From Bacteroidetes bacterium HGW-Bacteroidetes-10 (GTDB lineage Bacteria > Bacteroidota > Bacteroidia > Bacteroidales > UBA932), in NCBI GenBank assembly GCA_002842695.1, contig PHDT01000027.1, forward strand, positions 1 to 48,404: a stretch of DNA of 48,404 nucleotides. Reading direction: 5' to 3'. Below the pieces are notes generated by a model that had not been told where the DNA came from, did no database searches, and saw nothing but the letters and a program-made list of their open reading frames with translations. Positions 1 to 48,404 of the stretch are shown in pieces (position 1 is the stretch's first letter; each line of letters begins with the position of its first letter). The position numbers and the translations under genes were made by a program.

Positions 1-18
1 ATGTTGTTGGCCGCACTT

Positions 19-125
19 GCCTCAGAGGTAAAGTGTCAAATCATTCAATAACAGACTGTATAACAAGTCGGTTAATAATATGTAATCACCACACCTACAA
101 CTATTTGACACTTCACCTCTGAGGC
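19..125. repeat. Palindromic element, family A (divergent copy)
   Basis: Arms at 19-41 and 103-125 are inverted repeats matching at 22 of 23 positions. The arm tip CCTCAGAGG is itself a small palindrome (CCTC/GAGG). The interior begins AAAGTGTCAAATCATT and is recognisably related to the two other family A elements at 619-730 and 39980-40091, whose tip is CCCCTGGGG. No open reading frame or transposase lies inside. Confidence 0.85.
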
Positions 126-223
126 GCGGGCTCGAGGTGCGGGCTCAGCCACACGAGCACCGGAGGCAATTTAAAGGTGCCGGGCTGCACCCGGCGAGTG
201 CTTAGCCTCCGGCAACGAAATTT
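126..223. repeat. GC-rich spacer with REP-like hairpins
   Basis: This stretch contains CCGGAGGC (160-167) facing GCCTCCGG (205-212), and inside them GCCGGG (179-184) facing CCCGGC (190-195). The part at 176-214 is repeated at 39564-39604 and, inverted, at 561-601, with the stem kept and the loop changed (TGCA, TGCG, AAAT). This is the pattern expected of a REP-like short palindrome. No gene is seen. Confidence 0.7.
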
Positions 224-353
224 AACTCTGCCAGAGTTTTTAGCATGTTCTTGAATACTAGGTTATAACAATATTTCAAATAGGTGCTTTTATGATCCGA
301 AACTATCGCAACATCAAGTAAATCTGCAAGTTCGTAAAAACTCTGGCAGAGTT
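224..353. repeat. Palindromic element, family B, copy 1 (130 bp)
   Basis: The left arm AACTCTGCCAGAGTTTTTA and the right arm TAAAAACTCTGGCAGAGTT are inverted repeats. The tip AACTCTG-C-CAGAGTT is itself palindromic. Copies at 3222-3351 and 35745-35874 have the same 130-bp length. They share the left subterminal stretch (TTCTTGAAT.. to AACAATATTT) and the right one (CTGCAAGTTCG), while the middle differs. Confidence 0.9.
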
Positions 354-363
354 TCATTTTTAG

Positions 364-478
364 GACCCGCACGGCTGTAACGCACTGTAAGTCAACGATA
401 GCCACTTTGTCCCCGCGGATGATCCGCGGGGACAAAGTGCTACTTGCAGAAATACAATCACTTACAGCCGTGCGGGTC
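364..478. repeat. Palindromic element, family F, copy 1 (115 bp)
   Basis: Perfect 17-bp arms GACCCGCACGGCTGTAA (364-380) and its complement (462-478) enclose a second perfect 18-bp stem at 403-420/422-439 with a one-base loop. Both palindromes are centred on base 421. The outer palindrome continues imperfectly outward through TTTTTAGG and CCTAAAAA. A copy in opposite orientation lies at 39687-39801, also 115 bp. Confidence 0.92.
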
Positions 479-601
479 ACCTAAAAACGCCCACCCAAAA
501 CACACTCGAAACCCTTACCAGGCAACGAGAAACGATCTACTGCGTGCAAGCTTGAAAAACCTTTGCCGAAGGCTTACTCACGCCGGGCGCAGCCCGGCAC
601 C
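364..601 (+). repeat. 238-bp repeat module, copy 1
   Basis: The family F palindrome plus the flanking 479-601, including a GCCGGGC/GCCCGGC hairpin near 583-600, recurs in inverted orientation at 39564-39801. Both copies measure 238 bp. The flank is conserved without forming a gene in either copy. This is the longest repeated unit in the window. Confidence 0.85.
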
Positions 602-618
602 TTCTTAGCAGCCTGGCA

Positions 619-730
619 TTTACCCCTGGGGAAAAGTGTCAGATCGTTGATGAACAGGTCTTTATGCAAAAACAAGGTTTTTCACAACTAGTTGTATATG
701 TGATGTTTGACACTTTTCCCCAGGGGTAAA
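619..730. repeat. Palindromic element, family A, copy 1 (112 bp)
   Basis: Arms TTTACCCCTGGGGAAAAGTG and its complement flank about 70 bp. The arm tip CCCCTGGGG is palindromic. The copy at 39980-40091 has the same length and a similar interior (CAGATC.TTGATGA.CAGGTC). The right flank, AA.TG.CAAGCGC, is also found beside the family A remnant at 35878-35906. Confidence 0.9.
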
Positions 731-748
731 TTGGACAAGCGCCCATAC

Positions 749-873
749 ACATGTCAGCCTAAATTACATCTTCTTATATACCAGACTGTTATAAATCGTT
801 GCGTTACAAAAATTCTAGATTTAGAAATCGCAAACCCCTGTTTTACTGCGCATTGTAAATTAGGCTGACATGT
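749..873. repeat. Palindromic element, family C, copy 1 (125 bp)
   Basis: Inverted arms read ACATGTCAGCCTAAATTACA and TGTAAATTAGGCTGACATGT. The tip ACATGT is a palindrome. There are four copies in the window (also 3359, 22624 and 35908), all exactly 125 bp. A TCTAGA-like motif lies near the centre (814-819). The element ends about 48 bp before the thyA promoter box. Confidence 0.92.
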
Positions 874-920
874 GCGCCGCCGGAGTTCAGATTTCGTAGC
901 TCGCAAACCTCCATTTTCAC

Positions 921-928
921 TATATTTG
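921..928 (+). promoter_or_regulatory. Likely -7 box for thyA
   Basis: TATATTTG fits the Bacteroidota -7 consensus TAnnTTTG and lies 33 bp before the chosen thyA start. No clear -33 TTTG was found, so the assignment rests on one box and its position. Confidence 0.45.
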
Positions 929-961
929 TCTTCACAAACCTCTATTCAATCTACAACTCAC

Positions 962-1756
962 ATGAAAACATATCAAGACCTTCTCAGACATATAATGGAG
1001 ACCGGAACTCTTAAGGCAGACCGCACGGGGACGGGCACGAAGAGCGTGTTCGGGTACCAGATGCGGTTCAATCTGGAGGAGGGGTTTCCGCTTCTGACCA
1101 CAAAGAAGGTGCACCTGAAGTCAATAATTCATGAACTGCTCTGGTTCATTGCCGGAGATACCAACATTAAGTATCTTAAGGACAACGGGGTTTCAATCTG
1201 GGATGAGTGGGCCGACGAAAACGGCGAACTGGGCCCGGTTTACGGAAGGCAGTGGAGAGCGTGGAAAACAGCAGAAGGCGAAACGGTCGATCAGCTGTCG
1301 GCCTTGATAGAGGGAATCAAAAAGAATCCCGACTCCCGCAGGCACATTATAAGTGCGTGGAATCCTGGCGAGGTAGATAAAATGGCGCTGCCGCCGTGTC
1401 ATGCGATGTTTCAGTTTTATGTGGCAAACGGAAGGCTGAGTTGTCAGCTTTACCAGAGGAGTGCCGATGTCTTTCTGGGCGTGCCGTTCAATATAGCGTC
1501 GTATGCGCTGCTTACGATGATGGTGGCGCAGGTGTGCGGGCTGCGGCCGGGGGACTTTATCCACTCCTTTGGGGATGCGCATATCTATACCAACCATTTC
1601 GAGCAGGTGAACCTTCAGCTCTCAAGGGAGCCGCGGCCTCTGCCTGTAATGAAAATAAACCCGAACGTGACAAGCATATTCGGGTTTAAGTATGAAGACT
1701 TTGAACTTGAGGGGTACAATCCGCACCCCGGAATCAAAGCGCCTATTGCTGTGTAG
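962..1756 (+). CDS. thyA: Thymidylate synthase
   Basis: ThyA makes dTMP from dUMP in the cytoplasm, using methylene-tetrahydrofolate as one-carbon donor and reductant and releasing dihydrofolate. The 264-aa product has the same length as the E. coli enzyme. The nucleophile C146 lies in A-L-P-P-C-H, and the phosphate-binding arginines R21 (DRTGTGT) and R126 (DSRRHII) are present. The ATG at 962 was chosen because the protein then begins [11 protein letters not shown] as the family does; an in-frame start at 872 would add 30 unrelated residues that run across the promoter box and into the palindrome. The 3' end overlaps the convergent DUF4382 gene by 14 bp. folA, which regenerates tetrahydrofolate from its by-product, lies 1 kb downstream. 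Confidence 0.98.
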
Positions 1757-2549
1757 GAGCAGCGACCGGATCAAGGGTTATTGTTCCCAAGTTGTTTACC
1801 TGGCCCACTACAACTGCAGTATTTTCAAATGTTTTTCCAACATAGCCGGCAAGCGGTTCAAACACAATTTTGTATGAACCCGGGTCAACGCCCTTGAACA
1901 TGAACTTGCCATCCTCGGCAACAATTGTTGCCAGTGTATCTCCGTTGGCAATTGCCTTCACTGTTGGATTAGCTGCAAGAGGAAGGACGATTCCCCTTAT
2001 TGCGCCTGTGGCTGCCTCATTAAATGTGCGGATAACCGGTTTGAGTGAAAATCCGCCGTTTCCTTTTGCAACAATAGATCTTGCTGCGTCAAAGTCAATC
2101 CAGAGTTCGTAAACTACGCCCTCTTCGAGTTGAGCGTTAATCTGAAACTTAAGTCCGGATTGTTGTGCAGACGGAGTGTCCAGGTTATGGTAAACACCAT
2201 CAACTTTAACCCTGTTATTACTTCCAAGCACAAGTCTCATTTGTGATATGTTTCCGGCAGGGAGTTCAATTGTAGCCAGAAGAGTGTCAAGTCCGTTCCT
2301 GAAATCAAGAAGGTTGTAAACACCTTTATTTACCGGAAGACTCACCCAGCTTCCTTCGTTTTCATTGCTTGATGCGTGAATCTGCAGACCCTGCACATCA
2401 ATGAGCACCTCCTCGTAATTGGCAGGCGCATCGGTCAGTTTTACCACAAGTGTTGCCTTGTCGCTCGAAATCTCATCATTAGTACATGATGAAAGGCCCA
2501 GAACTATAGTTCCGGCCAGGATTAAATAAGTATAAAATCTCTTTTTCAT
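1743..2549 (-). CDS. DUF4382 family lipoprotein
   Basis: This 268-aa product has a lipoprotein signal peptide with the lipobox G-L-S-S-C at C22, followed by an acidic stretch. Residues of about 32-180 match the DUF4382 pattern ([20 protein letters not shown].., a short D-A-P motif near the start). The C-terminal part, about 188-262, looks like a carboxypeptidase-regulatory beta sandwich ([13 protein letters not shown]...[20 protein letters not shown]). It is probably membrane-anchored. No enzymatic residues are apparent and the function is unknown. The ATG at 2549 is preferred over an upstream in-frame start because it begins the signal peptide. The gene is divergent from folA, and its last 14 bp overlap thyA. 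Confidence 0.85.
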
Positions 2550-2679
2550 GATAATTTGCTTTTTGGTGTGTTCTGAAACTATACCGTTTTGGGACGCCTG
2601 CACCCTACTTCCGACTCCACCTCTTCCCCTCCGGCTAAAATCCCGTAATCATCTTTTTCAGAAAAACCCACGTAATAAG

Positions 2680-2687
2680 TATATTTG
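2680..2687 (+). promoter_or_regulatory. Likely -7 box for folA
   Basis: TATATTTG matches TAnnTTTG. A transcript starting just downstream would leave a leader of roughly 20 bases before the ATG at 2715, which also argues against the in-frame ATG at 2685 inside the box. Confidence 0.5.
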
Positions 2688-2714
2688 TACTACTATAACA
2701 AAGGTAAAGCAATT

Positions 2715-3203
2715 ATGATTTCAATAATAGTGGCAATCGCAACAAATGGCGCAATAGGAAAGGATAATCAGCTTTTATGGCACATATCCGAAGACCTGAA
2801 GTACTTCAAAAAAGTAACCGGAGGGCACACCGTCATCATGGGCAGAAAAACCTGGGAGTCGATAGGCCGGCCACTCCCCAACCGCCGCAACATAGTAATC
2901 AGCAGAACTCTTAAGGCCGATTCTCTCCCGGGCGCAGAGGTATTCGGCTCACTGGAGGAGGTCATAAAGTTGCTTCCAAAGGCCGATGAACACTTTGTGA
3001 TAGGCGGGGGCGAGATATACCGTCAGGCCCTTCCGCTTGCAGACAAACTCTACATTACCCAGGTTTACACCGCCGTACCCGACGCCGACACCTTCTTCCC
3101 GGATATCGACCCGGCCAGCTGGAACAAACTCACCGAAGAATATAATGAACGCGGCGAAAAATATCCACATCCGTTTGAGTTTGTGGTTTATGAGCGCAGG
3201 TAA
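2715..3203 (+). CDS. folA: Dihydrofolate reductase
   Basis: This NADPH-dependent enzyme reduces dihydrofolate to tetrahydrofolate and so recycles the product of ThyA. The protein is 162 aa, normal for bacterial DHFR. It shows the N-terminal strand MISIIVAIATNGAIGKDNQLLW, the active-site acid D27 in S-E-D-L, the cofactor motif V-I-M-G-R-K-T-W-E-S-I-G and the glycine pair in F-V-I-G-G-G-E-I-Y. The start at 2715 removes a 10-residue non-homologous extension that would begin inside the promoter. Two palindromic elements (families B and C) follow within 160 bp, then a hairpin. Confidence 0.97.
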   Translation: MISIIVAIATNGAIGKDNQLLWHISEDLKYFKKVTGGHTVIMGRKTWESIGRPLPNRRNIVISRTLKADSLPGAEVFGSLEEVIKLLPKADEHFVIGGGEIYRQALPLADKLYITQVYTAVPDADTFFPDIDPASWNKLTEEYNERGEKYPHPFEFVVYERR

Positions 3204-3221
3204 AACCGCCGGTGCCGGTGA

Positions 3222-3351
3222 AACTCTGCCAGAGTTTTTAGCAACTTCTTGAATGCTAGGCTATAACAATATTTAAAGCCTGTGAATTTTCGTTATTATT
3301 TAATTACAATGTGCTGACATTCTGCAAGTTCGTAAAAACTCTGGCAGAGTT
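3222..3351. repeat. Palindromic element, family B, copy 2 (130 bp)
   Basis: The arms are the same as in the elements at 224 and 35745, with the palindromic tip AACTCTGCCAGAGTT. It begins 18 bp after the folA stop and is separated by 7 bp from the family C element at 3359. Confidence 0.92.
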
Positions 3352-3358
3352 CTGCGCG

Positions 3359-3483
3359 ACATGTCAGTCTAATTTACATATCACTCATTATCTGAGCGTT
3401 ACGTTTTCTAATTCTAGATTTTCTGAAATTCCCTCGCAGCTAACTACCTGTTTTATAAACAAATGTAAATTAGGCTGACATGT
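3359..3483. repeat. Palindromic element, family C, copy 2 (125 bp)
   Basis: Arms ACATGTCAGTCTAATTTACA and TGTAAATTAGGCTGACATGT. The interior is the most divergent of the four. Its TCTAGA motif lies 54 bases from the start rather than 65 as in the others, yet the total length is still 125 bp. Confidence 0.9.
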
Positions 3484-3532
3484 GCGATTTTCGGTCGGGG
3501 ATTATAGACGGCATCTATACAGCGATAGATAA

Positions 3533-3559
3533 AACTCCCTCAACTTAATTGGGGGAGTT
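3533..3559. terminator. Hairpin, probable bidirectional terminator
   Basis: AACTCCCTCAA pairs with TTGGGGGAGTT (11 bp, one G-U) across the loop CTTAA. T-rich sequence follows on the plus strand (CTGTTTATAAT) and TTTTATC on the minus strand. It sits between folA with its palindromes and sodB. It could instead be a leader structure of sodB. Confidence 0.55.
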
Positions 3560-3601
3560 CTGTTTATAATGCATTACCAATAACGATTAATATTATCGAT
3601 T

Positions 3602-4321
3602 ATGAGAAAATTAATGCTGATGCTCTCTCTGGCACTTTTGCCGCTGGCAGTTTTTGCGGGAGAAGCAGACAACAAGACTAACAATAAAAATAAAATAACC
3701 ATGACAACTATAAACAAACTAGTATTTCCTGAATTACCATACGCTTACGATGCACTGGAGCCATTCATCGACAAGCTCACAATGGAGATCCACTACAGCC
3801 GCCACCACAAGGCATACTTCGACAACTTCATGAATGCAGTTAAAGGTACAGAGCTCGAGAACAAAACTCTTGACGAGGTATTCGCAAACATGAGCAAGTA
3901 CTCGCCTGCCGTTCGCAATAACGGAGGCGGATTCTTCAACCACGTTCTCTACTGGGAGGTGATGAAGGTAAACGGCGGAAAACCATCGGCAAAGCTCGAG
4001 GCTGCTATCGTAAAGGCGTTCGGTTCAATGGACGAACTTAAGAAGTTGTTCCTTGATGCAGGAAAGACACGTTTTGGAAGTGGCTGGGCATGGCTTAGCG
4101 TAAACGAGAAGGGCGAACTCTTTGTATCATCAACACCAAATCAGGACAACCCTCTTATGGATGTTGCCGAGAAAAAAGGCACCCCAATCCTGGGAATGGA
4201 TGTATGGGAGCACGCATACTACCTGAAATATCAGAACAAGCGCCCGGATTACACAGAGGCCTTCTGGAGCGTAATCAACTGGGAAGTAGTTTCAAAGAAA
4301 TACGAAGCACTTGTTAAATAG
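3602..4321 (+). CDS. sodB: Superoxide dismutase (Fe/Mn), exported form
   Basis: The 239-aa protein converts superoxide to oxygen and hydrogen peroxide. Metal ligands are visible as H64 (M-E-I-H-Y), H114 (F-F-N-H-V-L-Y-W), D200 and H204 (M-D-V-W-E-H-A). The order and spacing fit the iron/manganese family. Metal choice cannot be read securely: the G-G-G before F-F-N-H and the N-Q-D-N motif lean to manganese or a cambialistic enzyme. Unusually, an N-terminal signal peptide (MRKLMLMLSLALLPLAVFA, likely cut after A19) and a polar linker precede the enzyme, so this form should reach the periplasm. A second in-frame ATG at 3701, after an A-rich stretch, would give a 206-aa cytoplasmic enzyme starting MTTINKLVFPELPYAYDALEP. 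The gene is monocistronic with a terminator at 4459. Confidence 0.95.
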   Translation: MRKLMLMLSLALLPLAVFAGEADNKTNNKNKITMTTINKLVFPELPYAYDALEPFIDKLTMEIHYSRHHKAYFDNFMNAVKGTELENKTLDEVFANMSKYSPAVRNNGGGFFNHVLYWEVMKVNGGKPSAKLEAAIVKAFGSMDELKKLFLDAGKTRFGSGWAWLSVNEKGELFVSSTPNQDNPLMDVAEKKGTPILGMDVWEHAYYLKYQNKRPDYTEAFWSVINWEVVSKKYEALVK

Positions 4322-4384
4322 AAAAGTTTTAATTAAAGTTTTTAGTGATTTGAAGTTAAGGTGAGGCGAGAGATAAGGCTGACG

Positions 4385-4413
4385 AGCCATGCGGGGCTTC
4401 CCGCCCCGCGGCT
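4385..4413. repeat. GC-rich REP-like hairpin
   Basis: GCGGGGC and GCCCCGC pair across TTCCC, extended by AGCC/GGCT with a small bulge. It is far richer in GC than the surrounding AT-rich sequence and resembles the other REP-like hairpins in the window, though its exact sequence is not shared. Confidence 0.55.
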
Positions 4414-4458
4414 GCAAGGCAACCATTTTTGTATTTAAATTTTTCATAGTTAGGTTTG

Positions 4459-4485
4459 AAAGGTCCCCAATCCCAGGGGGCCTTT
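4459..4485 (+). terminator. Terminator of sodB
   Basis: AAAGGTCCCC pairs with GGGGGCCTTT (10 bp with one T-G pair) over a 7-base loop, followed by CTTTG. It lies 137 bp after the sodB stop, in the convergent gap. Confidence 0.7.
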
Positions 4486-4500
4486 CTTTGTGAAAACAAA

Positions 4501-4524
4501 GAGGCCGATCTCACGACCGGCCTC
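4501..4524 (-). terminator. Terminator of the Sus/metalloprotease operon
   Basis: GAGGCCG pairs with CGGCCTC. Read on the minus strand, the hairpin is followed by TTTGTTTTC. It lies 54 bp after the stop of the last gene of the locus. Confidence 0.7.
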
Positions 4525-4578
4525 GACAGAACCAAAAAATCAAACTAAACTAAAAAAACTTTTTTTTGGTGTCTATAG

Positions 4579-7290
4579 CTATTTTATGCCTTTATCAATT
4601 ACCTGTATCAGATAATTTATCTGGCTCTTTGTCAAGTCATCTGATGCTCTTCTTGATGCTTTGCCCAGTTGCTTTCTGAGCTCAAGAAGATGCTTGTAGA
4701 AAACTGGCGAAATATCCTGATTTGTGAGATACTTGATGGATGTAAGCACCTCAAAAGACGAGGATGGAGCAATATTATATCTTGATGAAGTCTGTGCAAG
4801 TGCATAAGCAATTCCGGCATGTAATGCTTTTACCGGTTCGGTTTCAATTTGATGTGGATAGCATCTCGCCATAAGATTCTGGTATGAATATTGGCCATCC
4901 GTCTCAACCAGCTGGAATGTTTTTGCATTTGCTGCTCTGGCCTTCTCAACTACAGGAAGTGCCGAGTTGTTCAGTAGTAATTGTGTCGTTGCAAACAATG
5001 CAGCCTTCTGTGTCTTGGTTGGTACATTCCCCCTGCTGATATTTTTCAGAGCAAAATTCAACATATCACCTATCATTTCATCAACTGTATATGGGCCATC
5101 ATAACTGGCCGGAACAGGTTCCGGATGAGTTTTCTGCTGAGTAAATGCTACCATGGCAATCCTCTGCAGTGGTAATGAAGCAAGATTGTTTGCAAAATAT
5201 GTAGAAAGGGATGCATTCATACCAGACATCTGAAGCAGCTTTTTATTATCAAGCCAATCCATATTGTCTGCCTGTTCCAGCATATATGCCAGAGTCTCTT
5301 TCTGAATTTTGCGGCTGACAGGCACATATGAGGGGGCAGGATCGCCTTCGTAGCGAGGGTTAATCTCAATACCACCAATATTGACCATCAGACTTCTGTA
5401 ATAGTCGTAGATTTTCAGGAAAATAAAGTCAACAAAAAGTTCACGATAAGATTCATCTACATTGTCTTTGTTTACCCAATCCGTTGCATTTTCACTAATA
5501 TACTTCAAGGTCTCCACTCCGTAGCGGGTAGAGGCAATTTTATCGTTTCCAAGGTCTTCTGCAGCCGAACGAGGGTCAAAATAGGCCGACCAGTTTTGTT
5601 GTTTTCCATAAAGGAACCTTCTGTCGCTTGCTTTCTCCTCTATCTTTTTGTTAAGAGCCTCTTTCTCATTTACACCTTGAGGGTACAACCTGTACAACCA
5701 GTCAATTGCATATAAATCATAGACGCCAAGACGGTCTGCTGTTAGCTTAACGCCTTTCTCAATATCTCCCGGACGAGCTACATAGTTGTATTTAATCTGG
5801 TCCATTACACTGGAGGTTATTCCCTCCCTTGCTGTAAATGAAGGAGAGCGGAGAGAATCGGTGTTCATCCATGAAGATGCTGCGAAATTTGCAGTAAGTC
5901 CAAGACAAAAACCTGCCTCTCTGGTAGTGGCCAGTTCAATTGCATCACACATGAGATTGTCAGGAAGTTCGTATGATCTTACCCCTGGTTCAACCTCTGC
6001 GGTCTGGTACAGTCTCTCTCTCTGCAGAGTAATTGGAGCGTCGCGGAAAAAGAGGATTGAGGCACTTAATATTTCACCAGTACGAGGGTCAATGTTAATT
6101 TGTCTGCCTATGTTTCTCGATGGTATCTGCGCATATCTTACAACGTTGTATGAGATATTTGCGGCATCAAACAGAGAATCTTTTGCTGCCGACGGGTAGT
6201 CATAAACCTCTATTACATCTTTGAAACCGGCACTTTCAAACGCTTTGTTCCATTTTAGAATACCTCTTTTAACAGCTGCTCTCCACGAAGGCGTAAACAG
6301 AGTGTCAACATAAAAGACAATTGGCTTTACCGGTTTGCTGAGCTCACCTCCAATGTATGCCTCCTTATTTTCCGGTTCAATGCGCCATCTGCTTGCAAAA
6401 TATTCGCTTTCAACACCCTGCTTTTCACTGCTGAAACGCTGAAAGTCTGTCACTTCTGTACCTATGCGATAATCTGCGACCCTTGGTGTAAAAGGTATTG
6501 CCGGAAGCCTGGAAATGGTTGTTTTAAGTTCTGCAGTAAGGTATTCACTGCCACCGGACTCCATTCCCAGAAAGAAGGTTTTAAATGTGTAGGTCATGTC
6601 GCTCAGAATTGAGACATTCTCTTCATATGCAGCAACATCTTTAAGTGAAGAGAGATCCTTGCTAAAGCTTGAGACCTTTTGGATAAACCCGCCAAAAGAG
6701 CTGGCGTTGAGTGTTCCAATATATTTGTTACCGCTCACGAAAAAGGAGGTGGCCTCAAAGACTACCGAAGTACTGTCCGGATTCCACGCAACAATGGGGG
6801 TTGAGTTTATTATTGGCGGAACAGAACTCTCTCTGAGAGCCTCCTTTATACCTTTATCGTTTTCGTTTGTAAGCTGAGGTGGATTCACCAATCTTATCTG
6901 TACCAGTGAATCAGTCTTTGAAAAGCTGATATGCTGCGGACGCGCAGTGCGCTGCCCCGCATAACTCAGCCCCATATTGCTTACATTCTCAATTACAGAG
7001 CTCATTAAGAAGCTTTCACCCATAAGTTTTACAGGAACTTCCAGATAGAGCTTGCTCTCAATTTTATGAAGGGTCATTATACCCTTGCTGGTTTTAACAT
7101 CCTTCTTTTTTTCAAAGAGCTTTTCATATGGACTTTTTGTGACTTTTGTAGTATCACTCTTTTCCTTTTTATCACTCTTTTCCTTCCTGGTGCTCTCCTT
7201 TGCTTTTTGGGCTGATATTTCCGGATTCCCCGAAACAGCAAGAGCAAAAGTCAAAGTTAAAACTGCAATATATCTATTTGTAATTTTCAT
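4579..7290 (-). CDS. Metalloprotease paralogue lacking the zinc site (DUF5117/DUF4953 type)
   Basis: This 903-aa exported protein has a signal peptide (residues 1-27, ending I-S-A-Q) and then a Lys/Ser-rich linker (about 30-52). It has the DUF5118/DUF5117-like N-terminal region and a metzincin-like domain. It is a tandem paralogue of the neighbouring 860-aa protease, with collinear motifs such as WRIEPENKEAY, PVKPIVFYVD, and the Met-turn region S-V-M-D-Q..YNYVARPGD. The zinc-binding helix is degenerate: residues 457-468 read R-E-A-G-F-C-L-G-L-T-A-N where the neighbour reads H-E-V-G-H-C-L-G-F-M-H-N. All three histidine ligands are therefore lost and only the glutamate remains. The reading frame is otherwise intact, so it is probably a folded pseudo-enzyme, perhaps a binding or regulatory partner. 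Only 2 bp separate it from the upstream protease stop. Confidence 0.85.
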   Translation of the reverse strand: MKITNRYIAVLTLTFALAVSGNPEISAQKAKESTRKEKSDKKEKSDTTKVTKSPYEKLFEKKKDVKTSKGIMTLHKIESKLYLEVPVKLMGESFLMSSVIENVSNMGLSYAGQRTARPQHISFSKTDSLVQIRLVNPPQLTNENDKGIKEALRESSVPPIINSTPIVAWNPDSTSVVFEATSFFVSGNKYIGTLNASSFGGFIQKVSSFSKDLSSLKDVAAYEENVSILSDMTYTFKTFFLGMESGGSEYLTAELKTTISRLPAIPFTPRVADYRIGTEVTDFQRFSSEKQGVESEYFASRWRIEPENKEAYIGGELSKPVKPIVFYVDTLFTPSWRAAVKRGILKWNKAFESAGFKDVIEVYDYPSAAKDSLFDAANISYNVVRYAQIPSRNIGRQINIDPRTGEILSASILFFRDAPITLQRERLYQTAEVEPGVRSYELPDNLMCDAIELATTREAGFCLGLTANFAASSWMNTDSLRSPSFTAREGITSSVMDQIKYNYVARPGDIEKGVKLTADRLGVYDLYAIDWLYRLYPQGVNEKEALNKKIEEKASDRRFLYGKQQNWSAYFDPRSAAEDLGNDKIASTRYGVETLKYISENATDWVNKDNVDESYRELFVDFIFLKIYDYYRSLMVNIGGIEINPRYEGDPAPSYVPVSRKIQKETLAYMLEQADNMDWLDNKKLLQMSGMNASLSTYFANNLASLPLQRIAMVAFTQQKTHPEPVPASYDGPYTVDEMIGDMLNFALKNISRGNVPTKTQKAALFATTQLLLNNSALPVVEKARAANAKTFQLVETDGQYSYQNLMARCYPHQIETEPVKALHAGIAYALAQTSSRYNIAPSSSFEVLTSIKYLTNQDISPVFYKHLLELRKQLGKASRRASDDLTKSQINYLIQVIDKGIK

Positions 7291-7292
7291 AT

Positions 7293-9875
7293 TTAGTCAT
7301 TGTTCAATTCTGCGTTTAACTTTTTAAGCAAGAGTTCGTAGTGCATTTTATCCTCATCACTTATGCGGGCTCTTTTCATCGATTCCAGTACCTTTTTTGT
7401 TTTTACAACATACTGGTAGCTGTTGCTTTCCGGATTGAATAAAAGATTGAACTTGGTTGAAGGAACTCCGTATCCCGCTACAGGAACAAATTCCATAGCA
7501 CGTGTGGTCTGAAGCAGGGATGTGAAGCGGCCGTCAAAATCCTCTTTTGAGAGAATGTCGTACAAAGAAATAGCTCCTTCGCCTTCATTAATGCCTCTTC
7601 CCGAAACCATTTTTGCGACATTGCTGCTTCTAAGTACGGAAGTTAAATATTGAGTCTGCAGGAACTTCTGAACAGGTGTCAGCTTTGTTCTTTTAACAGC
7701 AGGTTCCCATACGAACTCGAACACTTCATCTGATACCTCAAAGAAATCATACGGATCCTCAGAAATTGATGCAGAGAGGTGTACTTTATTTGGAGCAGCA
7801 ACAATTGCCTCTGCAAGCACTCTTTGAAGCAGATTTTTTGCTGAGCCAATAATGCTCATATTTTTTAGAAGAGTTGGTTCTTCAAACCACTCTAAATCAT
7901 TTACCTGGTTCATTACAAACCTTAGGGCTGCTCTTTGCTTGCCGCTCTCAACACTTTGGAATGGAACCATGTTGTCTGCAACCAAAACCTCATTGAGATA
8001 TACACCTCCTAACCAGGCATAGACATGGTTAATATAGCGTATATACTGATATACAATCTGTTCGTATATTTCTGTTCTGTATGTTAAATCCTCATCTTCT
8101 GAAGCAACCCATGAATTTAGATTTGCCATCAGGAATTTAAGATTTGCGATACCATATTCAGATGCTTTTATAGCATCGTCACCAAGGTCTTCGGTTTGCG
8201 AGCGGGGATCAAGAGGATAAGAGAGTTGTTTTCCATAACGGTAAACAGGCTCCTTAATTGCATCGCTTACCATCTTTGTCAGAATCTCTTTTTCCTGAAC
8301 AGATGTTTCTGCATCCGGGTAATACTTATAATTCCACTTTATCAGGAAACGATCATATTCACCAAATCTGGGAGGAGTGACTTTTACTCCTTTTGCATGG
8401 TCGCCAGGCTGCGCAACATAGTTGAACCTTGCATAATCCATTATAGAAGTAGTTGTTCCTGTAGCGTTTGTATAGGAAGGCGACCTTAGAGAGTCAACCG
8501 GAATTGCATTTGAAGCACTCATATTATGCATAAAGCCAAGACAGTGTCCTACCTCGTGAGCAGTAACATATCTAAGACCATCATACATTATATCATTTGG
8601 AATGTTCTTTGTGCGGATTCGTTCGTTTGCAGGAGAAATTTGAACAAACATCCAGTTATTCAGGAGCTTGATCATATCATGGTAGATATACACAGATGCA
8701 TTAATTATCTCTCCGGAGCGCGGGTCAACCCATGATGGACCCATGGCGTTCTGAATTCCAATAGGGGCATATCTTACGCATGAATACTTAACATTTTCCG
8801 GGTCAAATTCCGAATCGTCTGTTGGGTAGTCAAGCGCCTTAATGGCATTGCTGAATCCTATCTCTTCAAATAGCTCTCCCCACTGCTCTACACCCTCTTT
8901 GATATGTTCCCTCCATTGTTCTGGGAAGTTAGGGTCAATGTAGAATATTATAGGTTTTACCGGGTCAGAGAGTTTACCTGCCTTATATGCCTCCGGATCC
9001 TTTGGTTCGAGATTCCAGCGGTTTGCATAATTAATTGTTCTGGATGCCTGTTCATGTTCTCCAAACAGGAATTTACCTGTATTGAATACTGCCACCCTGT
9101 AATCGTGCATACGCGGGCGGGCAGGAGCTTCAGGTAAAAGAACGATAGATCTGGAGACCTCTGCAGTAAAAGGCTGATCCTTCACTATCGCTTTATTGGT
9201 TCTTTGGTCGGTTAAAGTATAATTATAGCTTAACGTGCTGGTTACAACAACATTGTCACTAAATGCCTTAATATCTCCCAAGTATGATTTATCCTGCTGA
9301 AAGCTTTCTGCACGCTTTAGCCCGTAAAACATAGTGTACTGGCTGTAGATATCAAAAGGAGTCAGATCTTTGTTGTCTCCAACAAAGAAACTGGTCATAT
9401 CAATAACAACAGCAGAGCTGTCCTTATTATAGGCTTCGATTTTCATGCTCTTCATGATGGAGCCAATGTTACTTTTATCTATGGCTTTAGCTATGTTAGA
9501 GCCAGGGGTGTCTGTAACAACGTCTGTGCTTATCCTTCTCAGCTGTACAGCTTCTCCCGATTTGGTAAAAGTAATATGAATGGGTTCCGGTTTTGCACCT
9601 ACAATTCCATTACCATTATCACTGGTTCGTTTTACAGTGGAGGCGATGAGCATCTCTCGTCCCATCATCTTCAGAGGAATTTCAAAATAGACCTTCTGTT
9701 TCATCTTGCGAAGGATGAACATTCCACTTGCACTTTCGTGCTTCCCTTTAAAGAGTTTGTCGTATGCAACAACAGAATCTTTGGGCTGAGTCCCTTTTTT
9801 TGTAGTGTCCTGCGGACTTGCAATTGCCAAAACAGACAGCAAGATGGAGGCACTAAGAGCAATTAATCGTTTCAT
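7293..9875 (-). CDS. Zinc-dependent metalloprotease (DUF5117/DUF4953 type)
   Basis: This 860-aa exported protease starts with a signal peptide (MKRLIALSASILLSVLAIAS). A DUF5118-like segment (about 35-85) and a DUF5117-like domain (about 95-290) precede a metzincin-like catalytic domain. The zinc site is complete: H440-E441-V-G-H444-C-L-G-F-M-H450, with the catalytic E441, and a Met-turn S-I-M479-D-Y follows about 30 residues later. It should cleave protein or peptide in the periplasm or at the outer membrane; the substrate is unknown. It lies downstream of SusC/SusD and two lipoproteins on the same strand (45 bp after the PKD-like gene), so it probably trims substrate for that uptake system. 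Its paralogue follows 2 bp later. Confidence 0.9.
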   Translation of the reverse strand: MKRLIALSASILLSVLAIASPQDTTKKGTQPKDSVVAYDKLFKGKHESASGMFILRKMKQKVYFEIPLKMMGREMLIASTVKRTSDNGNGIVGAKPEPIHITFTKSGEAVQLRRISTDVVTDTPGSNIAKAIDKSNIGSIMKSMKIEAYNKDSSAVVIDMTSFFVGDNKDLTPFDIYSQYTMFYGLKRAESFQQDKSYLGDIKAFSDNVVVTSTLSYNYTLTDQRTNKAIVKDQPFTAEVSRSIVLLPEAPARPRMHDYRVAVFNTGKFLFGEHEQASRTINYANRWNLEPKDPEAYKAGKLSDPVKPIIFYIDPNFPEQWREHIKEGVEQWGELFEEIGFSNAIKALDYPTDDSEFDPENVKYSCVRYAPIGIQNAMGPSWVDPRSGEIINASVYIYHDMIKLLNNWMFVQISPANERIRTKNIPNDIMYDGLRYVTAHEVGHCLGFMHNMSASNAIPVDSLRSPSYTNATGTTTSIMDYARFNYVAQPGDHAKGVKVTPPRFGEYDRFLIKWNYKYYPDAETSVQEKEILTKMVSDAIKEPVYRYGKQLSYPLDPRSQTEDLGDDAIKASEYGIANLKFLMANLNSWVASEDEDLTYRTEIYEQIVYQYIRYINHVYAWLGGVYLNEVLVADNMVPFQSVESGKQRAALRFVMNQVNDLEWFEEPTLLKNMSIIGSAKNLLQRVLAEAIVAAPNKVHLSASISEDPYDFFEVSDEVFEFVWEPAVKRTKLTPVQKFLQTQYLTSVLRSSNVAKMVSGRGINEGEGAISLYDILSKEDFDGRFTSLLQTTRAMEFVPVAGYGVPSTKFNLLFNPESNSYQYVVKTKKVLESMKRARISDEDKMHYELLLKKLNAELNND

Positions 9876-9920
9876 TTATACTTTTTAATAAATTATTCTT
9901 TTATACTGAATTCCCGAATT

Positions 9921-11522
9921 TTATTGTCCCTGGAATGTAAAGTCCAGAATTCTTCCAAAACCGGTGTATTTCAATGTTTGAGCAGCGTTAAGGACTCCCG
10001 TTGCAGTGTTACTTTGCGGAATAACCTCAATAGTGCCCTGTGTAGTTCCCTGGTTTATTGCCAGTACTATCGCTTTTGCATTCAAAGCCAGAGGAGCTTC
10101 AAAAATTGGCCCTTTTTCCATATTAAAGTCATCTTGATTAAGACCAAAACGCCCCTGAACATACAATTTTGCTTTTGCAATAGTACCTGTTGATGAATTG
10201 TAAACCTCCTGGTATGAGACAACGCCTCCTCCAAAATTTACTGCGTAAACTTTATTTGCTGTTGCAACAAACATAACCGGATCAAACATATTGAAAAATA
10301 CAGATACTGCACTGTTGATGATTGGAGTAAGTGCCGCAGGTATTTCTACCTTAAGCTTTGGTGCAGAGGGTGTCTGATTCCAGTTGGCATCTGTATAGCT
10401 AAACGAGATTGCAAAAATTTCGTAGTTACTTGTGCTGTTATTCTTCATGAGCATGGTAGCTGTAACACCATCTATGGACACATCTCCGGCAATTGCGGTT
10501 CTCCCCGGAACATTCTGAGGATCGAAAACTCCCTGATTTGTATAAGCACCACCAGTAGCCGGGGTTGTAAATGTCATAGCAACATTGTAAAATTTGCCGG
10601 CCTCTGCGTTATACCACAAGGCGTACGGGCCACTGCCGTTTGAGTTATCTGCAATTACAATTCCGTTATCTGCGCTCTGAACACCGGATACAGGCATCAT
10701 AAATGCTGTAATCATCTGGTTCGTGGCACTCAAATATGGAACATTATTGTTTAACAGCACCCAATACCCGTTGTTTATTGTAGTAAAACCAGATGGTTTA
10801 AAATCTCCGTCTCTTGAAGGGAAGATCTGATCTGCATTTTTGAATACAGAATAGTCTTCACAATTAATCATATTGATATTATTATCTTCATAAATGGCTG
10901 TTATGAGATTCTTGGTGAGAATCGGAGATGGTTTATGAAGGGCATACTCAATACTTTTTATCAGAGATGGACTCGCCTGGCCTGTTGCGGTCTTCCAGAT
11001 ATTGTACATAACTCTCGTACCCTTATCATAGGCTGCTGTAAGGCTGTTATCCATGATGAGGTTAATATCGGAAGTCTGACCGTCTTTAGTATCGGCTACA
11101 ACAATTCCTTCCCTAAAAGCACTACTTACATAGAGTGGCCACGCTTTCTGGTACTCCAGACCATATCGTTCGTCTCTTACGGTAAAGAGAAGAGTATAAG
11201 CAGCTGGAAGAATATGGTTTGTAATAATTGTGTCAAGTTCTCTTTTATTGCCAATTACTACCATGTCTGAGTAACCGGGAGTCTGGTTTATCTCCCATCT
11301 GTAGGTTACTTTATCTGGATTTGTAACGTTTCCAATCTTGACATTGGGTTTAAAGTTTACCTCTCCCAGATAGTCAACCCTGAGAATGCTTGGCATATCA
11401 TCAGACTCAATAACTGCATCGTCAATTTTTGAGACATCAAGATTCGATTTATCCTGAAAACAGCTGCTTGTAACAAACAGTATAAGCAGAAATGATAAGA
11501 TTTTATTTATTGTTTTTTTCAT
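9921..11522 (-). CDS. PKD-like family surface lipoprotein
   Basis: This 533-aa lipoprotein has the signal MKKTINKILSFLLILFVTSSC (lipid cysteine C21) followed by acidic residues, which in Bacteroidota often marks surface export. A PKD-like immunoglobulin fold (about 45-130: DYLGEV..VTYRWEINQTPGYS..YTLLFTVRDERYG) precedes a probable beta-propeller-like region. No catalytic motif is recognised. In related loci such proteins accompany SusC/SusD and are thought to bind substrate at the cell surface. It lies 11 bp after the DUF4843 gene and is surely co-transcribed. Confidence 0.8.
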   Translation of the reverse strand: MKKTINKILSFLLILFVTSSCFQDKSNLDVSKIDDAVIESDDMPSILRVDYLGEVNFKPNVKIGNVTNPDKVTYRWEINQTPGYSDMVVIGNKRELDTIITNHILPAAYTLLFTVRDERYGLEYQKAWPLYVSSAFREGIVVADTKDGQTSDINLIMDNSLTAAYDKGTRVMYNIWKTATGQASPSLIKSIEYALHKPSPILTKNLITAIYEDNNINMINCEDYSVFKNADQIFPSRDGDFKPSGFTTINNGYWVLLNNNVPYLSATNQMITAFMMPVSGVQSADNGIVIADNSNGSGPYALWYNAEAGKFYNVAMTFTTPATGGAYTNQGVFDPQNVPGRTAIAGDVSIDGVTATMLMKNNSTSNYEIFAISFSYTDANWNQTPSAPKLKVEIPAALTPIINSAVSVFFNMFDPVMFVATANKVYAVNFGGGVVSYQEVYNSSTGTIAKAKLYVQGRFGLNQDDFNMEKGPIFEAPLALNAKAIVLAINQGTTQGTIEVIPQSNTATGVLNAAQTLKYTGFGRILDFTFQGQ

Positions 11523-11533
11523 TTTTGCAAAGT

Positions 11534-12403
11534 TTAAATGTTTGGATTATATACTGCTCCGTTAACTCTGGCCTGAATTACTATACCTTGGCCATCGCCG
11601 GCATTATGCATTAATCTTTTGCCTCCGTTGGCAGCAGCATAATCATCAAGGTATTTTTGGAGCTTACGAGCGTAAAGATCTGTGTAATAAGCTCCTAAAA
11701 TTGTTGTTGTTCCTGTTCCGGGATCTTCAAATGAATTTGAATACCTTGGCCAGTAGTTCACAGGCCATCCCAGAGCGTCCAGAACTGCCTTGTGGGCAAT
11801 AGGGCTGTAGTAGGAAACAGATGTACTAAGTTTCGTAAGAGGAGACAGGATAATCATGTTGTAAGTTCTGGTATAGAAGCTTGACGCAGGAAACATTGGC
11901 AGCATGTTGCTCCAGTTTAACACTCCCTTGCAGTATTCATTTGAACCCACTTTAAAATCATCCGAATCTACAAGTTCGAAAGAAACCTTTACAGATAAAT
12001 TATCAAGTGCATTATCTCTGCTTAATACAAACCTGACATAACCATATTGCTGGCCGGCAGGTATCTTTGCCTCTGTTATCTGGAACTGAGAGGGAAGAGC
12101 AGTGGTTTTTTCTGCAATAACTTTATATTTTACAGTTCTGTCCTTATCGACAGCTACTCCGGAAATTTTTACAGGGAAATCAATTGTGTAGGTCTCCTGG
12201 GACAGTGGAATATTAAGAAAAGATTCGTTGATGTAGTATGTTTTGTCGGCTGAATTATAGCCTTTATAAATTGCCGCATCTCCTGCTCCCGGGAATACAA
12301 CTCCTGGAGAATTAACGTCAAAAGTCTGAATATCATCCTTCTGGCATCCTGCAACCGCAAGGAAACCAACAGCCAGAATAAGATATATTTTTATGTTTTT
12401 CAT
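11534..12403 (-). CDS. DUF4843 family lipoprotein
   Basis: This 289-aa protein has the lipoprotein signal MKNIKIYLILAVGFLAVAGC (C20). The body is beta-rich, with segments typical of DUF4843 proteins encoded after SusD (V-V-F-P-G...Y-I-N-E-S-F-L, later D-R-T-V-K-Y-K-V and I-P-A-G-Q-Q-Y-G-Y-V-R-F). The start at 12403 was chosen because it opens the signal peptide; an in-frame start at 12592 would add 63 residues overlapping the end of SusD. The function is unknown, probably accessory surface binding in the SusCD complex. It sits 19 bp after susD. Confidence 0.83.
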   Translation of the reverse strand: MKNIKIYLILAVGFLAVAGCQKDDIQTFDVNSPGVVFPGAGDAAIYKGYNSADKTYYINESFLNIPLSQETYTIDFPVKISGVAVDKDRTVKYKVIAEKTTALPSQFQITEAKIPAGQQYGYVRFVLSRDNALDNLSVKVSFELVDSDDFKVGSNEYCKGVLNWSNMLPMFPASSFYTRTYNMIILSPLTKLSTSVSYYSPIAHKAVLDALGWPVNYWPRYSNSFEDPGTGTTTILGAYYTDLYARKLQKYLDDYAAANGGKRLMHNAGDGQGIVIQARVNGAVYNPNI

Positions 12404-12422
12404 TTTTATACTTTTTAATCTG

Positions 12423-13913
12423 TTATTGATTTCTACCCATTTGCTTTTCTGTGTTAGGATAAGGCATAACATAGATAAGGTCTGATGTTTCACCAAGATA
12501 TCCCGGTATGTTCTGAGCTCCTGTTCTCTTATAGAAAAAGAACATTGCTCCTTCACAGAAAAATTCTTTTTGATACTCCTTTTGTATCTCATCCAAAACC
12601 TCTCCGGCTGTGATACCGCTCAGTTCCTGAATTATACCTCTCTTGCTTCTGACAGTATTCAAAAGGCTAAGTGCTGTCTGAACATCTGGTGCAGATTGTC
12701 TTAGGTAACACTCTGCTGCAATATAGTAGGCCTCAGGAAGTCTCATTAAAGGGATGTAGTTCTTAGTGACCTTGTCACTTGATGTTCCAAAGTACTTTAT
12801 GGGTGTGAACGAATTAAATCCGTCCTGGGTCACATTGTTCTGCAGGAACAGTCTTGAAAAGCGATAGTCTGTGCTCCCTGGCCCGTCAGTTTCATAAATT
12901 GAGAGTAATCTGTTATTAGAAACATACTGAGCATAAATATCTCCTGCTGCATTAATGTCAAGCATAAAATAATTGGCTGTTTTCTCATAAAGGTTCTGAG
13001 TATTGAGTGCAAAAATGTGCTCAGACTTCATGATAGGGTCAGTTGCTGTGCTTGTACTTGTAGCCCAGCTGGTAAGACCATTCTCATTTGTCTTCTCAAT
13101 TACCTTGTTAGAAAGTGTAAGCGCCTTGCCAATACTTGCGCTGCTTCCTTCCCACATATAAACTCTTGCCAGCAAAAGTGCTGTTGAGTAGTAATTAAGG
13201 TGCTGGCCGCGATTATTGAAGAAGCCATCAATGTTAACCTCTGCGTAGTAACTCTGCGGATGCAACTTGGTTACCGGGTCAATCTCAAGCAGCTGGAGGG
13301 CCTCCTCAAGATCCGATATCATTTTTGCCATTGTCTGCGGATAACTCATCTGCTCGGTCATATCTTTGCTCAGAGTTGTAACATAAGGAACAGCAAATTT
13401 GCCGGAAATGTCACTTCTTCCTGTAAGATTACCATAACCATAGAGACGCATCAGGTCAAAATGCATAAACGCCCTTATTGCAAGAAGCTCTCCTTTGATA
13501 ATGCTGTAGTTAATATTGTCCAGTTTAGACTTGTTTATCTCTATGTATTTGAGAGCATTGTTAGCATTGGCAATTACATTGTATGCCTTTGACCATACTC
13601 CGTTTACATATTTCTGACCATTTGTTGAAGTATAGCTGTACTTAGATATTGAGTAATCGTTGTTTGATGACGACTGAAGCTCTTCGAACTGACCGGCCAT
13701 AACCTCGATGGTTCCCCATGAAAGGGCTCTGCCGTATAGTAAATCATCGGTCATTCCAATGTAGCATCCTGTTAGTGCCTGCTGGAATCCTTCCACAGAG
13801 CTAAACTGATCCTCCTCCCTGATTTGAGAAGGGGGTGTTACATCGAGCCACTTACTGCATGACACAAGTACAAGGCTCAACGCAAATATTATTGTTTTTA
13901 TATTGTTTTTCAT
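12423..13913 (-). CDS. SusD/RagB-like nutrient-binding lipoprotein
   Basis: This 496-aa surface lipoprotein (lipid cysteine C19 in L-V-S-C-S-K-W-L-D-V) forms the lid over the SusC channel and captures substrate outside the cell. The SusD pattern is clear: P-P-S-Q-I near the N-terminus, F-S-S-V-E-G-F-Q-Q-A-L-T-G-C-Y, the TPR-containing helical core (GELLAIRAFMHFDLMRLYG), and the C-terminal P-L-M-R-L-P-E-A-Y-Y-I-A-A-E. It lies 10 bp after susC and forms the usual pair with it. The substrate is unknown; the adjacent proteases and lack of glycoside hydrolases suggest peptide, as for RagB. Confidence 0.95.
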   Translation of the reverse strand: MKNNIKTIIFALSLVLVSCSKWLDVTPPSQIREEDQFSSVEGFQQALTGCYIGMTDDLLYGRALSWGTIEVMAGQFEELQSSSNNDYSISKYSYTSTNGQKYVNGVWSKAYNVIANANNALKYIEINKSKLDNINYSIIKGELLAIRAFMHFDLMRLYGYGNLTGRSDISGKFAVPYVTTLSKDMTEQMSYPQTMAKMISDLEEALQLLEIDPVTKLHPQSYYAEVNIDGFFNNRGQHLNYYSTALLLARVYMWEGSSASIGKALTLSNKVIEKTNENGLTSWATSTSTATDPIMKSEHIFALNTQNLYEKTANYFMLDINAAGDIYAQYVSNNRLLSIYETDGPGSTDYRFSRLFLQNNVTQDGFNSFTPIKYFGTSSDKVTKNYIPLMRLPEAYYIAAECYLRQSAPDVQTALSLLNTVRSKRGIIQELSGITAGEVLDEIQKEYQKEFFCEGAMFFFYKRTGAQNIPGYLGETSDLIYVMPYPNTEKQMGRNQ

Positions 13914-13923
13914 GACTACTCAG

Positions 13924-16900
13924 TTAAAAAGTTATAGACAGTGAACATGATACAGTCCTTGCAAAAGGATAGTAAAGACCTCTTTCAATATCAATAGAAG
14001 AGAGGGTAAGGATATCGTTCATGTAAACGGAGAATCTTACTCTCTCCATATTCCAGTTATTTACGAGCTGCTTTGGAAAATCGTAGTATAAAGTTGCAGT
14101 ACCCCAGGTTAGCTCATTGCGGTTCTGAACAAATCTTGAGGTTGCCTGAGTTTTTGCCTGGTAGGCCATAGAATCTCCCTCATACTGGAATGTTCCTAAT
14201 CGTTTAAATGGCGCAAGCTGACCGGGTGTCTGCCATCTGCCCAGGAGTACTCTGCGATCTACATTGTATTGAATATCTATGTTTTCAACTCTGTCCACAA
14301 GTGTCTGGTTGTACATTTGTCCACCATATAAATAACGGAAAGTCGAGCTAAAACCAAATCCCTTATATTCTGCCGTAAAACCAAAGTGTCCTCTGGCTGT
14401 TGGCTTGGTATCGCCCACCACTACAAGGTCAAGCGGATCATAAACATATGTTCTTGTACCGTCCTTCTTCAGATAAATCTCCTGTCCGTTCATAGGATCA
14501 ATTCCCAAAGATTTTACAGCCCATATTGAGGTCATAGACATGCCGTCCACATACATCAGTACAGGCTCGTTGTTTCCTTTATCCGAAGCTGATTTAAGCT
14601 GGAGTTCGTTGTATGTGCGCATGCTTTCAGACAGGCTTTCAATTACATTGGTATTGCCTGCGACAGATCCGTAAATATTTAAGAATCCGTTTGAGTTATT
14701 ATACAATGAGAGGTTTGCATTGATCTCGAAACCTTTATTTCTCACCAGACCCAAATTATCCTTAACCATGCTAAATCCTGTAGATGGCGAAACAGATACA
14801 TTTGTTACCATGTTTTCTGTGAATCCATCATAGTAGTCTGCTTTCAGCTGGAGGGGTCCAATCTGAGCATCAATCCCAATATTGTAATCTTTCTTCTGCT
14901 CCCATCTAAGTTGCGGGTTGGGAAGATTTGACAGAAACGCACCTGTAAATCCGTTGTAGTTATAGTCTGTATAGTACTGATACGTTCCCACTGCGTAACT
15001 GGTGTTAAAGTTCTGATTTCCTGTTACTCCAACAGAGGCTCTGAGCCTTAGCTGGTCAATAAAATCGACATTTTTAAGGAACTTTTCGTGATGCATGTTC
15101 CAGCCAAGTCCAATACTCCAGCCCGGTGCCCATCTGTTTTCCTTACCATAAAGTGATGACGCACTCAAACGATAGGTCAGGTCTGCCAAAAATCTGTTGT
15201 CATATGCATAGTTCGCTGTTCCCAGAAAACTGATTTCTCTGTTGAGCGATGAGAGACCAACCGGTTTGGTTCCCTCTGCATATTGTCTTGCAAAAGTGAT
15301 ATCAGCTGCCTGATTATTTGGAAATCCTTCGGCCTTGTTAACATAAGCAGAATACATGCTTTCAGATGCAAATGCACCCACGTTGGCAGAGACGAAGTGT
15401 CTGTCAAAATTACGTGTATATGAGGCATTAATATCTCCGGAAAAGCTGCTGCTGCGTCCGTTGTCCAGACGATACGAACCTCTTCTCATCTTAAGAGCCT
15501 CGTTTGTCATATAAGAACTGGTGGAAAATGTAGAGTGATTTGCAGGCAGAAACTCGTCTGCACTGCTGCGTTTTGCCGAAATACCCATACGGCCGGTAAT
15601 CTTTACATGTGTTGTTGGCCTGTACTCTGCATAGAAATTATTTGTGAAATCGAGGTAACTCGATGTGTTAAGCGTTCCTATGGTTGCATCGTACATTGGG
15701 TTGGCTATTGAGTAGTTCTCTGTAACTTCTGCCCACCTGAGCAACATTCCTGTTACCGGATCGTTGCTTCTCCAGTATGGGTTCATTCTGGCATAATCAT
15801 TAAATGATCCCCACGGGCTCTCATCTGCATGATTGCTCAACGCCGTCATGATATTGCGGAACAATAGTTTTTTGTATCTGTAAGATAGGTTAACTGTTCC
15901 GGAAATGTTGCTTCTGTTTGAACCCTTCATAATTCCGTTGGTATTATTGTAGGTAAAGTCTACAACTCCTTTAAGACTGCGGCTGTCGCCCAGCTCAATA
16001 TTAAGGTTGTGCTTGTTTCCAACACCAACTCTCAGAGGCTTGGATAACCAGTATGTATCAAGACCCTCTTCAATCAACTTCTTTCTGTCGTTGTATAACT
16101 TATTTAGTTCCAGCTGATCTTCAATTCTGCTGGTGGTATAAATCCCTTCAATTCTTTCAATCTCAAGTTTCTCTCTGGCGTTTGCAAGGTTATAACTTGA
16201 AAGGTCAGGCATTTCAAAATCCATACTTCCGGTGTATGTTACTCTTTGCTGGTTACCCTTGAGCTTTTTTGTCTCAATAACTACAACACCGTTTGCGGCC
16301 TTGGAGCCGTAAAGAGCTTTTGCAGAAGCGTCTTTAAGAATGGTTACATTCTCTACACGGTTCATGTCCATATCCATAATTCTCTCAACACTGGCTTCAA
16401 ATCCGTCCAGAATAAAGAGCGGCATGTTAGGAATATTTCCATAATTTCCTTTAAGATCTACTCCTATGTCATTTTTTTCCAGCGGAAAACTTGAGGTTCC
16501 GCGAATTTCCATACCGGGAAGCGCATTGGGGTTTGAACCCTGTGTAAGGTTGTCCATTATATAAATAGAGGGGTCTATGTTTTTAAGTGATTCAAAAACA
16601 TTTTTATTACCTACCCTTGTGAGCTCTTTTGAACTAATTGTGGAAACAGATCCGGTAAAGCTCTCTGCTTTTTTATCAACCACACCGGTCACGATCACTT
16701 CGTTAAGCTGAAGGCGGCTTTCCTGCATTACTATTTCATAATATGCTCTGTCATCCAGACGGAGTGAATATACCTCCATGCCTATCATTTTGAATTCCAA
16801 AGCTGCTTGCCTGGTTTGAACGAGTGCAATCTGGAATTTTCCATCCAGGTCTGTATCGACTCCTCTGTTGGTCCCGGGTATCATGACAGCAACGCCGGGA

Positions 16901-17289
16901 AGGGGTTGTCCCTGGGAATCTGTTACAAGACCGCTTACAACAATAGTCTTCTGTCCGGTCTTATTATCTTTGCCAATTATGACAATTTGATTTCCGCTAA
17001 TCTCATATGTAAGAGCGGTCTTTGAAAGAACATTGTTCAAAATATCCTTGAGTGCAGTATTTGTTGCTTCAATGGATACAGGAGATACAGTCTCTACTTG
17101 TGAGTCCTTGTAGAAGAATTTGTAAGTTGTCTTTTGTTCAATCTCTTTAAAGAACTGTGTCAAAGTCACATTTTTGACACTTATCGAGATCCTTTCTTGT
17201 TGACTTGCTCCGAAAAGTGTACCGGAGAACAAAAGGCAACACAACAACGGCAGCGTAATTAATCGCCGAAAATTAGTTGAGTTGTTCAT
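13924..17289 (-). CDS. SusC/RagA-like TonB-dependent transporter with STN domain
   Basis: This 1121-aa outer-membrane transporter follows the usual order. After the signal peptide (about 1-29) comes an STN domain (about 34-84, ISVKNVTLTQFFKEIEQKTTYKF). A carboxypeptidase-like sandwich (about 117-205), a plug (about 208-340, with V-E-N-V-T-I-L-K-D-A-S-A-K-A-L-Y-G) and a barrel ending in a terminal phenylalanine (S-I-T-F) follow. Uptake is energised by TonB/ExbBD. An STN domain in this family normally touches a FecR-type anti-sigma factor, and one is encoded 50 bp upstream with an ECF sigma beyond it. The locus therefore probably senses its own cargo. It works with the SusD 10 bp downstream. 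Confidence 0.96.
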   Translation of the reverse strand: MNNSTNFRRLITLPLLCCLLFSGTLFGASQQERISISVKNVTLTQFFKEIEQKTTYKFFYKDSQVETVSPVSIEATNTALKDILNNVLSKTALTYEISGNQIVIIGKDNKTGQKTIVVSGLVTDSQGQPLPGVAVMIPGTNRGVDTDLDGKFQIALVQTRQAALEFKMIGMEVYSLRLDDRAYYEIVMQESRLQLNEVIVTGVVDKKAESFTGSVSTISSKELTRVGNKNVFESLKNIDPSIYIMDNLTQGSNPNALPGMEIRGTSSFPLEKNDIGVDLKGNYGNIPNMPLFILDGFEASVERIMDMDMNRVENVTILKDASAKALYGSKAANGVVVIETKKLKGNQQRVTYTGSMDFEMPDLSSYNLANAREKLEIERIEGIYTTSRIEDQLELNKLYNDRKKLIEEGLDTYWLSKPLRVGVGNKHNLNIELGDSRSLKGVVDFTYNNTNGIMKGSNRSNISGTVNLSYRYKKLLFRNIMTALSNHADESPWGSFNDYARMNPYWRSNDPVTGMLLRWAEVTENYSIANPMYDATIGTLNTSSYLDFTNNFYAEYRPTTHVKITGRMGISAKRSSADEFLPANHSTFSTSSYMTNEALKMRRGSYRLDNGRSSSFSGDINASYTRNFDRHFVSANVGAFASESMYSAYVNKAEGFPNNQAADITFARQYAEGTKPVGLSSLNREISFLGTANYAYDNRFLADLTYRLSASSLYGKENRWAPGWSIGLGWNMHHEKFLKNVDFIDQLRLRASVGVTGNQNFNTSYAVGTYQYYTDYNYNGFTGAFLSNLPNPQLRWEQKKDYNIGIDAQIGPLQLKADYYDGFTENMVTNVSVSPSTGFSMVKDNLGLVRNKGFEINANLSLYNNSNGFLNIYGSVAGNTNVIESLSESMRTYNELQLKSASDKGNNEPVLMYVDGMSMTSIWAVKSLGIDPMNGQEIYLKKDGTRTYVYDPLDLVVVGDTKPTARGHFGFTAEYKGFGFSSTFRYLYGGQMYNQTLVDRVENIDIQYNVDRRVLLGRWQTPGQLAPFKRLGTFQYEGDSMAYQAKTQATSRFVQNRNELTWGTATLYYDFPKQLVNNWNMERVRFSVYMNDILTLSSIDIERGLYYPFARTVSCSLSITF

Positions 17290-17339
17290 AGTTGTTAATT
17301 AAGTTAGGTGTTTTGGGGTTAATAGAATAGGTTAGTTAG

Positions 17340-18509
17340 TTATAAATCTTCAAGGACCAGGTGTCCGTTTACTATCTTATATTTAATTCGCGCACTTATA
17401 CAAACGGCTTTAATTGCGGCCTCTGTATCTTCCCTGTCAAATCTGCCGTTGAATTTTTCATCGGCCGGAACAGTAGTACGGTCTATAATTTTCACTCCAT
17501 ACCAGGCAGATAGACTTTCAAGCAATTCTGCAAAACTTTGCCCTCTTACTATGAGTACGCCGTCTTTCCACATTGTAAGCAACTTTGAATCTACTGTAGT
17601 AATTGTTTTCCTGTTTGTATTTCGATGGATGCTCAGTTGTTCATTTGGTTTTATTATAACGCTTTCATTCTCTGTATTAACCTTAACAGAGCCCTCCACA
17701 AGTATTACATTTGAGTTGCTGTGATTAGTCCGTGACTCCACATCGAATGATGTCCCAAGTACCTCAATCTCCATATCGGAGGTATTTACCACAAAAGGAA
17801 CTTTAGATTTGGTAACCTCAAAATAGGCACGCCCCACCAGTGTAACCTCCCTTTTGTTCTCTTCAAATGAACTGGGATACCTAAGGTAAGAGTTCGATGT
17901 AAGATACACCCTTGTACCATCTGAGAGTATCATTGCAGCTCTTTCTCCCGGAGGAGTGGTTACAGAGTTATATACTTTTGCTTTTGGGGAGACCATGGCA
18001 GTTTCTGTTCCCTGTTGAGATGTGATTCCAGCCTCTGCACTCTTAATATCAGATGGATCAATCACTGTTATTGTTCCGGCATTGCCCCTGATATTTTTTA
18101 TCAGCCTGCCTTCGTGTATTTCCACTTTTACTGAATCTGCGGAGTAAGCAAGGGTTGAAAAGTCGCGGTTTACACCCCATCCTGCAATTCCGGCCATTTT
18201 AAGAATAATGCTTACCAAAAGAAAAGAGGCTGCCGCAGAGGTTGCCCAAACTGAGAATCTTCTTATTCTGTAATTTTGTTTTGATTTGCGGATGTGCCCC
18301 ATTAATCTTCCCAACTGCCGTTGTTGTTCATCCTTGCTGTTTAGCTGAGATAACTGCATATCAAGAGATACATGCCACATCTCCTGGAATTTAGCAAAAT
18401 ACTCCTCGTTTTTATAGTCCTTAATCCACTCAGAGAATATAACAATTTCTTCCCCGGAGGCAATTCCTTTTAAAATATTAATCAGTATGTGATCAATTTC
18501 TTCTTTCAT
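17340..18509 (-). CDS. FecR family anti-sigma factor
   Basis: This 389-aa inner-membrane regulator has a cytoplasmic N-terminal part (about 1-85) expected to hold the sigma factor. A single membrane helix (about 86-108) is followed by a periplasmic FecR domain (about 180-285: G-E-R-A-A-M-I-L-S-D-G-T-R-V-Y-L). A DUF4974-type C-terminal domain (about 318-386) should contact the STN domain of SusC. It is the first gene of the minus-strand locus and diverges from the sigma gene across a 229-bp gap. The cognate relationship is inferred from this arrangement, which is standard in Bacteroidales. Confidence 0.93.
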   Translation of the reverse strand: MKEEIDHILINILKGIASGEEIVIFSEWIKDYKNEEYFAKFQEMWHVSLDMQLSQLNSKDEQQRQLGRLMGHIRKSKQNYRIRRFSVWATSAAASFLLVSIILKMAGIAGWGVNRDFSTLAYSADSVKVEIHEGRLIKNIRGNAGTITVIDPSDIKSAEAGITSQQGTETAMVSPKAKVYNSVTTPPGERAAMILSDGTRVYLTSNSYLRYPSSFEENKREVTLVGRAYFEVTKSKVPFVVNTSDMEIEVLGTSFDVESRTNHSNSNVILVEGSVKVNTENESVIIKPNEQLSIHRNTNRKTITTVDSKLLTMWKDGVLIVRGQSFAELLESLSAWYGVKIIDRTTVPADEKFNGRFDREDTEAAIKAVCISARIKYKIVNGHLVLEDL

Positions 18510-18708
18510 AATGAATGATTCTATATATATGACGCAAAAATGTTAAAACACCCCTAAACTCTCTTGAAAATATTCTTTAATACGCTGTTTTTGTGCTGCT
18601 TATAAATTACGCTTTATCAGAAGCAACAATTACTGATTAAGATGTATCCATTAAATCTCACGTTTTAAAGTTGTTATAAAAATATTTTATTGGTGTAAGA
18701 AAAAAATG

Positions 18709-18716
18709 TACTTTTA
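18709..18716 (+). promoter_or_regulatory. Possible promoter box of the ECF sigma gene
   Basis: TACTTTTA is one base from TAnnTTTG, with TTGG at 18690-18693 in about the right place for a -33 element. It lies 22 bp before the ATG. The remainder of the 229-bp divergent gap is AT-rich and shows no repeat. Confidence 0.35.
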
Positions 18717-18738
18717 GCCTTACAATTTATAGTTAAAC

Positions 18739-19317
18739 ATGGAAAACAACAATGCCGGCAAGGTTTTATTAGCTTCTCTCGCAGCGGGGGAAGAGAGTGC
18801 CTTTGCCTCCTTGTTTAATGAGTTTAACATACCTCTTACATCATATGCCTTTCGTATTCTAAATGATAAGAACGAAGCGCGGGAAGTAGTTCATACTACC
18901 TTCTGCAAATTATGGGACAATCATAAAAAGCTGGAAATAAGCGACTCCATTAAAGCATATTTATATAAATCTGTTTATAACAACAGTATAACTATGCTTC
19001 GCAAAAAAAGACAATATGCCAAATTCACCGAGCTTGGGCTGGGTGACCTCTACTTTAACCGCATTGTTCAGAATCCGCATGATGAGATGCGTCTTTTTGA
19101 CTCTGAGACCCGCAAGATAATTATTTCTGCGATTAATGAACTCCCGGAAAAATGCCGTGAAGTATTTATAAAGTGTAAAATGGAGGGAGAAACTTACAGC
19201 AAGGTAGCTGAGGATTTACATATCTCTGTGAAGACCGTTGAAAGTCAGATGTCAATAGCATTGAAAAAACTCCGCGCCAAACTTGACTGGCTGATGATTC
19301 TTCTTATGATGATTTAG
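18739..19317 (+). CDS. ECF RNA polymerase sigma factor (RpoE/SigW type)
   Basis: This 192-aa sigma factor has region 2 at about 21-90 (F-A-S-L-F-N-E-F...N-E-A-R-E-V-V-H-T-T-F-C-K-L-W) and region 4 at about 122-182, ending in a helix-turn-helix (T-Y-S-K-V-A-E-D-L-H-I-S-V-K-T-V-E-S-Q-M). There is no region 3, as expected for the extracytoplasmic-function group. It is divergent from fecR and should drive the SusCD/protease genes once released by FecR. The C-terminus has a hydrophobic tail (W-L-M-I-L-L-M-M-I), sometimes seen in Bacteroidetes ECF factors. The gene ends 36 bp from the convergent flavoprotein gene. Confidence 0.94.
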   Translation: MENNNAGKVLLASLAAGEESAFASLFNEFNIPLTSYAFRILNDKNEAREVVHTTFCKLWDNHKKLEISDSIKAYLYKSVYNNSITMLRKKRQYAKFTELGLGDLYFNRIVQNPHDEMRLFDSETRKIIISAINELPEKCREVFIKCKMEGETYSKVAEDLHISVKTVESQMSIALKKLRAKLDWLMILLMMI

Positions 19318-19353
19318 TTTCTGCCAATCCAATAATTTTCCTAACCCGGAACT

Positions 19354-20280
19354 CTACGACACCAGATCTGCGATTATCTCTGCGGCGGTCTCCTCTTTTC
19401 TGACCATTGTGGCGGCCTGGCCTATTTCCAGTTCGCCGGTGGTGAGGTCGCCCTCAAAGATGCCGGCTTTGGCGCGGCCTTTACCCAGAAGGGCGGTGAG
19501 CTCTTCTGCGGAGGCGCCACGGCTTTCGGCCTCAATAACGGCCATAGAAAAGTCGTTGTCTACAAGGCGGGTTGGGGCCAGTTTCTTGAGCAGGAGTTTG
19601 GTCTCGCCCTCTTTGAGACCGCGGCAGCGGGTTTTGAAGGCGGGGTGGGCCGAGCTTTCTGAACAGAGGGCGAAGCGGGTACCAATCTGCACCCCCTCGG
19701 CCCCCAGGGCAAAGGCGGCGTTGTAGCTCGCGCGGGAAGCCACGCCTCCTGCCGCTATTAGCGGAATCTCTATTGTTTCACGAACCGCCGGGATAAGGCA
19801 GAAAGTGGTAGTCTCCTCGCGGCCGTTGTGTCCGCCCGCCTCAAAGCCTTCGGCAACAACTGCATCAACTCCCGCCTCCTGGCATTTAAGGGCAAAGGCC
19901 GAACTTGAGACCACATGTGCCACTTTTATTCCGTGCTCTTTCAGGAGAGGTGTCCACTTTTTAGGACTGCCTGCAGATGTGAAGACAATGGGGACCTTCT
20001 CCTCAACAATTATCTTAATGATCTCCTCAATCTGGGGATAGAGCAGCGGGACATTAACTCCAAACGGTAAAACCAATCCGTCCGGCTGAGTAAGCGCAGC
20101 TCTGCAGCTCTGGATATGGTGTCTGAGATTATCCGGATGCATTGAACCTGCGCCAATAAGGCCCAGTCCGCCTGCCTTGCTAACTGCAGATGCAAGTTTC
20201 CATCCGCTGCACCAGACCATGCCACCCTGAATAACTGGATATTTTATGCCGAATAGTTCGCAAACTCTGTTTTTCATCAT
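19354..20280 (-). CDS. Nitronate monooxygenase / FabK-like FMN enzyme
   Basis: This 308-aa cytoplasmic TIM-barrel flavoprotein belongs to the 2-nitropropane dioxygenase family. Key stretches are P-V-I-Q-G-G-M-V-W at the N-terminus, A-G-G-L-G-L-I-G-A-G, the substrate/FMN loop A-E-G-F-E-A-G-G-H-N-G with its conserved histidine, I-P-L-I-A-A-G-G-V-A, and A-E-G-V-Q-I-G-T-R-F. Sequence alone does not separate nitronate monooxygenase from the enoyl-ACP reductase FabK. Two adjacent ATG codons exist (20280 and 20277), and either may serve as start. The gene diverges from the symporter gene. Confidence 0.88.
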   Translation of the reverse strand: MMKNRVCELFGIKYPVIQGGMVWCSGWKLASAVSKAGGLGLIGAGSMHPDNLRHHIQSCRAALTQPDGLVLPFGVNVPLLYPQIEEIIKIIVEEKVPIVFTSAGSPKKWTPLLKEHGIKVAHVVSSSAFALKCQEAGVDAVVAEGFEAGGHNGREETTTFCLIPAVRETIEIPLIAAGGVASRASYNAAFALGAEGVQIGTRFALCSESSAHPAFKTRCRGLKEGETKLLLKKLAPTRLVDNDFSMAVIEAESRGASAEELTALLGKGRAKAGIFEGDLTTGELEIGQAATMVRKEETAAEIIADLVS

Positions 20281-20354
20281 CAAGAAGTTTAAAAATGTTT
20301 TTCCATTTCCGGAAAAGAATATCTGAATTTAGATTCAGCAAAAGTACAAATTTT

Positions 20355-20362
20355 TATCTTTG
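20355..20362 (+). promoter_or_regulatory. Likely -7 box of the symporter gene
   Basis: TATCTTTG is an exact match to TAnnTTTG. It lies 67 bp before the ATG, so the leader would contain a GC-rich hairpin (CCGGG at about 20366 facing CCCGG at about 20394). Confidence 0.5.
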
Positions 20363-20428
20363 TTTCCGGGCTGTCGCGCCTCCTACGTGCGACCCCGGGA
20401 ACTTAAACTTAAAACTTGAAATAAGACT

Positions 20429-21804
20429 ATGGCAAACTTGAATCGCGACGGTTTCGGAAGTCGCTTTGGTGTACTTGTGGCTGTGGCCGGATCGGCCGTT
20501 GGACTGGGTAATCTCTGGAGATTCCCCTATATGGTCGGGAACAACGGCGGCGCCGCATTTATAATCATATACCTCCTATTCGTAATTCTGCTTTGTTTGC
20601 CAATAATGTTCTCCGAATTTATTATCGGGCGCCGCACCCAGTCCAATGTATTTGGAGCAATTAACAAACTCGCCCCAAAATCGCCTTTCCTCTCCATAGG
20701 CATAATCAGCGTTGCAGCATCAATCAGCATAATGTCCTTCTACAGCGTAGTTGGCGGATGGACCCTTGAGTATATTTTCAAATCATTCTCTTCCGGATTC
20801 CTGACTGCAGACAGTACTGCTCTGGCAAGCCAGTTCTCCGGTTTCTCAACAGCCTCCTTCATGCCGGTTTTAATGCACTTGCTGTTCCTTGGACTATCTG
20901 CCCTGATTGTAGTCGCCGGTATTAAAAACGGAATCGAAAAATACTCCAAGATTCTAATGCCCGCCCTCTTTTTCCTGGTAATTCTTCTTGCAATCCGCTC
21001 TGTCACACTTGATGGAGCCGGCGCGGGAGTCAGATTCCTCTTCTATCCCGACTTTTCAAAAATCACAGGCGAAACCCTTCTCTCTGCACTCGGTCAGGCA
21101 TTCTTCTCCCTGAGTCTGGGTATGGGTTGTATCATTACATACGGCTCCTACGTAAACAAAAAGGAGAACCTTTTCAAAATCTCCTTAATGACAGTTGCCG
21201 CCGACACCGGTTTTGCAATTCTCGCCGGACTTGCCGTAATGCCTGCCGTATTTGCATTCGGAATATCTCCCGGCCAGGGCCCGAGCCTCGTCTTCATCAC
21301 CCTCCCCCAGATATTCGCGCAACTACCATTTGGCAACGTAGTTTCAATAGCCTTCTTCTTCATCCTCCTCACATCCTCCTCATAGCAGCAATCACCTCAG
21401 CCATCTCGCTGCTTGAGGTAATTGTCGCTTACTTTACAGAAGAGCTCAAGCTCACCCGCAAAACCGCAGTAATAATAGCATTCACAATCATTGGAATTTT
21501 CGGAACCCTCAGTTCCCTCTCAAACGGAGTCCTAAAAGATGTTACCATATTTGGCAAAACCTTCTTTGACCTCTTCGACTACGCCTCATCCAATATTCTC
21601 CTTCCTGTAGGCGGACTGCTGGTTGTACTCTTTGTCGGCTGGCGGATGAAGCGCTCCGATGTCCTCGATGAGCTCTCAAGCGGAGGAACCGTTGCCGTTA
21701 AAGCATTTGTTTTCAGATGGGTTATGCTGATAATCAAATTCGTCGCCCCCATCGCCATCACCATTGTGCTGCTCAACAGCATAGGGCTCATAAAACTTTT
21801 CTGA
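20429..21804 (+). pseudogene. Na+-dependent symporter (NSS family), frameshifted by an 11-bp duplication
   Basis: This is a sodium-coupled neurotransmitter:sodium-symporter-type transporter of the inner membrane, likely for amino acids. The N-terminus carries the family signature G-S-A-V-G-L-G-N-L-W-R-F-P-Y of helix 1. The first frame stops at 21385 after 318 residues (..IAFFFILLTSSS). The remaining part (AAITSAISLLEV...to ..IGLIKLF) continues in another frame to 21804. At the break, CATCCTCCTCA occurs twice in a row (21361-21371 and 21372-21382). Removing one copy gives IAFFFILLIAAITSAISLLEV and a single 454-aa protein of normal family length. No other damage is visible, so the change is recent, reversible or a sequencing error. 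Confidence 0.9.
21361..21382 (+). repeat. 11-bp perfect tandem duplication causing the frameshift
   Basis: Two adjacent copies of CATCCTCCTCA lie inside the symporter gene. Eleven is not a multiple of three, so loss or gain of a unit switches the frame. The preceding CTTCTTCTT run makes the local sequence slippage-prone. Confidence 0.97.
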
Positions 21805-21853
21805 CCCTGCCAGAGCCCGGCGCCCGGGTCCCCCTGCGCCCGGGCGCCCCGGG

Positions 21854-21995
21854 GGACCTTGCCTTACTTTTTCGCAAGTAATTGGCAATCTTACATATAA
21901 ACAGTGCAACTTTTCCAAAAACCTGAGATTTTGGAAAAGTTGCACGTGTTATATTACTGACTAACTGCTACTTGCGAAAAAGTAAGGCAAGGTCC
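21854..21995. repeat. Palindromic element, family E (142 bp)
   Basis: Perfect 27-bp inverted arms (21854-21880 and 21969-21995, starting GGACCTTGCCTTAC) enclose a second perfect 17-bp stem (21904-21920 and 21929-21945, starting GTGCAACTTTTCC). Both are centred at 21924.5. A GC-rich palindrome (GCGCCCGGGCGC, within about 21820-21858) abuts the left end. It fills the convergent gap after the symporter. Confidence 0.93.
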
Positions 21996-22000
21996 AGCTT

Positions 22001-22046
22001 TTGCGCGCGCAGCGCTGCACCAGCGCCGGTGGCAGAGCCACCGGCA
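22001..22046. repeat. REP-like GC-rich hairpin unit, copy 1
   Basis: TTGCGCGCGCAGCGCTGCAC is followed by GCCGGTGGC-AGA-GCCACCGGC, a perfect 9-bp stem. The first motif recurs inverted at 26343-26368 and, partly, at 39477-39497, each time next to a different GC-rich stem. Confidence 0.75.
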
Positions 22047-22067
22047 CCTTACAGCGATTTGAAGCGA

Positions 22068-22550
22068 CTACTTTTTACATCGATTTATATATCTGATAAA
22101 CTGCTTTGCCGGAGGGCCGGTAAGTGTGTGCATCTCGGTGAGTGGTTCGTAGCGGTGAGGAATAAAGTGAAAAATCTGCCAGGCGGCAAATTCGCCATCG
22201 GCAGAGACAATCACATCAATACGACCACCCGCCGACTGCACAACCGAAAACGCGGGGGTTGCGTCATTAAGCTCTCCATTAAGGGTAGCTTTCAGGTCGT
22301 GCAGCTTTTCTGCGGGGGTGTATAATGAAAATGTCTTTACGTGACTTCCGGTAGGTTCGTATAACTCTACCGAACCTTTAACAAAGTATATAATTATTCC
22401 CAGGGCCAGCAGCAGAATTGCAACAGCAGTGAGTCCAAATACAAGTGTCAGTATTCCTGAAAGAATAAATACAATTGATACTGTCACTGAAGGCATGTTA
22501 ACTCTTTTTACAACCTTGGGATGATTAATTTTTCTGATATCTGTGTCCAT
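22068..22550 (-). CDS. Hypothetical membrane protein
   Basis: This 160-aa protein is not recognised. Two hydrophobic segments, about residues 22-40 and 42-58, form a hairpin that would anchor it in the inner membrane (VTVSIVFILSGILTLVFGLTAVAILLLALGII). A soluble C-terminal region of about 100 residues follows, with a helix (YTPAEKLHDLKATLNGEL) and mixed strands. The N-terminus is basic and polar. No catalytic motif is visible. It is convergent with the broken symporter and separated from the next upstream gene by palindromic elements, so it is probably transcribed alone. Confidence 0.7.
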   Translation of the reverse strand: MDTDIRKINHPKVVKRVNMPSVTVSIVFILSGILTLVFGLTAVAILLLALGIIIYFVKGSVELYEPTGSHVKTFSLYTPAEKLHDLKATLNGELNDATPAFSVVQSAGGRIDVIVSADGEFAAWQIFHFIPHRYEPLTEMHTLTGPPAKQFIRYINRCKK

Positions 22551-22623
22551 ATGTTTTGATGAGGCATTCCGCCCCGGATTTTGATGGTAATTATTTAAAT
22601 TCTAAATGTTTGTGCAGACTGCA

Positions 22624-22748
22624 ACATGTCAGCCTAAATTACAATTACAACACTGTCAGGTGTTTACAAATTGTCTTCGACAGATTTTTCCAGAATTGAA
22701 AATTGCATACAGCTGATTTACAGGCATATGCAAATTAGGCTGATATGT
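22624..22748. repeat. Palindromic element, family C, copy 3 (125 bp)
   Basis: The arms are ACATGTCAGCCTAAATTACA and a right arm with two substitutions (TGCAAATTAGGCTGATATGT). The interior differs from the other copies but keeps a TCCAGA motif 65 bases in. It is followed 11 bp later by the right half of a family D element. Confidence 0.88.
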
Positions 22749-22759
22749 GCGATTTTTAA

Positions 22760-22823
22760 TCTGAAAAGTTTGTGATTTGTAATGCTCTCACAATCTGTTT
22801 ATTAACAGAAATTGCGACGCAGA
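22760..22823. repeat. Half of a family D palindromic element
   Basis: The sequence from CTGAAAAGTTTGTG to TTAACAGAAATTGCGACGCA matches the right half of the elements at 26374-26500 and 39346-39472. No matching left half precedes it; a family C element is found there instead. This suggests deletion or replacement at the element centre. Confidence 0.75.
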
Positions 22824-22839
22824 AATCTTTCCTGAAAAT

Positions 22840-23232
22840 CTAAATAATTATCTCCCTCAACCTGAAAACATAGTATGTCTTCACAGGGTCCATTGGTGCC
22901 GAGAGAGCCTCGGCGGTGGTATGATGTGCCGCAATGAAACGGCGTTCAAGAATTCTTTCGCGCAGTGTTGAATAGGAAAGCACTTTGGCAAAGAAGGTGG
23001 ATGTTGCAGATCCGGCAATTGTCCGGCTCTGCTCGGAAAAGCCGGTAAATCCTGTGCTCTGCGGATTCAGTGCCGCCATTGAGTTTGTTAGCGGGGCAGA
23101 GAAGGTGTCGGTATAATCAGAGGGGAGCGAATCGGCCTTCATACCCGCGGGGGTAATATAAACCGAGAACAAAACCACCAGCGACATAAGTGCCGCAGAG
23201 ATGGAAATCTTTATGAAATCTGCTCTTTTCAT
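22840..23232 (-). CDS. Hypothetical exported or membrane-anchored protein
   Basis: This 130-aa protein is not recognised. It begins MKRADFIKISISAALMSLVVLFSVYI, which looks like a signal peptide or one membrane anchor. A Ser/Thr/Ala-rich region (about 30-80) and a basic segment (RERILERRFIAAHH) follow. The start at 23232 is preferred; an in-frame start at 23391 would run through the pyrophosphatase promoter and its coding start. The gene is divergent from the pyrophosphatase gene. Confidence 0.6.
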   Translation of the reverse strand: MKRADFIKISISAALMSLVVLFSVYITPAGMKADSLPSDYTDTFSAPLTNSMAALNPQSTGFTGFSEQSRTIAGSATSTFFAKVLSYSTLRERILERRFIAAHHTTAEALSAPMDPVKTYYVFRLREIII

Positions 23233-23264
23233 TGCTGCTGCAAAGGTAATTAAAATATCATTTG

Positions 23265-23272
23265 TAAATTTG
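23265..23272 (+). promoter_or_regulatory. Likely -7 box of the pyrophosphatase gene
   Basis: TAAATTTG matches TAnnTTTG and lies 18 bp before the ATG at 23291, giving a leader of about a dozen bases. Confidence 0.4.
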
Positions 23273-23290
23273 AGGGTAATAATTTGAAAT

Positions 23291-23848
23291 ATGACAAACT
23301 CTTTCAATCCGTGGCACTGCGTTTCGCCGGGGGACAAACTTCCTGATATAGTTAACGGGATCATCGAAATTCCCAAAGGAAGCAGGGCCAAATACGAACT
23401 CGATAAGGTAAGCGGTCTGCTAAAGCTGGATCGCGTTTTATATTCATCTGTCTATTATCCTGCAAATTACGGATTCATTCCCCGCACATACTGCGACGAC
23501 AAGGACCCGCTGGATATCCTGATTCTCTCTCAGATTGAGGTGGTCCCTCTCTGCATCGTCCCCGCCAAAGTGATTGGGGTAATGCGGATGCTTGACGGCG
23601 GTGAAGCCGATGACAAAATTATCGCTGTTGCTGCGGGCGACCCCAGCGTGAGCCATATCAATGATATCTCTGAACTTCCCAACCACTCAATTTCTGAGAT
23701 GTTCAGCTTTTTTGAGGACTATAAGAAACTTGAGAACAAGAGCGTGGTTGTGGAAAAATTTCTGGACCGCCGAACCGCCATCAAGATTCTTCTCGATGCC
23801 TTTAAAATGTACGACGAGAAGTTCACCAACGCATGTCCCTGCAAATAA
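23291..23848 (+). CDS. ppa: Inorganic pyrophosphatase
   Basis: This soluble family I enzyme hydrolyses pyrophosphate to phosphate and so drives biosynthetic reactions forward. The protein is 185 aa. Visible signatures are the N-terminal [32 protein letters not shown] and the metal-binding D-G-G-E-A-D-D-K-I. All are typical of the magnesium-dependent family. The C-terminus ends in C-P-C-K, an unusual cysteine pair of unknown meaning. The GH89 gene follows 25 bp later on the same strand and may be co-transcribed. Confidence 0.96.
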
Positions 23849-23873
23849 GCAAGATATCTAACCCCCAATAAAT

Positions 23874-26282
23874 ATGAAAAACTTCTTTGGAATTATTTTG
23901 CTGACTCTGTCTTTTATGCTGATTCATTCAGCCGCCTTTGCAGATAGTTCAGACAATCAGAATGGCTCTGGACTCCAAATCGGTTCTGGTTACCGGAGCG
24001 ATTCAAAAGCCGGACGCGAAATTGAAAATGCCCGCGGCCTTTTTGACCGGATTATGGGAAAACACAGCAGCAGCTTTGTTCTGGAAATATTGAATGACAA
24101 AAATGTGAATCTGGCTCCAAAAGCAGAGGCTCACTCTTCACAAGACAGGTACGAAATTGAGGATGGAAAAGAGGGGAAGATTATCATCAGGGGCAATAAT
24201 GCAAACAGTATGGCGGTTGCTCTTAACCACTACCTGAGATATTACTGCAAGAGCTCCGTGAGCTGGTATGCAGACGACGCCATCAGCCTGCCTGACGCTC
24301 TTCCGCCGGTAGGAGGCAGGATAGAATCGGCCTCAACTGTAGATATGCGCTTCTTCCTGAACTACTGCACCTTCGGCTACACGATGCCGTGGTGGCAGTG
24401 GCGCGACTGGGAGAGGTTCATTGACTGGATGGCTCTCAACGGGGTGAATTTACCGCTGGCGATTACCGGGCAGGAGTCTGTCTGGTACAAGGTCTGGAGC
24501 AAACTTGGGCTGAGCGACAGCGAGATCCGGAGTTTTTTCACAGGGCCGGCGCACCTTCCGTGGCACAGGATGCTCAATATAGATTACTGGCAGGGGCCGC
24601 TTCCGCACTCGTGGCTTGAACATCAGGAGGAGTTGCAGAAGAGAATTGTGAAGAGGGAGCGGGAGCTTGGAATGAAGCCGGTGCTGCCGGCCTTCTCGGG
24701 CCATGTTCCTTACGAACTTAAAAAGATTTACCCAAATGCAGTTATAAGCAAACTCAGTTCGTGGGGCGGGTTTGACTCTACTTACCGCAGCAGTTTCCTT
24801 GACCCGATGGACCCTCTCTTTCCTGAGATTCAGAAAGCTTTTCTTGAAGAGCAGACTCGGCTTTACGGGACAGACCATATTTACGGAATCGATCCGTTCA
24901 ATGAAATTGAACCGCCAAGCTGGGAGCCAAAGTATCTGGCAAGAGTTTCGCGCAAAATCTACGAAAACCTTGCAGCTGTTGACCCTCAGGCTATATGGCT
25001 GCAGATGAGCTGGCTCTATTATTATCAGCGTAAAGACTGGACAAATGAGAGAATTGAGGCTTTTGTAACAGCGGTTCCGCAGGACAAGATGATTCTTCTG
25101 GACTATTTCTGCGAGCGCACCGAAGTTTGGAAAATGACCGACAAGTTCTTTGGTCAGCCTTACATCTGGAACTATCTGGGCAACTTTGGCGGAAACACAA
25201 TGCTTGCCGGCAACACAAAGGATGTGGGGCTTCGCATCGCAAACACCCTGGCCAACGGCGGAAGAAACTTCCGCGGGCTCGGCTCCACCCTCGAGGGCTT
25301 CGACTCAAACCCGCACATGTACGAATATGTCTTTGACAAAGCGTGGACAAGTAACATCTCCGACGAAGAGTGGATGAACAAATGGGCAGAGAGGCGTCTT
25401 GGAAATCCTGCCGGCGGGGCGGGCGTAAAACCTGGGGAGGCAGCTGCATCCAATGCGATTGCGTCCGGTTACGTCAAGCAGGCCTGGCAAATCCTAAACG
25501 ACAGCATCTACAACAACACCTCCAAGACCGGCCACACAAACTACGTTAACGCCCGCCCCAACATGACCGGTAAAGAGCGTTACGCCAAGACCGGCATCAC
25601 CTACGACAACCGCACCCTGCTCCGCACCTGGAGGCTGCTGCTCAAAGCCGCAGATGAATGTGCTGCCTTGGCAGGCAAGTCTGCCAAAACAGATTCTGGA
25701 AACAAAAATTACAACGCTATATCTGACACTTACAAATACGACGTTGTTAACATTGGCAGACAGGTTTTGGGCAACCATTTTGACCAGCTTTGGGCCGACT
25801 ACCTAATCGCCTGGAAAGCAAAGGATGTAACAGGCTCCCGACAGATTTCCGCCAAAATGATGGAGCTCCTGGACGACATGGACCAGCTGCTGTCGACCCA
25901 CACCTCATTCATGCTTGGCAAGTGGATTGCCGACGCCCGCGCCCTGGGATCTTCTCCTGCGGAGGCCGGCTACTACGAAATCAACGCCCGCAACATCCTC
26001 ACCAGCTGGGGAGACCAGGGCATCCTGCTGGGCGACTACGCAAACCGGAGCTGGGCCGGCCTCATCTCCTCCTTCTACGCCAAGCGCTGGGAGATGTTCT
26101 TCGCAGACGCCCACACCGCCCTCGTGAAGAATCAGCCCTTCGACCAGGAGGCATACACCCGCCGCGTAATTGAATTTGAAGGCCGATGGTGGAAAGCCCC
26201 CGAGGGCACCTTCCCATCCAAAGCGCAAGGCAACCCCATCGAAATCGCCAAACGCCTGGAGGCAAAATACTTCGGCAACTGA
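23874..26282 (+). CDS. Alpha-N-acetylglucosaminidase (GH89, NAGLU-like)
   Basis: This 802-aa exported glycosidase removes terminal alpha-linked N-acetylglucosamine, as found on heparan sulfate and mucin glycans. A signal peptide (about 1-23, ending F-A-D) is followed by the NAGLU N-terminal domain (about 50-150). The TIM-barrel (about 155-490) contains R-F-F-L-N-Y-C-T-F-G-Y-T-M-P-W-W-Q-W and A-L-N-G-V-N-L-P-L-A-I-T-G-Q-E. A C-terminal helical domain completes it. Probable catalytic acids are E344 in D-P-F-N-E-I-E-P-P and E474 in S-T-L-E-G. The second half of the gene is clearly richer in G+C than the first. It follows ppa by 25 bp, though no functional link is evident. Confidence 0.94.
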   Translation: MKNFFGIILLTLSFMLIHSAAFADSSDNQNGSGLQIGSGYRSDSKAGREIENARGLFDRIMGKHSSSFVLEILNDKNVNLAPKAEAHSSQDRYEIEDGKEGKIIIRGNNANSMAVALNHYLRYYCKSSVSWYADDAISLPDALPPVGGRIESASTVDMRFFLNYCTFGYTMPWWQWRDWERFIDWMALNGVNLPLAITGQESVWYKVWSKLGLSDSEIRSFFTGPAHLPWHRMLNIDYWQGPLPHSWLEHQEELQKRIVKRERELGMKPVLPAFSGHVPYELKKIYPNAVISKLSSWGGFDSTYRSSFLDPMDPLFPEIQKAFLEEQTRLYGTDHIYGIDPFNEIEPPSWEPKYLARVSRKIYENLAAVDPQAIWLQMSWLYYYQRKDWTNERIEAFVTAVPQDKMILLDYFCERTEVWKMTDKFFGQPYIWNYLGNFGGNTMLAGNTKDVGLRIANTLANGGRNFRGLGSTLEGFDSNPHMYEYVFDKAWTSNISDEEWMNKWAERRLGNPAGGAGVKPGEAAASNAIASGYVKQAWQILNDSIYNNTSKTGHTNYVNARPNMTGKERYAKTGITYDNRTLLRTWRLLLKAADECAALAGKSAKTDSGNKNYNAISDTYKYDVVNIGRQVLGNHFDQLWADYLIAWKAKDVTGSRQISAKMMELLDDMDQLLSTHTSFMLGKWIADARALGSSPAEAGYYEINARNILTSWGDQGILLGDYANRSWAGLISSFYAKRWEMFFADAHTALVKNQPFDQEAYTRRVIEFEGRWWKAPEGTFPSKAQGNPIEIAKRLEAKYFGN

Positions 26283-26322
26283 TTCCCGTGTCTATCTTCG
26301 CGGGCCGGGAGGCAAAGAAGGT

Positions 26323-26368
26323 ACAGGCGGTAAACCGCCTGTGACGGTGCAGCGCTTCGCGCGCAAGG
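26323..26368. repeat. REP-like GC-rich hairpin unit, copy 2
   Basis: ACAGGCGGT-AA-ACCGCCTGT is a perfect 9-bp stem, followed by GACGGTGCAGCGCTTCGCGC, the inverse of the motif at 22001-22020. Stem sequence differs from the other unit while pairing is kept. Confidence 0.72.
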
Positions 26369-26373
26369 CGTAA

Positions 26374-26500
26374 TCTGCGCCGCAATTTCTGTTAAATAAT
26401 TGATTATTAGCATATAACAAAGCACAAACTCTTCATGTTGAAAAGGTTGTGCTTTTTAAATGACTATATAACTGCGTGTTAACAGAAATTGCGGCGCAGA
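26374..26500. repeat. Palindromic element, family D, copy 1 (127 bp)
   Basis: Arms TCTGCGCCGCAATTTCTGTT and its complement; the tip TGCG-C-CGCA is palindromic. An inner 15-bp stem (26421-26435 and 26439-26453, 13 of 15 pairs) has the same centre, 26437, and is followed by TTTTT on the plus strand, so it may terminate NAGLU transcripts. The element ends one base before the yfhO stop codon. Confidence 0.9.
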
Positions 26501-29128
26501 CTAACTCTTTCGCCGTCTAAGCACCTCAACACCTATTCCCAGTGCAAGTAGTATGAGCAGGGTTCCTGAGGCGATGCGGGAGTAGAGTTCGCCTTTGACA
26601 AATGAGTCAGGTCTGAATTCAAACTCTATGGTGTGCTTGCCTGCAGGGACCTTCAGGGCGCGCAAAGTGTAGTTGGCGCGGAAGATGTCGGCGGGCTGGC
26701 CGTCGATTGTGGCTTTCCAGCCGGCCGGGTAGTAGATTTCACTAAACACTGCTACTTTCTCCCGTGAGGCTGAGTATTCGTAAGAGAGTTTGTTTGGTGA
26801 GTATGATGTTTGCTTAATATAGTCACCTGAAATTGCTGCCCCGGTTGAATCGGAAGCGTCAGTTTGATTATTCTTGGTGACATTGCCAGTTTCAGAGCTG
26901 GTTGCAGATTCAGTTGCATTACCTGCATCTGTTGAATTAATGCCGCCAGCCAGTGATTCAGCAGAGATGATTCCGCCGGCGATTGGTTCAAACTCTCTGG
27001 AGATGGCGGCGACTTTGGTGAGGTCGAGGGTGGAGAGTGCAGAGATTTCTGCAACGGCGCCCTGGGTCCATGCAACTGAGTCAACAAACCAGCAGTTGCC
27101 CATTGCGTGGTTGTTTATAATTGGAGGGTTTTGTCCGCCTACTACAATGTATTTTGCGTTGAGCATATTCAGGACAGGATAGTTTCCGGCTGAATCGACC
27201 TTAGCCTGTGCCTGCTCGAGGGTGGTGCTGCCGGCAATGTCCTTGCCAATCTTCTGCATCTCGGGGATAAGGTGGTTCTCAATGATATCCTGATATTTCT
27301 GCAGTTTGGCAGGGCTGTATCCGCCTATGGTTTTGTGGTGGTAGCTTACATGGGCATCGTTGAAGGTATTGATGCTCAGATCAAGAACCCTGTAGTTTGG
27401 ATCTGTGTCCTGGAGAATCATCTGGTCAGCCGGACGAAGAGCATACTGCTGCTCAAATTCACGGCTTTTGATAAAGTGAGAATCGTTGAGGTAGCGTTTA
27501 TCTACGCTCCACAGGTCTGCGAGCACAAGCAGGGCGAGGGCTCCGTAAACCAGGTTCATTTTACTCTTGTCTGCTTCTGTTTTGCTCCACTTATACCCAA
27601 ACCAGACAGCAGCAGCCGTTAGCAGGATAAATGCAAGAGATCTGAATGCATCTTTTGAGAGGAGTGACATTCTGTCTTCTGCCAGTGTTTGCTTAAGAAT
27701 ATCTGGCATCTGGGCATCTGCGGATGCTGAACTGAACGAGCCGGCAAGTGAAGGCATGATTGCCAGAATAAGTGCAAAACCGGCAGTTATTGCCAGCGAA
27801 ACAATCATTGAGTTTTTGAATTTCTTCATATCAACCTCTCTCTTTACAAGCACCTTGTCAAGAGCCAGAATTGCAAGAAGCGGAACGGTAATCTGGAGAA
27901 TAACAAGCACCATGGAAACCGTGCGGAACTTGTTGTACATTGGTATATAGTTGAAAAAGAACTCAGTTACAGGTAATAGATTTGAACCCCATGACAGCAT
28001 GATTGCCAGGAGCGATACCAGTGCTGCCCACCACTTGATGGGGCCGCCAATGAGCATAAGGGCAAGAATAAAGAGGAAAACAGAAACAGCACCCAGATAC
28101 ATTGGCCCGGCCGTAAACGGCTGCGGCCCCCAGTAAAGAGGAAGCTGTTTGATAACCTGCTCTGCACCCTGATATCCTCCATCTTTAAGGGCCTTATATG
28201 TGGCCGATTTTGTTGTGAGTTCGCCACCTGAGGCTCCGCCGTTATAGTTGGGGATAAAGAGGTTTGGAGTCTCCTCCGGGCTGTAAGACCAGCTTGTAGC
28301 ATAGGCTATATCGAGGCCGGCCTGCTGCTTGCCCTGCTCCTGTGCAAGGTCTGAGCCGCCCCTCATTGTGTATTTTGAGTATTCGTATGTAGGCCAGAGG
28401 TGGTTTACATTAGATGCAATTCCAAGCAGGCCTGCCACCAGCAGGTATACCGAGACGCGCAGGAACTTCATAAAACGTTTCTCCTTAACGGCAGTGTAGA
28501 GTTCTGCAAAACCAAAGCCCAGAACCATTATCGCCAGATAGTATGTAATCTGAGGGTGGTTTGCCTTAATCTGAAAACTGAGGGCAAATGCAAATAGGAT
28601 TGCGCCAAGAAGAGCCTTGCGCCTGTATGCATAGACTCCCGCAGCCAAAACCCATGGCATGAATGCAATTGCAACCATTTTTGAGTTGTGTCCAACCTGT
28701 ATAATCTGCATGTTGTAAGAGGCAAACGACATGGCTATTGCTCCTATTGCCGAGAGCCATGGATTAACTCCAAATGCCAGCAGAAGAAGGAAGGAGCCTA
28801 TCAGGCTTATAAGCAGATAGCTAGGGGGCCTTTGACCCGTAATGTTATGAATTGCCTTGTAGAAAAAATCTGTGTAATCTCCCTCATAAACAACAGAGAT
28901 TGTAGTTGCCGGCATCCCGGAGAACATAGAGTTTGTCCAGAGCGCTGGGTCGGCATCGGGATTTGCTTCATTGTATGTGATTATCTCATTTGCCATCCCT
29001 CTCCATGAGGCAATGTCGCTTTGATTAACAACCTTACCTGAAAATACCTGAGGTGTAAAGAGGTATGCCAGAGCTACGAATGAAATTAGTGCTGCCGCGT
29101 AAGGCAGCCATTTCTTGTAATTATTCAT
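26501..29128 (-). CDS. YfhO family membrane protein
   Basis: This 875-aa polytopic inner-membrane protein has a first helix at about 8-27, a long periplasmic segment with S-D-I-A-S-W-R-G-M, and then many helices to about 545. A large periplasmic C-terminal part is closed by a final helix at about 852-869. This is the YfhO layout. In some bacteria these proteins take part in glycosylation of surface polymers or proteins. An unusual Ser/Thr/Asn/Gly-rich stretch at about 720-768 interrupts the C-terminal domain. A glycosyltransferase and a serine hydrolase lie upstream in the same operon, consistent with cell-envelope glycan work, but the substrate is unknown. Confidence 0.88.
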   Translation of the reverse strand: MNNYKKWLPYAAALISFVALAYLFTPQVFSGKVVNQSDIASWRGMANEIITYNEANPDADPALWTNSMFSGMPATTISVVYEGDYTDFFYKAIHNITGQRPPSYLLISLIGSFLLLLAFGVNPWLSAIGAIAMSFASYNMQIIQVGHNSKMVAIAFMPWVLAAGVYAYRRKALLGAILFAFALSFQIKANHPQITYYLAIMVLGFGFAELYTAVKEKRFMKFLRVSVYLLVAGLLGIASNVNHLWPTYEYSKYTMRGGSDLAQEQGKQQAGLDIAYATSWSYSPEETPNLFIPNYNGGASGGELTTKSATYKALKDGGYQGAEQVIKQLPLYWGPQPFTAGPMYLGAVSVFLFILALMLIGGPIKWWAALVSLLAIMLSWGSNLLPVTEFFFNYIPMYNKFRTVSMVLVILQITVPLLAILALDKVLVKREVDMKKFKNSMIVSLAITAGFALILAIMPSLAGSFSSASADAQMPDILKQTLAEDRMSLLSKDAFRSLAFILLTAAAVWFGYKWSKTEADKSKMNLVYGALALLVLADLWSVDKRYLNDSHFIKSREFEQQYALRPADQMILQDTDPNYRVLDLSINTFNDAHVSYHHKTIGGYSPAKLQKYQDIIENHLIPEMQKIGKDIAGSTTLEQAQAKVDSAGNYPVLNMLNAKYIVVGGQNPPIINNHAMGNCWFVDSVAWTQGAVAEISALSTLDLTKVAAISREFEPIAGGIISAESLAGGINSTDAGNATESATSSETGNVTKNNQTDASDSTGAAISGDYIKQTSYSPNKLSYEYSASREKVAVFSEIYYPAGWKATIDGQPADIFRANYTLRALKVPAGKHTIEFEFRPDSFVKGELYSRIASGTLLILLALGIGVEVLRRRKS

Positions 29129-29176
29129 ATCTTGAATTTTTATCTTTTTTCTGGATTAAATTTTCTGAATCTGGAA

Positions 29177-30526
29177 TTATTGAACAACTCTGTCCAGCAT
29201 ATCTGCCAGCCTTCCGGTGAGGAACTTTCTTGAATACTGCTCTATGTTTCCGCTAACCGGTTCAACTCTGCCGGCAAGAAACTCAGAGTAGCGCTTCTCT
29301 ATCCATTCGCGGCAGCCCTTTTCGTCGCTGTAGGCGAACATCTCTCCTGCCTCACACTCAGTAAGAGCAATATCCATGTCTCCCCCTTTGGGACCAAAGC
29401 CCAGAATAGGTCTTCTTGCTGCCAGGTATTCAAAGAATTTTCCTGTGAGAATTCCTTTTGACTCAGGCTCCATACCCCCGCCAAGCAACAGAATCTGCGA
29501 ACTTCTCTGAATTCCGGTAATCTTGTCATGAGACATGTAATCAAACTGCTCCAGATTTTCCCAAAGACCATTTGAATGTATGTCGTCATGAATTGCTCCG
29601 TCTGAATGGCCTATCAGCCTTATTTTCAAAGCCGAAGCAAATGAGCTGTCGGCCTTAACCTTCTCTCCGAGTACCTTCCACAACACTGCAGGGTTCTGGG
29701 TTTTCACAAAGAGGCCGGTATAAGTGATTGAAAACTCTTTGTCCAGCTCTGCAGGTATGTCCGGGAAGTCTGCGTGGTCAAAGCCATTTGTTATAACCTC
29801 AACTTTTGAGAGCCTCTTTTTTGCAAAAACAATATTCGAAAGATCTCTTACCTCTTGTAATTCGCCTGCGATTGTACTGGTTACAGTAAGTACTGCCGAA
29901 GCATTTGTCACAACTCTTTTTTCAAGTAATGAGTGAATAAACCTCACGGGAGCCGAGTATTTCATGTACTTGAAATTGTACATTTTAGTCCATGGATCGC
30001 GAAAATCTGCTATCCAGGGGATACCGGTTGATTTGGCCACGCGCTTTGCTATTAAATGCATAGAGTGGGGCGGGCCGGTGCTCACTATTGCATCGACGGG
30101 GTTCTCCCTGAGGTATTTTTTCAGGAATCCCGCAGAGGGCCCAATCCACATACACTTTGGATCCGGAATAAAGAGATTGCTCCTGATAAAGAGCGAAAAC
30201 CTCTCCTTAAAAGGAACAGATCCTGCACCCGACCCGCCCCCGGTTATAAATCCGGGCTTAATGCTCTTTCCCTTCTTTCCCGTAAGTATTTTATACAGAG
30301 AATAGGGTTCAACAATTTCACGCCTTATCACCTGAACTCCCTGTGGGATCTCAGCCTCCAGAGTATTGTCAGTTGCCATGAATTCAGGATTGTCGGGAGT
30401 ATAGATTACCGGCTCCCACCCAAAATCCATGAGGTATTTGGTAAACTTGAGCCATCTTTGAACTCCTGAGCCTCCCGATGGTGGCCAGTAATATGTTATT
30501 ATGAGAACCTTCTTTCTCTCTTCCAT
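29177..30526 (-). CDS. Glycosyltransferase (GT4-like)
   Basis: This 449-aa protein has two Rossmann-like halves typical of GT-B enzymes. The N-terminal half has I-I-T-Y-Y-W-P-P-S-G-G-S-G-V-Q-R-W, with a glycine-rich loop, and A-D-F-R-D-P-W. The C-terminal half has F-S-I-T-Y-T-G-L-F and a donor-site region G-I-L-T-G-K-F-F-E-Y-L-A-A-R-R-P-I-L-G. The conserved glutamate of the family is probably that in K-F-F-E. It lacks a signal peptide, so it acts at the cytoplasmic face of the membrane. It is 3 bp from the serine hydrolase upstream and 48 bp from yfhO downstream, so the three form an operon. Donor and acceptor sugars cannot be inferred. Confidence 0.88.
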   Translation of the reverse strand: MEERKKVLIITYYWPPSGGSGVQRWLKFTKYLMDFGWEPVIYTPDNPEFMATDNTLEAEIPQGVQVIRREIVEPYSLYKILTGKKGKSIKPGFITGGGSGAGSVPFKERFSLFIRSNLFIPDPKCMWIGPSAGFLKKYLRENPVDAIVSTGPPHSMHLIAKRVAKSTGIPWIADFRDPWTKMYNFKYMKYSAPVRFIHSLLEKRVVTNASAVLTVTSTIAGELQEVRDLSNIVFAKKRLSKVEVITNGFDHADFPDIPAELDKEFSITYTGLFVKTQNPAVLWKVLGEKVKADSSFASALKIRLIGHSDGAIHDDIHSNGLWENLEQFDYMSHDKITGIQRSSQILLLGGGMEPESKGILTGKFFEYLAARRPILGFGPKGGDMDIALTECEAGEMFAYSDEKGCREWIEKRYSEFLAGRVEPVSGNIEQYSRKFLTGRLADMLDRVVQ

Positions 30527-30529
30527 TAT

Positions 30530-31723
30530 CTATTTAACAATAAAGATATTGTAAAGCGCACGGATAACCTCACTCTGAATTGTCACGAATCCATCCTTGT
30601 AAACCGGACGGCATCCGTTTGTCATCATCACGATTCCAAATCCCTTCTCTGGCTGGAAGAACATTGCGCTGTAAAGCCCGTAGGCAGAGCCGGTATGTCC
30701 TGTCATAATCTCTCCGGGAATAAGCTTAGTACTTTGTCTAAGAGCCATTCCATATGTTTCCCCCGGTGATGTCTCAACAACTGCACTTTGCATAAGTCTG
30801 GCACTTTTCGACGAGATTATCCTGGTACGGGTTCCGGGAATCTTGCCATAATTCATGTGCATTGTCATGTACCTGGCAAGGTCGCCTGCAGAAATTTTCA
30901 TTCCTCCGGTAGGGCTGAATATTGGTGTACTGTATCCCTTGACATACCCCTTTTCGATTTCGGCAGCTCTGCTCACATAAGCCGAAGGCTGAATTTTATA
31001 TATCATTGGGGCTCCGCCGGAGGTGTCGGCTGGTTCGTAGCTATAAAGGCTGACAAACTTAGAGGCGTCAAGCGAATCGACATTAAAAGAAGCATTTAGC
31101 CCAAGCGGTTCAATTACAATTCTGCGGACAAACTGGTCGAATCTCTCACCCGAAAGTTTCTCAATTATAGCTCCCAGAGTATTGAATCCCAGGTTGCAGT
31201 ATTCATATTTTGTTCCAGGCTCGTATTCGTTCCAGCACTTTACATACCCCTCTCCCTTTTCGGGGTTGGCAACATCCAGGTTAAAGTAACCCCTTGAGTC
31301 GTTCAGACTTGATGTGTGCGAGAGCAGCATTTTGACTGTGATTTTTACATCCGGGTATTTCGGATTCCTCATTTTAAAGCCAACCAGCTCGCTTACATCC
31401 TGGTCTAGTTTGATTTTCCCTCTGTCCATAAGGTGCATCAAAGCTGTAGTGGTAAAAGATTTGGATATCGAAGCAATCCTGAAGAGGTCGTCATTTGAGA
31501 TGCTTGTGCCCTGCTCGATGTTCTTTTTACCGAAGGATGCATTGTAGATAATCTTTCCATCCTTGACAACGGCTACCGACAGCCCGGTGGCATTTGTGTT
31601 TTCCATAATGCGCTCAATCTCTTTTGCCGCATTCTCTTCTCTTGTACTCTGTCCGCTTGCAGAGGTTGCAAGTGCTGCTGCGATGAGTGTCAAAAAGTAA
31701 CGGATTAACTTGTTGCTTTTCAT
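30530..31723 (-). CDS. Exported serine hydrolase (beta-lactamase/class C penicillin-binding fold)
   Basis: This 397-aa protein has a signal peptide (about 1-24, ending A-S-G-Q) and the three catalytic motifs of the family: S85-I-S-K88, Y175-C-N177, and H-T-G in M-T-G-H-T-G-S-A-Y-G. It could be a peptidase/esterase, D-amino-acid hydrolase or true beta-lactamase; sequence motifs do not decide. It leads an operon with a glycosyltransferase and yfhO, which suggests a housekeeping envelope role rather than drug resistance. The gene is divergent from mutS, with a -7 box at 31751-31758. Confidence 0.9.
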   Translation of the reverse strand: MKSNKLIRYFLTLIAAALATSASGQSTREENAAKEIERIMENTNATGLSVAVVKDGKIIYNASFGKKNIEQGTSISNDDLFRIASISKSFTTTALMHLMDRGKIKLDQDVSELVGFKMRNPKYPDVKITVKMLLSHTSSLNDSRGYFNLDVANPEKGEGYVKCWNEYEPGTKYEYCNLGFNTLGAIIEKLSGERFDQFVRRIVIEPLGLNASFNVDSLDASKFVSLYSYEPADTSGGAPMIYKIQPSAYVSRAAEIEKGYVKGYSTPIFSPTGGMKISAGDLARYMTMHMNYGKIPGTRTRIISSKSARLMQSAVVETSPGETYGMALRQSTKLIPGEIMTGHTGSAYGLYSAMFFQPEKGFGIVMMTNGCRPVYKDGFVTIQSEVIRALYNIFIVK

Positions 31724-31750
31724 AGCCGGTTTTATTTATGGGATATTGTA

Positions 31751-31758
31751 CAAAGATA
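31751..31758 (-). promoter_or_regulatory. Likely -7 box of the serine hydrolase operon
   Basis: Read on the minus strand this is TATCTTTG, an exact TAnnTTTG match, 27 bp before the ATG at 31723. No good -33 was found. Confidence 0.5.
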
Positions 31759-31780
31759 GAGATTTGAAACAAAATATGTC

Positions 31781-31788
31781 TATTTTTG
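31781..31788 (+). promoter_or_regulatory. Possible -7 box of mutS
   Basis: TATTTTTG matches TAnnTTTG but lies only 5 bp before the ATG at 31794, so transcription would begin at or near the start codon. It faces the hydrolase promoter within a 70-bp gap. Confidence 0.35.
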
Positions 31789-31793
31789 TAAGG

Positions 31794-34433
31794 ATGAAGG
31801 GCGATAAAAACATAGTTGAAACTCCGCTCATGAAGCAGTATTTCTCCATCAAGGCGAAATACCCCGATGCTATTCTTCTCTTCAGAGTTGGAGACTTTTA
31901 CGAAACATTTGGCGACGATGCAATAACTGCTTCGGCAGTACTTGGTATTGTGCTCACAAAGAGAGCGAACGGGGTTGCACAGCATGTTGAACTTGCAGGC
32001 TTTCCCCACCATTCAATAGATACATATTTACCCAAGCTTGTAAGGGCCGGGCATAAGGTTGCAATCTGCGATCAGCTTGAAGATCCAAAACTCACAAAGA
32101 AAATTGTCAAAAGAGGAATAACAGAGCTGGTAACTCCGGGTGTAGCATATAACGAACAACTCCTCAGCCACAAGGAGAACAATTATCTGGCAGCGGTGCA
32201 TTTCGATAAAGACAAGGCAGGAGTTGCTTTTCTGGATATTTCAACCGGATCTTTCCGTGTAGCTTCAGGCTCGCTGAGCTACATTGAGCTTCTTCTTGCC
32301 AGCTTCGCTCCCAAGGAGATTCTTATGCAAAAAGGCTATCAGAAAGGTTTCGAAGAGCGCTTTGGCAAAGATCTTTACATATCGTCTATGGACGAGTGGG
32401 CCTTCGTCTTCGACTCGGCCCGCGAAAAACTCCAGAATCAGCTTAAAGTAAATACCCTCAAGGGATTTGGAATCGATCATCTCCCCCTCGCAGTAACTGC
32501 AGCCGGAGCAATTCTCTTCTACCTCGAACTCACCCGTCACGACTCTCTTGGCCATCTCTGCTCGGTTTCGAGGATTGATGAAGAGGAGTATGTCTGGATT
32601 GACAAATTTACCTTCAGGAATCTTGAGATTTTTGGGAGTTATGCAGATGGCGGCGCGTCGTTGTGCAAGGTTGTTGATAAAACTTCGTCGCCCATGGGTG
32701 CGCGCCTTTTGAGAAACTGGCTTGCAATGCCCATAAAAAGCATTCCCGAACTCACTTCGAGACATAACATAGTGGAGCTTCTCCATTCAGATAACGAAAG
32801 GCGCGAAGCGCTCCGCGACATACTTTCAGATATTGGCGACCTCGAAAGGGTAGTTTCACGCGCCGCCGCCGGAAAAATCACTCCGCGGGAGGCAGTCCAG
32901 CTTAAAAGAGGGCTCTCCCGGACAGAGCCCATAAAAGAGCTCTGCCGGGAGATTTCTTCACACTCATCTTCCTCTTTCAGGGATGAACTGACTCTGCTGT
33001 CCGAAGGGCTGGACAGATGTCAGGAGCTATGGGAAAAACTTGACAGAGAACTGCTTCCAGAACCTGCAGCACAATTTGGAAAAGGGGATATAATTGCCTC
33101 AGGAGTAAGTTCCGAACTCGACGAACTTCGCGATATTGCCCGTCACGGCAAACGACTGCTTAACGATATTCAGGAGCGTGAAACCGCGAGAACAGGGATA
33201 TCGTCCCTCAAAATAAGCTATAACAATGTCTTTGGCTACTATCTCGAGGTCCGCAACACTCACAAGGATAAGGTCCCTTCAGACTGGATACGCAAGCAGA
33301 CTCTTGTGAACGCAGAGAGATACATTACTCAGGAGCTCAAGGAGTATGAAGAAAAGATCCTGGGTGCAGAAGAGAAGATGCTGGCCATTGAACAGTCACT
33401 TTTCGCTAACATTGTGACTACTATTCAATATAACATATCTGTTATTCAGAAAAATGCGACAATAATTGCAAAAATTGATTTACTCGCTGGATTCGCAGAA
33501 TTGGCCCGGACAAATCGCTATAATCGCCCCATAATCAACGATAGTAACACTTTAGTAATCACTTCAGGGCGCCATCCTGTGATAGAAACTCTCATGCCGG
33601 CCGGCGAAGAGTACATTGCAAACGATCTTTTCTTAGACTCAGATAGTCAGCAGATTATAATACTAACCGGTCCAAACATGGCTGGTAAGAGTGCTCTGCT
33701 CCGGCAGACAGCCCTCATTGTGCTTCTTGCCCAGGCCGGAAGCTTTGTTCCGGCAGAGGCTGCAGAAATAGGAATAGTTGATAAGATCTTCACAAGGGTT
33801 GGTGCATCGGACAATATCTCCAGAGGAGAGAGTACCTTTATGGTTGAGATGCTTGAGACAGCGACCATTCTCCATAACCTTTCGCAGCGCTCTCTAATTT
33901 TACTTGACGAAATTGGCCGGGGAACAAGCACGTACGATGGCATGTCAATAGCCTGGTCTATTGTTGAATACCTTCACGAACACCCCGAATTCCGTCCAAA
34001 AACACTGTTCGCCACCCACTATCACGAACTCAACGATCTGGAGAAGCAGTTCCCAAGAGTAAAGAATTTCCATATTTCTGTAAAGGAGGTAGACAAGAAT
34101 GTTATCTTCCTTCGCAAACTCACACCCGGCGGAGTCGCCCACAGTTTTGGTATCCATGTTGCCAGAATGGCCGGCATGCCTGCCGAGGTTGTCAGAAGAG
34201 CAGAGCGCGTTCTCAAACAGCTTGAAACCTCTGACTCCGCAAATTCAGGAAAATCTGCAAAAAGAAGAGTCACACAGAATGACCCTGCAGTACAGTTATC
34301 TTTCTTCCAGCTGGAAGATCCGCTGCTGGTAAGCATCCGCGACGAACTTATAGGTCTCGATATAAATACAATGTCTCCTCTTGATGCATTCGACAAGCTC
34401 AGGAGTATAAAGAAAAAAACAGAGAGAATATGA
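31794..34433 (+). CDS. mutS: DNA mismatch repair protein MutS
   Basis: MutS recognises mispaired bases and small loops and recruits MutL. The chosen 879-aa form has the mismatch-reading F35-Y-E37 motif in V-G-D-F-Y-E-T-F. Connector, lever and clamp domains follow (about 130-540). The ATPase has Walker A G-P-N-M-A-G-K-S (about 625-632), Walker B L-L-D-E-I-G-R-G-T-S-T-Y-D-G and the A-T-H-Y-H-E-L motif. The start at 31794 places the N-terminus (T-P-L-M-K-Q-Y) like E. coli MutS; in-frame starts lie upstream at 31710 and 31776. The last codon overlaps the following permease gene by 4 bp (ATGA), implying translational coupling. Confidence 0.97.
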   Translation: MKGDKNIVETPLMKQYFSIKAKYPDAILLFRVGDFYETFGDDAITASAVLGIVLTKRANGVAQHVELAGFPHHSIDTYLPKLVRAGHKVAICDQLEDPKLTKKIVKRGITELVTPGVAYNEQLLSHKENNYLAAVHFDKDKAGVAFLDISTGSFRVASGSLSYIELLLASFAPKEILMQKGYQKGFEERFGKDLYISSMDEWAFVFDSAREKLQNQLKVNTLKGFGIDHLPLAVTAAGAILFYLELTRHDSLGHLCSVSRIDEEEYVWIDKFTFRNLEIFGSYADGGASLCKVVDKTSSPMGARLLRNWLAMPIKSIPELTSRHNIVELLHSDNERREALRDILSDIGDLERVVSRAAAGKITPREAVQLKRGLSRTEPIKELCREISSHSSSSFRDELTLLSEGLDRCQELWEKLDRELLPEPAAQFGKGDIIASGVSSELDELRDIARHGKRLLNDIQERETARTGISSLKISYNNVFGYYLEVRNTHKDKVPSDWIRKQTLVNAERYITQELKEYEEKILGAEEKMLAIEQSLFANIVTTIQYNISVIQKNATIIAKIDLLAGFAELARTNRYNRPIINDSNTLVITSGRHPVIETLMPAGEEYIANDLFLDSDSQQIIILTGPNMAGKSALLRQTALIVLLAQAGSFVPAEAAEIGIVDKIFTRVGASDNISRGESTFMVEMLETATILHNLSQRSLILLDEIGRGTSTYDGMSIAWSIVEYLHEHPEFRPKTLFATHYHELNDLEKQFPRVKNFHISVKEVDKNVIFLRKLTPGGVAHSFGIHVARMAGMPAEVVRRAERVLKQLETSDSANSGKSAKRRVTQNDPAVQLSFFQLEDPLLVSIRDELIGLDINTMSPLDAFDKLRSIKKKTERI

Positions 34434-35701
34434 TAAAATTTTACAGAAGAGTCTCATTGATGTTCAAACTTATGCTTGAGAGCATAATGTTTGCTTTCGG
34501 CTCGCTCAAAGGCGACAAGTTTCGTACATTCCTCTCTTTGTTTGGAGTCAGCATTGGAATTTTTTCAATCGTGACGGTATTTACTGCCATTGATGCCCTT
34601 CAGCAGAATGTTCAATCCGGCCTGAACAGCTTTGGCGGAACAACTGTATATGTTCAGCAGTTTCCCTTTGCTCCCCCTGAAGGTGAGGAGTACAAATGGT
34701 GGGAGTACATGAACAGGCCAAGGCCCAAGTATGAAGAGTATACATTCCTTAAGAGTCAGTCCAAAACACTCGATGCTGTTGCCTATGTTGTTTTCACCAA
34801 CAAGACTCTAAAATATAAGAGGAATTCATTTAACGGCGGATTCATCACTGCTGCTACTGCAGAGTGGGGAGATATTGCCAATGTTGAGATTGATAAAGGA
34901 AGATATTTTTCTGCTTTCGAAAACCAGTCTGCGATTCCGGTTATAATTCTTGGCTATGAAGTTGCCGGCTCACTTTTTGGAGATGAAGATCCGCTTAATA
35001 AAATTGTCAAGATTGGAAGCGCGAGCGCCAGGGTTATTGGAGTTCAGAAGAAAGCAGGTGAGAGTATTGTAAATATCTTTGATACAGATAACTCAATTCT
35101 TATTACATACACTTTTGCAGGAACAATACTAAATGTAAAAAGCTTAGAGAGTATGATCTGTCTTAAGCCACAGGACACCGCAGACAGAGAGGAGTTTATT
35201 CAGGAGATGAGACAGCTGCTCAGATCTGCAAGAAGGCTCAAACCTGTTCAGAAAGATAACTTTGCACTAAATGAAATGACATTTCTGCTCAACCAGACCA
35301 AATCAATTTTTGGCGGAATAAACCTGGCCGGCTGGATTATCGGAGGATTTTCAATTCTTATAGGCGGATTCGGTATTGCCAATATCATGTTTGTATCTGT
35401 GAAAGAGCGTACAAACCTCATAGGAATTCAGAAAGCACTCGGAGCCAAAAAATATATGATTCTTACACAATTCCTCGCCGAGGCTGCTGTGCTAGCACTT
35501 GCCGGAGGAGCTATGGGTCTGCTGATGGTCTTCGGGGTGGTAATGGCTCTTCAGGGCAATGAGTCCTTCCCGATGGAACTCAGCGTCTACAATATTATCC
35601 GCGGACTGATGATATCATCTGTAATTGGTATAGTTTCCGGACTACTGCCAGCCTGGACAGCCGCCAACCTCAACCCGGTTGACGCTATCAACTCAAAATA
35701 A
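34430..35701 (+). CDS. MacB/FtsX-type ABC transporter permease
   Basis: This 423-aa inner-membrane permease has the usual order: one helix (about 35-55, F-L-S-L-F-G-V-S-I-G-I-F-S-I-V), a large periplasmic MacB-like domain (about 60-290), and the FtsX domain with three helices (about 305-420). The FtsX part contains G-G-F-G-I-A-N-I-M-F-V-S-V-K-E-R-T and G-I-Q-K-A-L-G-A. Such proteins pair with an ABC ATPase for export or lipoprotein/peptide movement. No ATPase gene is adjacent; the partner must be encoded elsewhere. The 4-bp overlap with mutS shows co-transcription without an evident functional link. An internal start at 34460 is possible. Confidence 0.88.
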   Translation: MIKFYRRVSLMFKLMLESIMFAFGSLKGDKFRTFLSLFGVSIGIFSIVTVFTAIDALQQNVQSGLNSFGGTTVYVQQFPFAPPEGEEYKWWEYMNRPRPKYEEYTFLKSQSKTLDAVAYVVFTNKTLKYKRNSFNGGFITAATAEWGDIANVEIDKGRYFSAFENQSAIPVIILGYEVAGSLFGDEDPLNKIVKIGSASARVIGVQKKAGESIVNIFDTDNSILITYTFAGTILNVKSLESMICLKPQDTADREEFIQEMRQLLRSARRLKPVQKDNFALNEMTFLLNQTKSIFGGINLAGWIIGGFSILIGGFGIANIMFVSVKERTNLIGIQKALGAKKYMILTQFLAEAAVLALAGGAMGLLMVFGVVMALQGNESFPMELSVYNIIRGLMISSVIGIVSGLLPAWTAANLNPVDAINSK

Positions 35702-35717
35702 CTTGCCAGGCAAATAG

Positions 35718-35744
35718 ACATACGCTAAAGTTTCCCACGTGCAA
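35718..35744. repeat. Left arm of a family G palindrome, unpaired
   Basis: ACATACGCTAAAGTTTCCCA and the following CGTGCAA match the outer arms of the composite at 39884-40116. No opposite arm is found here; the sequence runs directly into a family B element. Confidence 0.7.
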
Positions 35745-35874
35745 AACTCTGCCAGAGTTTTTAGCAAGTTCTTGAATATTAGGCTAGAACAATATTTAAA
35801 GAAGGTGATTTTTCGGCATTAAAAAATTACTATATCTTGATATTCTGCAAGTTCGTAAAAACTCTGGCAGAGTT
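35745..35874. repeat. Palindromic element, family B, copy 3 (130 bp)
   Basis: Arms AACTCTGCCAGAGTTTTTA and its inverse, identical in length to the copies at 224 and 3222. Left subterminal TTCTTGAATATTAGGCTAGA and right CTGCAAGTTCG are conserved. It lies in the convergent gap between the permease and rsmA. Confidence 0.92.
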
Positions 35875-35877
35875 TTG

Positions 35878-35906
35878 CCCCAGGGGTAAAATGTCAAGCG
35901 CATTTG
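35878..35906. repeat. Family A terminal remnant
   Basis: CCCCAGGGGTAAAATGTCAA and the following GCGCATTT match, inverted, the left end and flank of the family A element at 39964-39992. Only one end is present, wedged between family B and family C elements. Confidence 0.65.
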
Positions 35907-35907
35907 C

Positions 35908-36032
35908 ACATGTCAGCCTAATTTATATTTGCCTATATAGCAAGTTGTTAGCAATATGGAATTTTAACAAAATCTAGAATTAGAAATTGCATATAATTGA
36001 TATTCAACGTAGTGTAAATTAGGCTGACATGT
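35908..36032. repeat. Palindromic element, family C, copy 4 (125 bp)
   Basis: Arms ACATGTCAGCCTAATTTATA and TGTAAATTAGGCTGACATGT, with TCTAGA 65 bases in as in copy 1. It ends 28 bp before the rsmA stop codon. Confidence 0.92.
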
Positions 36033-36060
36033 GTGACCTGGCTCAGGCCATTTACCCTAA

Positions 36061-36834
36061 TTATTTGTTGGGATAGATAAGTTTTGTGAGTTCAATGAAC
36101 TCCTCAACCGATAACTGTTCGGGTCTCTGACCAAACAGGTAGCTGTCCGGGACAGGTTTGCCATCCATAATTGATTTGACTGAATTTCTCACAGCCTTAC
36201 GTCGTTGATTAAATGAAGCCTTGATGACCCTTTTAAAAAGGACTTCGTCACAGCCAAGGTCAGTCCGGCTGTTGCGCTTAAGCCTTATCACTGCCGATTT
36301 AACTTTTGGAGGGGGAATAAAACTTCCCGGCTCGACTATAAAGAGGAACTCAATATCATACCAGGCCTGAAGAAGTACAGAGAGAATTCCGTAGTTCTTG
36401 TTGCCCGGAGGAGATGCAAGCCTTTCTGCCACCTCTTTCTGAAGCATACCAACTATCTGTGGAATCTTTTCCCTGTAATCAAGTGCCTTGAAAAAAATCT
36501 GCGAAGAGATATTATAGGGGAAGTTTCCAATAATTGAGAAATTTCCCGGAAACATTTCATTAAGGTCCATCTTTAGAAAGTCTCCTCCTATGAGGTTGCT
36601 TCCAAGCTGAGGATAGTGAATCTTCAGGTATGCCACAGACTCTTCATCAATCTCAGCAGCCTTGAGAGTGATTCTCTCATCTTTTATCAGATACTGGGTG
36701 AGGACACCTGTGCCGGGACCAACCTCAAGCACATCCTTTGCAAGGGTTACATCCAGTGAATCCACAATCCTTTCCGCTATCTTCTGATCCTTCAGAAAAT
36801 GCTGCCCGAGAGCCTTTTTAGCTTTTACATACAT
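36061..36834 (-). CDS. rsmA: 16S rRNA adenine dimethyltransferase (KsgA)
   Basis: RsmA dimethylates two adjacent adenines near the 3' end of 16S rRNA with S-adenosylmethionine, a late step of 30S assembly. The 257-aa protein shows K-A-K-K-A-L-G-Q-H-F-L, the SAM-binding loop E-V-G-P-G-T-G-V-L-T, the catalytic motif G-N-F-P-Y-N-I-S and the C-terminal helical domain (F-N-Q-R-R-K-A-V-R-N-S). The ATG at 36834 was chosen because an earlier in-frame start (36861) would overlap the end of the upstream gene and adds no conserved residues. It lies 20 bp after the EEP-family gene and is probably co-transcribed with it. Confidence 0.97.
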   Translation of the reverse strand: MYVKAKKALGQHFLKDQKIAERIVDSLDVTLAKDVLEVGPGTGVLTQYLIKDERITLKAAEIDEESVAYLKIHYPQLGSNLIGGDFLKMDLNEMFPGNFSIIGNFPYNISSQIFFKALDYREKIPQIVGMLQKEVAERLASPPGNKNYGILSVLLQAWYDIEFLFIVEPGSFIPPPKVKSAVIRLKRNSRTDLGCDEVLFKRVIKASFNQRRKAVRNSVKSIMDGKPVPDSYLFGQRPEQLSVEEFIELTKLIYPNK

Positions 36835-36854
36835 GCGGCAAAGGTAAGCAAATT

Positions 36855-37970
36855 TTACCAACTCCTTTTTATGGTGAGCATAATGGGCAGATGGTCGCTT
36901 ACACCCCAGTTGTATCTGGGGCCCACAAATGTTCTCCTTGGTTTTCTCCCGGTAAATTTACGATCCTCCTCCATCAGATATGGATGGGCAAGAATCTCCA
37001 TTGCCCCCTCCCCGCAAAATATCGGTTCATTTACATTCAGCAGATTAGGAGATACCAGAAAGTGGTCAATCAGCTCCCACACACCCATAAATTTGATACT
37101 CCCCTGAATCTTGTTTTTTCTCACAGGCTTTGTTGTTAACGATGACTCTTCATCCGAAAAGTACTTCATGGAGGCAAAAAGCGACAAGTTTTTCAAATAA
37201 GGGATGGTGGCGGCGGCGGAGGCCTCAGGTTCTTCATTGAAATCCCCTGTAACAACTATGTTAGCAGACCGGTTTTTGAAGAAAATTGAATCCGTAACCC
37301 TGCCCAGCGCCTCCGCCGCCGCCCTCCTTGCCCCCTCGGTTGCTCTCTCTCCCCCAAACTTCGAAGGCCAGTGATTTATGAATAAATGCAGGGTATCCAG
37401 CCCGTCAAGCACCCCCTTTGAGTAGAGAATCAGCCTTGTCCTGAGAAGAGAATCGGCAGCTATTCTTATAAACTGAGTCGAAACCGGGGTATATCTCTCC
37501 CTGATGTAAATCAAGGCAACATCAATTCCTCGTCTGTCCGGAGAGTCGCGGTGAATTACCCCGTAACCATATGCCGATAGCGGAGTTTCCATGAGCAATT
37601 GATTTATAACATATTTGTTTTCTACCTCTGCAAATGATGCTATTACAGGCATATTGTCTCCGGAAAGCAGCAAAATATATTTTGCAATCGCATTCCGCTT
37701 TGCATTGAACTTTTTCCGGCTCCAGTGCATCTCTCCCATTGGGGTAAAATCATCATCGGCAGTAGACAGGTCGTCTCGGGTATCAAAATAATTCTCAAGG
37801 TTCCAGAATAGAATCCTGCAATCCTCCCGCTTTACCACAGGCTTAGTATTTATACCCCGGCTCTGAGAAAGTCCCCTGCCGGGATAACAGAAAAAAAATG
37901 GAATCACTGCCAGCATCCCGATAAAGTAAAGCCGGCCCGGCATCAGCTCTGCTCCCACCCACCTTTTCAT
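36855..37970 (-). CDS. Exported endonuclease/exonuclease/phosphatase family protein
   Basis: This 371-aa protein has a hydrophobic N-terminus (about 12-36, probable signal peptide) and then an EEP fold. Motifs include F-W-N57-L-E-N-Y-F-D, the metal ligand E115 in S-F-A-E-V-E-N, D-V-A-L-I-Y, I-N-H-W-P-S-K, G-D-F-N-E-E-P and the C-terminal S-D-H-L-P-I. All catalytic positions of a DNase I-like phosphoesterase are present. The substrate may be nucleic acid, inositol phosphate or lipid; sequence cannot tell. Export suggests nutrient scavenging. The gene precedes rsmA. Confidence 0.87.
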   Translation of the reverse strand: MKRWVGAELMPGRLYFIGMLAVIPFFFCYPGRGLSQSRGINTKPVVKREDCRILFWNLENYFDTRDDLSTADDDFTPMGEMHWSRKKFNAKRNAIAKYILLLSGDNMPVIASFAEVENKYVINQLLMETPLSAYGYGVIHRDSPDRRGIDVALIYIRERYTPVSTQFIRIAADSLLRTRLILYSKGVLDGLDTLHLFINHWPSKFGGERATEGARRAAAEALGRVTDSIFFKNRSANIVVTGDFNEEPEASAAATIPYLKNLSLFASMKYFSDEESSLTTKPVRKNKIQGSIKFMGVWELIDHFLVSPNLLNVNEPIFCGEGAMEILAHPYLMEEDRKFTGRKPRRTFVGPRYNWGVSDHLPIMLTIKRSW

Positions 37971-38141
37971 CCCGCAACCAAAAAAGCGTTTAAAATTTTA
38001 CTGTATGAATCAGGGCAATTAATTATCCATAATTCAGCATAAAACTAAGCACAAGCATCAATCCGCACCATAATCGGCTTTCACAATTATCTGATTCTAA
38101 ATATGTTTTATTGCATTTTAGATTTAATCCCAAATTTTAAC

Positions 38142-38149
38142 TATTTTCG
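38142..38149 (+). promoter_or_regulatory. Possible -7 box of ychF
   Basis: TATTTTCG differs from TAnnTTTG by one base and lies 28 bp before the ATG at 38178, inside an AT-rich divergent gap (37971-38177) that holds no repeats. Confidence 0.35.
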
Positions 38150-38177
38150 CCCCCTCAAATTATATAAAAATAGAATT

Positions 38178-39281
38178 ATGGCACTTAAATGCGGGATAGT
38201 GGGGCTTCCAAATGTTGGTAAATCAACACTCTTCAATTGTATCAGCTCCGGAAAAGCGCAATCTGCAAATTTCCCTTTCTGTACAATTGAACCGAATATT
38301 GGCTCTACCATTGTTCCCGATGAAAGGCTGCAGGTACTCGAAAAACTTGTTAAGCCAAATCGCGTTGTTCCGGCAACTGTTGAAATTGTAGATATTGCCG
38401 GCCTTGTGAAGGGCGCGAGCAAAGGTGAAGGATTGGGCAACCAGTTCCTGGGAAACATTCGCGAAACAGACGCTATCATACATGTGCTCCGCTGCTTTGA
38501 CGATCCAAACATTGTCCATGTAGACGGAAGCGTTAATCCCGTAAGAGACAAAGAGATAATTGACACCGAGCTTCAGATAAAAGACCTTGACACTGTCGAA
38601 AGCAGAATCAGCAAAGTTCAGAAACAGGCTCAGACCGGCGGAGATAAAAACGCCAAAAGAATGTACGACATTCTTGTTAAGTTTAAAGAGGTTCTCGAGC
38701 AGGGCAAATCTGCCAGAACCGTTAAATTTGAAAATGCCGAGGATGAGAAGATGTCAAAAGAGCTTTTCCTGCTGACAAACAAGCCGGTTCTCTATGTTTG
38801 CAATGTCGATGAAGCCTCCGCAAAGGATGGCAACAAATATGTCGATATGGTAAAAGAGGCAATAAAGGGAGAAGATGCAGAAATGCTTGTAGTTGCGGCA
38901 AAAATCGAGTCAGAAATTGCCGAACTTGAAAGCTTCGAAGAGCGCGAGATGTTCCTGGCCGAACTTGGACTTGAGTCGTCAGGAGTATCAAGGGTTATCC
39001 GCAGCGCATACTCACTGCTTAACCTCGAAACCTACTTCACAGCCGGAGTTCAGGAGGTACGCGCATGGACCTACCCAAAAGGAGCCAAGGCTCCTCAGGC
39101 CGCCGCTGTAATCCACACAGACTTCGAAAAAGGCTTTATCCGTGCAGAGGTTATTAAGTATGACGACTTCGTTAAATACGGCTCGGAAAACGGCTGTAAA
39201 GAGGCCGGTAAACTCGGCGTCGAAGGCAAAGAGTACATCGTTCAGGACGGCGACATCATGCACTTCCGCTTTAACGTCTAA
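38178..39281 (+). CDS. ychF: Ribosome-associated ATPase YchF (OLA1 family)
   Basis: This Obg-like P-loop protein binds ribosomes and prefers ATP over GTP. The 367-aa product has G1 (G-L-P-N-V-G-K-S-T-L-F-N), the switch region (F-C-T-I-E-P-N), D-I-A-G-L-V-K-G-A-S-K-G-E-G-L-G-N, a degenerate G4 (C-N-V-D-E, instead of N-K-x-D, which explains ATP use), and a C-terminal TGS domain (about 280-366). The start at 38178 gives the family N-terminus MALKCGIVGLPN. An in-frame start at 38103 would begin upstream of the promoter box. A 920-bp repeat-filled gap follows. Confidence 0.97.
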   Translation: MALKCGIVGLPNVGKSTLFNCISSGKAQSANFPFCTIEPNIGSTIVPDERLQVLEKLVKPNRVVPATVEIVDIAGLVKGASKGEGLGNQFLGNIRETDAIIHVLRCFDDPNIVHVDGSVNPVRDKEIIDTELQIKDLDTVESRISKVQKQAQTGGDKNAKRMYDILVKFKEVLEQGKSARTVKFENAEDEKMSKELFLLTNKPVLYVCNVDEASAKDGNKYVDMVKEAIKGEDAEMLVVAAKIESEIAELESFEEREMFLAELGLESSGVSRVIRSAYSLLNLETYFTAGVQEVRAWTYPKGAKAPQAAAVIHTDFEKGFIRAEVIKYDDFVKYGSENGCKEAGKLGVEGKEYIVQDGDIMHFRFNV

Positions 39282-39345
39282 ACAGCACAGCCGGCACCAC
39301 GGCAAGCGTCCACAACGAGCACCCCGGCAGGCGACAAGAGACGTT

Positions 39346-39472
39346 TCTGCGCCGCAATTTCTGTTAACGCACAGTATTACAACTATTTACAAAACACAAA
39401 CTTTTCAACCTGAAGAGTTTGTGTTTTGCATTTTATTTATATTCAACTAGTTAACAGAAATTGCGGCGCAGA
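39346..39472. repeat. Palindromic element, family D, copy 2 (127 bp)
   Basis: The arms equal those at 26374-26500 (TCTGCGCCGCAATTTCTGTT). The inner 17-bp stem at 39391-39407 and 39411-39427 pairs at 16 of 17 positions and has the same centre (39409) as the whole element. TTTT follows the stem on both strands, so it may act as a bidirectional terminator after ychF. Confidence 0.92.
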
Positions 39473-39476
39473 TTTG

Positions 39477-39524
39477 TCGCGCGCGCAGCGCCGTACCTCC
39501 ACCGGCTGCGAAGCGGACGGTACC
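39477..39524. repeat. REP-like GC-rich hairpin unit, copy 3
   Basis: CGCGCGCGCAGCGCCGTACC matches the shared motif at 22001, followed by an imperfect stem bounded by GTACC (39493-39497) and GGTAC (39519-39523). Confidence 0.6.
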
Positions 39525-39563
39525 ATATATGAGAAGCTTGGAGATACCATTACAAAGTTTAAT

Positions 39564-39801
39564 GGTGCCGGGCAAATGCCCGGCGGGAGTTAGCCTTTGG
39601 CAAAGGTTTTTCAAGCTTGCGTGCAGAAGATCGTGTTCATTGCCTGGTAAAGGTTTCGAGTGTGTTTTTAATGTCAAATTTTCACTCACCCGTACCGCTG
39701 TAACTAATTGGATATCTGCAAGTAGCACTTTGTCTCCGCGGATGATCCGCGGGGACAAAGTGACTCTCGTTGATTTACAGCGCGTTGCAGCCGTACGGGT
39801 C
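39564..39801 (-). repeat. 238-bp repeat module, copy 2 (inverted)
   Basis: This is the inverse of 364-601. It comprises the REP-like GGTGCCGGGC..GCCCGGC hairpin (39564-39584), a conserved flank with TTTTTCAAGCTTGCG and AGGTTTCGAGTGTGTTTTTA, and the family F palindrome. The two copies lie 39 kb apart with diverged but equal-length sequence. Confidence 0.85.
39687..39801. repeat. Palindromic element, family F, copy 2 (115 bp)
   Basis: Outer arms CACCCGTACCGCTGTAA and its near-inverse (39785-39801), with the palindrome CCGTACGG in the right tip, surround an inner stem (39726-39762) differing at one base from copy 1. Both are centred on 39744. Confidence 0.9.
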
Positions 39802-39910
39802 GTTAACTGAAATCTTAGGAAACTGTTTGCTAATCTGGGTTTGGTGAAATTATTACTGACGGAGCTTTGTTCATGAAAAACTAACATGCTAAAGTTTCCC
39901 GCGTGCAACC

Positions 39911-39963
39911 CACTGAAGTGACCCCAAAAGTTTTTTGTCTAACTTTTGGGGTTCACTTCAGTG
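39911..39963. repeat. 53-bp hairpin resembling abutted IS ends (family H)
   Basis: CACTGAAGTGACCCCAAAAG.. is followed, after a T-rich loop, by its near-exact inverse with one extra base. The tip CACT-GA-AGTG is palindromic. The arm CCCCAAAAGTTAGAC resembles the ends of IS3-family insertion sequences from memory; no transposase is present. Confidence 0.7.
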
Positions 39964-39979
39964 TCAATGCACTTGACAT

Positions 39980-40091
39980 TTTACCCCTGGGGAAAAGTGT
40001 CAGATCATTGATGATCAGGTCTTTATATAAAAACGAAGTATTCCGGAACTAATTGTATATGTGTGGTTTGACACTTTTCCCCAGGGGTAAA
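39980..40091. repeat. Palindromic element, family A, copy 2 (112 bp)
   Basis: Arms TTTACCCCTGGGGAAAAGTG and inverse, the same length as the copy at 619-730, with a shared interior. Confidence 0.92.
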
Positions 40092-40137
40092 TTGCACGTG
40101 GGAAACTTTAGTATGTCTCTTTTTCCACAACAAAAAA

Positions 40138-40161
40138 ACGAGCCTCCTTACGGAAGCTCGT
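40138..40161. terminator. Terminator of the minus-strand envelope operon
   Basis: ACGAGCCTCC pairs with GGAAGCTCGT over TTAC. On the minus strand T7 follows directly; on the plus strand TATCTTTTTTT follows. It lies 41 bp after the ppiD-like stop and may work in both directions. Confidence 0.88.
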
Positions 40162-40201
40162 TATCTTTTTTTGAATTCTGTTTGAAAGAACCCTTATCCG
40201 T

Positions 40202-42301
40202 CTAAAAGAATCTTGCTCTGTGGTCCTGAACCTCTGCACCCTTTTCGAAGATGCCCTGAAGTTGCTGAAGCTTGTATGAGAAGATTTGCTGAAGTCTTGA
40301 CTTGGCGTCGTTTTCTGTGAAGAAAGCTCCGGTTTGTCTTGCGTCTACTTTGAAGATGTAAACACCAATGTTGCCTTTAAGCGGGCCTGTAAGAGTATTC
40401 TCTTTTGCACCGGCAACTGCTCCAATAAAGTAAGGGTCAAATGTCTGTGAACCAAGAGCACCAAACGATATACCGCTTTGTGCGCTAACAGTTGTTCCAA
40501 GTTTGGCAGCCATCTCTTCAAGAGTAGCAGTTCCAGCTACCATCTCTTTTACCTTCTGGTAGAATTTCTCATTGCTCTTCTCTCTCTGAAGAACCGGTTT
40601 GATAAGGCTCTCCATTGCCTCGAGCGATGGAATGCCGGCCTCGCGGATACCTGTTACGGCAGCAACGAAGAAGTATTTATTGTCAAGAGAGATTATCTGC
40701 GAAACTTCGCCCTTTTTAGCCTCATATACCCATCTGCTGAGTTCTCTTGCGTTCTTGTATGTCGCAACTGTTTTTGCGCCCTCCTCGATTCCCATAGCAG
40801 GAACAGTAACAAGGTTCATCTCTTTAACCGCTGCATTGAAGTTCTCCGCTTTACCTGCAGATTTCGATGCCAGGTCATTTGCCTGAGAGTAATATTTCTG
40901 GAATGTCTCTTTGCTGGCAACAGCGCTCTTCTCAAGAATTGCAAGCTGAACTTTTTTTGAAGGAGCAGTTTTCTGAGAAGCTCTTACAATGTGAAGTCCG
41001 TAGTTTGTCTCGAGTTTAACGAGTTTGTTCACAGGAGTATTAAATACGCTTTCAAAACCCGGAAGCATAAAGCTCTGAGTCATCCAGCCAAGCTGGCCGG
41101 GAACCACGTTAGGGTTTTTGTCAAGTGAGTTTGCAGCAGCAACATCAGCGAAAGCAGCTCCTCCTTCAATAACCTTGATAAGTGAGTCGGCTTTAGCCTG
41201 AGCAGCAGCCTTGTCTGTATTCTCTAGGAGGATGTGCTCAACAAACACTGAGTCAGACATCTCTTTGATATCGTTGATTCTCGCAGCTCTGAAAACTGTT
41301 CCGTTCTGCTCAACAGGAAGAACCGCATTGATTGGAGCGCTGAATGCGAAACTGTCAATTGCAGGTGAAACAGCAGCGAGATCGCCCTTTTTGTAGTAGT
41401 ATGAGCTAAGCTGAGCCTCAGAGTTTCTTGCAAGGAAATTCTTAACATTATCTGTTGTTACAAACTCTTCGTAAACTTTCTCAATATCTGCTTTTGCAAG
41501 GTTGATATCCTCTGCCGAAGGCTGAACCTCAAATACTACATACTCGATATCCCTGCTTGCCTTCTGCTCAAAGTTCTTTTTATTCTTGTTGTAGTACTCT
41601 TTAATCTCTTGTTTGCTTACTGTAACAGTGGTATCTGCATTGTAACCGAAAGGCTGAATGATAAACGAAACATCTGAAGTAACGTTGTTCTCTTCAATTG
41701 CCCTTCTCAGTTCTGCAGGGTTCTGAACGCTGCTCTTGTCAAGAAGAGAGATATACTTTGTAAACATCTGGTCGTTTCTCATCGATTTCTCGAGGTAGCT
41801 CCAGTATGTAGAAAGGTTTCCTGTTTCGTCTGTTGGGATTGCCTTGATAAATTCAACCAGTTTGCTTCTGTCAAATCTTCCGTCGGCACCCATGAAGGAC
41901 TGCTCTCTCATGAGAACAGATGAAATTTGAGTACCCTGGCTAAGGTCGAAAAGCTCATCGTCTCCAACATTTATACCCGCAGATTCAATTGTAGGAATAA
42001 TCACATTCTCGCTGAGCAGATCCTGCCATGCTCCCTGATTCACAATCTCGCTTCCCTGCTCGTCAAGTGAAGACTGGCCGGTTGTAAGCTGATGAATTTT
42101 TGTGAAGTAATCTACCTTCTTCTGATAATCCTGATAGGAAATTGCCTTCCCGTTCATCTCTCCCACATCATATTTTGAAGAGAACATTGAGATAGCCGAT
42201 TGTAATGTGTCTGCGTCAACAATAAATGATAACAGTGCCACACCAATGATGATGGTGATGAAGGCACCCATTTTAACGCGGATCTTCTCGAGAACTGCCA
42301 T
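40202..42301 (-). CDS. PpiD-like periplasmic chaperone / peptidyl-prolyl isomerase
   Basis: This 699-aa inner-membrane-anchored folding factor has one helix near the N-terminus (about 12-29) followed by a long periplasmic part. The SurA/PpiD-like N-terminal chaperone region (about 45-250, M-N-G-K-A-I-S-Y-Q-D-Y) is followed by one parvulin domain (about 352-446: V-E-H-I-L-L-E..., G-Q-L-G-W-M-T, G-L-H-I-V-R-A). A C-terminal helical extension closes the protein. It helps outer-membrane proteins fold after export. It is the last gene of the envelope cluster, 62 bp after the CNNM gene, with its own possible promoter and a strong terminator. Confidence 0.93.
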   Translation of the reverse strand: MAVLEKIRVKMGAFITIIIGVALLSFIVDADTLQSAISMFSSKYDVGEMNGKAISYQDYQKKVDYFTKIHQLTTGQSSLDEQGSEIVNQGAWQDLLSENVIIPTIESAGINVGDDELFDLSQGTQISSVLMREQSFMGADGRFDRSKLVEFIKAIPTDETGNLSTYWSYLEKSMRNDQMFTKYISLLDKSSVQNPAELRRAIEENNVTSDVSFIIQPFGYNADTTVTVSKQEIKEYYNKNKKNFEQKASRDIEYVVFEVQPSAEDINLAKADIEKVYEEFVTTDNVKNFLARNSEAQLSSYYYKKGDLAAVSPAIDSFAFSAPINAVLPVEQNGTVFRAARINDIKEMSDSVFVEHILLENTDKAAAQAKADSLIKVIEGGAAFADVAAANSLDKNPNVVPGQLGWMTQSFMLPGFESVFNTPVNKLVKLETNYGLHIVRASQKTAPSKKVQLAILEKSAVASKETFQKYYSQANDLASKSAGKAENFNAAVKEMNLVTVPAMGIEEGAKTVATYKNARELSRWVYEAKKGEVSQIISLDNKYFFVAAVTGIREAGIPSLEAMESLIKPVLQREKSNEKFYQKVKEMVAGTATLEEMAAKLGTTVSAQSGISFGALGSQTFDPYFIGAVAGAKENTLTGPLKGNIGVYIFKVDARQTGAFFTENDAKSRLQQIFSYKLQQLQGIFEKGAEVQDHRARFF

Positions 42302-42338
42302 TGTTTTATGATTTAAATAGTTATTTTCTTATAAAGCG

Positions 42339-42346
42339 CGAAGATA
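42339..42346 (-). promoter_or_regulatory. Possible -7 box of the ppiD-like gene
   Basis: On the minus strand TATCTTCG, one base from TAnnTTTG, lies 37 bp before the ATG at 42301. It would give this gene a promoter in addition to operon read-through. Confidence 0.35.
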
Positions 42347-42363
42347 GTAATTTTTTTAACATA

Positions 42364-43527
42364 TTATGAATGTCCGGCTGTAAGCCTTACTGTTTCCACA
42401 CGGTTAGAGGATGTTTTGAGAATTGTGAAGGTAAAATCTTCATATACCAGGATATCCCCCTGGCGAGGAATGTTCTGATTGAAAAAGTTAATGAATCCTC
42501 CCAGCGTTTCATACTCCTCACTCTCCGGAAGCTCCAGCGAGTACTCTCTGTTCAGATATTTAACCTCCAGCCTTGCCGAAAAAATGAACTCATTATCACT
42601 CAGCTTTTTCTCATGAAGCTCCTCTTTGTCCAGTTCGTCAGATATCTCTCCGAATATCTCTTCAATAAGATCCTCAAGAGTTACAATTCCGGCTGTTCCT
42701 CCGTACTCGTCAAGGACAACTGCAATAGATCTCTTGTTCTTTATCATGGAGGTGAGCAGCTCATTAGCTCCCATATCCTCAGTAACGAACTTAATTGGGC
42801 GAAGCAGCTCACTAAGCGGCCTGCTGCCCTCCAGCATATCCTTTGAGTGAAGATATCCCGTAATTCTGTCTATACTCCCTTCATAAACGGGTATCCGTGA
42901 ATAGTTGGACTCCCTGAATAGAGCCACAACCTCCTGGGGTGAGGCCGATGAAGATATCGCGCACACCTCCGTACGGGGAATCATGCACTCTTTAATTACA
43001 ACCTCCGAGAAATTGAGGGCATTCTGAATGATTTCAGCCTCTGCCGAACTCTCCTCCTCCTCTGCCATTGTTATGGCCGATACATTGCTCCTTCTGCCCT
43101 TTAAAGGCTTCAGGGCAATATATACCGCATCTGCAAACCAGTACAGGTTCTTTAGAACAAGATCCGGCTCCCTTGAGGCAAGCCATTTGGGCAGAAGCGT
43201 CCCCGGTACAATGATCAAAAAATATGCAAGAATTACCACAGCAACTGCAGTTATGGCCGGCATACCTGTCAGCTTGTAAAGAACAGGGTTGATGGCAGCA
43301 AAGAGTGAAACTGAGAAAATTGCAGTAAAAGCAGTTCCGGATGCCCTGAGCGACCAGTAAAGTCTGGTACGGTTTTCCAGGAGACGGTCCACAACAGGAG
43401 CATATCTCTTTTCCTGTTTCATATCCAGCTCAAGTCTGAGCCTGTTGCACGAAGCAAATGCCATCTCTACCGCAGAGATAACAAATATTATTGCCAGGGC
43501 AAAAAAGGCCACAACAGCCGCTATCAT
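42364..43527 (-). CDS. CNNM/CorC-type membrane protein with CBS domains (GldE-like)
   Basis: This 387-aa protein has an N-terminal CNNM (DUF21) membrane domain with helices at about 2-22, 60-80 and 92-113. A CBS pair follows (about 180-295, M-I-P-R-T-E-V and V-V-L-D-E-Y-G-G-T-A-G-I-V-T-L-E-D-L-I-E-E-I-F-G-E-I). A CorC_HlyC domain closes it (about 310-385, E-E-Y-E-T-L-G-G-F). The family is linked to magnesium or cobalt movement; the gliding-associated GldE belongs here, but gliding cannot be deduced. The start overlaps the lptC stop by 4 bp. Confidence 0.9.
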   Translation of the reverse strand: MIAAVVAFFALAIIFVISAVEMAFASCNRLRLELDMKQEKRYAPVVDRLLENRTRLYWSLRASGTAFTAIFSVSLFAAINPVLYKLTGMPAITAVAVVILAYFLIIVPGTLLPKWLASREPDLVLKNLYWFADAVYIALKPLKGRRSNVSAITMAEEEESSAEAEIIQNALNFSEVVIKECMIPRTEVCAISSSASPQEVVALFRESNYSRIPVYEGSIDRITGYLHSKDMLEGSRPLSELLRPIKFVTEDMGANELLTSMIKNKRSIAVVLDEYGGTAGIVTLEDLIEEIFGEISDELDKEELHEKKLSDNEFIFSARLEVKYLNREYSLELPESEEYETLGGFINFFNQNIPRQGDILVYEDFTFTILKTSSNRVETVRLTAGHS

Positions 43528-44171
43528 AGTTTTATTGTTTTGAGGAGAGGCCCTACAAAGTTAACAGTATCTATGTACAAAACCTCTGTTGAATCCTGCT
43601 GAATTACGCTGTAGCTGTCAAACGGCTTGAGGATTATTGCATTGCGGGCCAGTTCGTCTGACTCCATTCCATAACCCTGCATGAACATTGTTGGAGATTT
43701 CAGCTTTACGTAGCAATGGGTATAGATCTTTTTTTGGCTTTTATCCCAGTATATTGTGTCTGTTTCTATGGTCTCCCCTTTAATGTAGTTATTGATTACC
43801 ACATTTCCGTATGCCTCCCACTTCTCCTCTCCGGGAAGATTAATGTGGCGTGCCTTATCTGCTGTTATTTCAGTCTCTGTAAGACCTTCGGGAGTAAATG
43901 CCTTTACATTCATTCCCTGAGGAAATATCTCATAAGGCGGAGTCATTCTTGAGTAGTTCTCCATTACCGGCGCATAAACCCTCATTTTTATCCTTCCTGC
44001 TGTTGTCTCCTCAACAGACATTTCAAGAACAATCTGGGTTGGCAACCTGGTTGGATCAACATCATCTGCAACCGGCAATTCATCTTTGCATGAAAAAAGA
44101 AGAGTAGCAACCACAAAAGTGGCTGCTACCATTCCTGAGAAATTTCTCATTATGTTGCCGGAGGCAATCAT
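43524..44171 (-). CDS. lptC: LPS export protein LptC (lipoprotein form)
   Basis: The 215-aa protein belongs to the LptC/OstA-like beta-jellyroll group that hands lipopolysaccharide from the LptBFG transporter to LptA. Unlike the E. coli protein it has a lipobox (L-L-F-S-C-K-D), so it is anchored by lipid rather than a helix, as is common in Bacteroidota. Jellyroll strands include I-T-A-D-K-A-R-H-I-N-L-P and A-Y-G-N-V-V-I-N-N-Y, and the characteristic L-K-S-P-T-M-F-M-Q-G-Y-G-M-E-S-D follows. The start could be 44171 or the ATG at 44150. It lies 6 bp after the TPR gene and overlaps the CNNM gene by 4 bp. Confidence 0.88.
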   Translation of the reverse strand: MIASGNIMRNFSGMVAATFVVATLLFSCKDELPVADDVDPTRLPTQIVLEMSVEETTAGRIKMRVYAPVMENYSRMTPPYEIFPQGMNVKAFTPEGLTETEITADKARHINLPGEEKWEAYGNVVINNYIKGETIETDTIYWDKSQKKIYTHCYVKLKSPTMFMQGYGMESDELARNAIILKPFDSYSVIQQDSTEVLYIDTVNFVGPLLKTIKL

Positions 44172-44177
44172 ATTATA

Positions 44178-45491
44178 TTATTTTCTTGTTCTTACAGTTG
44201 TAGTCTCCCTCATACCTCCGCAAGATACGGTGAATGAAGCTCCGTCTACGATGTCATACATGAATGCATCTTCCTGAAGCGGGAAGTACTGACGATAAGT
44301 TGAGATAAACCTGTCTGCCTCTTCTGCAAGTGATGCGTCTGCATTCTTTGCTTTCATGAAGTAATCAACGGCTACCCACCATTTACCTCTCTGTTCAACC
44401 TCGTTTCCGCCACACTTAACAGATGCCCATACAGATCCAAGAAGCATATAAACCTTGCCTGTGTATGCAGGATCAAGTTCCATTGCCTGTTTGGCAGCAA
44501 CCACGGCTCTTGCTGAGTTGTCAAGCTTACCAAGGTAATACGATGCGAGAAGATAGCTGTATTCTGCATCCTCTTTCGCTGTAGACTGTTCGCTGTCAAT
44601 AGCCTCTTGAAGCATTTTAACTGCGTTTTCGTGGTCGTCCTTAATAGAGTAAAGTTTGTAGAGATAGTATGCAGACTGGTAATTTGGGTCCATCTTGTAA
44701 AGCGACTCTACTGCACTTAGGAACAGTGGCTCCTGGAAGCAGTTTCCGTCGTTCAGAAGTTTCACAATACCAGAAACAAGATCTTTATCGTTAGGAGTTG
44801 CCTTTAATTTTGGTTCAAAGAGCGTTACGATATTCTCGCAACTTGCAACGCCGCTCACTGCAAACAGATTGTCAATATCTCTCTTTGCCTGTGAAGCTTC
44901 GGTATGGTTTGCTTTAATCTGACTTTCAACAAGAGGAGAGATTTGTGAGTATAGACTCATTACCTTTTCTGCTCCAATTTCCTTTGCCGAATACATTGCA
45001 GAAGCTCTCTGCATTGCGAGAACCATGATAGAAGGCTCGGTTGAAGGGCCAAAAGTATTGATGTTCTCCTCCAGAGCATTCAGGATATATTTATTGTCTG
45101 TTTTAAGATTAACAATTTCTATTACCTTGTTTGTTTGTGCACTCAGTGCATATTTTGGAAAATATTGAGTTCTCAGGTCATACATCATAAGAAGAGAGTC
45201 AACGAGAGCATTCTTTAGCTCAACATTGCCTTTATTCTTCTCAATGAGATAACTGAAAATTTTCTGTCCGTCTACATAAAGGGTCTGTCTTAAACCGGGA
45301 GGACAATAACGGAAAGCAGCCCTCCATAATGGAGCCGCTTCGCTAAGATTCCCCTGTTTTACATAGTCATTGTAAAACGAGAGATTTCTTGTACACTCTA
45401 CACTGTCTTTGCCATACTTTCCCTGCGCGCTGGCCTGAACTGAAAACAGAGATAGTGCGGCAAGAAATAATAATACACTAACTTTATTCAT
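44178..45491 (-). CDS. Exported tetratricopeptide-repeat protein
   Basis: This 437-aa protein has a signal peptide (about 1-22, S-V-Q-A-S-A-Q) and helical repeats. TPR-like units are clearest at about 270-360 (Y-Q-S-A-Y-Y-L-Y-K-L-Y-S..., A-E-Y-S-Y-L-L-A-S-Y-Y-L-G-K-L, A-V-V-A-A-K-Q-A-M-E-L-D-P-A). It is a periplasmic scaffold with no enzyme motif. The start at 45491 opens the signal peptide; an in-frame start at 45557 would overlap the preceding gene. The place between an outer-membrane barrel gene and lptC suggests a role in envelope assembly, but this is inference. Confidence 0.83.
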   Translation of the reverse strand: MNKVSVLLFLAALSLFSVQASAQGKYGKDSVECTRNLSFYNDYVKQGNLSEAAPLWRAAFRYCPPGLRQTLYVDGQKIFSYLIEKNKGNVELKNALVDSLLMMYDLRTQYFPKYALSAQTNKVIEIVNLKTDNKYILNALEENINTFGPSTEPSIMVLAMQRASAMYSAKEIGAEKVMSLYSQISPLVESQIKANHTEASQAKRDIDNLFAVSGVASCENIVTLFEPKLKATPNDKDLVSGIVKLLNDGNCFQEPLFLSAVESLYKMDPNYQSAYYLYKLYSIKDDHENAVKMLQEAIDSEQSTAKEDAEYSYLLASYYLGKLDNSARAVVAAKQAMELDPAYTGKVYMLLGSVWASVKCGGNEVEQRGKWWVAVDYFMKAKNADASLAEEADRFISTYRQYFPLQEDAFMYDIVDGASFTVSCGGMRETTTVRTRK

Positions 45492-45522
45492 AACCTTGTT
45501 TATATTTAATTTTTTAAAATTT

Positions 45523-46827
45523 TTAGTCATATCTGTATTTCTGGAACCAAATGTCATGCAAGCTTACATTAAGGTTAAGCATTACATATCTCTCTCTCAC
45601 CAAACCATCCCTTAAAGCTCCTCTCTGACCCATGTCAAGAGAGATTCCAAAGGCGTTGTACCATCTGTATACCGGAAGGCTTGTTCCAATTGTTATTCCT
45701 ACTGAATTTACCTGTTTTCCGTTAATGTTCACAAACGATCTGTCATAGTAGAAACCGGCTCTGTAGGTAGCCCTTTTCAGGTAGTAGCGAACGTCATATC
45801 TGTTAGGAGTGAACTCTCCGCCCACTTTTACGGCATAACTTCTTCCCGGTGTAAAACCAGTTCCCGGAGAAGGAAGTACAGATGCGTTTGTCCAGTTCTG
45901 GCTGGTGAAATCAATACCCAGCATCCACTTGTCCTGTTTCCTGAATGAGGCTCCGAACCCCAGTTCAGAAGGAATTTCAAGTCCGGTTGTATTGCTCTTG
46001 TTGAAAAATACTGTATCAATTGTTGCTACGCTTGATGTTGAGTAGGCATAGTCTGTTCTCTCTCCCCCAAGTGTGCTTTTAAGCATGTATGTTGCTCCAA
46101 GGGTAAGCGAAGTCTGCTTGTCCGGCGAATAGCTGTACTGAAGTCCAAACTTTCCGGCCATAGAGCGGATAACCAGATCCTGTCCGGTATTGATGCTTCT
46201 GTATGAGGCTGAGTTGCTAAAGTTGATATTTGAGTACCTGTCAATTGTTCCAAAAAAGTAAATAAGCTCTGCACCAACAGAGAAATTTTTAAGAAACACA
46301 GCAGAACCTCCGAGAAATATCTTGTTAATACCACCAACTCCGTAACGGCGGTAAGTTACATCTCCAAGTTCATTGATAATCTCGGGATCGTCCTCAACTT
46401 TCTGGAATTTATATCCCACACTGGTGTAAGGTGTCACCCCCACAACAATTGCAGATTTCTTGTAAACCGGAAAACTCATTACGAAATGGTGCATGTTGAA
46501 TGCATTGTAAGCAGACGATGCCTCCGCAGATGCGTAGTAATTGTTGTTGCTCTCAATTCCGAAATCGAGCATGAACGCCAGCGTATCCCTGAAGGATATT
46601 GAAGCCGGGTTCAGATAGTTAATGTAACGATTGTCTCTCAGTCCAATACCAATGCCACCCATTGATTTGTTGAGCGATGTTCCTTGCTTTGCGATGCTTC
46701 CTACCCCAAATATTGAGTAAGGTGTGAAGGAATTCAGTGCATCTGTGGTCTGGGCAGCCGCAGCCGTTCCGCACAAAATTGTGAGCGAAACCAGGGAGGC
46801 CTTTACGTAATACTTAAGACTTTGCAT
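45523..46827 (-). CDS. Outer-membrane beta-barrel protein
   Basis: This 434-aa product begins with a signal peptide (about 1-25, C-G-T-A-A-A-A-Q). Alternating amphipathic strands follow, with Y-S-I-F-G-V-G and M-G-G-I-G-I-G-L near the N-terminus. The overall pattern resembles FadL-type or other Bacteroidetes barrels of unknown cargo. The ATG at 46827 lies within the last codons of coaX, overlapping by 14 bp; a TTG start at 46839 is less likely. The tight packing with coaX and the TPR gene indicates one operon. Confidence 0.82.
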   Translation of the reverse strand: MQSLKYYVKASLVSLTILCGTAAAAQTTDALNSFTPYSIFGVGSIAKQGTSLNKSMGGIGIGLRDNRYINYLNPASISFRDTLAFMLDFGIESNNNYYASAEASSAYNAFNMHHFVMSFPVYKKSAIVVGVTPYTSVGYKFQKVEDDPEIINELGDVTYRRYGVGGINKIFLGGSAVFLKNFSVGAELIYFFGTIDRYSNINFSNSASYRSINTGQDLVIRSMAGKFGLQYSYSPDKQTSLTLGATYMLKSTLGGERTDYAYSTSSVATIDTVFFNKSNTTGLEIPSELGFGASFRKQDKWMLGIDFTSQNWTNASVLPSPGTGFTPGRSYAVKVGGEFTPNRYDVRYYLKRATYRAGFYYDRSFVNINGKQVNSVGITIGTSLPVYRWYNAFGISLDMGQRGALRDGLVRERYVMLNLNVSLHDIWFQKYRYD

Positions 46828-47536
46828 AATTATCGGCAATACGGGCTAAACCCATCAAGACTAAATTGTAAACTACAAATATCGAACTTTTCAATTTTTT
46901 TGCAAAATAAATCGCATCGCCACCTGTAAAAATGTGGATGTGATTTGGATAATGCTTTATGTAACCTTCTATTTCAAAAATCAAGCCTAAAACAACTCCG
47001 GACTGTATGGCACCCTTTGTAGTAGTACCGGCAGCCTCTGTTTCTTCAGGAGCATCAAGTAGCGGAAGTTGTTGTGTGTATTGGTTTAACGCTCGAAATC
47101 TTGTAGTAAGCCCCGGTGAAATATTCCCCCCGAGAAATTCTTTTTCTGCGCTTATGAAATCAATTGTTACAGCGGTTCCAAAGTCAAAGATAAGAATATC
47201 TTTCTGCGGAAAAAGGTCTGCGGCTGCAATTGCTGCACAAATTCTGTCTGCTCCAAGGGTAGATGGTGTTTTGTACATGTTTTTCAGAGGCAAATCAATC
47301 TCGCCTGTTACATGAATGAATTTGTCACAAAGAGTCTCCAGCTCCTTGTAAAAGGAGTCGGGAAAGATGCGCACGCTTGAAACAGATATGACATCCGGCC
47401 TTGCTTTCGATGCAAATTCACGAATAAATCCAAGAGGGTCCCCGCCACGGTATGTCTCTACCTCACCTATCTGTGTTCCCTCAGAAAAGGCCGCCTTTAG
47501 CGAACTGTTTCCGATGTCTATAATTAAATTTGCCAC
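46814..47536 (-). CDS. coaX: Type III pantothenate kinase
   Basis: CoaX phosphorylates pantothenate, the first step of coenzyme A synthesis. It needs a monovalent cation and is not inhibited by CoA. The 240-aa form shows I-I-D-I-G-N-S-S-L-K (phosphate loop), T-P-S-T-L-G-A-D-R, D-F-G-T-A-V-T-I-D-F and G-G-N-I-S-P-G-L. No ATG is available: GTG at 47536 gives the usual short N-terminus M-A-N-L-I-I-D-I-G-N, while TTG at 47545 adds three residues. The 3' end overlaps the start of the barrel gene. Confidence 0.94.
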   Translation of the reverse strand: MANLIIDIGNSSLKAAFSEGTQIGEVETYRGGDPLGFIREFASKARPDVISVSSVRIFPDSFYKELETLCDKFIHVTGEIDLPLKNMYKTPSTLGADRICAAIAAADLFPQKDILIFDFGTAVTIDFISAEKEFLGGNISPGLTTRFRALNQYTQQLPLLDAPEETEAAGTTTKGAIQSGVVLGLIFEIEGYIKHYPNHIHIFTGGDAIYFAKKLKSSIFVVYNLVLMGLARIADNYAKS

Positions 47537-47558
47537 TGGCTGCAAAAATATAAAAATC

Positions 47559-48404
47559 TTACAATTTCATCTCCAAAAATAATTTATATGCCTTCTCTAT
47601 GCTCTCAACTCTTTTTACGATAATGTAGAGTTTCTCGCTCTGCTGCTTCATTTCAAACCTGCGGTTCTGCTTCTGAAGAAAGCCCATTACGGCTGCAAAT
47701 TTTGGAGATTTATAATATCCGGACATCTGGTTGCTCACAAAATAGGCAATCAGCATTCCATTCTTTAAAACAATTTTTTCAAAGCCAAGCTCCATGGCAA
47801 GCCACCTGAGCCTTACAGTATCTGCCAGTTCTCTTACCTGGTCCGGAACCGGTCCGAATCTGTCTTTTACCGAATCCATAAAGGCCAGCAGCTCCTTCTC
47901 GTTTTCCACAGCATCCAGTTCCTTGTAGAGCCTTATCTTCTCTGCGGTTATACTTACATAGTCGTCCGGTATAAGTATTTCAAGATCTGTATCTATTGTA
48001 CAGTCAGATACAAACTCCTCCCGCTTGTGCGCAAACGGTGAGCCCGGAACAGCATCCATTCCCCTCTCCTGTCTTAGCTCATCCACCGCTTCGGAAAGTA
48101 TACGCTGATAGGTCTCGAATCCCATTTCGGCTATGAATCCGCTTTGCTCTCCTCCAAGAAGGTTCCCGGCTCCCCTTATGTCAAGGTCTTGCATTGCAAT
48201 GTTAAATCCGCTCCCAAGATCAGAGAATGCCTCTATTGCCCTGAGCCGCCTGCGAGCTTCATCAGTAACTGACAGCATTGAAGGTACTATCAGATAACAG
48301 AAGGCCTTAATATTTGAGCGGCCTACCCTGCCCCTGAGCTGGTGCAGGTCACTCAGTCCAAAGTTCTGGGCCTGGTTTATTATGATTGTATTTGCGTTGG
48401 GAAT
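47559..48404 (-). CDS. mfd: Transcription-repair coupling factor, C-terminal part (cut by window end)
   Basis: Mfd displaces stalled RNA polymerase and recruits excision repair. Only the last 281 residues are in the window, and the frame is open to the window edge. They include helicase motif VI (D-L-H-Q-L-R-G-R-V-G-R-S), the D-L-D-I-R-G-A-G-N-L-L-G-G-E-Q-S-G region that follows the translocase core, and the C-terminal TRCF domain that masks UvrA binding. The protein must begin beyond base 48404. CoaX starts about 20 bp after the stop, so they may share a transcript. Confidence 0.95.
   Translation of the reverse strand: MPNANTIIINQAQNFGLSDLHQLRGRVGRSNIKAFCYLIVPSMLSVTDEARRRLRAIEAFSDLGSGFNIAMQDLDIRGAGNLLGGEQSGFIAEMGFETYQRILSEAVDELRQERGMDAVPGSPFAHKREEFVSDCTIDTDLEILIPDDYVSITAEKIRLYKELDAVENEKELLAFMDSVKDRFGPVPDQVRELADTVRLRWLAMELGFEKIVLKNGMLIAYFVSNQMSGYYKSPKFAAVMGFLQKQNRRFEMKQQSEKLYIIVKRVESIEKAYKLFLEMKL

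Follow-up and report, generated by a model that had tools for sequence, protein, structure and literature searches.

Length-Locked Inverted-Arm Elements of a Bacteroidales Genome Are Probably REPINs Served by Dedicated RAYTs

Introduction

What holds several families of unrelated sequence to exact lengths within one stretch of DNA? The question is raised by a contig of Bacteroidetes bacterium HGW-Bacteroidetes-10 (PHDT01000027.1), whose 48,404 nucleotides, here called the window, carry families of inverted-arm elements. The initial annotation proposed that one mechanism makes or keeps them all, either as MITE/BIME-like elements mobilised by enzymes elsewhere in the genome, RAYTs being named among these, or as structured elements under selection. 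We argue, from sequence comparisons, that the window elements are very probably REPINs, that is, non-autonomous elements copied in trans by RAYT (TnpA_REP) Y1 HUH nucleases. The argument is built on the locked lengths and on five RAYTs, each lying between copies of its own family. Of the seven main families, five can be paired with a small transposase gene of their own, and this makes the genome a good natural test case for how RAYTs and REPs stay matched while both change.

Elements of the Window

Seven families of inverted-arm elements are present, A (130 bp), B (125 bp), C (127 bp), D (112–114 bp), E (115 bp), F (107 bp), and G (142 bp), together with a 53-bp hairpin, family I (39911..39963, from the IR finder). 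Their places and copy numbers are those of the initial annotation, in which F figured as a divergent relative of another family; none is assigned a strand. Family A, with arm AACTCTGCCAGAGTTTTTA, has three copies, at 224..353, 3222..3351 (IR finder and arm pairing), and 35745..35874. Family B, with arm ACATGTCAGCCTAAWTTACA, has four, at 749..873 (arm search and pairing), 3359..3483 (genome-wide arm search), 22624..22748, and 35908..36032 (arm search and comparison of gene gaps with relatives). Family C, with arm TCTGCGCCGCAATTTCTGTTAAC, is represented by full copies at 26374..26500 and 39346..39472, the latter with a central stem and included in the folding tests, and by a right half at 22753..22823 that abuts a B copy. 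The two D copies, with arm TTTACCCCTGGGGAAAAGTGTCA, lie at 618..731 (112-bp core, found by arm pattern) and at 39977..40094, nested within the arms of family J. The two E copies, with arm GACCCGYACGGCTGTAAC and central stem CACTTTGTCCCCGCGG, lie at 364..478 (arm pattern and stem comparison) and 39687..39801. Family F, with arm GCCTCAGAGGTAAAGTGTCAAAT, and family G, with a long central stem, have one copy each, at 19..125 and 21854..21995, respectively. The IR finder, set to spans of 40–190 bp and run on stretches of the own genome, recovered the same element lengths.

In a window that is about 90% coding, 0 of the 1983 element bases fall in coding sequence, and all 17 elements counted are intergenic, gene limits having been set by us from the ORF list with overlapping ORFs judged spurious set aside. 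No window match reached an Rfam gathering score, and no tRNA was found in the window. As single-stranded DNA, all seven window elements tested fold better than each of 200 shuffled versions (z −5.1 to −14.7). The mean identity among copies is 83–99% in the arms and 48–75% in the interiors. The elements thus have the make-up of REPINs: two inverted REPs at a conserved distance, conserved ends with a less conserved spacer, the capacity to form a hairpin as single-stranded DNA, an extragenic position in the window, and many copies per genome, as counted genome-wide for A and B. They depart from the canonical GTAG REPs of group 2–3 REPtrons, which have GT[AG]G at the REP foot; that motif is absent from both strands of arms A–I and occurs only in the reverse of the J arm.

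Recurrence at Fixed Length

The arms of families A and B recur at fixed length throughout the genome, so that the outcome named in the initial annotation as refuting it did not arise. A search with the A arm gave 31 forward and 31 reverse matches and one with the B arm gave 27 and 26, the reversed-pattern controls giving 0 and 0 in both cases. For A, the pairing drew on the 50 exact rows but on only 1 of the 12 rows with one mismatch; of the 11 rows left out, 10 were the same tip palindrome on the other strand and 1 was a lone tip. The resulting 24 pairs span 130 bp in 19 cases and 129 bp in 5, leaving three rows without a partner. The pairing for B took in all 53 rows; three remained unpaired, and each of the 25 pairs measures exactly 125 bp. 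Across 26 B copies, the interiors have accumulated 519 substitutions by parsimony without any change of length. The other families were followed in 249 kb of own-genome stretches, the window included, which were chosen for holding matches, so that the counts are not genome-wide: 16 of 19 pairs are length-locked for C (127 bp), 11 of 12 for D, 26 of 27 for E (115 bp), 9 of 10 for F (106 bp, with a loose search pattern that may let in a D copy), and 3 of 3 for G.

Is it pairing along the whole element that keeps the length? Interiors of families A, B, C, D, F, and G display no whole-length covariation (p 0.19–0.73). It follows that the length of these families is not maintained by a hairpin running through the whole element, and pairing along the full element as keeper of the hairpin was dropped for all but E, in which covariation is found (p 0.0005). 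In E, 13 to 18 of the 18 pairs of the central stem are kept in 29 copies that span two unrelated sequence types, the stem changing in concert.

RAYT Genes and Their Flanking Repeats

In agreement with the initial annotation, a Y1 search of the window's contig (C42) found no Y1 transposase. Outside the window, the genome encodes five Y1/HUH transposases of the RAYT type. Each gene has full copies of a single family to its left and right, and no two of the genes share a family. The flanking family is B for L081, C for L082, F for L083 (contig C19), A for L084 (contig C29; the gene is split over two frames), and G for L085 (contig C1). Families A, B, C, F, and G thus each have a cognate RAYT with the family's own REP on either side, and the expectation of a single mechanism behind sequence-unrelated families, with its enzymes encoded elsewhere, is borne out. 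No RAYT was found for D, E, H, I, or J in the own genome, an assembly that is 93.5% complete.

The five ORFs are 198–322 aa long. Four score above the Pfam cut-off for PF01797 and one below it. For all five the best NCBIfam family is REP_Tyr_transpos, at 35.8–48.1 bits, under the curated cut-off of 80 bits. A PDB sequence-profile search with the five proteins matched no RAYT at E ≤ 1; the match came from fold comparison only, in which the B RAYT as modelled by AlphaFold (pLDDT 88) had as its best PDB match 4er8, the E. coli TnpA_REP–REP complex (E 5e-7). A further PF01797 match, L086 on contig C20, was rejected as a RAYT: it is below the cut-off, has an internal stop, and overlaps a 375-aa ORF that we read as a PHP-type protein.

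RAYTs occur in 22 of the 25 genus genomes, the own genome counted. Motifs were counted in the 40 of 48 genus RAYT loci that were aligned. Of 80 named RAYT loci from one search, 63 (L104–L166, from other phyla) were left out of the analysis. NHxH is present in 40/40, as is Y[IL] at the tyrosine motif, followed by NP in 38/40; the proteins thus have the Y1 HUH domain, the NHxH motif, and the single tyrosine of YIxxNP that mark RAYTs. W[QE] and YIH are each found in 0/40 and YIxNNP in 8/40. At a score of at least 15, a repeat shared between left and right is found at 30 of the 46 RAYT loci with both flanks, compared with 16 of 368 mismatched flank pairs; the other 16 loci have no shared repeat at this score, and the 30 include cases in which the repeat is a simple hairpin or another kind of sequence and not a REPIN. 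An automatic inverted-repeat search paired matching elements to the left and right of the RAYT at 19 of the 48 loci; it overlooked the B copy on the left of the own B RAYT. The shared-repeat score correlates with RAYT identity (Mantel r 0.46, p 0.0005, n 29 of 46).

Sister species offer hints about the families lacking an enzyme here. Two 115-bp E elements follow RAYT L206 of G016, on one side only. The D arm resembles the REPs of several sister-species RAYTs, with 4–7 mismatches of 25 against the REPs of seven RAYT loci, F-type included, but D is not assigned to any of them. At the address where G019 has RAYT L195, no D-RAYT was found in the own genome or in G010.

Dedicated RAYTs would most likely copy the elements in trans, as follows. 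The RAYT would bind the tip hairpin as single-stranded DNA, and its tyrosine would cut next to that hairpin. If the enzyme acts only on two ends a fixed distance apart, copies whose arms are spaced otherwise would not be propagated. Each RAYT reading its own REP would make the families look unrelated. A RAYT may also be deleted, perhaps via recombination between its flanking REPINs, while the REPIN population persists. Against this account stand the families with no RAYT in the genome, the family scores beneath the cut-offs, the RAYT loci without a shared flank repeat, the missing GTAG guide by which the studied systems are defined, and the A RAYT, which is frame-split although family A has 24 paired copies.

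The Same Sites in Sister Genomes

The A copy at 35745..35874 and the B copy at 35908..36032 lie in a gene gap of 359 bp here, whereas the gap between the same genes is 0–44 bp in all 19 relatives with the gene pair, the empty-site comparison that the initial annotation had suggested. The sister genome G010 shares the B copy at 22624..22748, the C copy at 39346..39472, the C right half, and the G element; it has no C at the site of 26374..26500, and a B instead of D at the site of 39977..40094. At the site of 39687..39801, the G010 copy of E has an unrelated central stem, wholly exchanged, in an element of unchanged length. Where the own genome has B-RAYT-B, G010 has a solo B.

These comparisons bear on a different reading, which we consider unlikely, namely that the elements are structured elements maintained by the host under selection in place, with roles in 3′-end processing, termination, or DNA topology, and that proximity to RAYTs reflects an old origin only. 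The intergenic position of all 17 elements and the conserved pairing of the E stem are in its favor. So is the pattern of change in 15 orthologous copies of the own genome and G010, in which 19 of 608 arm bases differ, compared with 144 of 1261 in the interiors and 272 of 1702 in the flanks, but the arm figure is biased because the copies were found by their arms. Against a host role, the families differ among species: with a cut-off of E ≤ 1e-4, G010 yields 46 matches to the window cluster, G004, G015, G016, G017, and G019 yield 1–5 each, and the other 18 relatives yield 0. Family A has 24 pairs here, whereas in G010 (82% complete) it has only 2 pairs, plus four lone arms, and every own RAYT lies within the family that belongs to it. 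The claim of selection on structure is supported in part, for the E stem and, with the bias just noted, for the arms conserved in place.

A second reading, that these are ordinary MITEs of DDE insertion sequences elsewhere in the genome, accords with the terminal inverted repeats, the small size, the high copy number, the lack of a gene of their own, and a 2–3 bp repeat abutting the arm pattern in 8 of 12 D copies. It is nevertheless very improbable, since no target-site duplication stands out (of the 121 paired copies checked, 87 have no direct repeat abutting them and none has one longer than 3 bp), and since the enzymes flanked by the families are Y1 HUH RAYTs. That the elements are invertible segments bounded by recombinase sites, as in phase-variable promoters, is scarcely credible, for although the arms are inverted and Bacteroidota often use short inverted repeats in this way, families A and B have dozens of copies each, the elements are present or absent between species, and they are associated with RAYTs.

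Relation to Known RAYT Systems

The REPIN reading can be set against systems already described, including RAYTs and palindromes of Bacteroidetes, which PMC6006769 and PMC3733652 cover; no title on length-locked REPINs of Bacteroidales was found in the open-licence library searched. As described in PMC3116915, REPINs of Pseudomonas fluorescens SBW25 have two inverted REPs, conserved ends, a less conserved spacer, and fixed spacing, and they are extragenic and RAYT-linked, with several groups per genome and singlets as remnants. In contrast to SBW25 as described there, GT[AG]G is missing here from arms A–G and W[QE] from the 40 aligned RAYTs, the C-terminal region of the modelled B RAYT (residues 203–264) is helical, and full REPINs flank each own RAYT on both sides, with seven families in 2.4 Mb.

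Among published entries, the one that comes closest is the Bacteroidetes TnpA_REP subclass 2.6, or group 5 of Bertels, which in PMC6006769 has the signature WQ and YIH[QN]NP, a signature lacking here, and a median length of 179 aa. It shares with our RAYTs the phylum, the lack of a GT[AG]G guide, and atypical flanking structures with copies elsewhere in the genome. It differs in motifs and size (W[QE] and YIH in 0/40, own ORFs of 198–322 aa), and its flanking structures are not called length-locked REPINs in the passages on it. Subclass 2.4, or group 4, from Cyanobacteria, Bacteroidetes, and others, is described in the same paper as having WQ, YIxNNP, and GT[AG]G REPs, some within the gene. 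It resembles our set in NH[IFV]H and in YIxNNP, which fits 8/40, but neither its WQ nor its GT[AG]G REPs are seen here. The TIRtrons/TIRYTs of PMC3733652 are genes resembling RAYTs that lie between long inverted repeats with no relation to GTAG REPs; some of these repeats form families of moderate size, and the flanks can overlap gene ends. The species named in the passages on them are not Bacteroidetes, whereas here each own enzyme is linked to its own repeat by comparison across the genus. The CGTC tag that the same source reports for Bacteroidetes is absent from arms A–G, read by eye. IS200/IS605 elements (IS608, ISDra2) share the Y1 HUH fold and hairpin ends; in contrast, the repeats here are dispersed without a gene, one RAYT gene being found per family.

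With chances that we judge to be even, we propose a separate Bacteroidales REPIN–RAYT lineage that would read REPs without a GTAG guide. Its RAYTs, at a fixed chromosomal address, would change REP specificity, the REPs on its two sides changing jointly between one species and the next while the neighbour genes stay the same; a RAYT and one REPIN would be lost as a cassette, leaving a solo REPIN, and the central stem would be exchangeable whole at constant length. Five enzyme–element pairs in one small genome, and RAYTs of related species at the same addresses with other REPs, make the system informative. A REP shift at a constant locus amounts to natural swaps, which bear on which part of the enzyme reads the hairpin and why the spacing is fixed, and the system also bears on how REPIN populations outlive their enzyme.

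One further structure is a nested composite. The outer inverted arms of family J, CTAAAGTTTCCCRCGTGCA, read from the sequence at 39889..40111, enclose hairpin I, which may resemble abutted IS3-type ends, and the second D element. J arms enclose another own-genome site as well, at C17:59603-59773.

Element Families and Conservation of Length

The own genome comprises 42 contigs and 2,409,956 bases, with the window being the whole of contig C42. The window genes, named from translations by eye, presumably encode SusC/D-type proteins, a FecR/sigma pair, thyA, mutS, ksgA, and others. Together with the closest named relatives of its RAYTs, this gene content indicates Bacteroidales. The element positions of the initial annotation were recovered at the same places in the window. 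The inverted-arm families are A (130 bp), B (125 bp), C (127 bp), D (112-bp core), E (115 bp), F (107 bp in the window, 106 elsewhere), and G (142 bp). In addition, there are a 53-bp hairpin, I; an outer arm pair, J, with arms CTAAAGTTTCCCRCGTGCA; and arm H, with a single occurrence in own-genome contig C36.

The outcome named as refuting, arms that do not recur genome-wide at fixed length, did not occur for A and B. On the two strands of the own genome, arm A has 31 + 31 matches and arm B 27 + 26, with zero matches for the reversed control patterns of both arms. Pairing of A arms gives 24 copies, 19 of 130 bp and 5 of 129 bp, with 3 rows unpaired; left out were 11 of 12 one-mismatch rows, 10 of these being the same tip on the opposite strand. 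Pairing of B arms gives 25 copies, every one 125 bp, and 3 unpaired. In 249 kb of own-genome stretches, picked because they held matches, the modal length is found in 16/19 copies of C, 11/12 of D, 26/27 of E, 9/10 of F, and 3/3 of G. The sister genome, G010, behaves likewise: of the 22 B copies in its fetched stretches, 21 measure 125 bp and the remaining one 126 bp. It had been claimed that the exact length is kept while interiors diverge, and this holds. Mean identity between copies is 83–99% in arms and 48–75% in interiors, the lowest pair being 29%. By parsimony on FastTree trees, B interiors have accumulated 519 substitutions over 26 copies with length unchanged, and A interiors 338 over 19 modal copies; five further A copies are one base shorter. 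Families A and D show a conserved left/right difference just inside the arms, giving the element a polarity.

The Constraint on Length

If the interior formed a single long stem preserved by base pairing, its two halves should covary. Row-shuffle tests show no covariation in A (p 0.39), B (0.62), C (0.73), D (0.66), or F (0.19), nor is any seen in the three copies of G (p 0.68). The interior halves of E do covary (p 0.0005), and a central stem is also kept in C, E, and G. The E stem occurs as two unrelated sequence types, one in 24 copies and the other in 5 (29 in total: 26 from the own genome, 3 from G010), with 13–18 of 18 pairs kept and all copies 115 bp. At an orthologous E site (window 39687–39801; G010 L265:1395–1509), the arms, flanks, and 115-bp length are the same and the central stems are unrelated, which is best read as a whole-stem exchange. 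Since only E covaries, and its stem is swapped at the same length, it is arm spacing that is constrained in every family. This spacing would be read by a two-ended enzyme complex.

RAYT Genes Flanked by the Elements

A PF01797 (Y1 transposase) search of the own genome identified six places, four above the cut-off. The place in C20 is not a RAYT gene; the other five are. Every one of these five has a full element on either side, both from a single family: B at L081, C at L082, F at L083, A at L084, and G at L085. For these five families, the suggested transposases elsewhere in the genome, with ends matching the arms, were found. The best NCBIfam family for 5/5 proteins is REP_Tyr_transpos, all below its cut-off; the Pfam cut-off is passed by 4/5. 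The predicted structure of the B RAYT best matches the E. coli TnpA_REP–REP complex 4er8, then IS608 and ISDra2; the 4er8 match covers 140 columns, and the model continues as a confident helical region, 203–264. The reading frames of some loci extend into the adjoining REPIN: at L083:2236–2301 the F RAYT ORF closes with an F REP read in frame, and at L082 the stop codon is inside a C arm. The RAYT of family A has its coding sequence divided between two frames (own-genome C29:9484–10238), yet A is far commoner here than in G010.

For family D, a RAYT of the relative G019, L195, has a D-like REP. Its address, between what we take by eye to be symporter-like and dipeptidyl-peptidase-like genes, is common to L202 (G016) and L203 (G015), whose REPs differ. 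The equivalent gap in the own genome and G010 contains other elements and no RAYT, and the D arm is about as near to F-type REPs as to the REP of L195; D is therefore not given to one RAYT. For family E, the G016 RAYT L206 has two 115-bp E elements after it, on one side only.

RAYTs across the Genus

The same profile found RAYTs in 22 of 25 genus genomes (own included) and in 12/12 of good quality. Among the 46 of 48 RAYT loci with enough flank for comparison, 30 share a left–right repeat with a score of at least 15; when flanks were mismatched, 16 of 368 pairs did so. Part of these 30 repeats are not REPINs. Matching elements on both sides were found at 19/48 loci by an automatic inverted-repeat search, which overlooked the B element to the left of the own B RAYT. 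The flanking repeat is in direct orientation at 11/11 loci with a direct–inverted score gap of at least 20, loci that are not all independent and include L182, without a recognised element. RAYT identity and shared-repeat score correlate.

Both neighbours of the F-type locus are common to L171, L173, L175, L204, L205, and L209, and both neighbours of the C-type locus to L172, L179, L181, L185, and L199. The REPs at the F-type address vary by species (GCCTCAGAGG at four loci, TTTTCCCCAGGGG at L204, CAGCCCTATGC at L205), with left and right REPs agreeing inside each of the six loci. At the C-type address, the automatic search found elements on both sides at L189 only. Our interpretation is that REPs at a fixed RAYT address would turn over in concert.

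Relation to Known REPIN–RAYT Systems

As published, a REPIN consists of two inverted REPs at a conserved spacing and is presumed to depend on a RAYT for its movement (PMC3116915). Each tnpA_REP is paired with a separate REP family, and one genome may carry several of them (among PMC3116915, PMC6006769, PMC3733652, PMC8049555, PMC8266576). Atypical non-GTAG structures are reported for subclass 2.6 of Bacteroidetes (PMC6006769), and long inverted repeats for TIRtrons (PMC3733652).

We aligned 40 of the 48 genus RAYTs; four loci containing a stop were omitted, as were four that are partial or nearly duplicate others. All 40 have NHxH and the tyrosine, and W[QE] occurs between them in 0/40. Correspondingly, no GT[AG]G is present on either strand of arms A–G; in PMC6006769, the region around the W[QE] tryptophan is proposed to help recognise the GTAG guide. 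The elements have the structure that defines REPIN–RAYT systems and would work alike, but they lack GTAG, and the RAYTs do not match the motifs tabulated for TnpA_REP subclasses 2.6 and 2.4. We take them for a variant REPIN–RAYT system of predicted mobility; the evidence for the REPIN–RAYT reading comes from the five families with a RAYT of their own (A, B, C, F, G).

Gain, Loss, and Exchange of Elements

The proposed check for orthologous empty sites was informative at the ABC permease–ksgA gap, which is 359 bp in the window, holding one A and one B, and 0–44 bp in 19/19 relatives with that gene pair; three more lack the pair in the fetched stretch. G010 (82% complete) has roughly 80–96% DNA identity to the own genome over matched stretches. 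The C at window 26374 is absent from G010, and the G at 21854 and the B with half a C at 22624–22823 are common to both. In the 39.3–40.1 kb cluster, C and E are common, and G010 has a B at the place of hairpin I and D in the window.

The B-RAYT locus (own C29, L167:1246–2462) is B–RAYT–B. In G010 (L272) there is a solo B, like a solo LTR, its interior matching the own left B and its right flank matching that beyond the own right B. Because the RAYT L168 of G017 has the same right neighbour, RAYT loss in G010, rather than insertion here, would be the simpler reading. The profile search found no RAYT in G010, and its B population is nonetheless kept. Own-genome C36:25420 is a lone B arm where G010 (L279:838–962) has a full B, and so is seen as the remnant of a deleted REPIN. 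Across 15 orthologous element pairs, two of which have a one-base length difference, interiors differ by 11.4%, flanks by 16.0%, and arms by 3.1%, the last being understated since copies were located via their arms. The low arm divergence in place hints at, without proving, selection or conversion.

Family E often has a tail of ~120 bp (window 480–606, 39560–39690; many copies match 364–606). E plus tail may often travel or be copied together as one composite of 240 bp, and such an insert is found in G010 L270. J arms surround other elements at window 39889–40111 and own-genome C17:59603–59773, forming nested REPIN-like composites. Window 1–79 and own-genome C21:65912–65990 are identical over 79 bases; each lies at the end of its contig and within an F element, and the assembly seems to break at these repeats.
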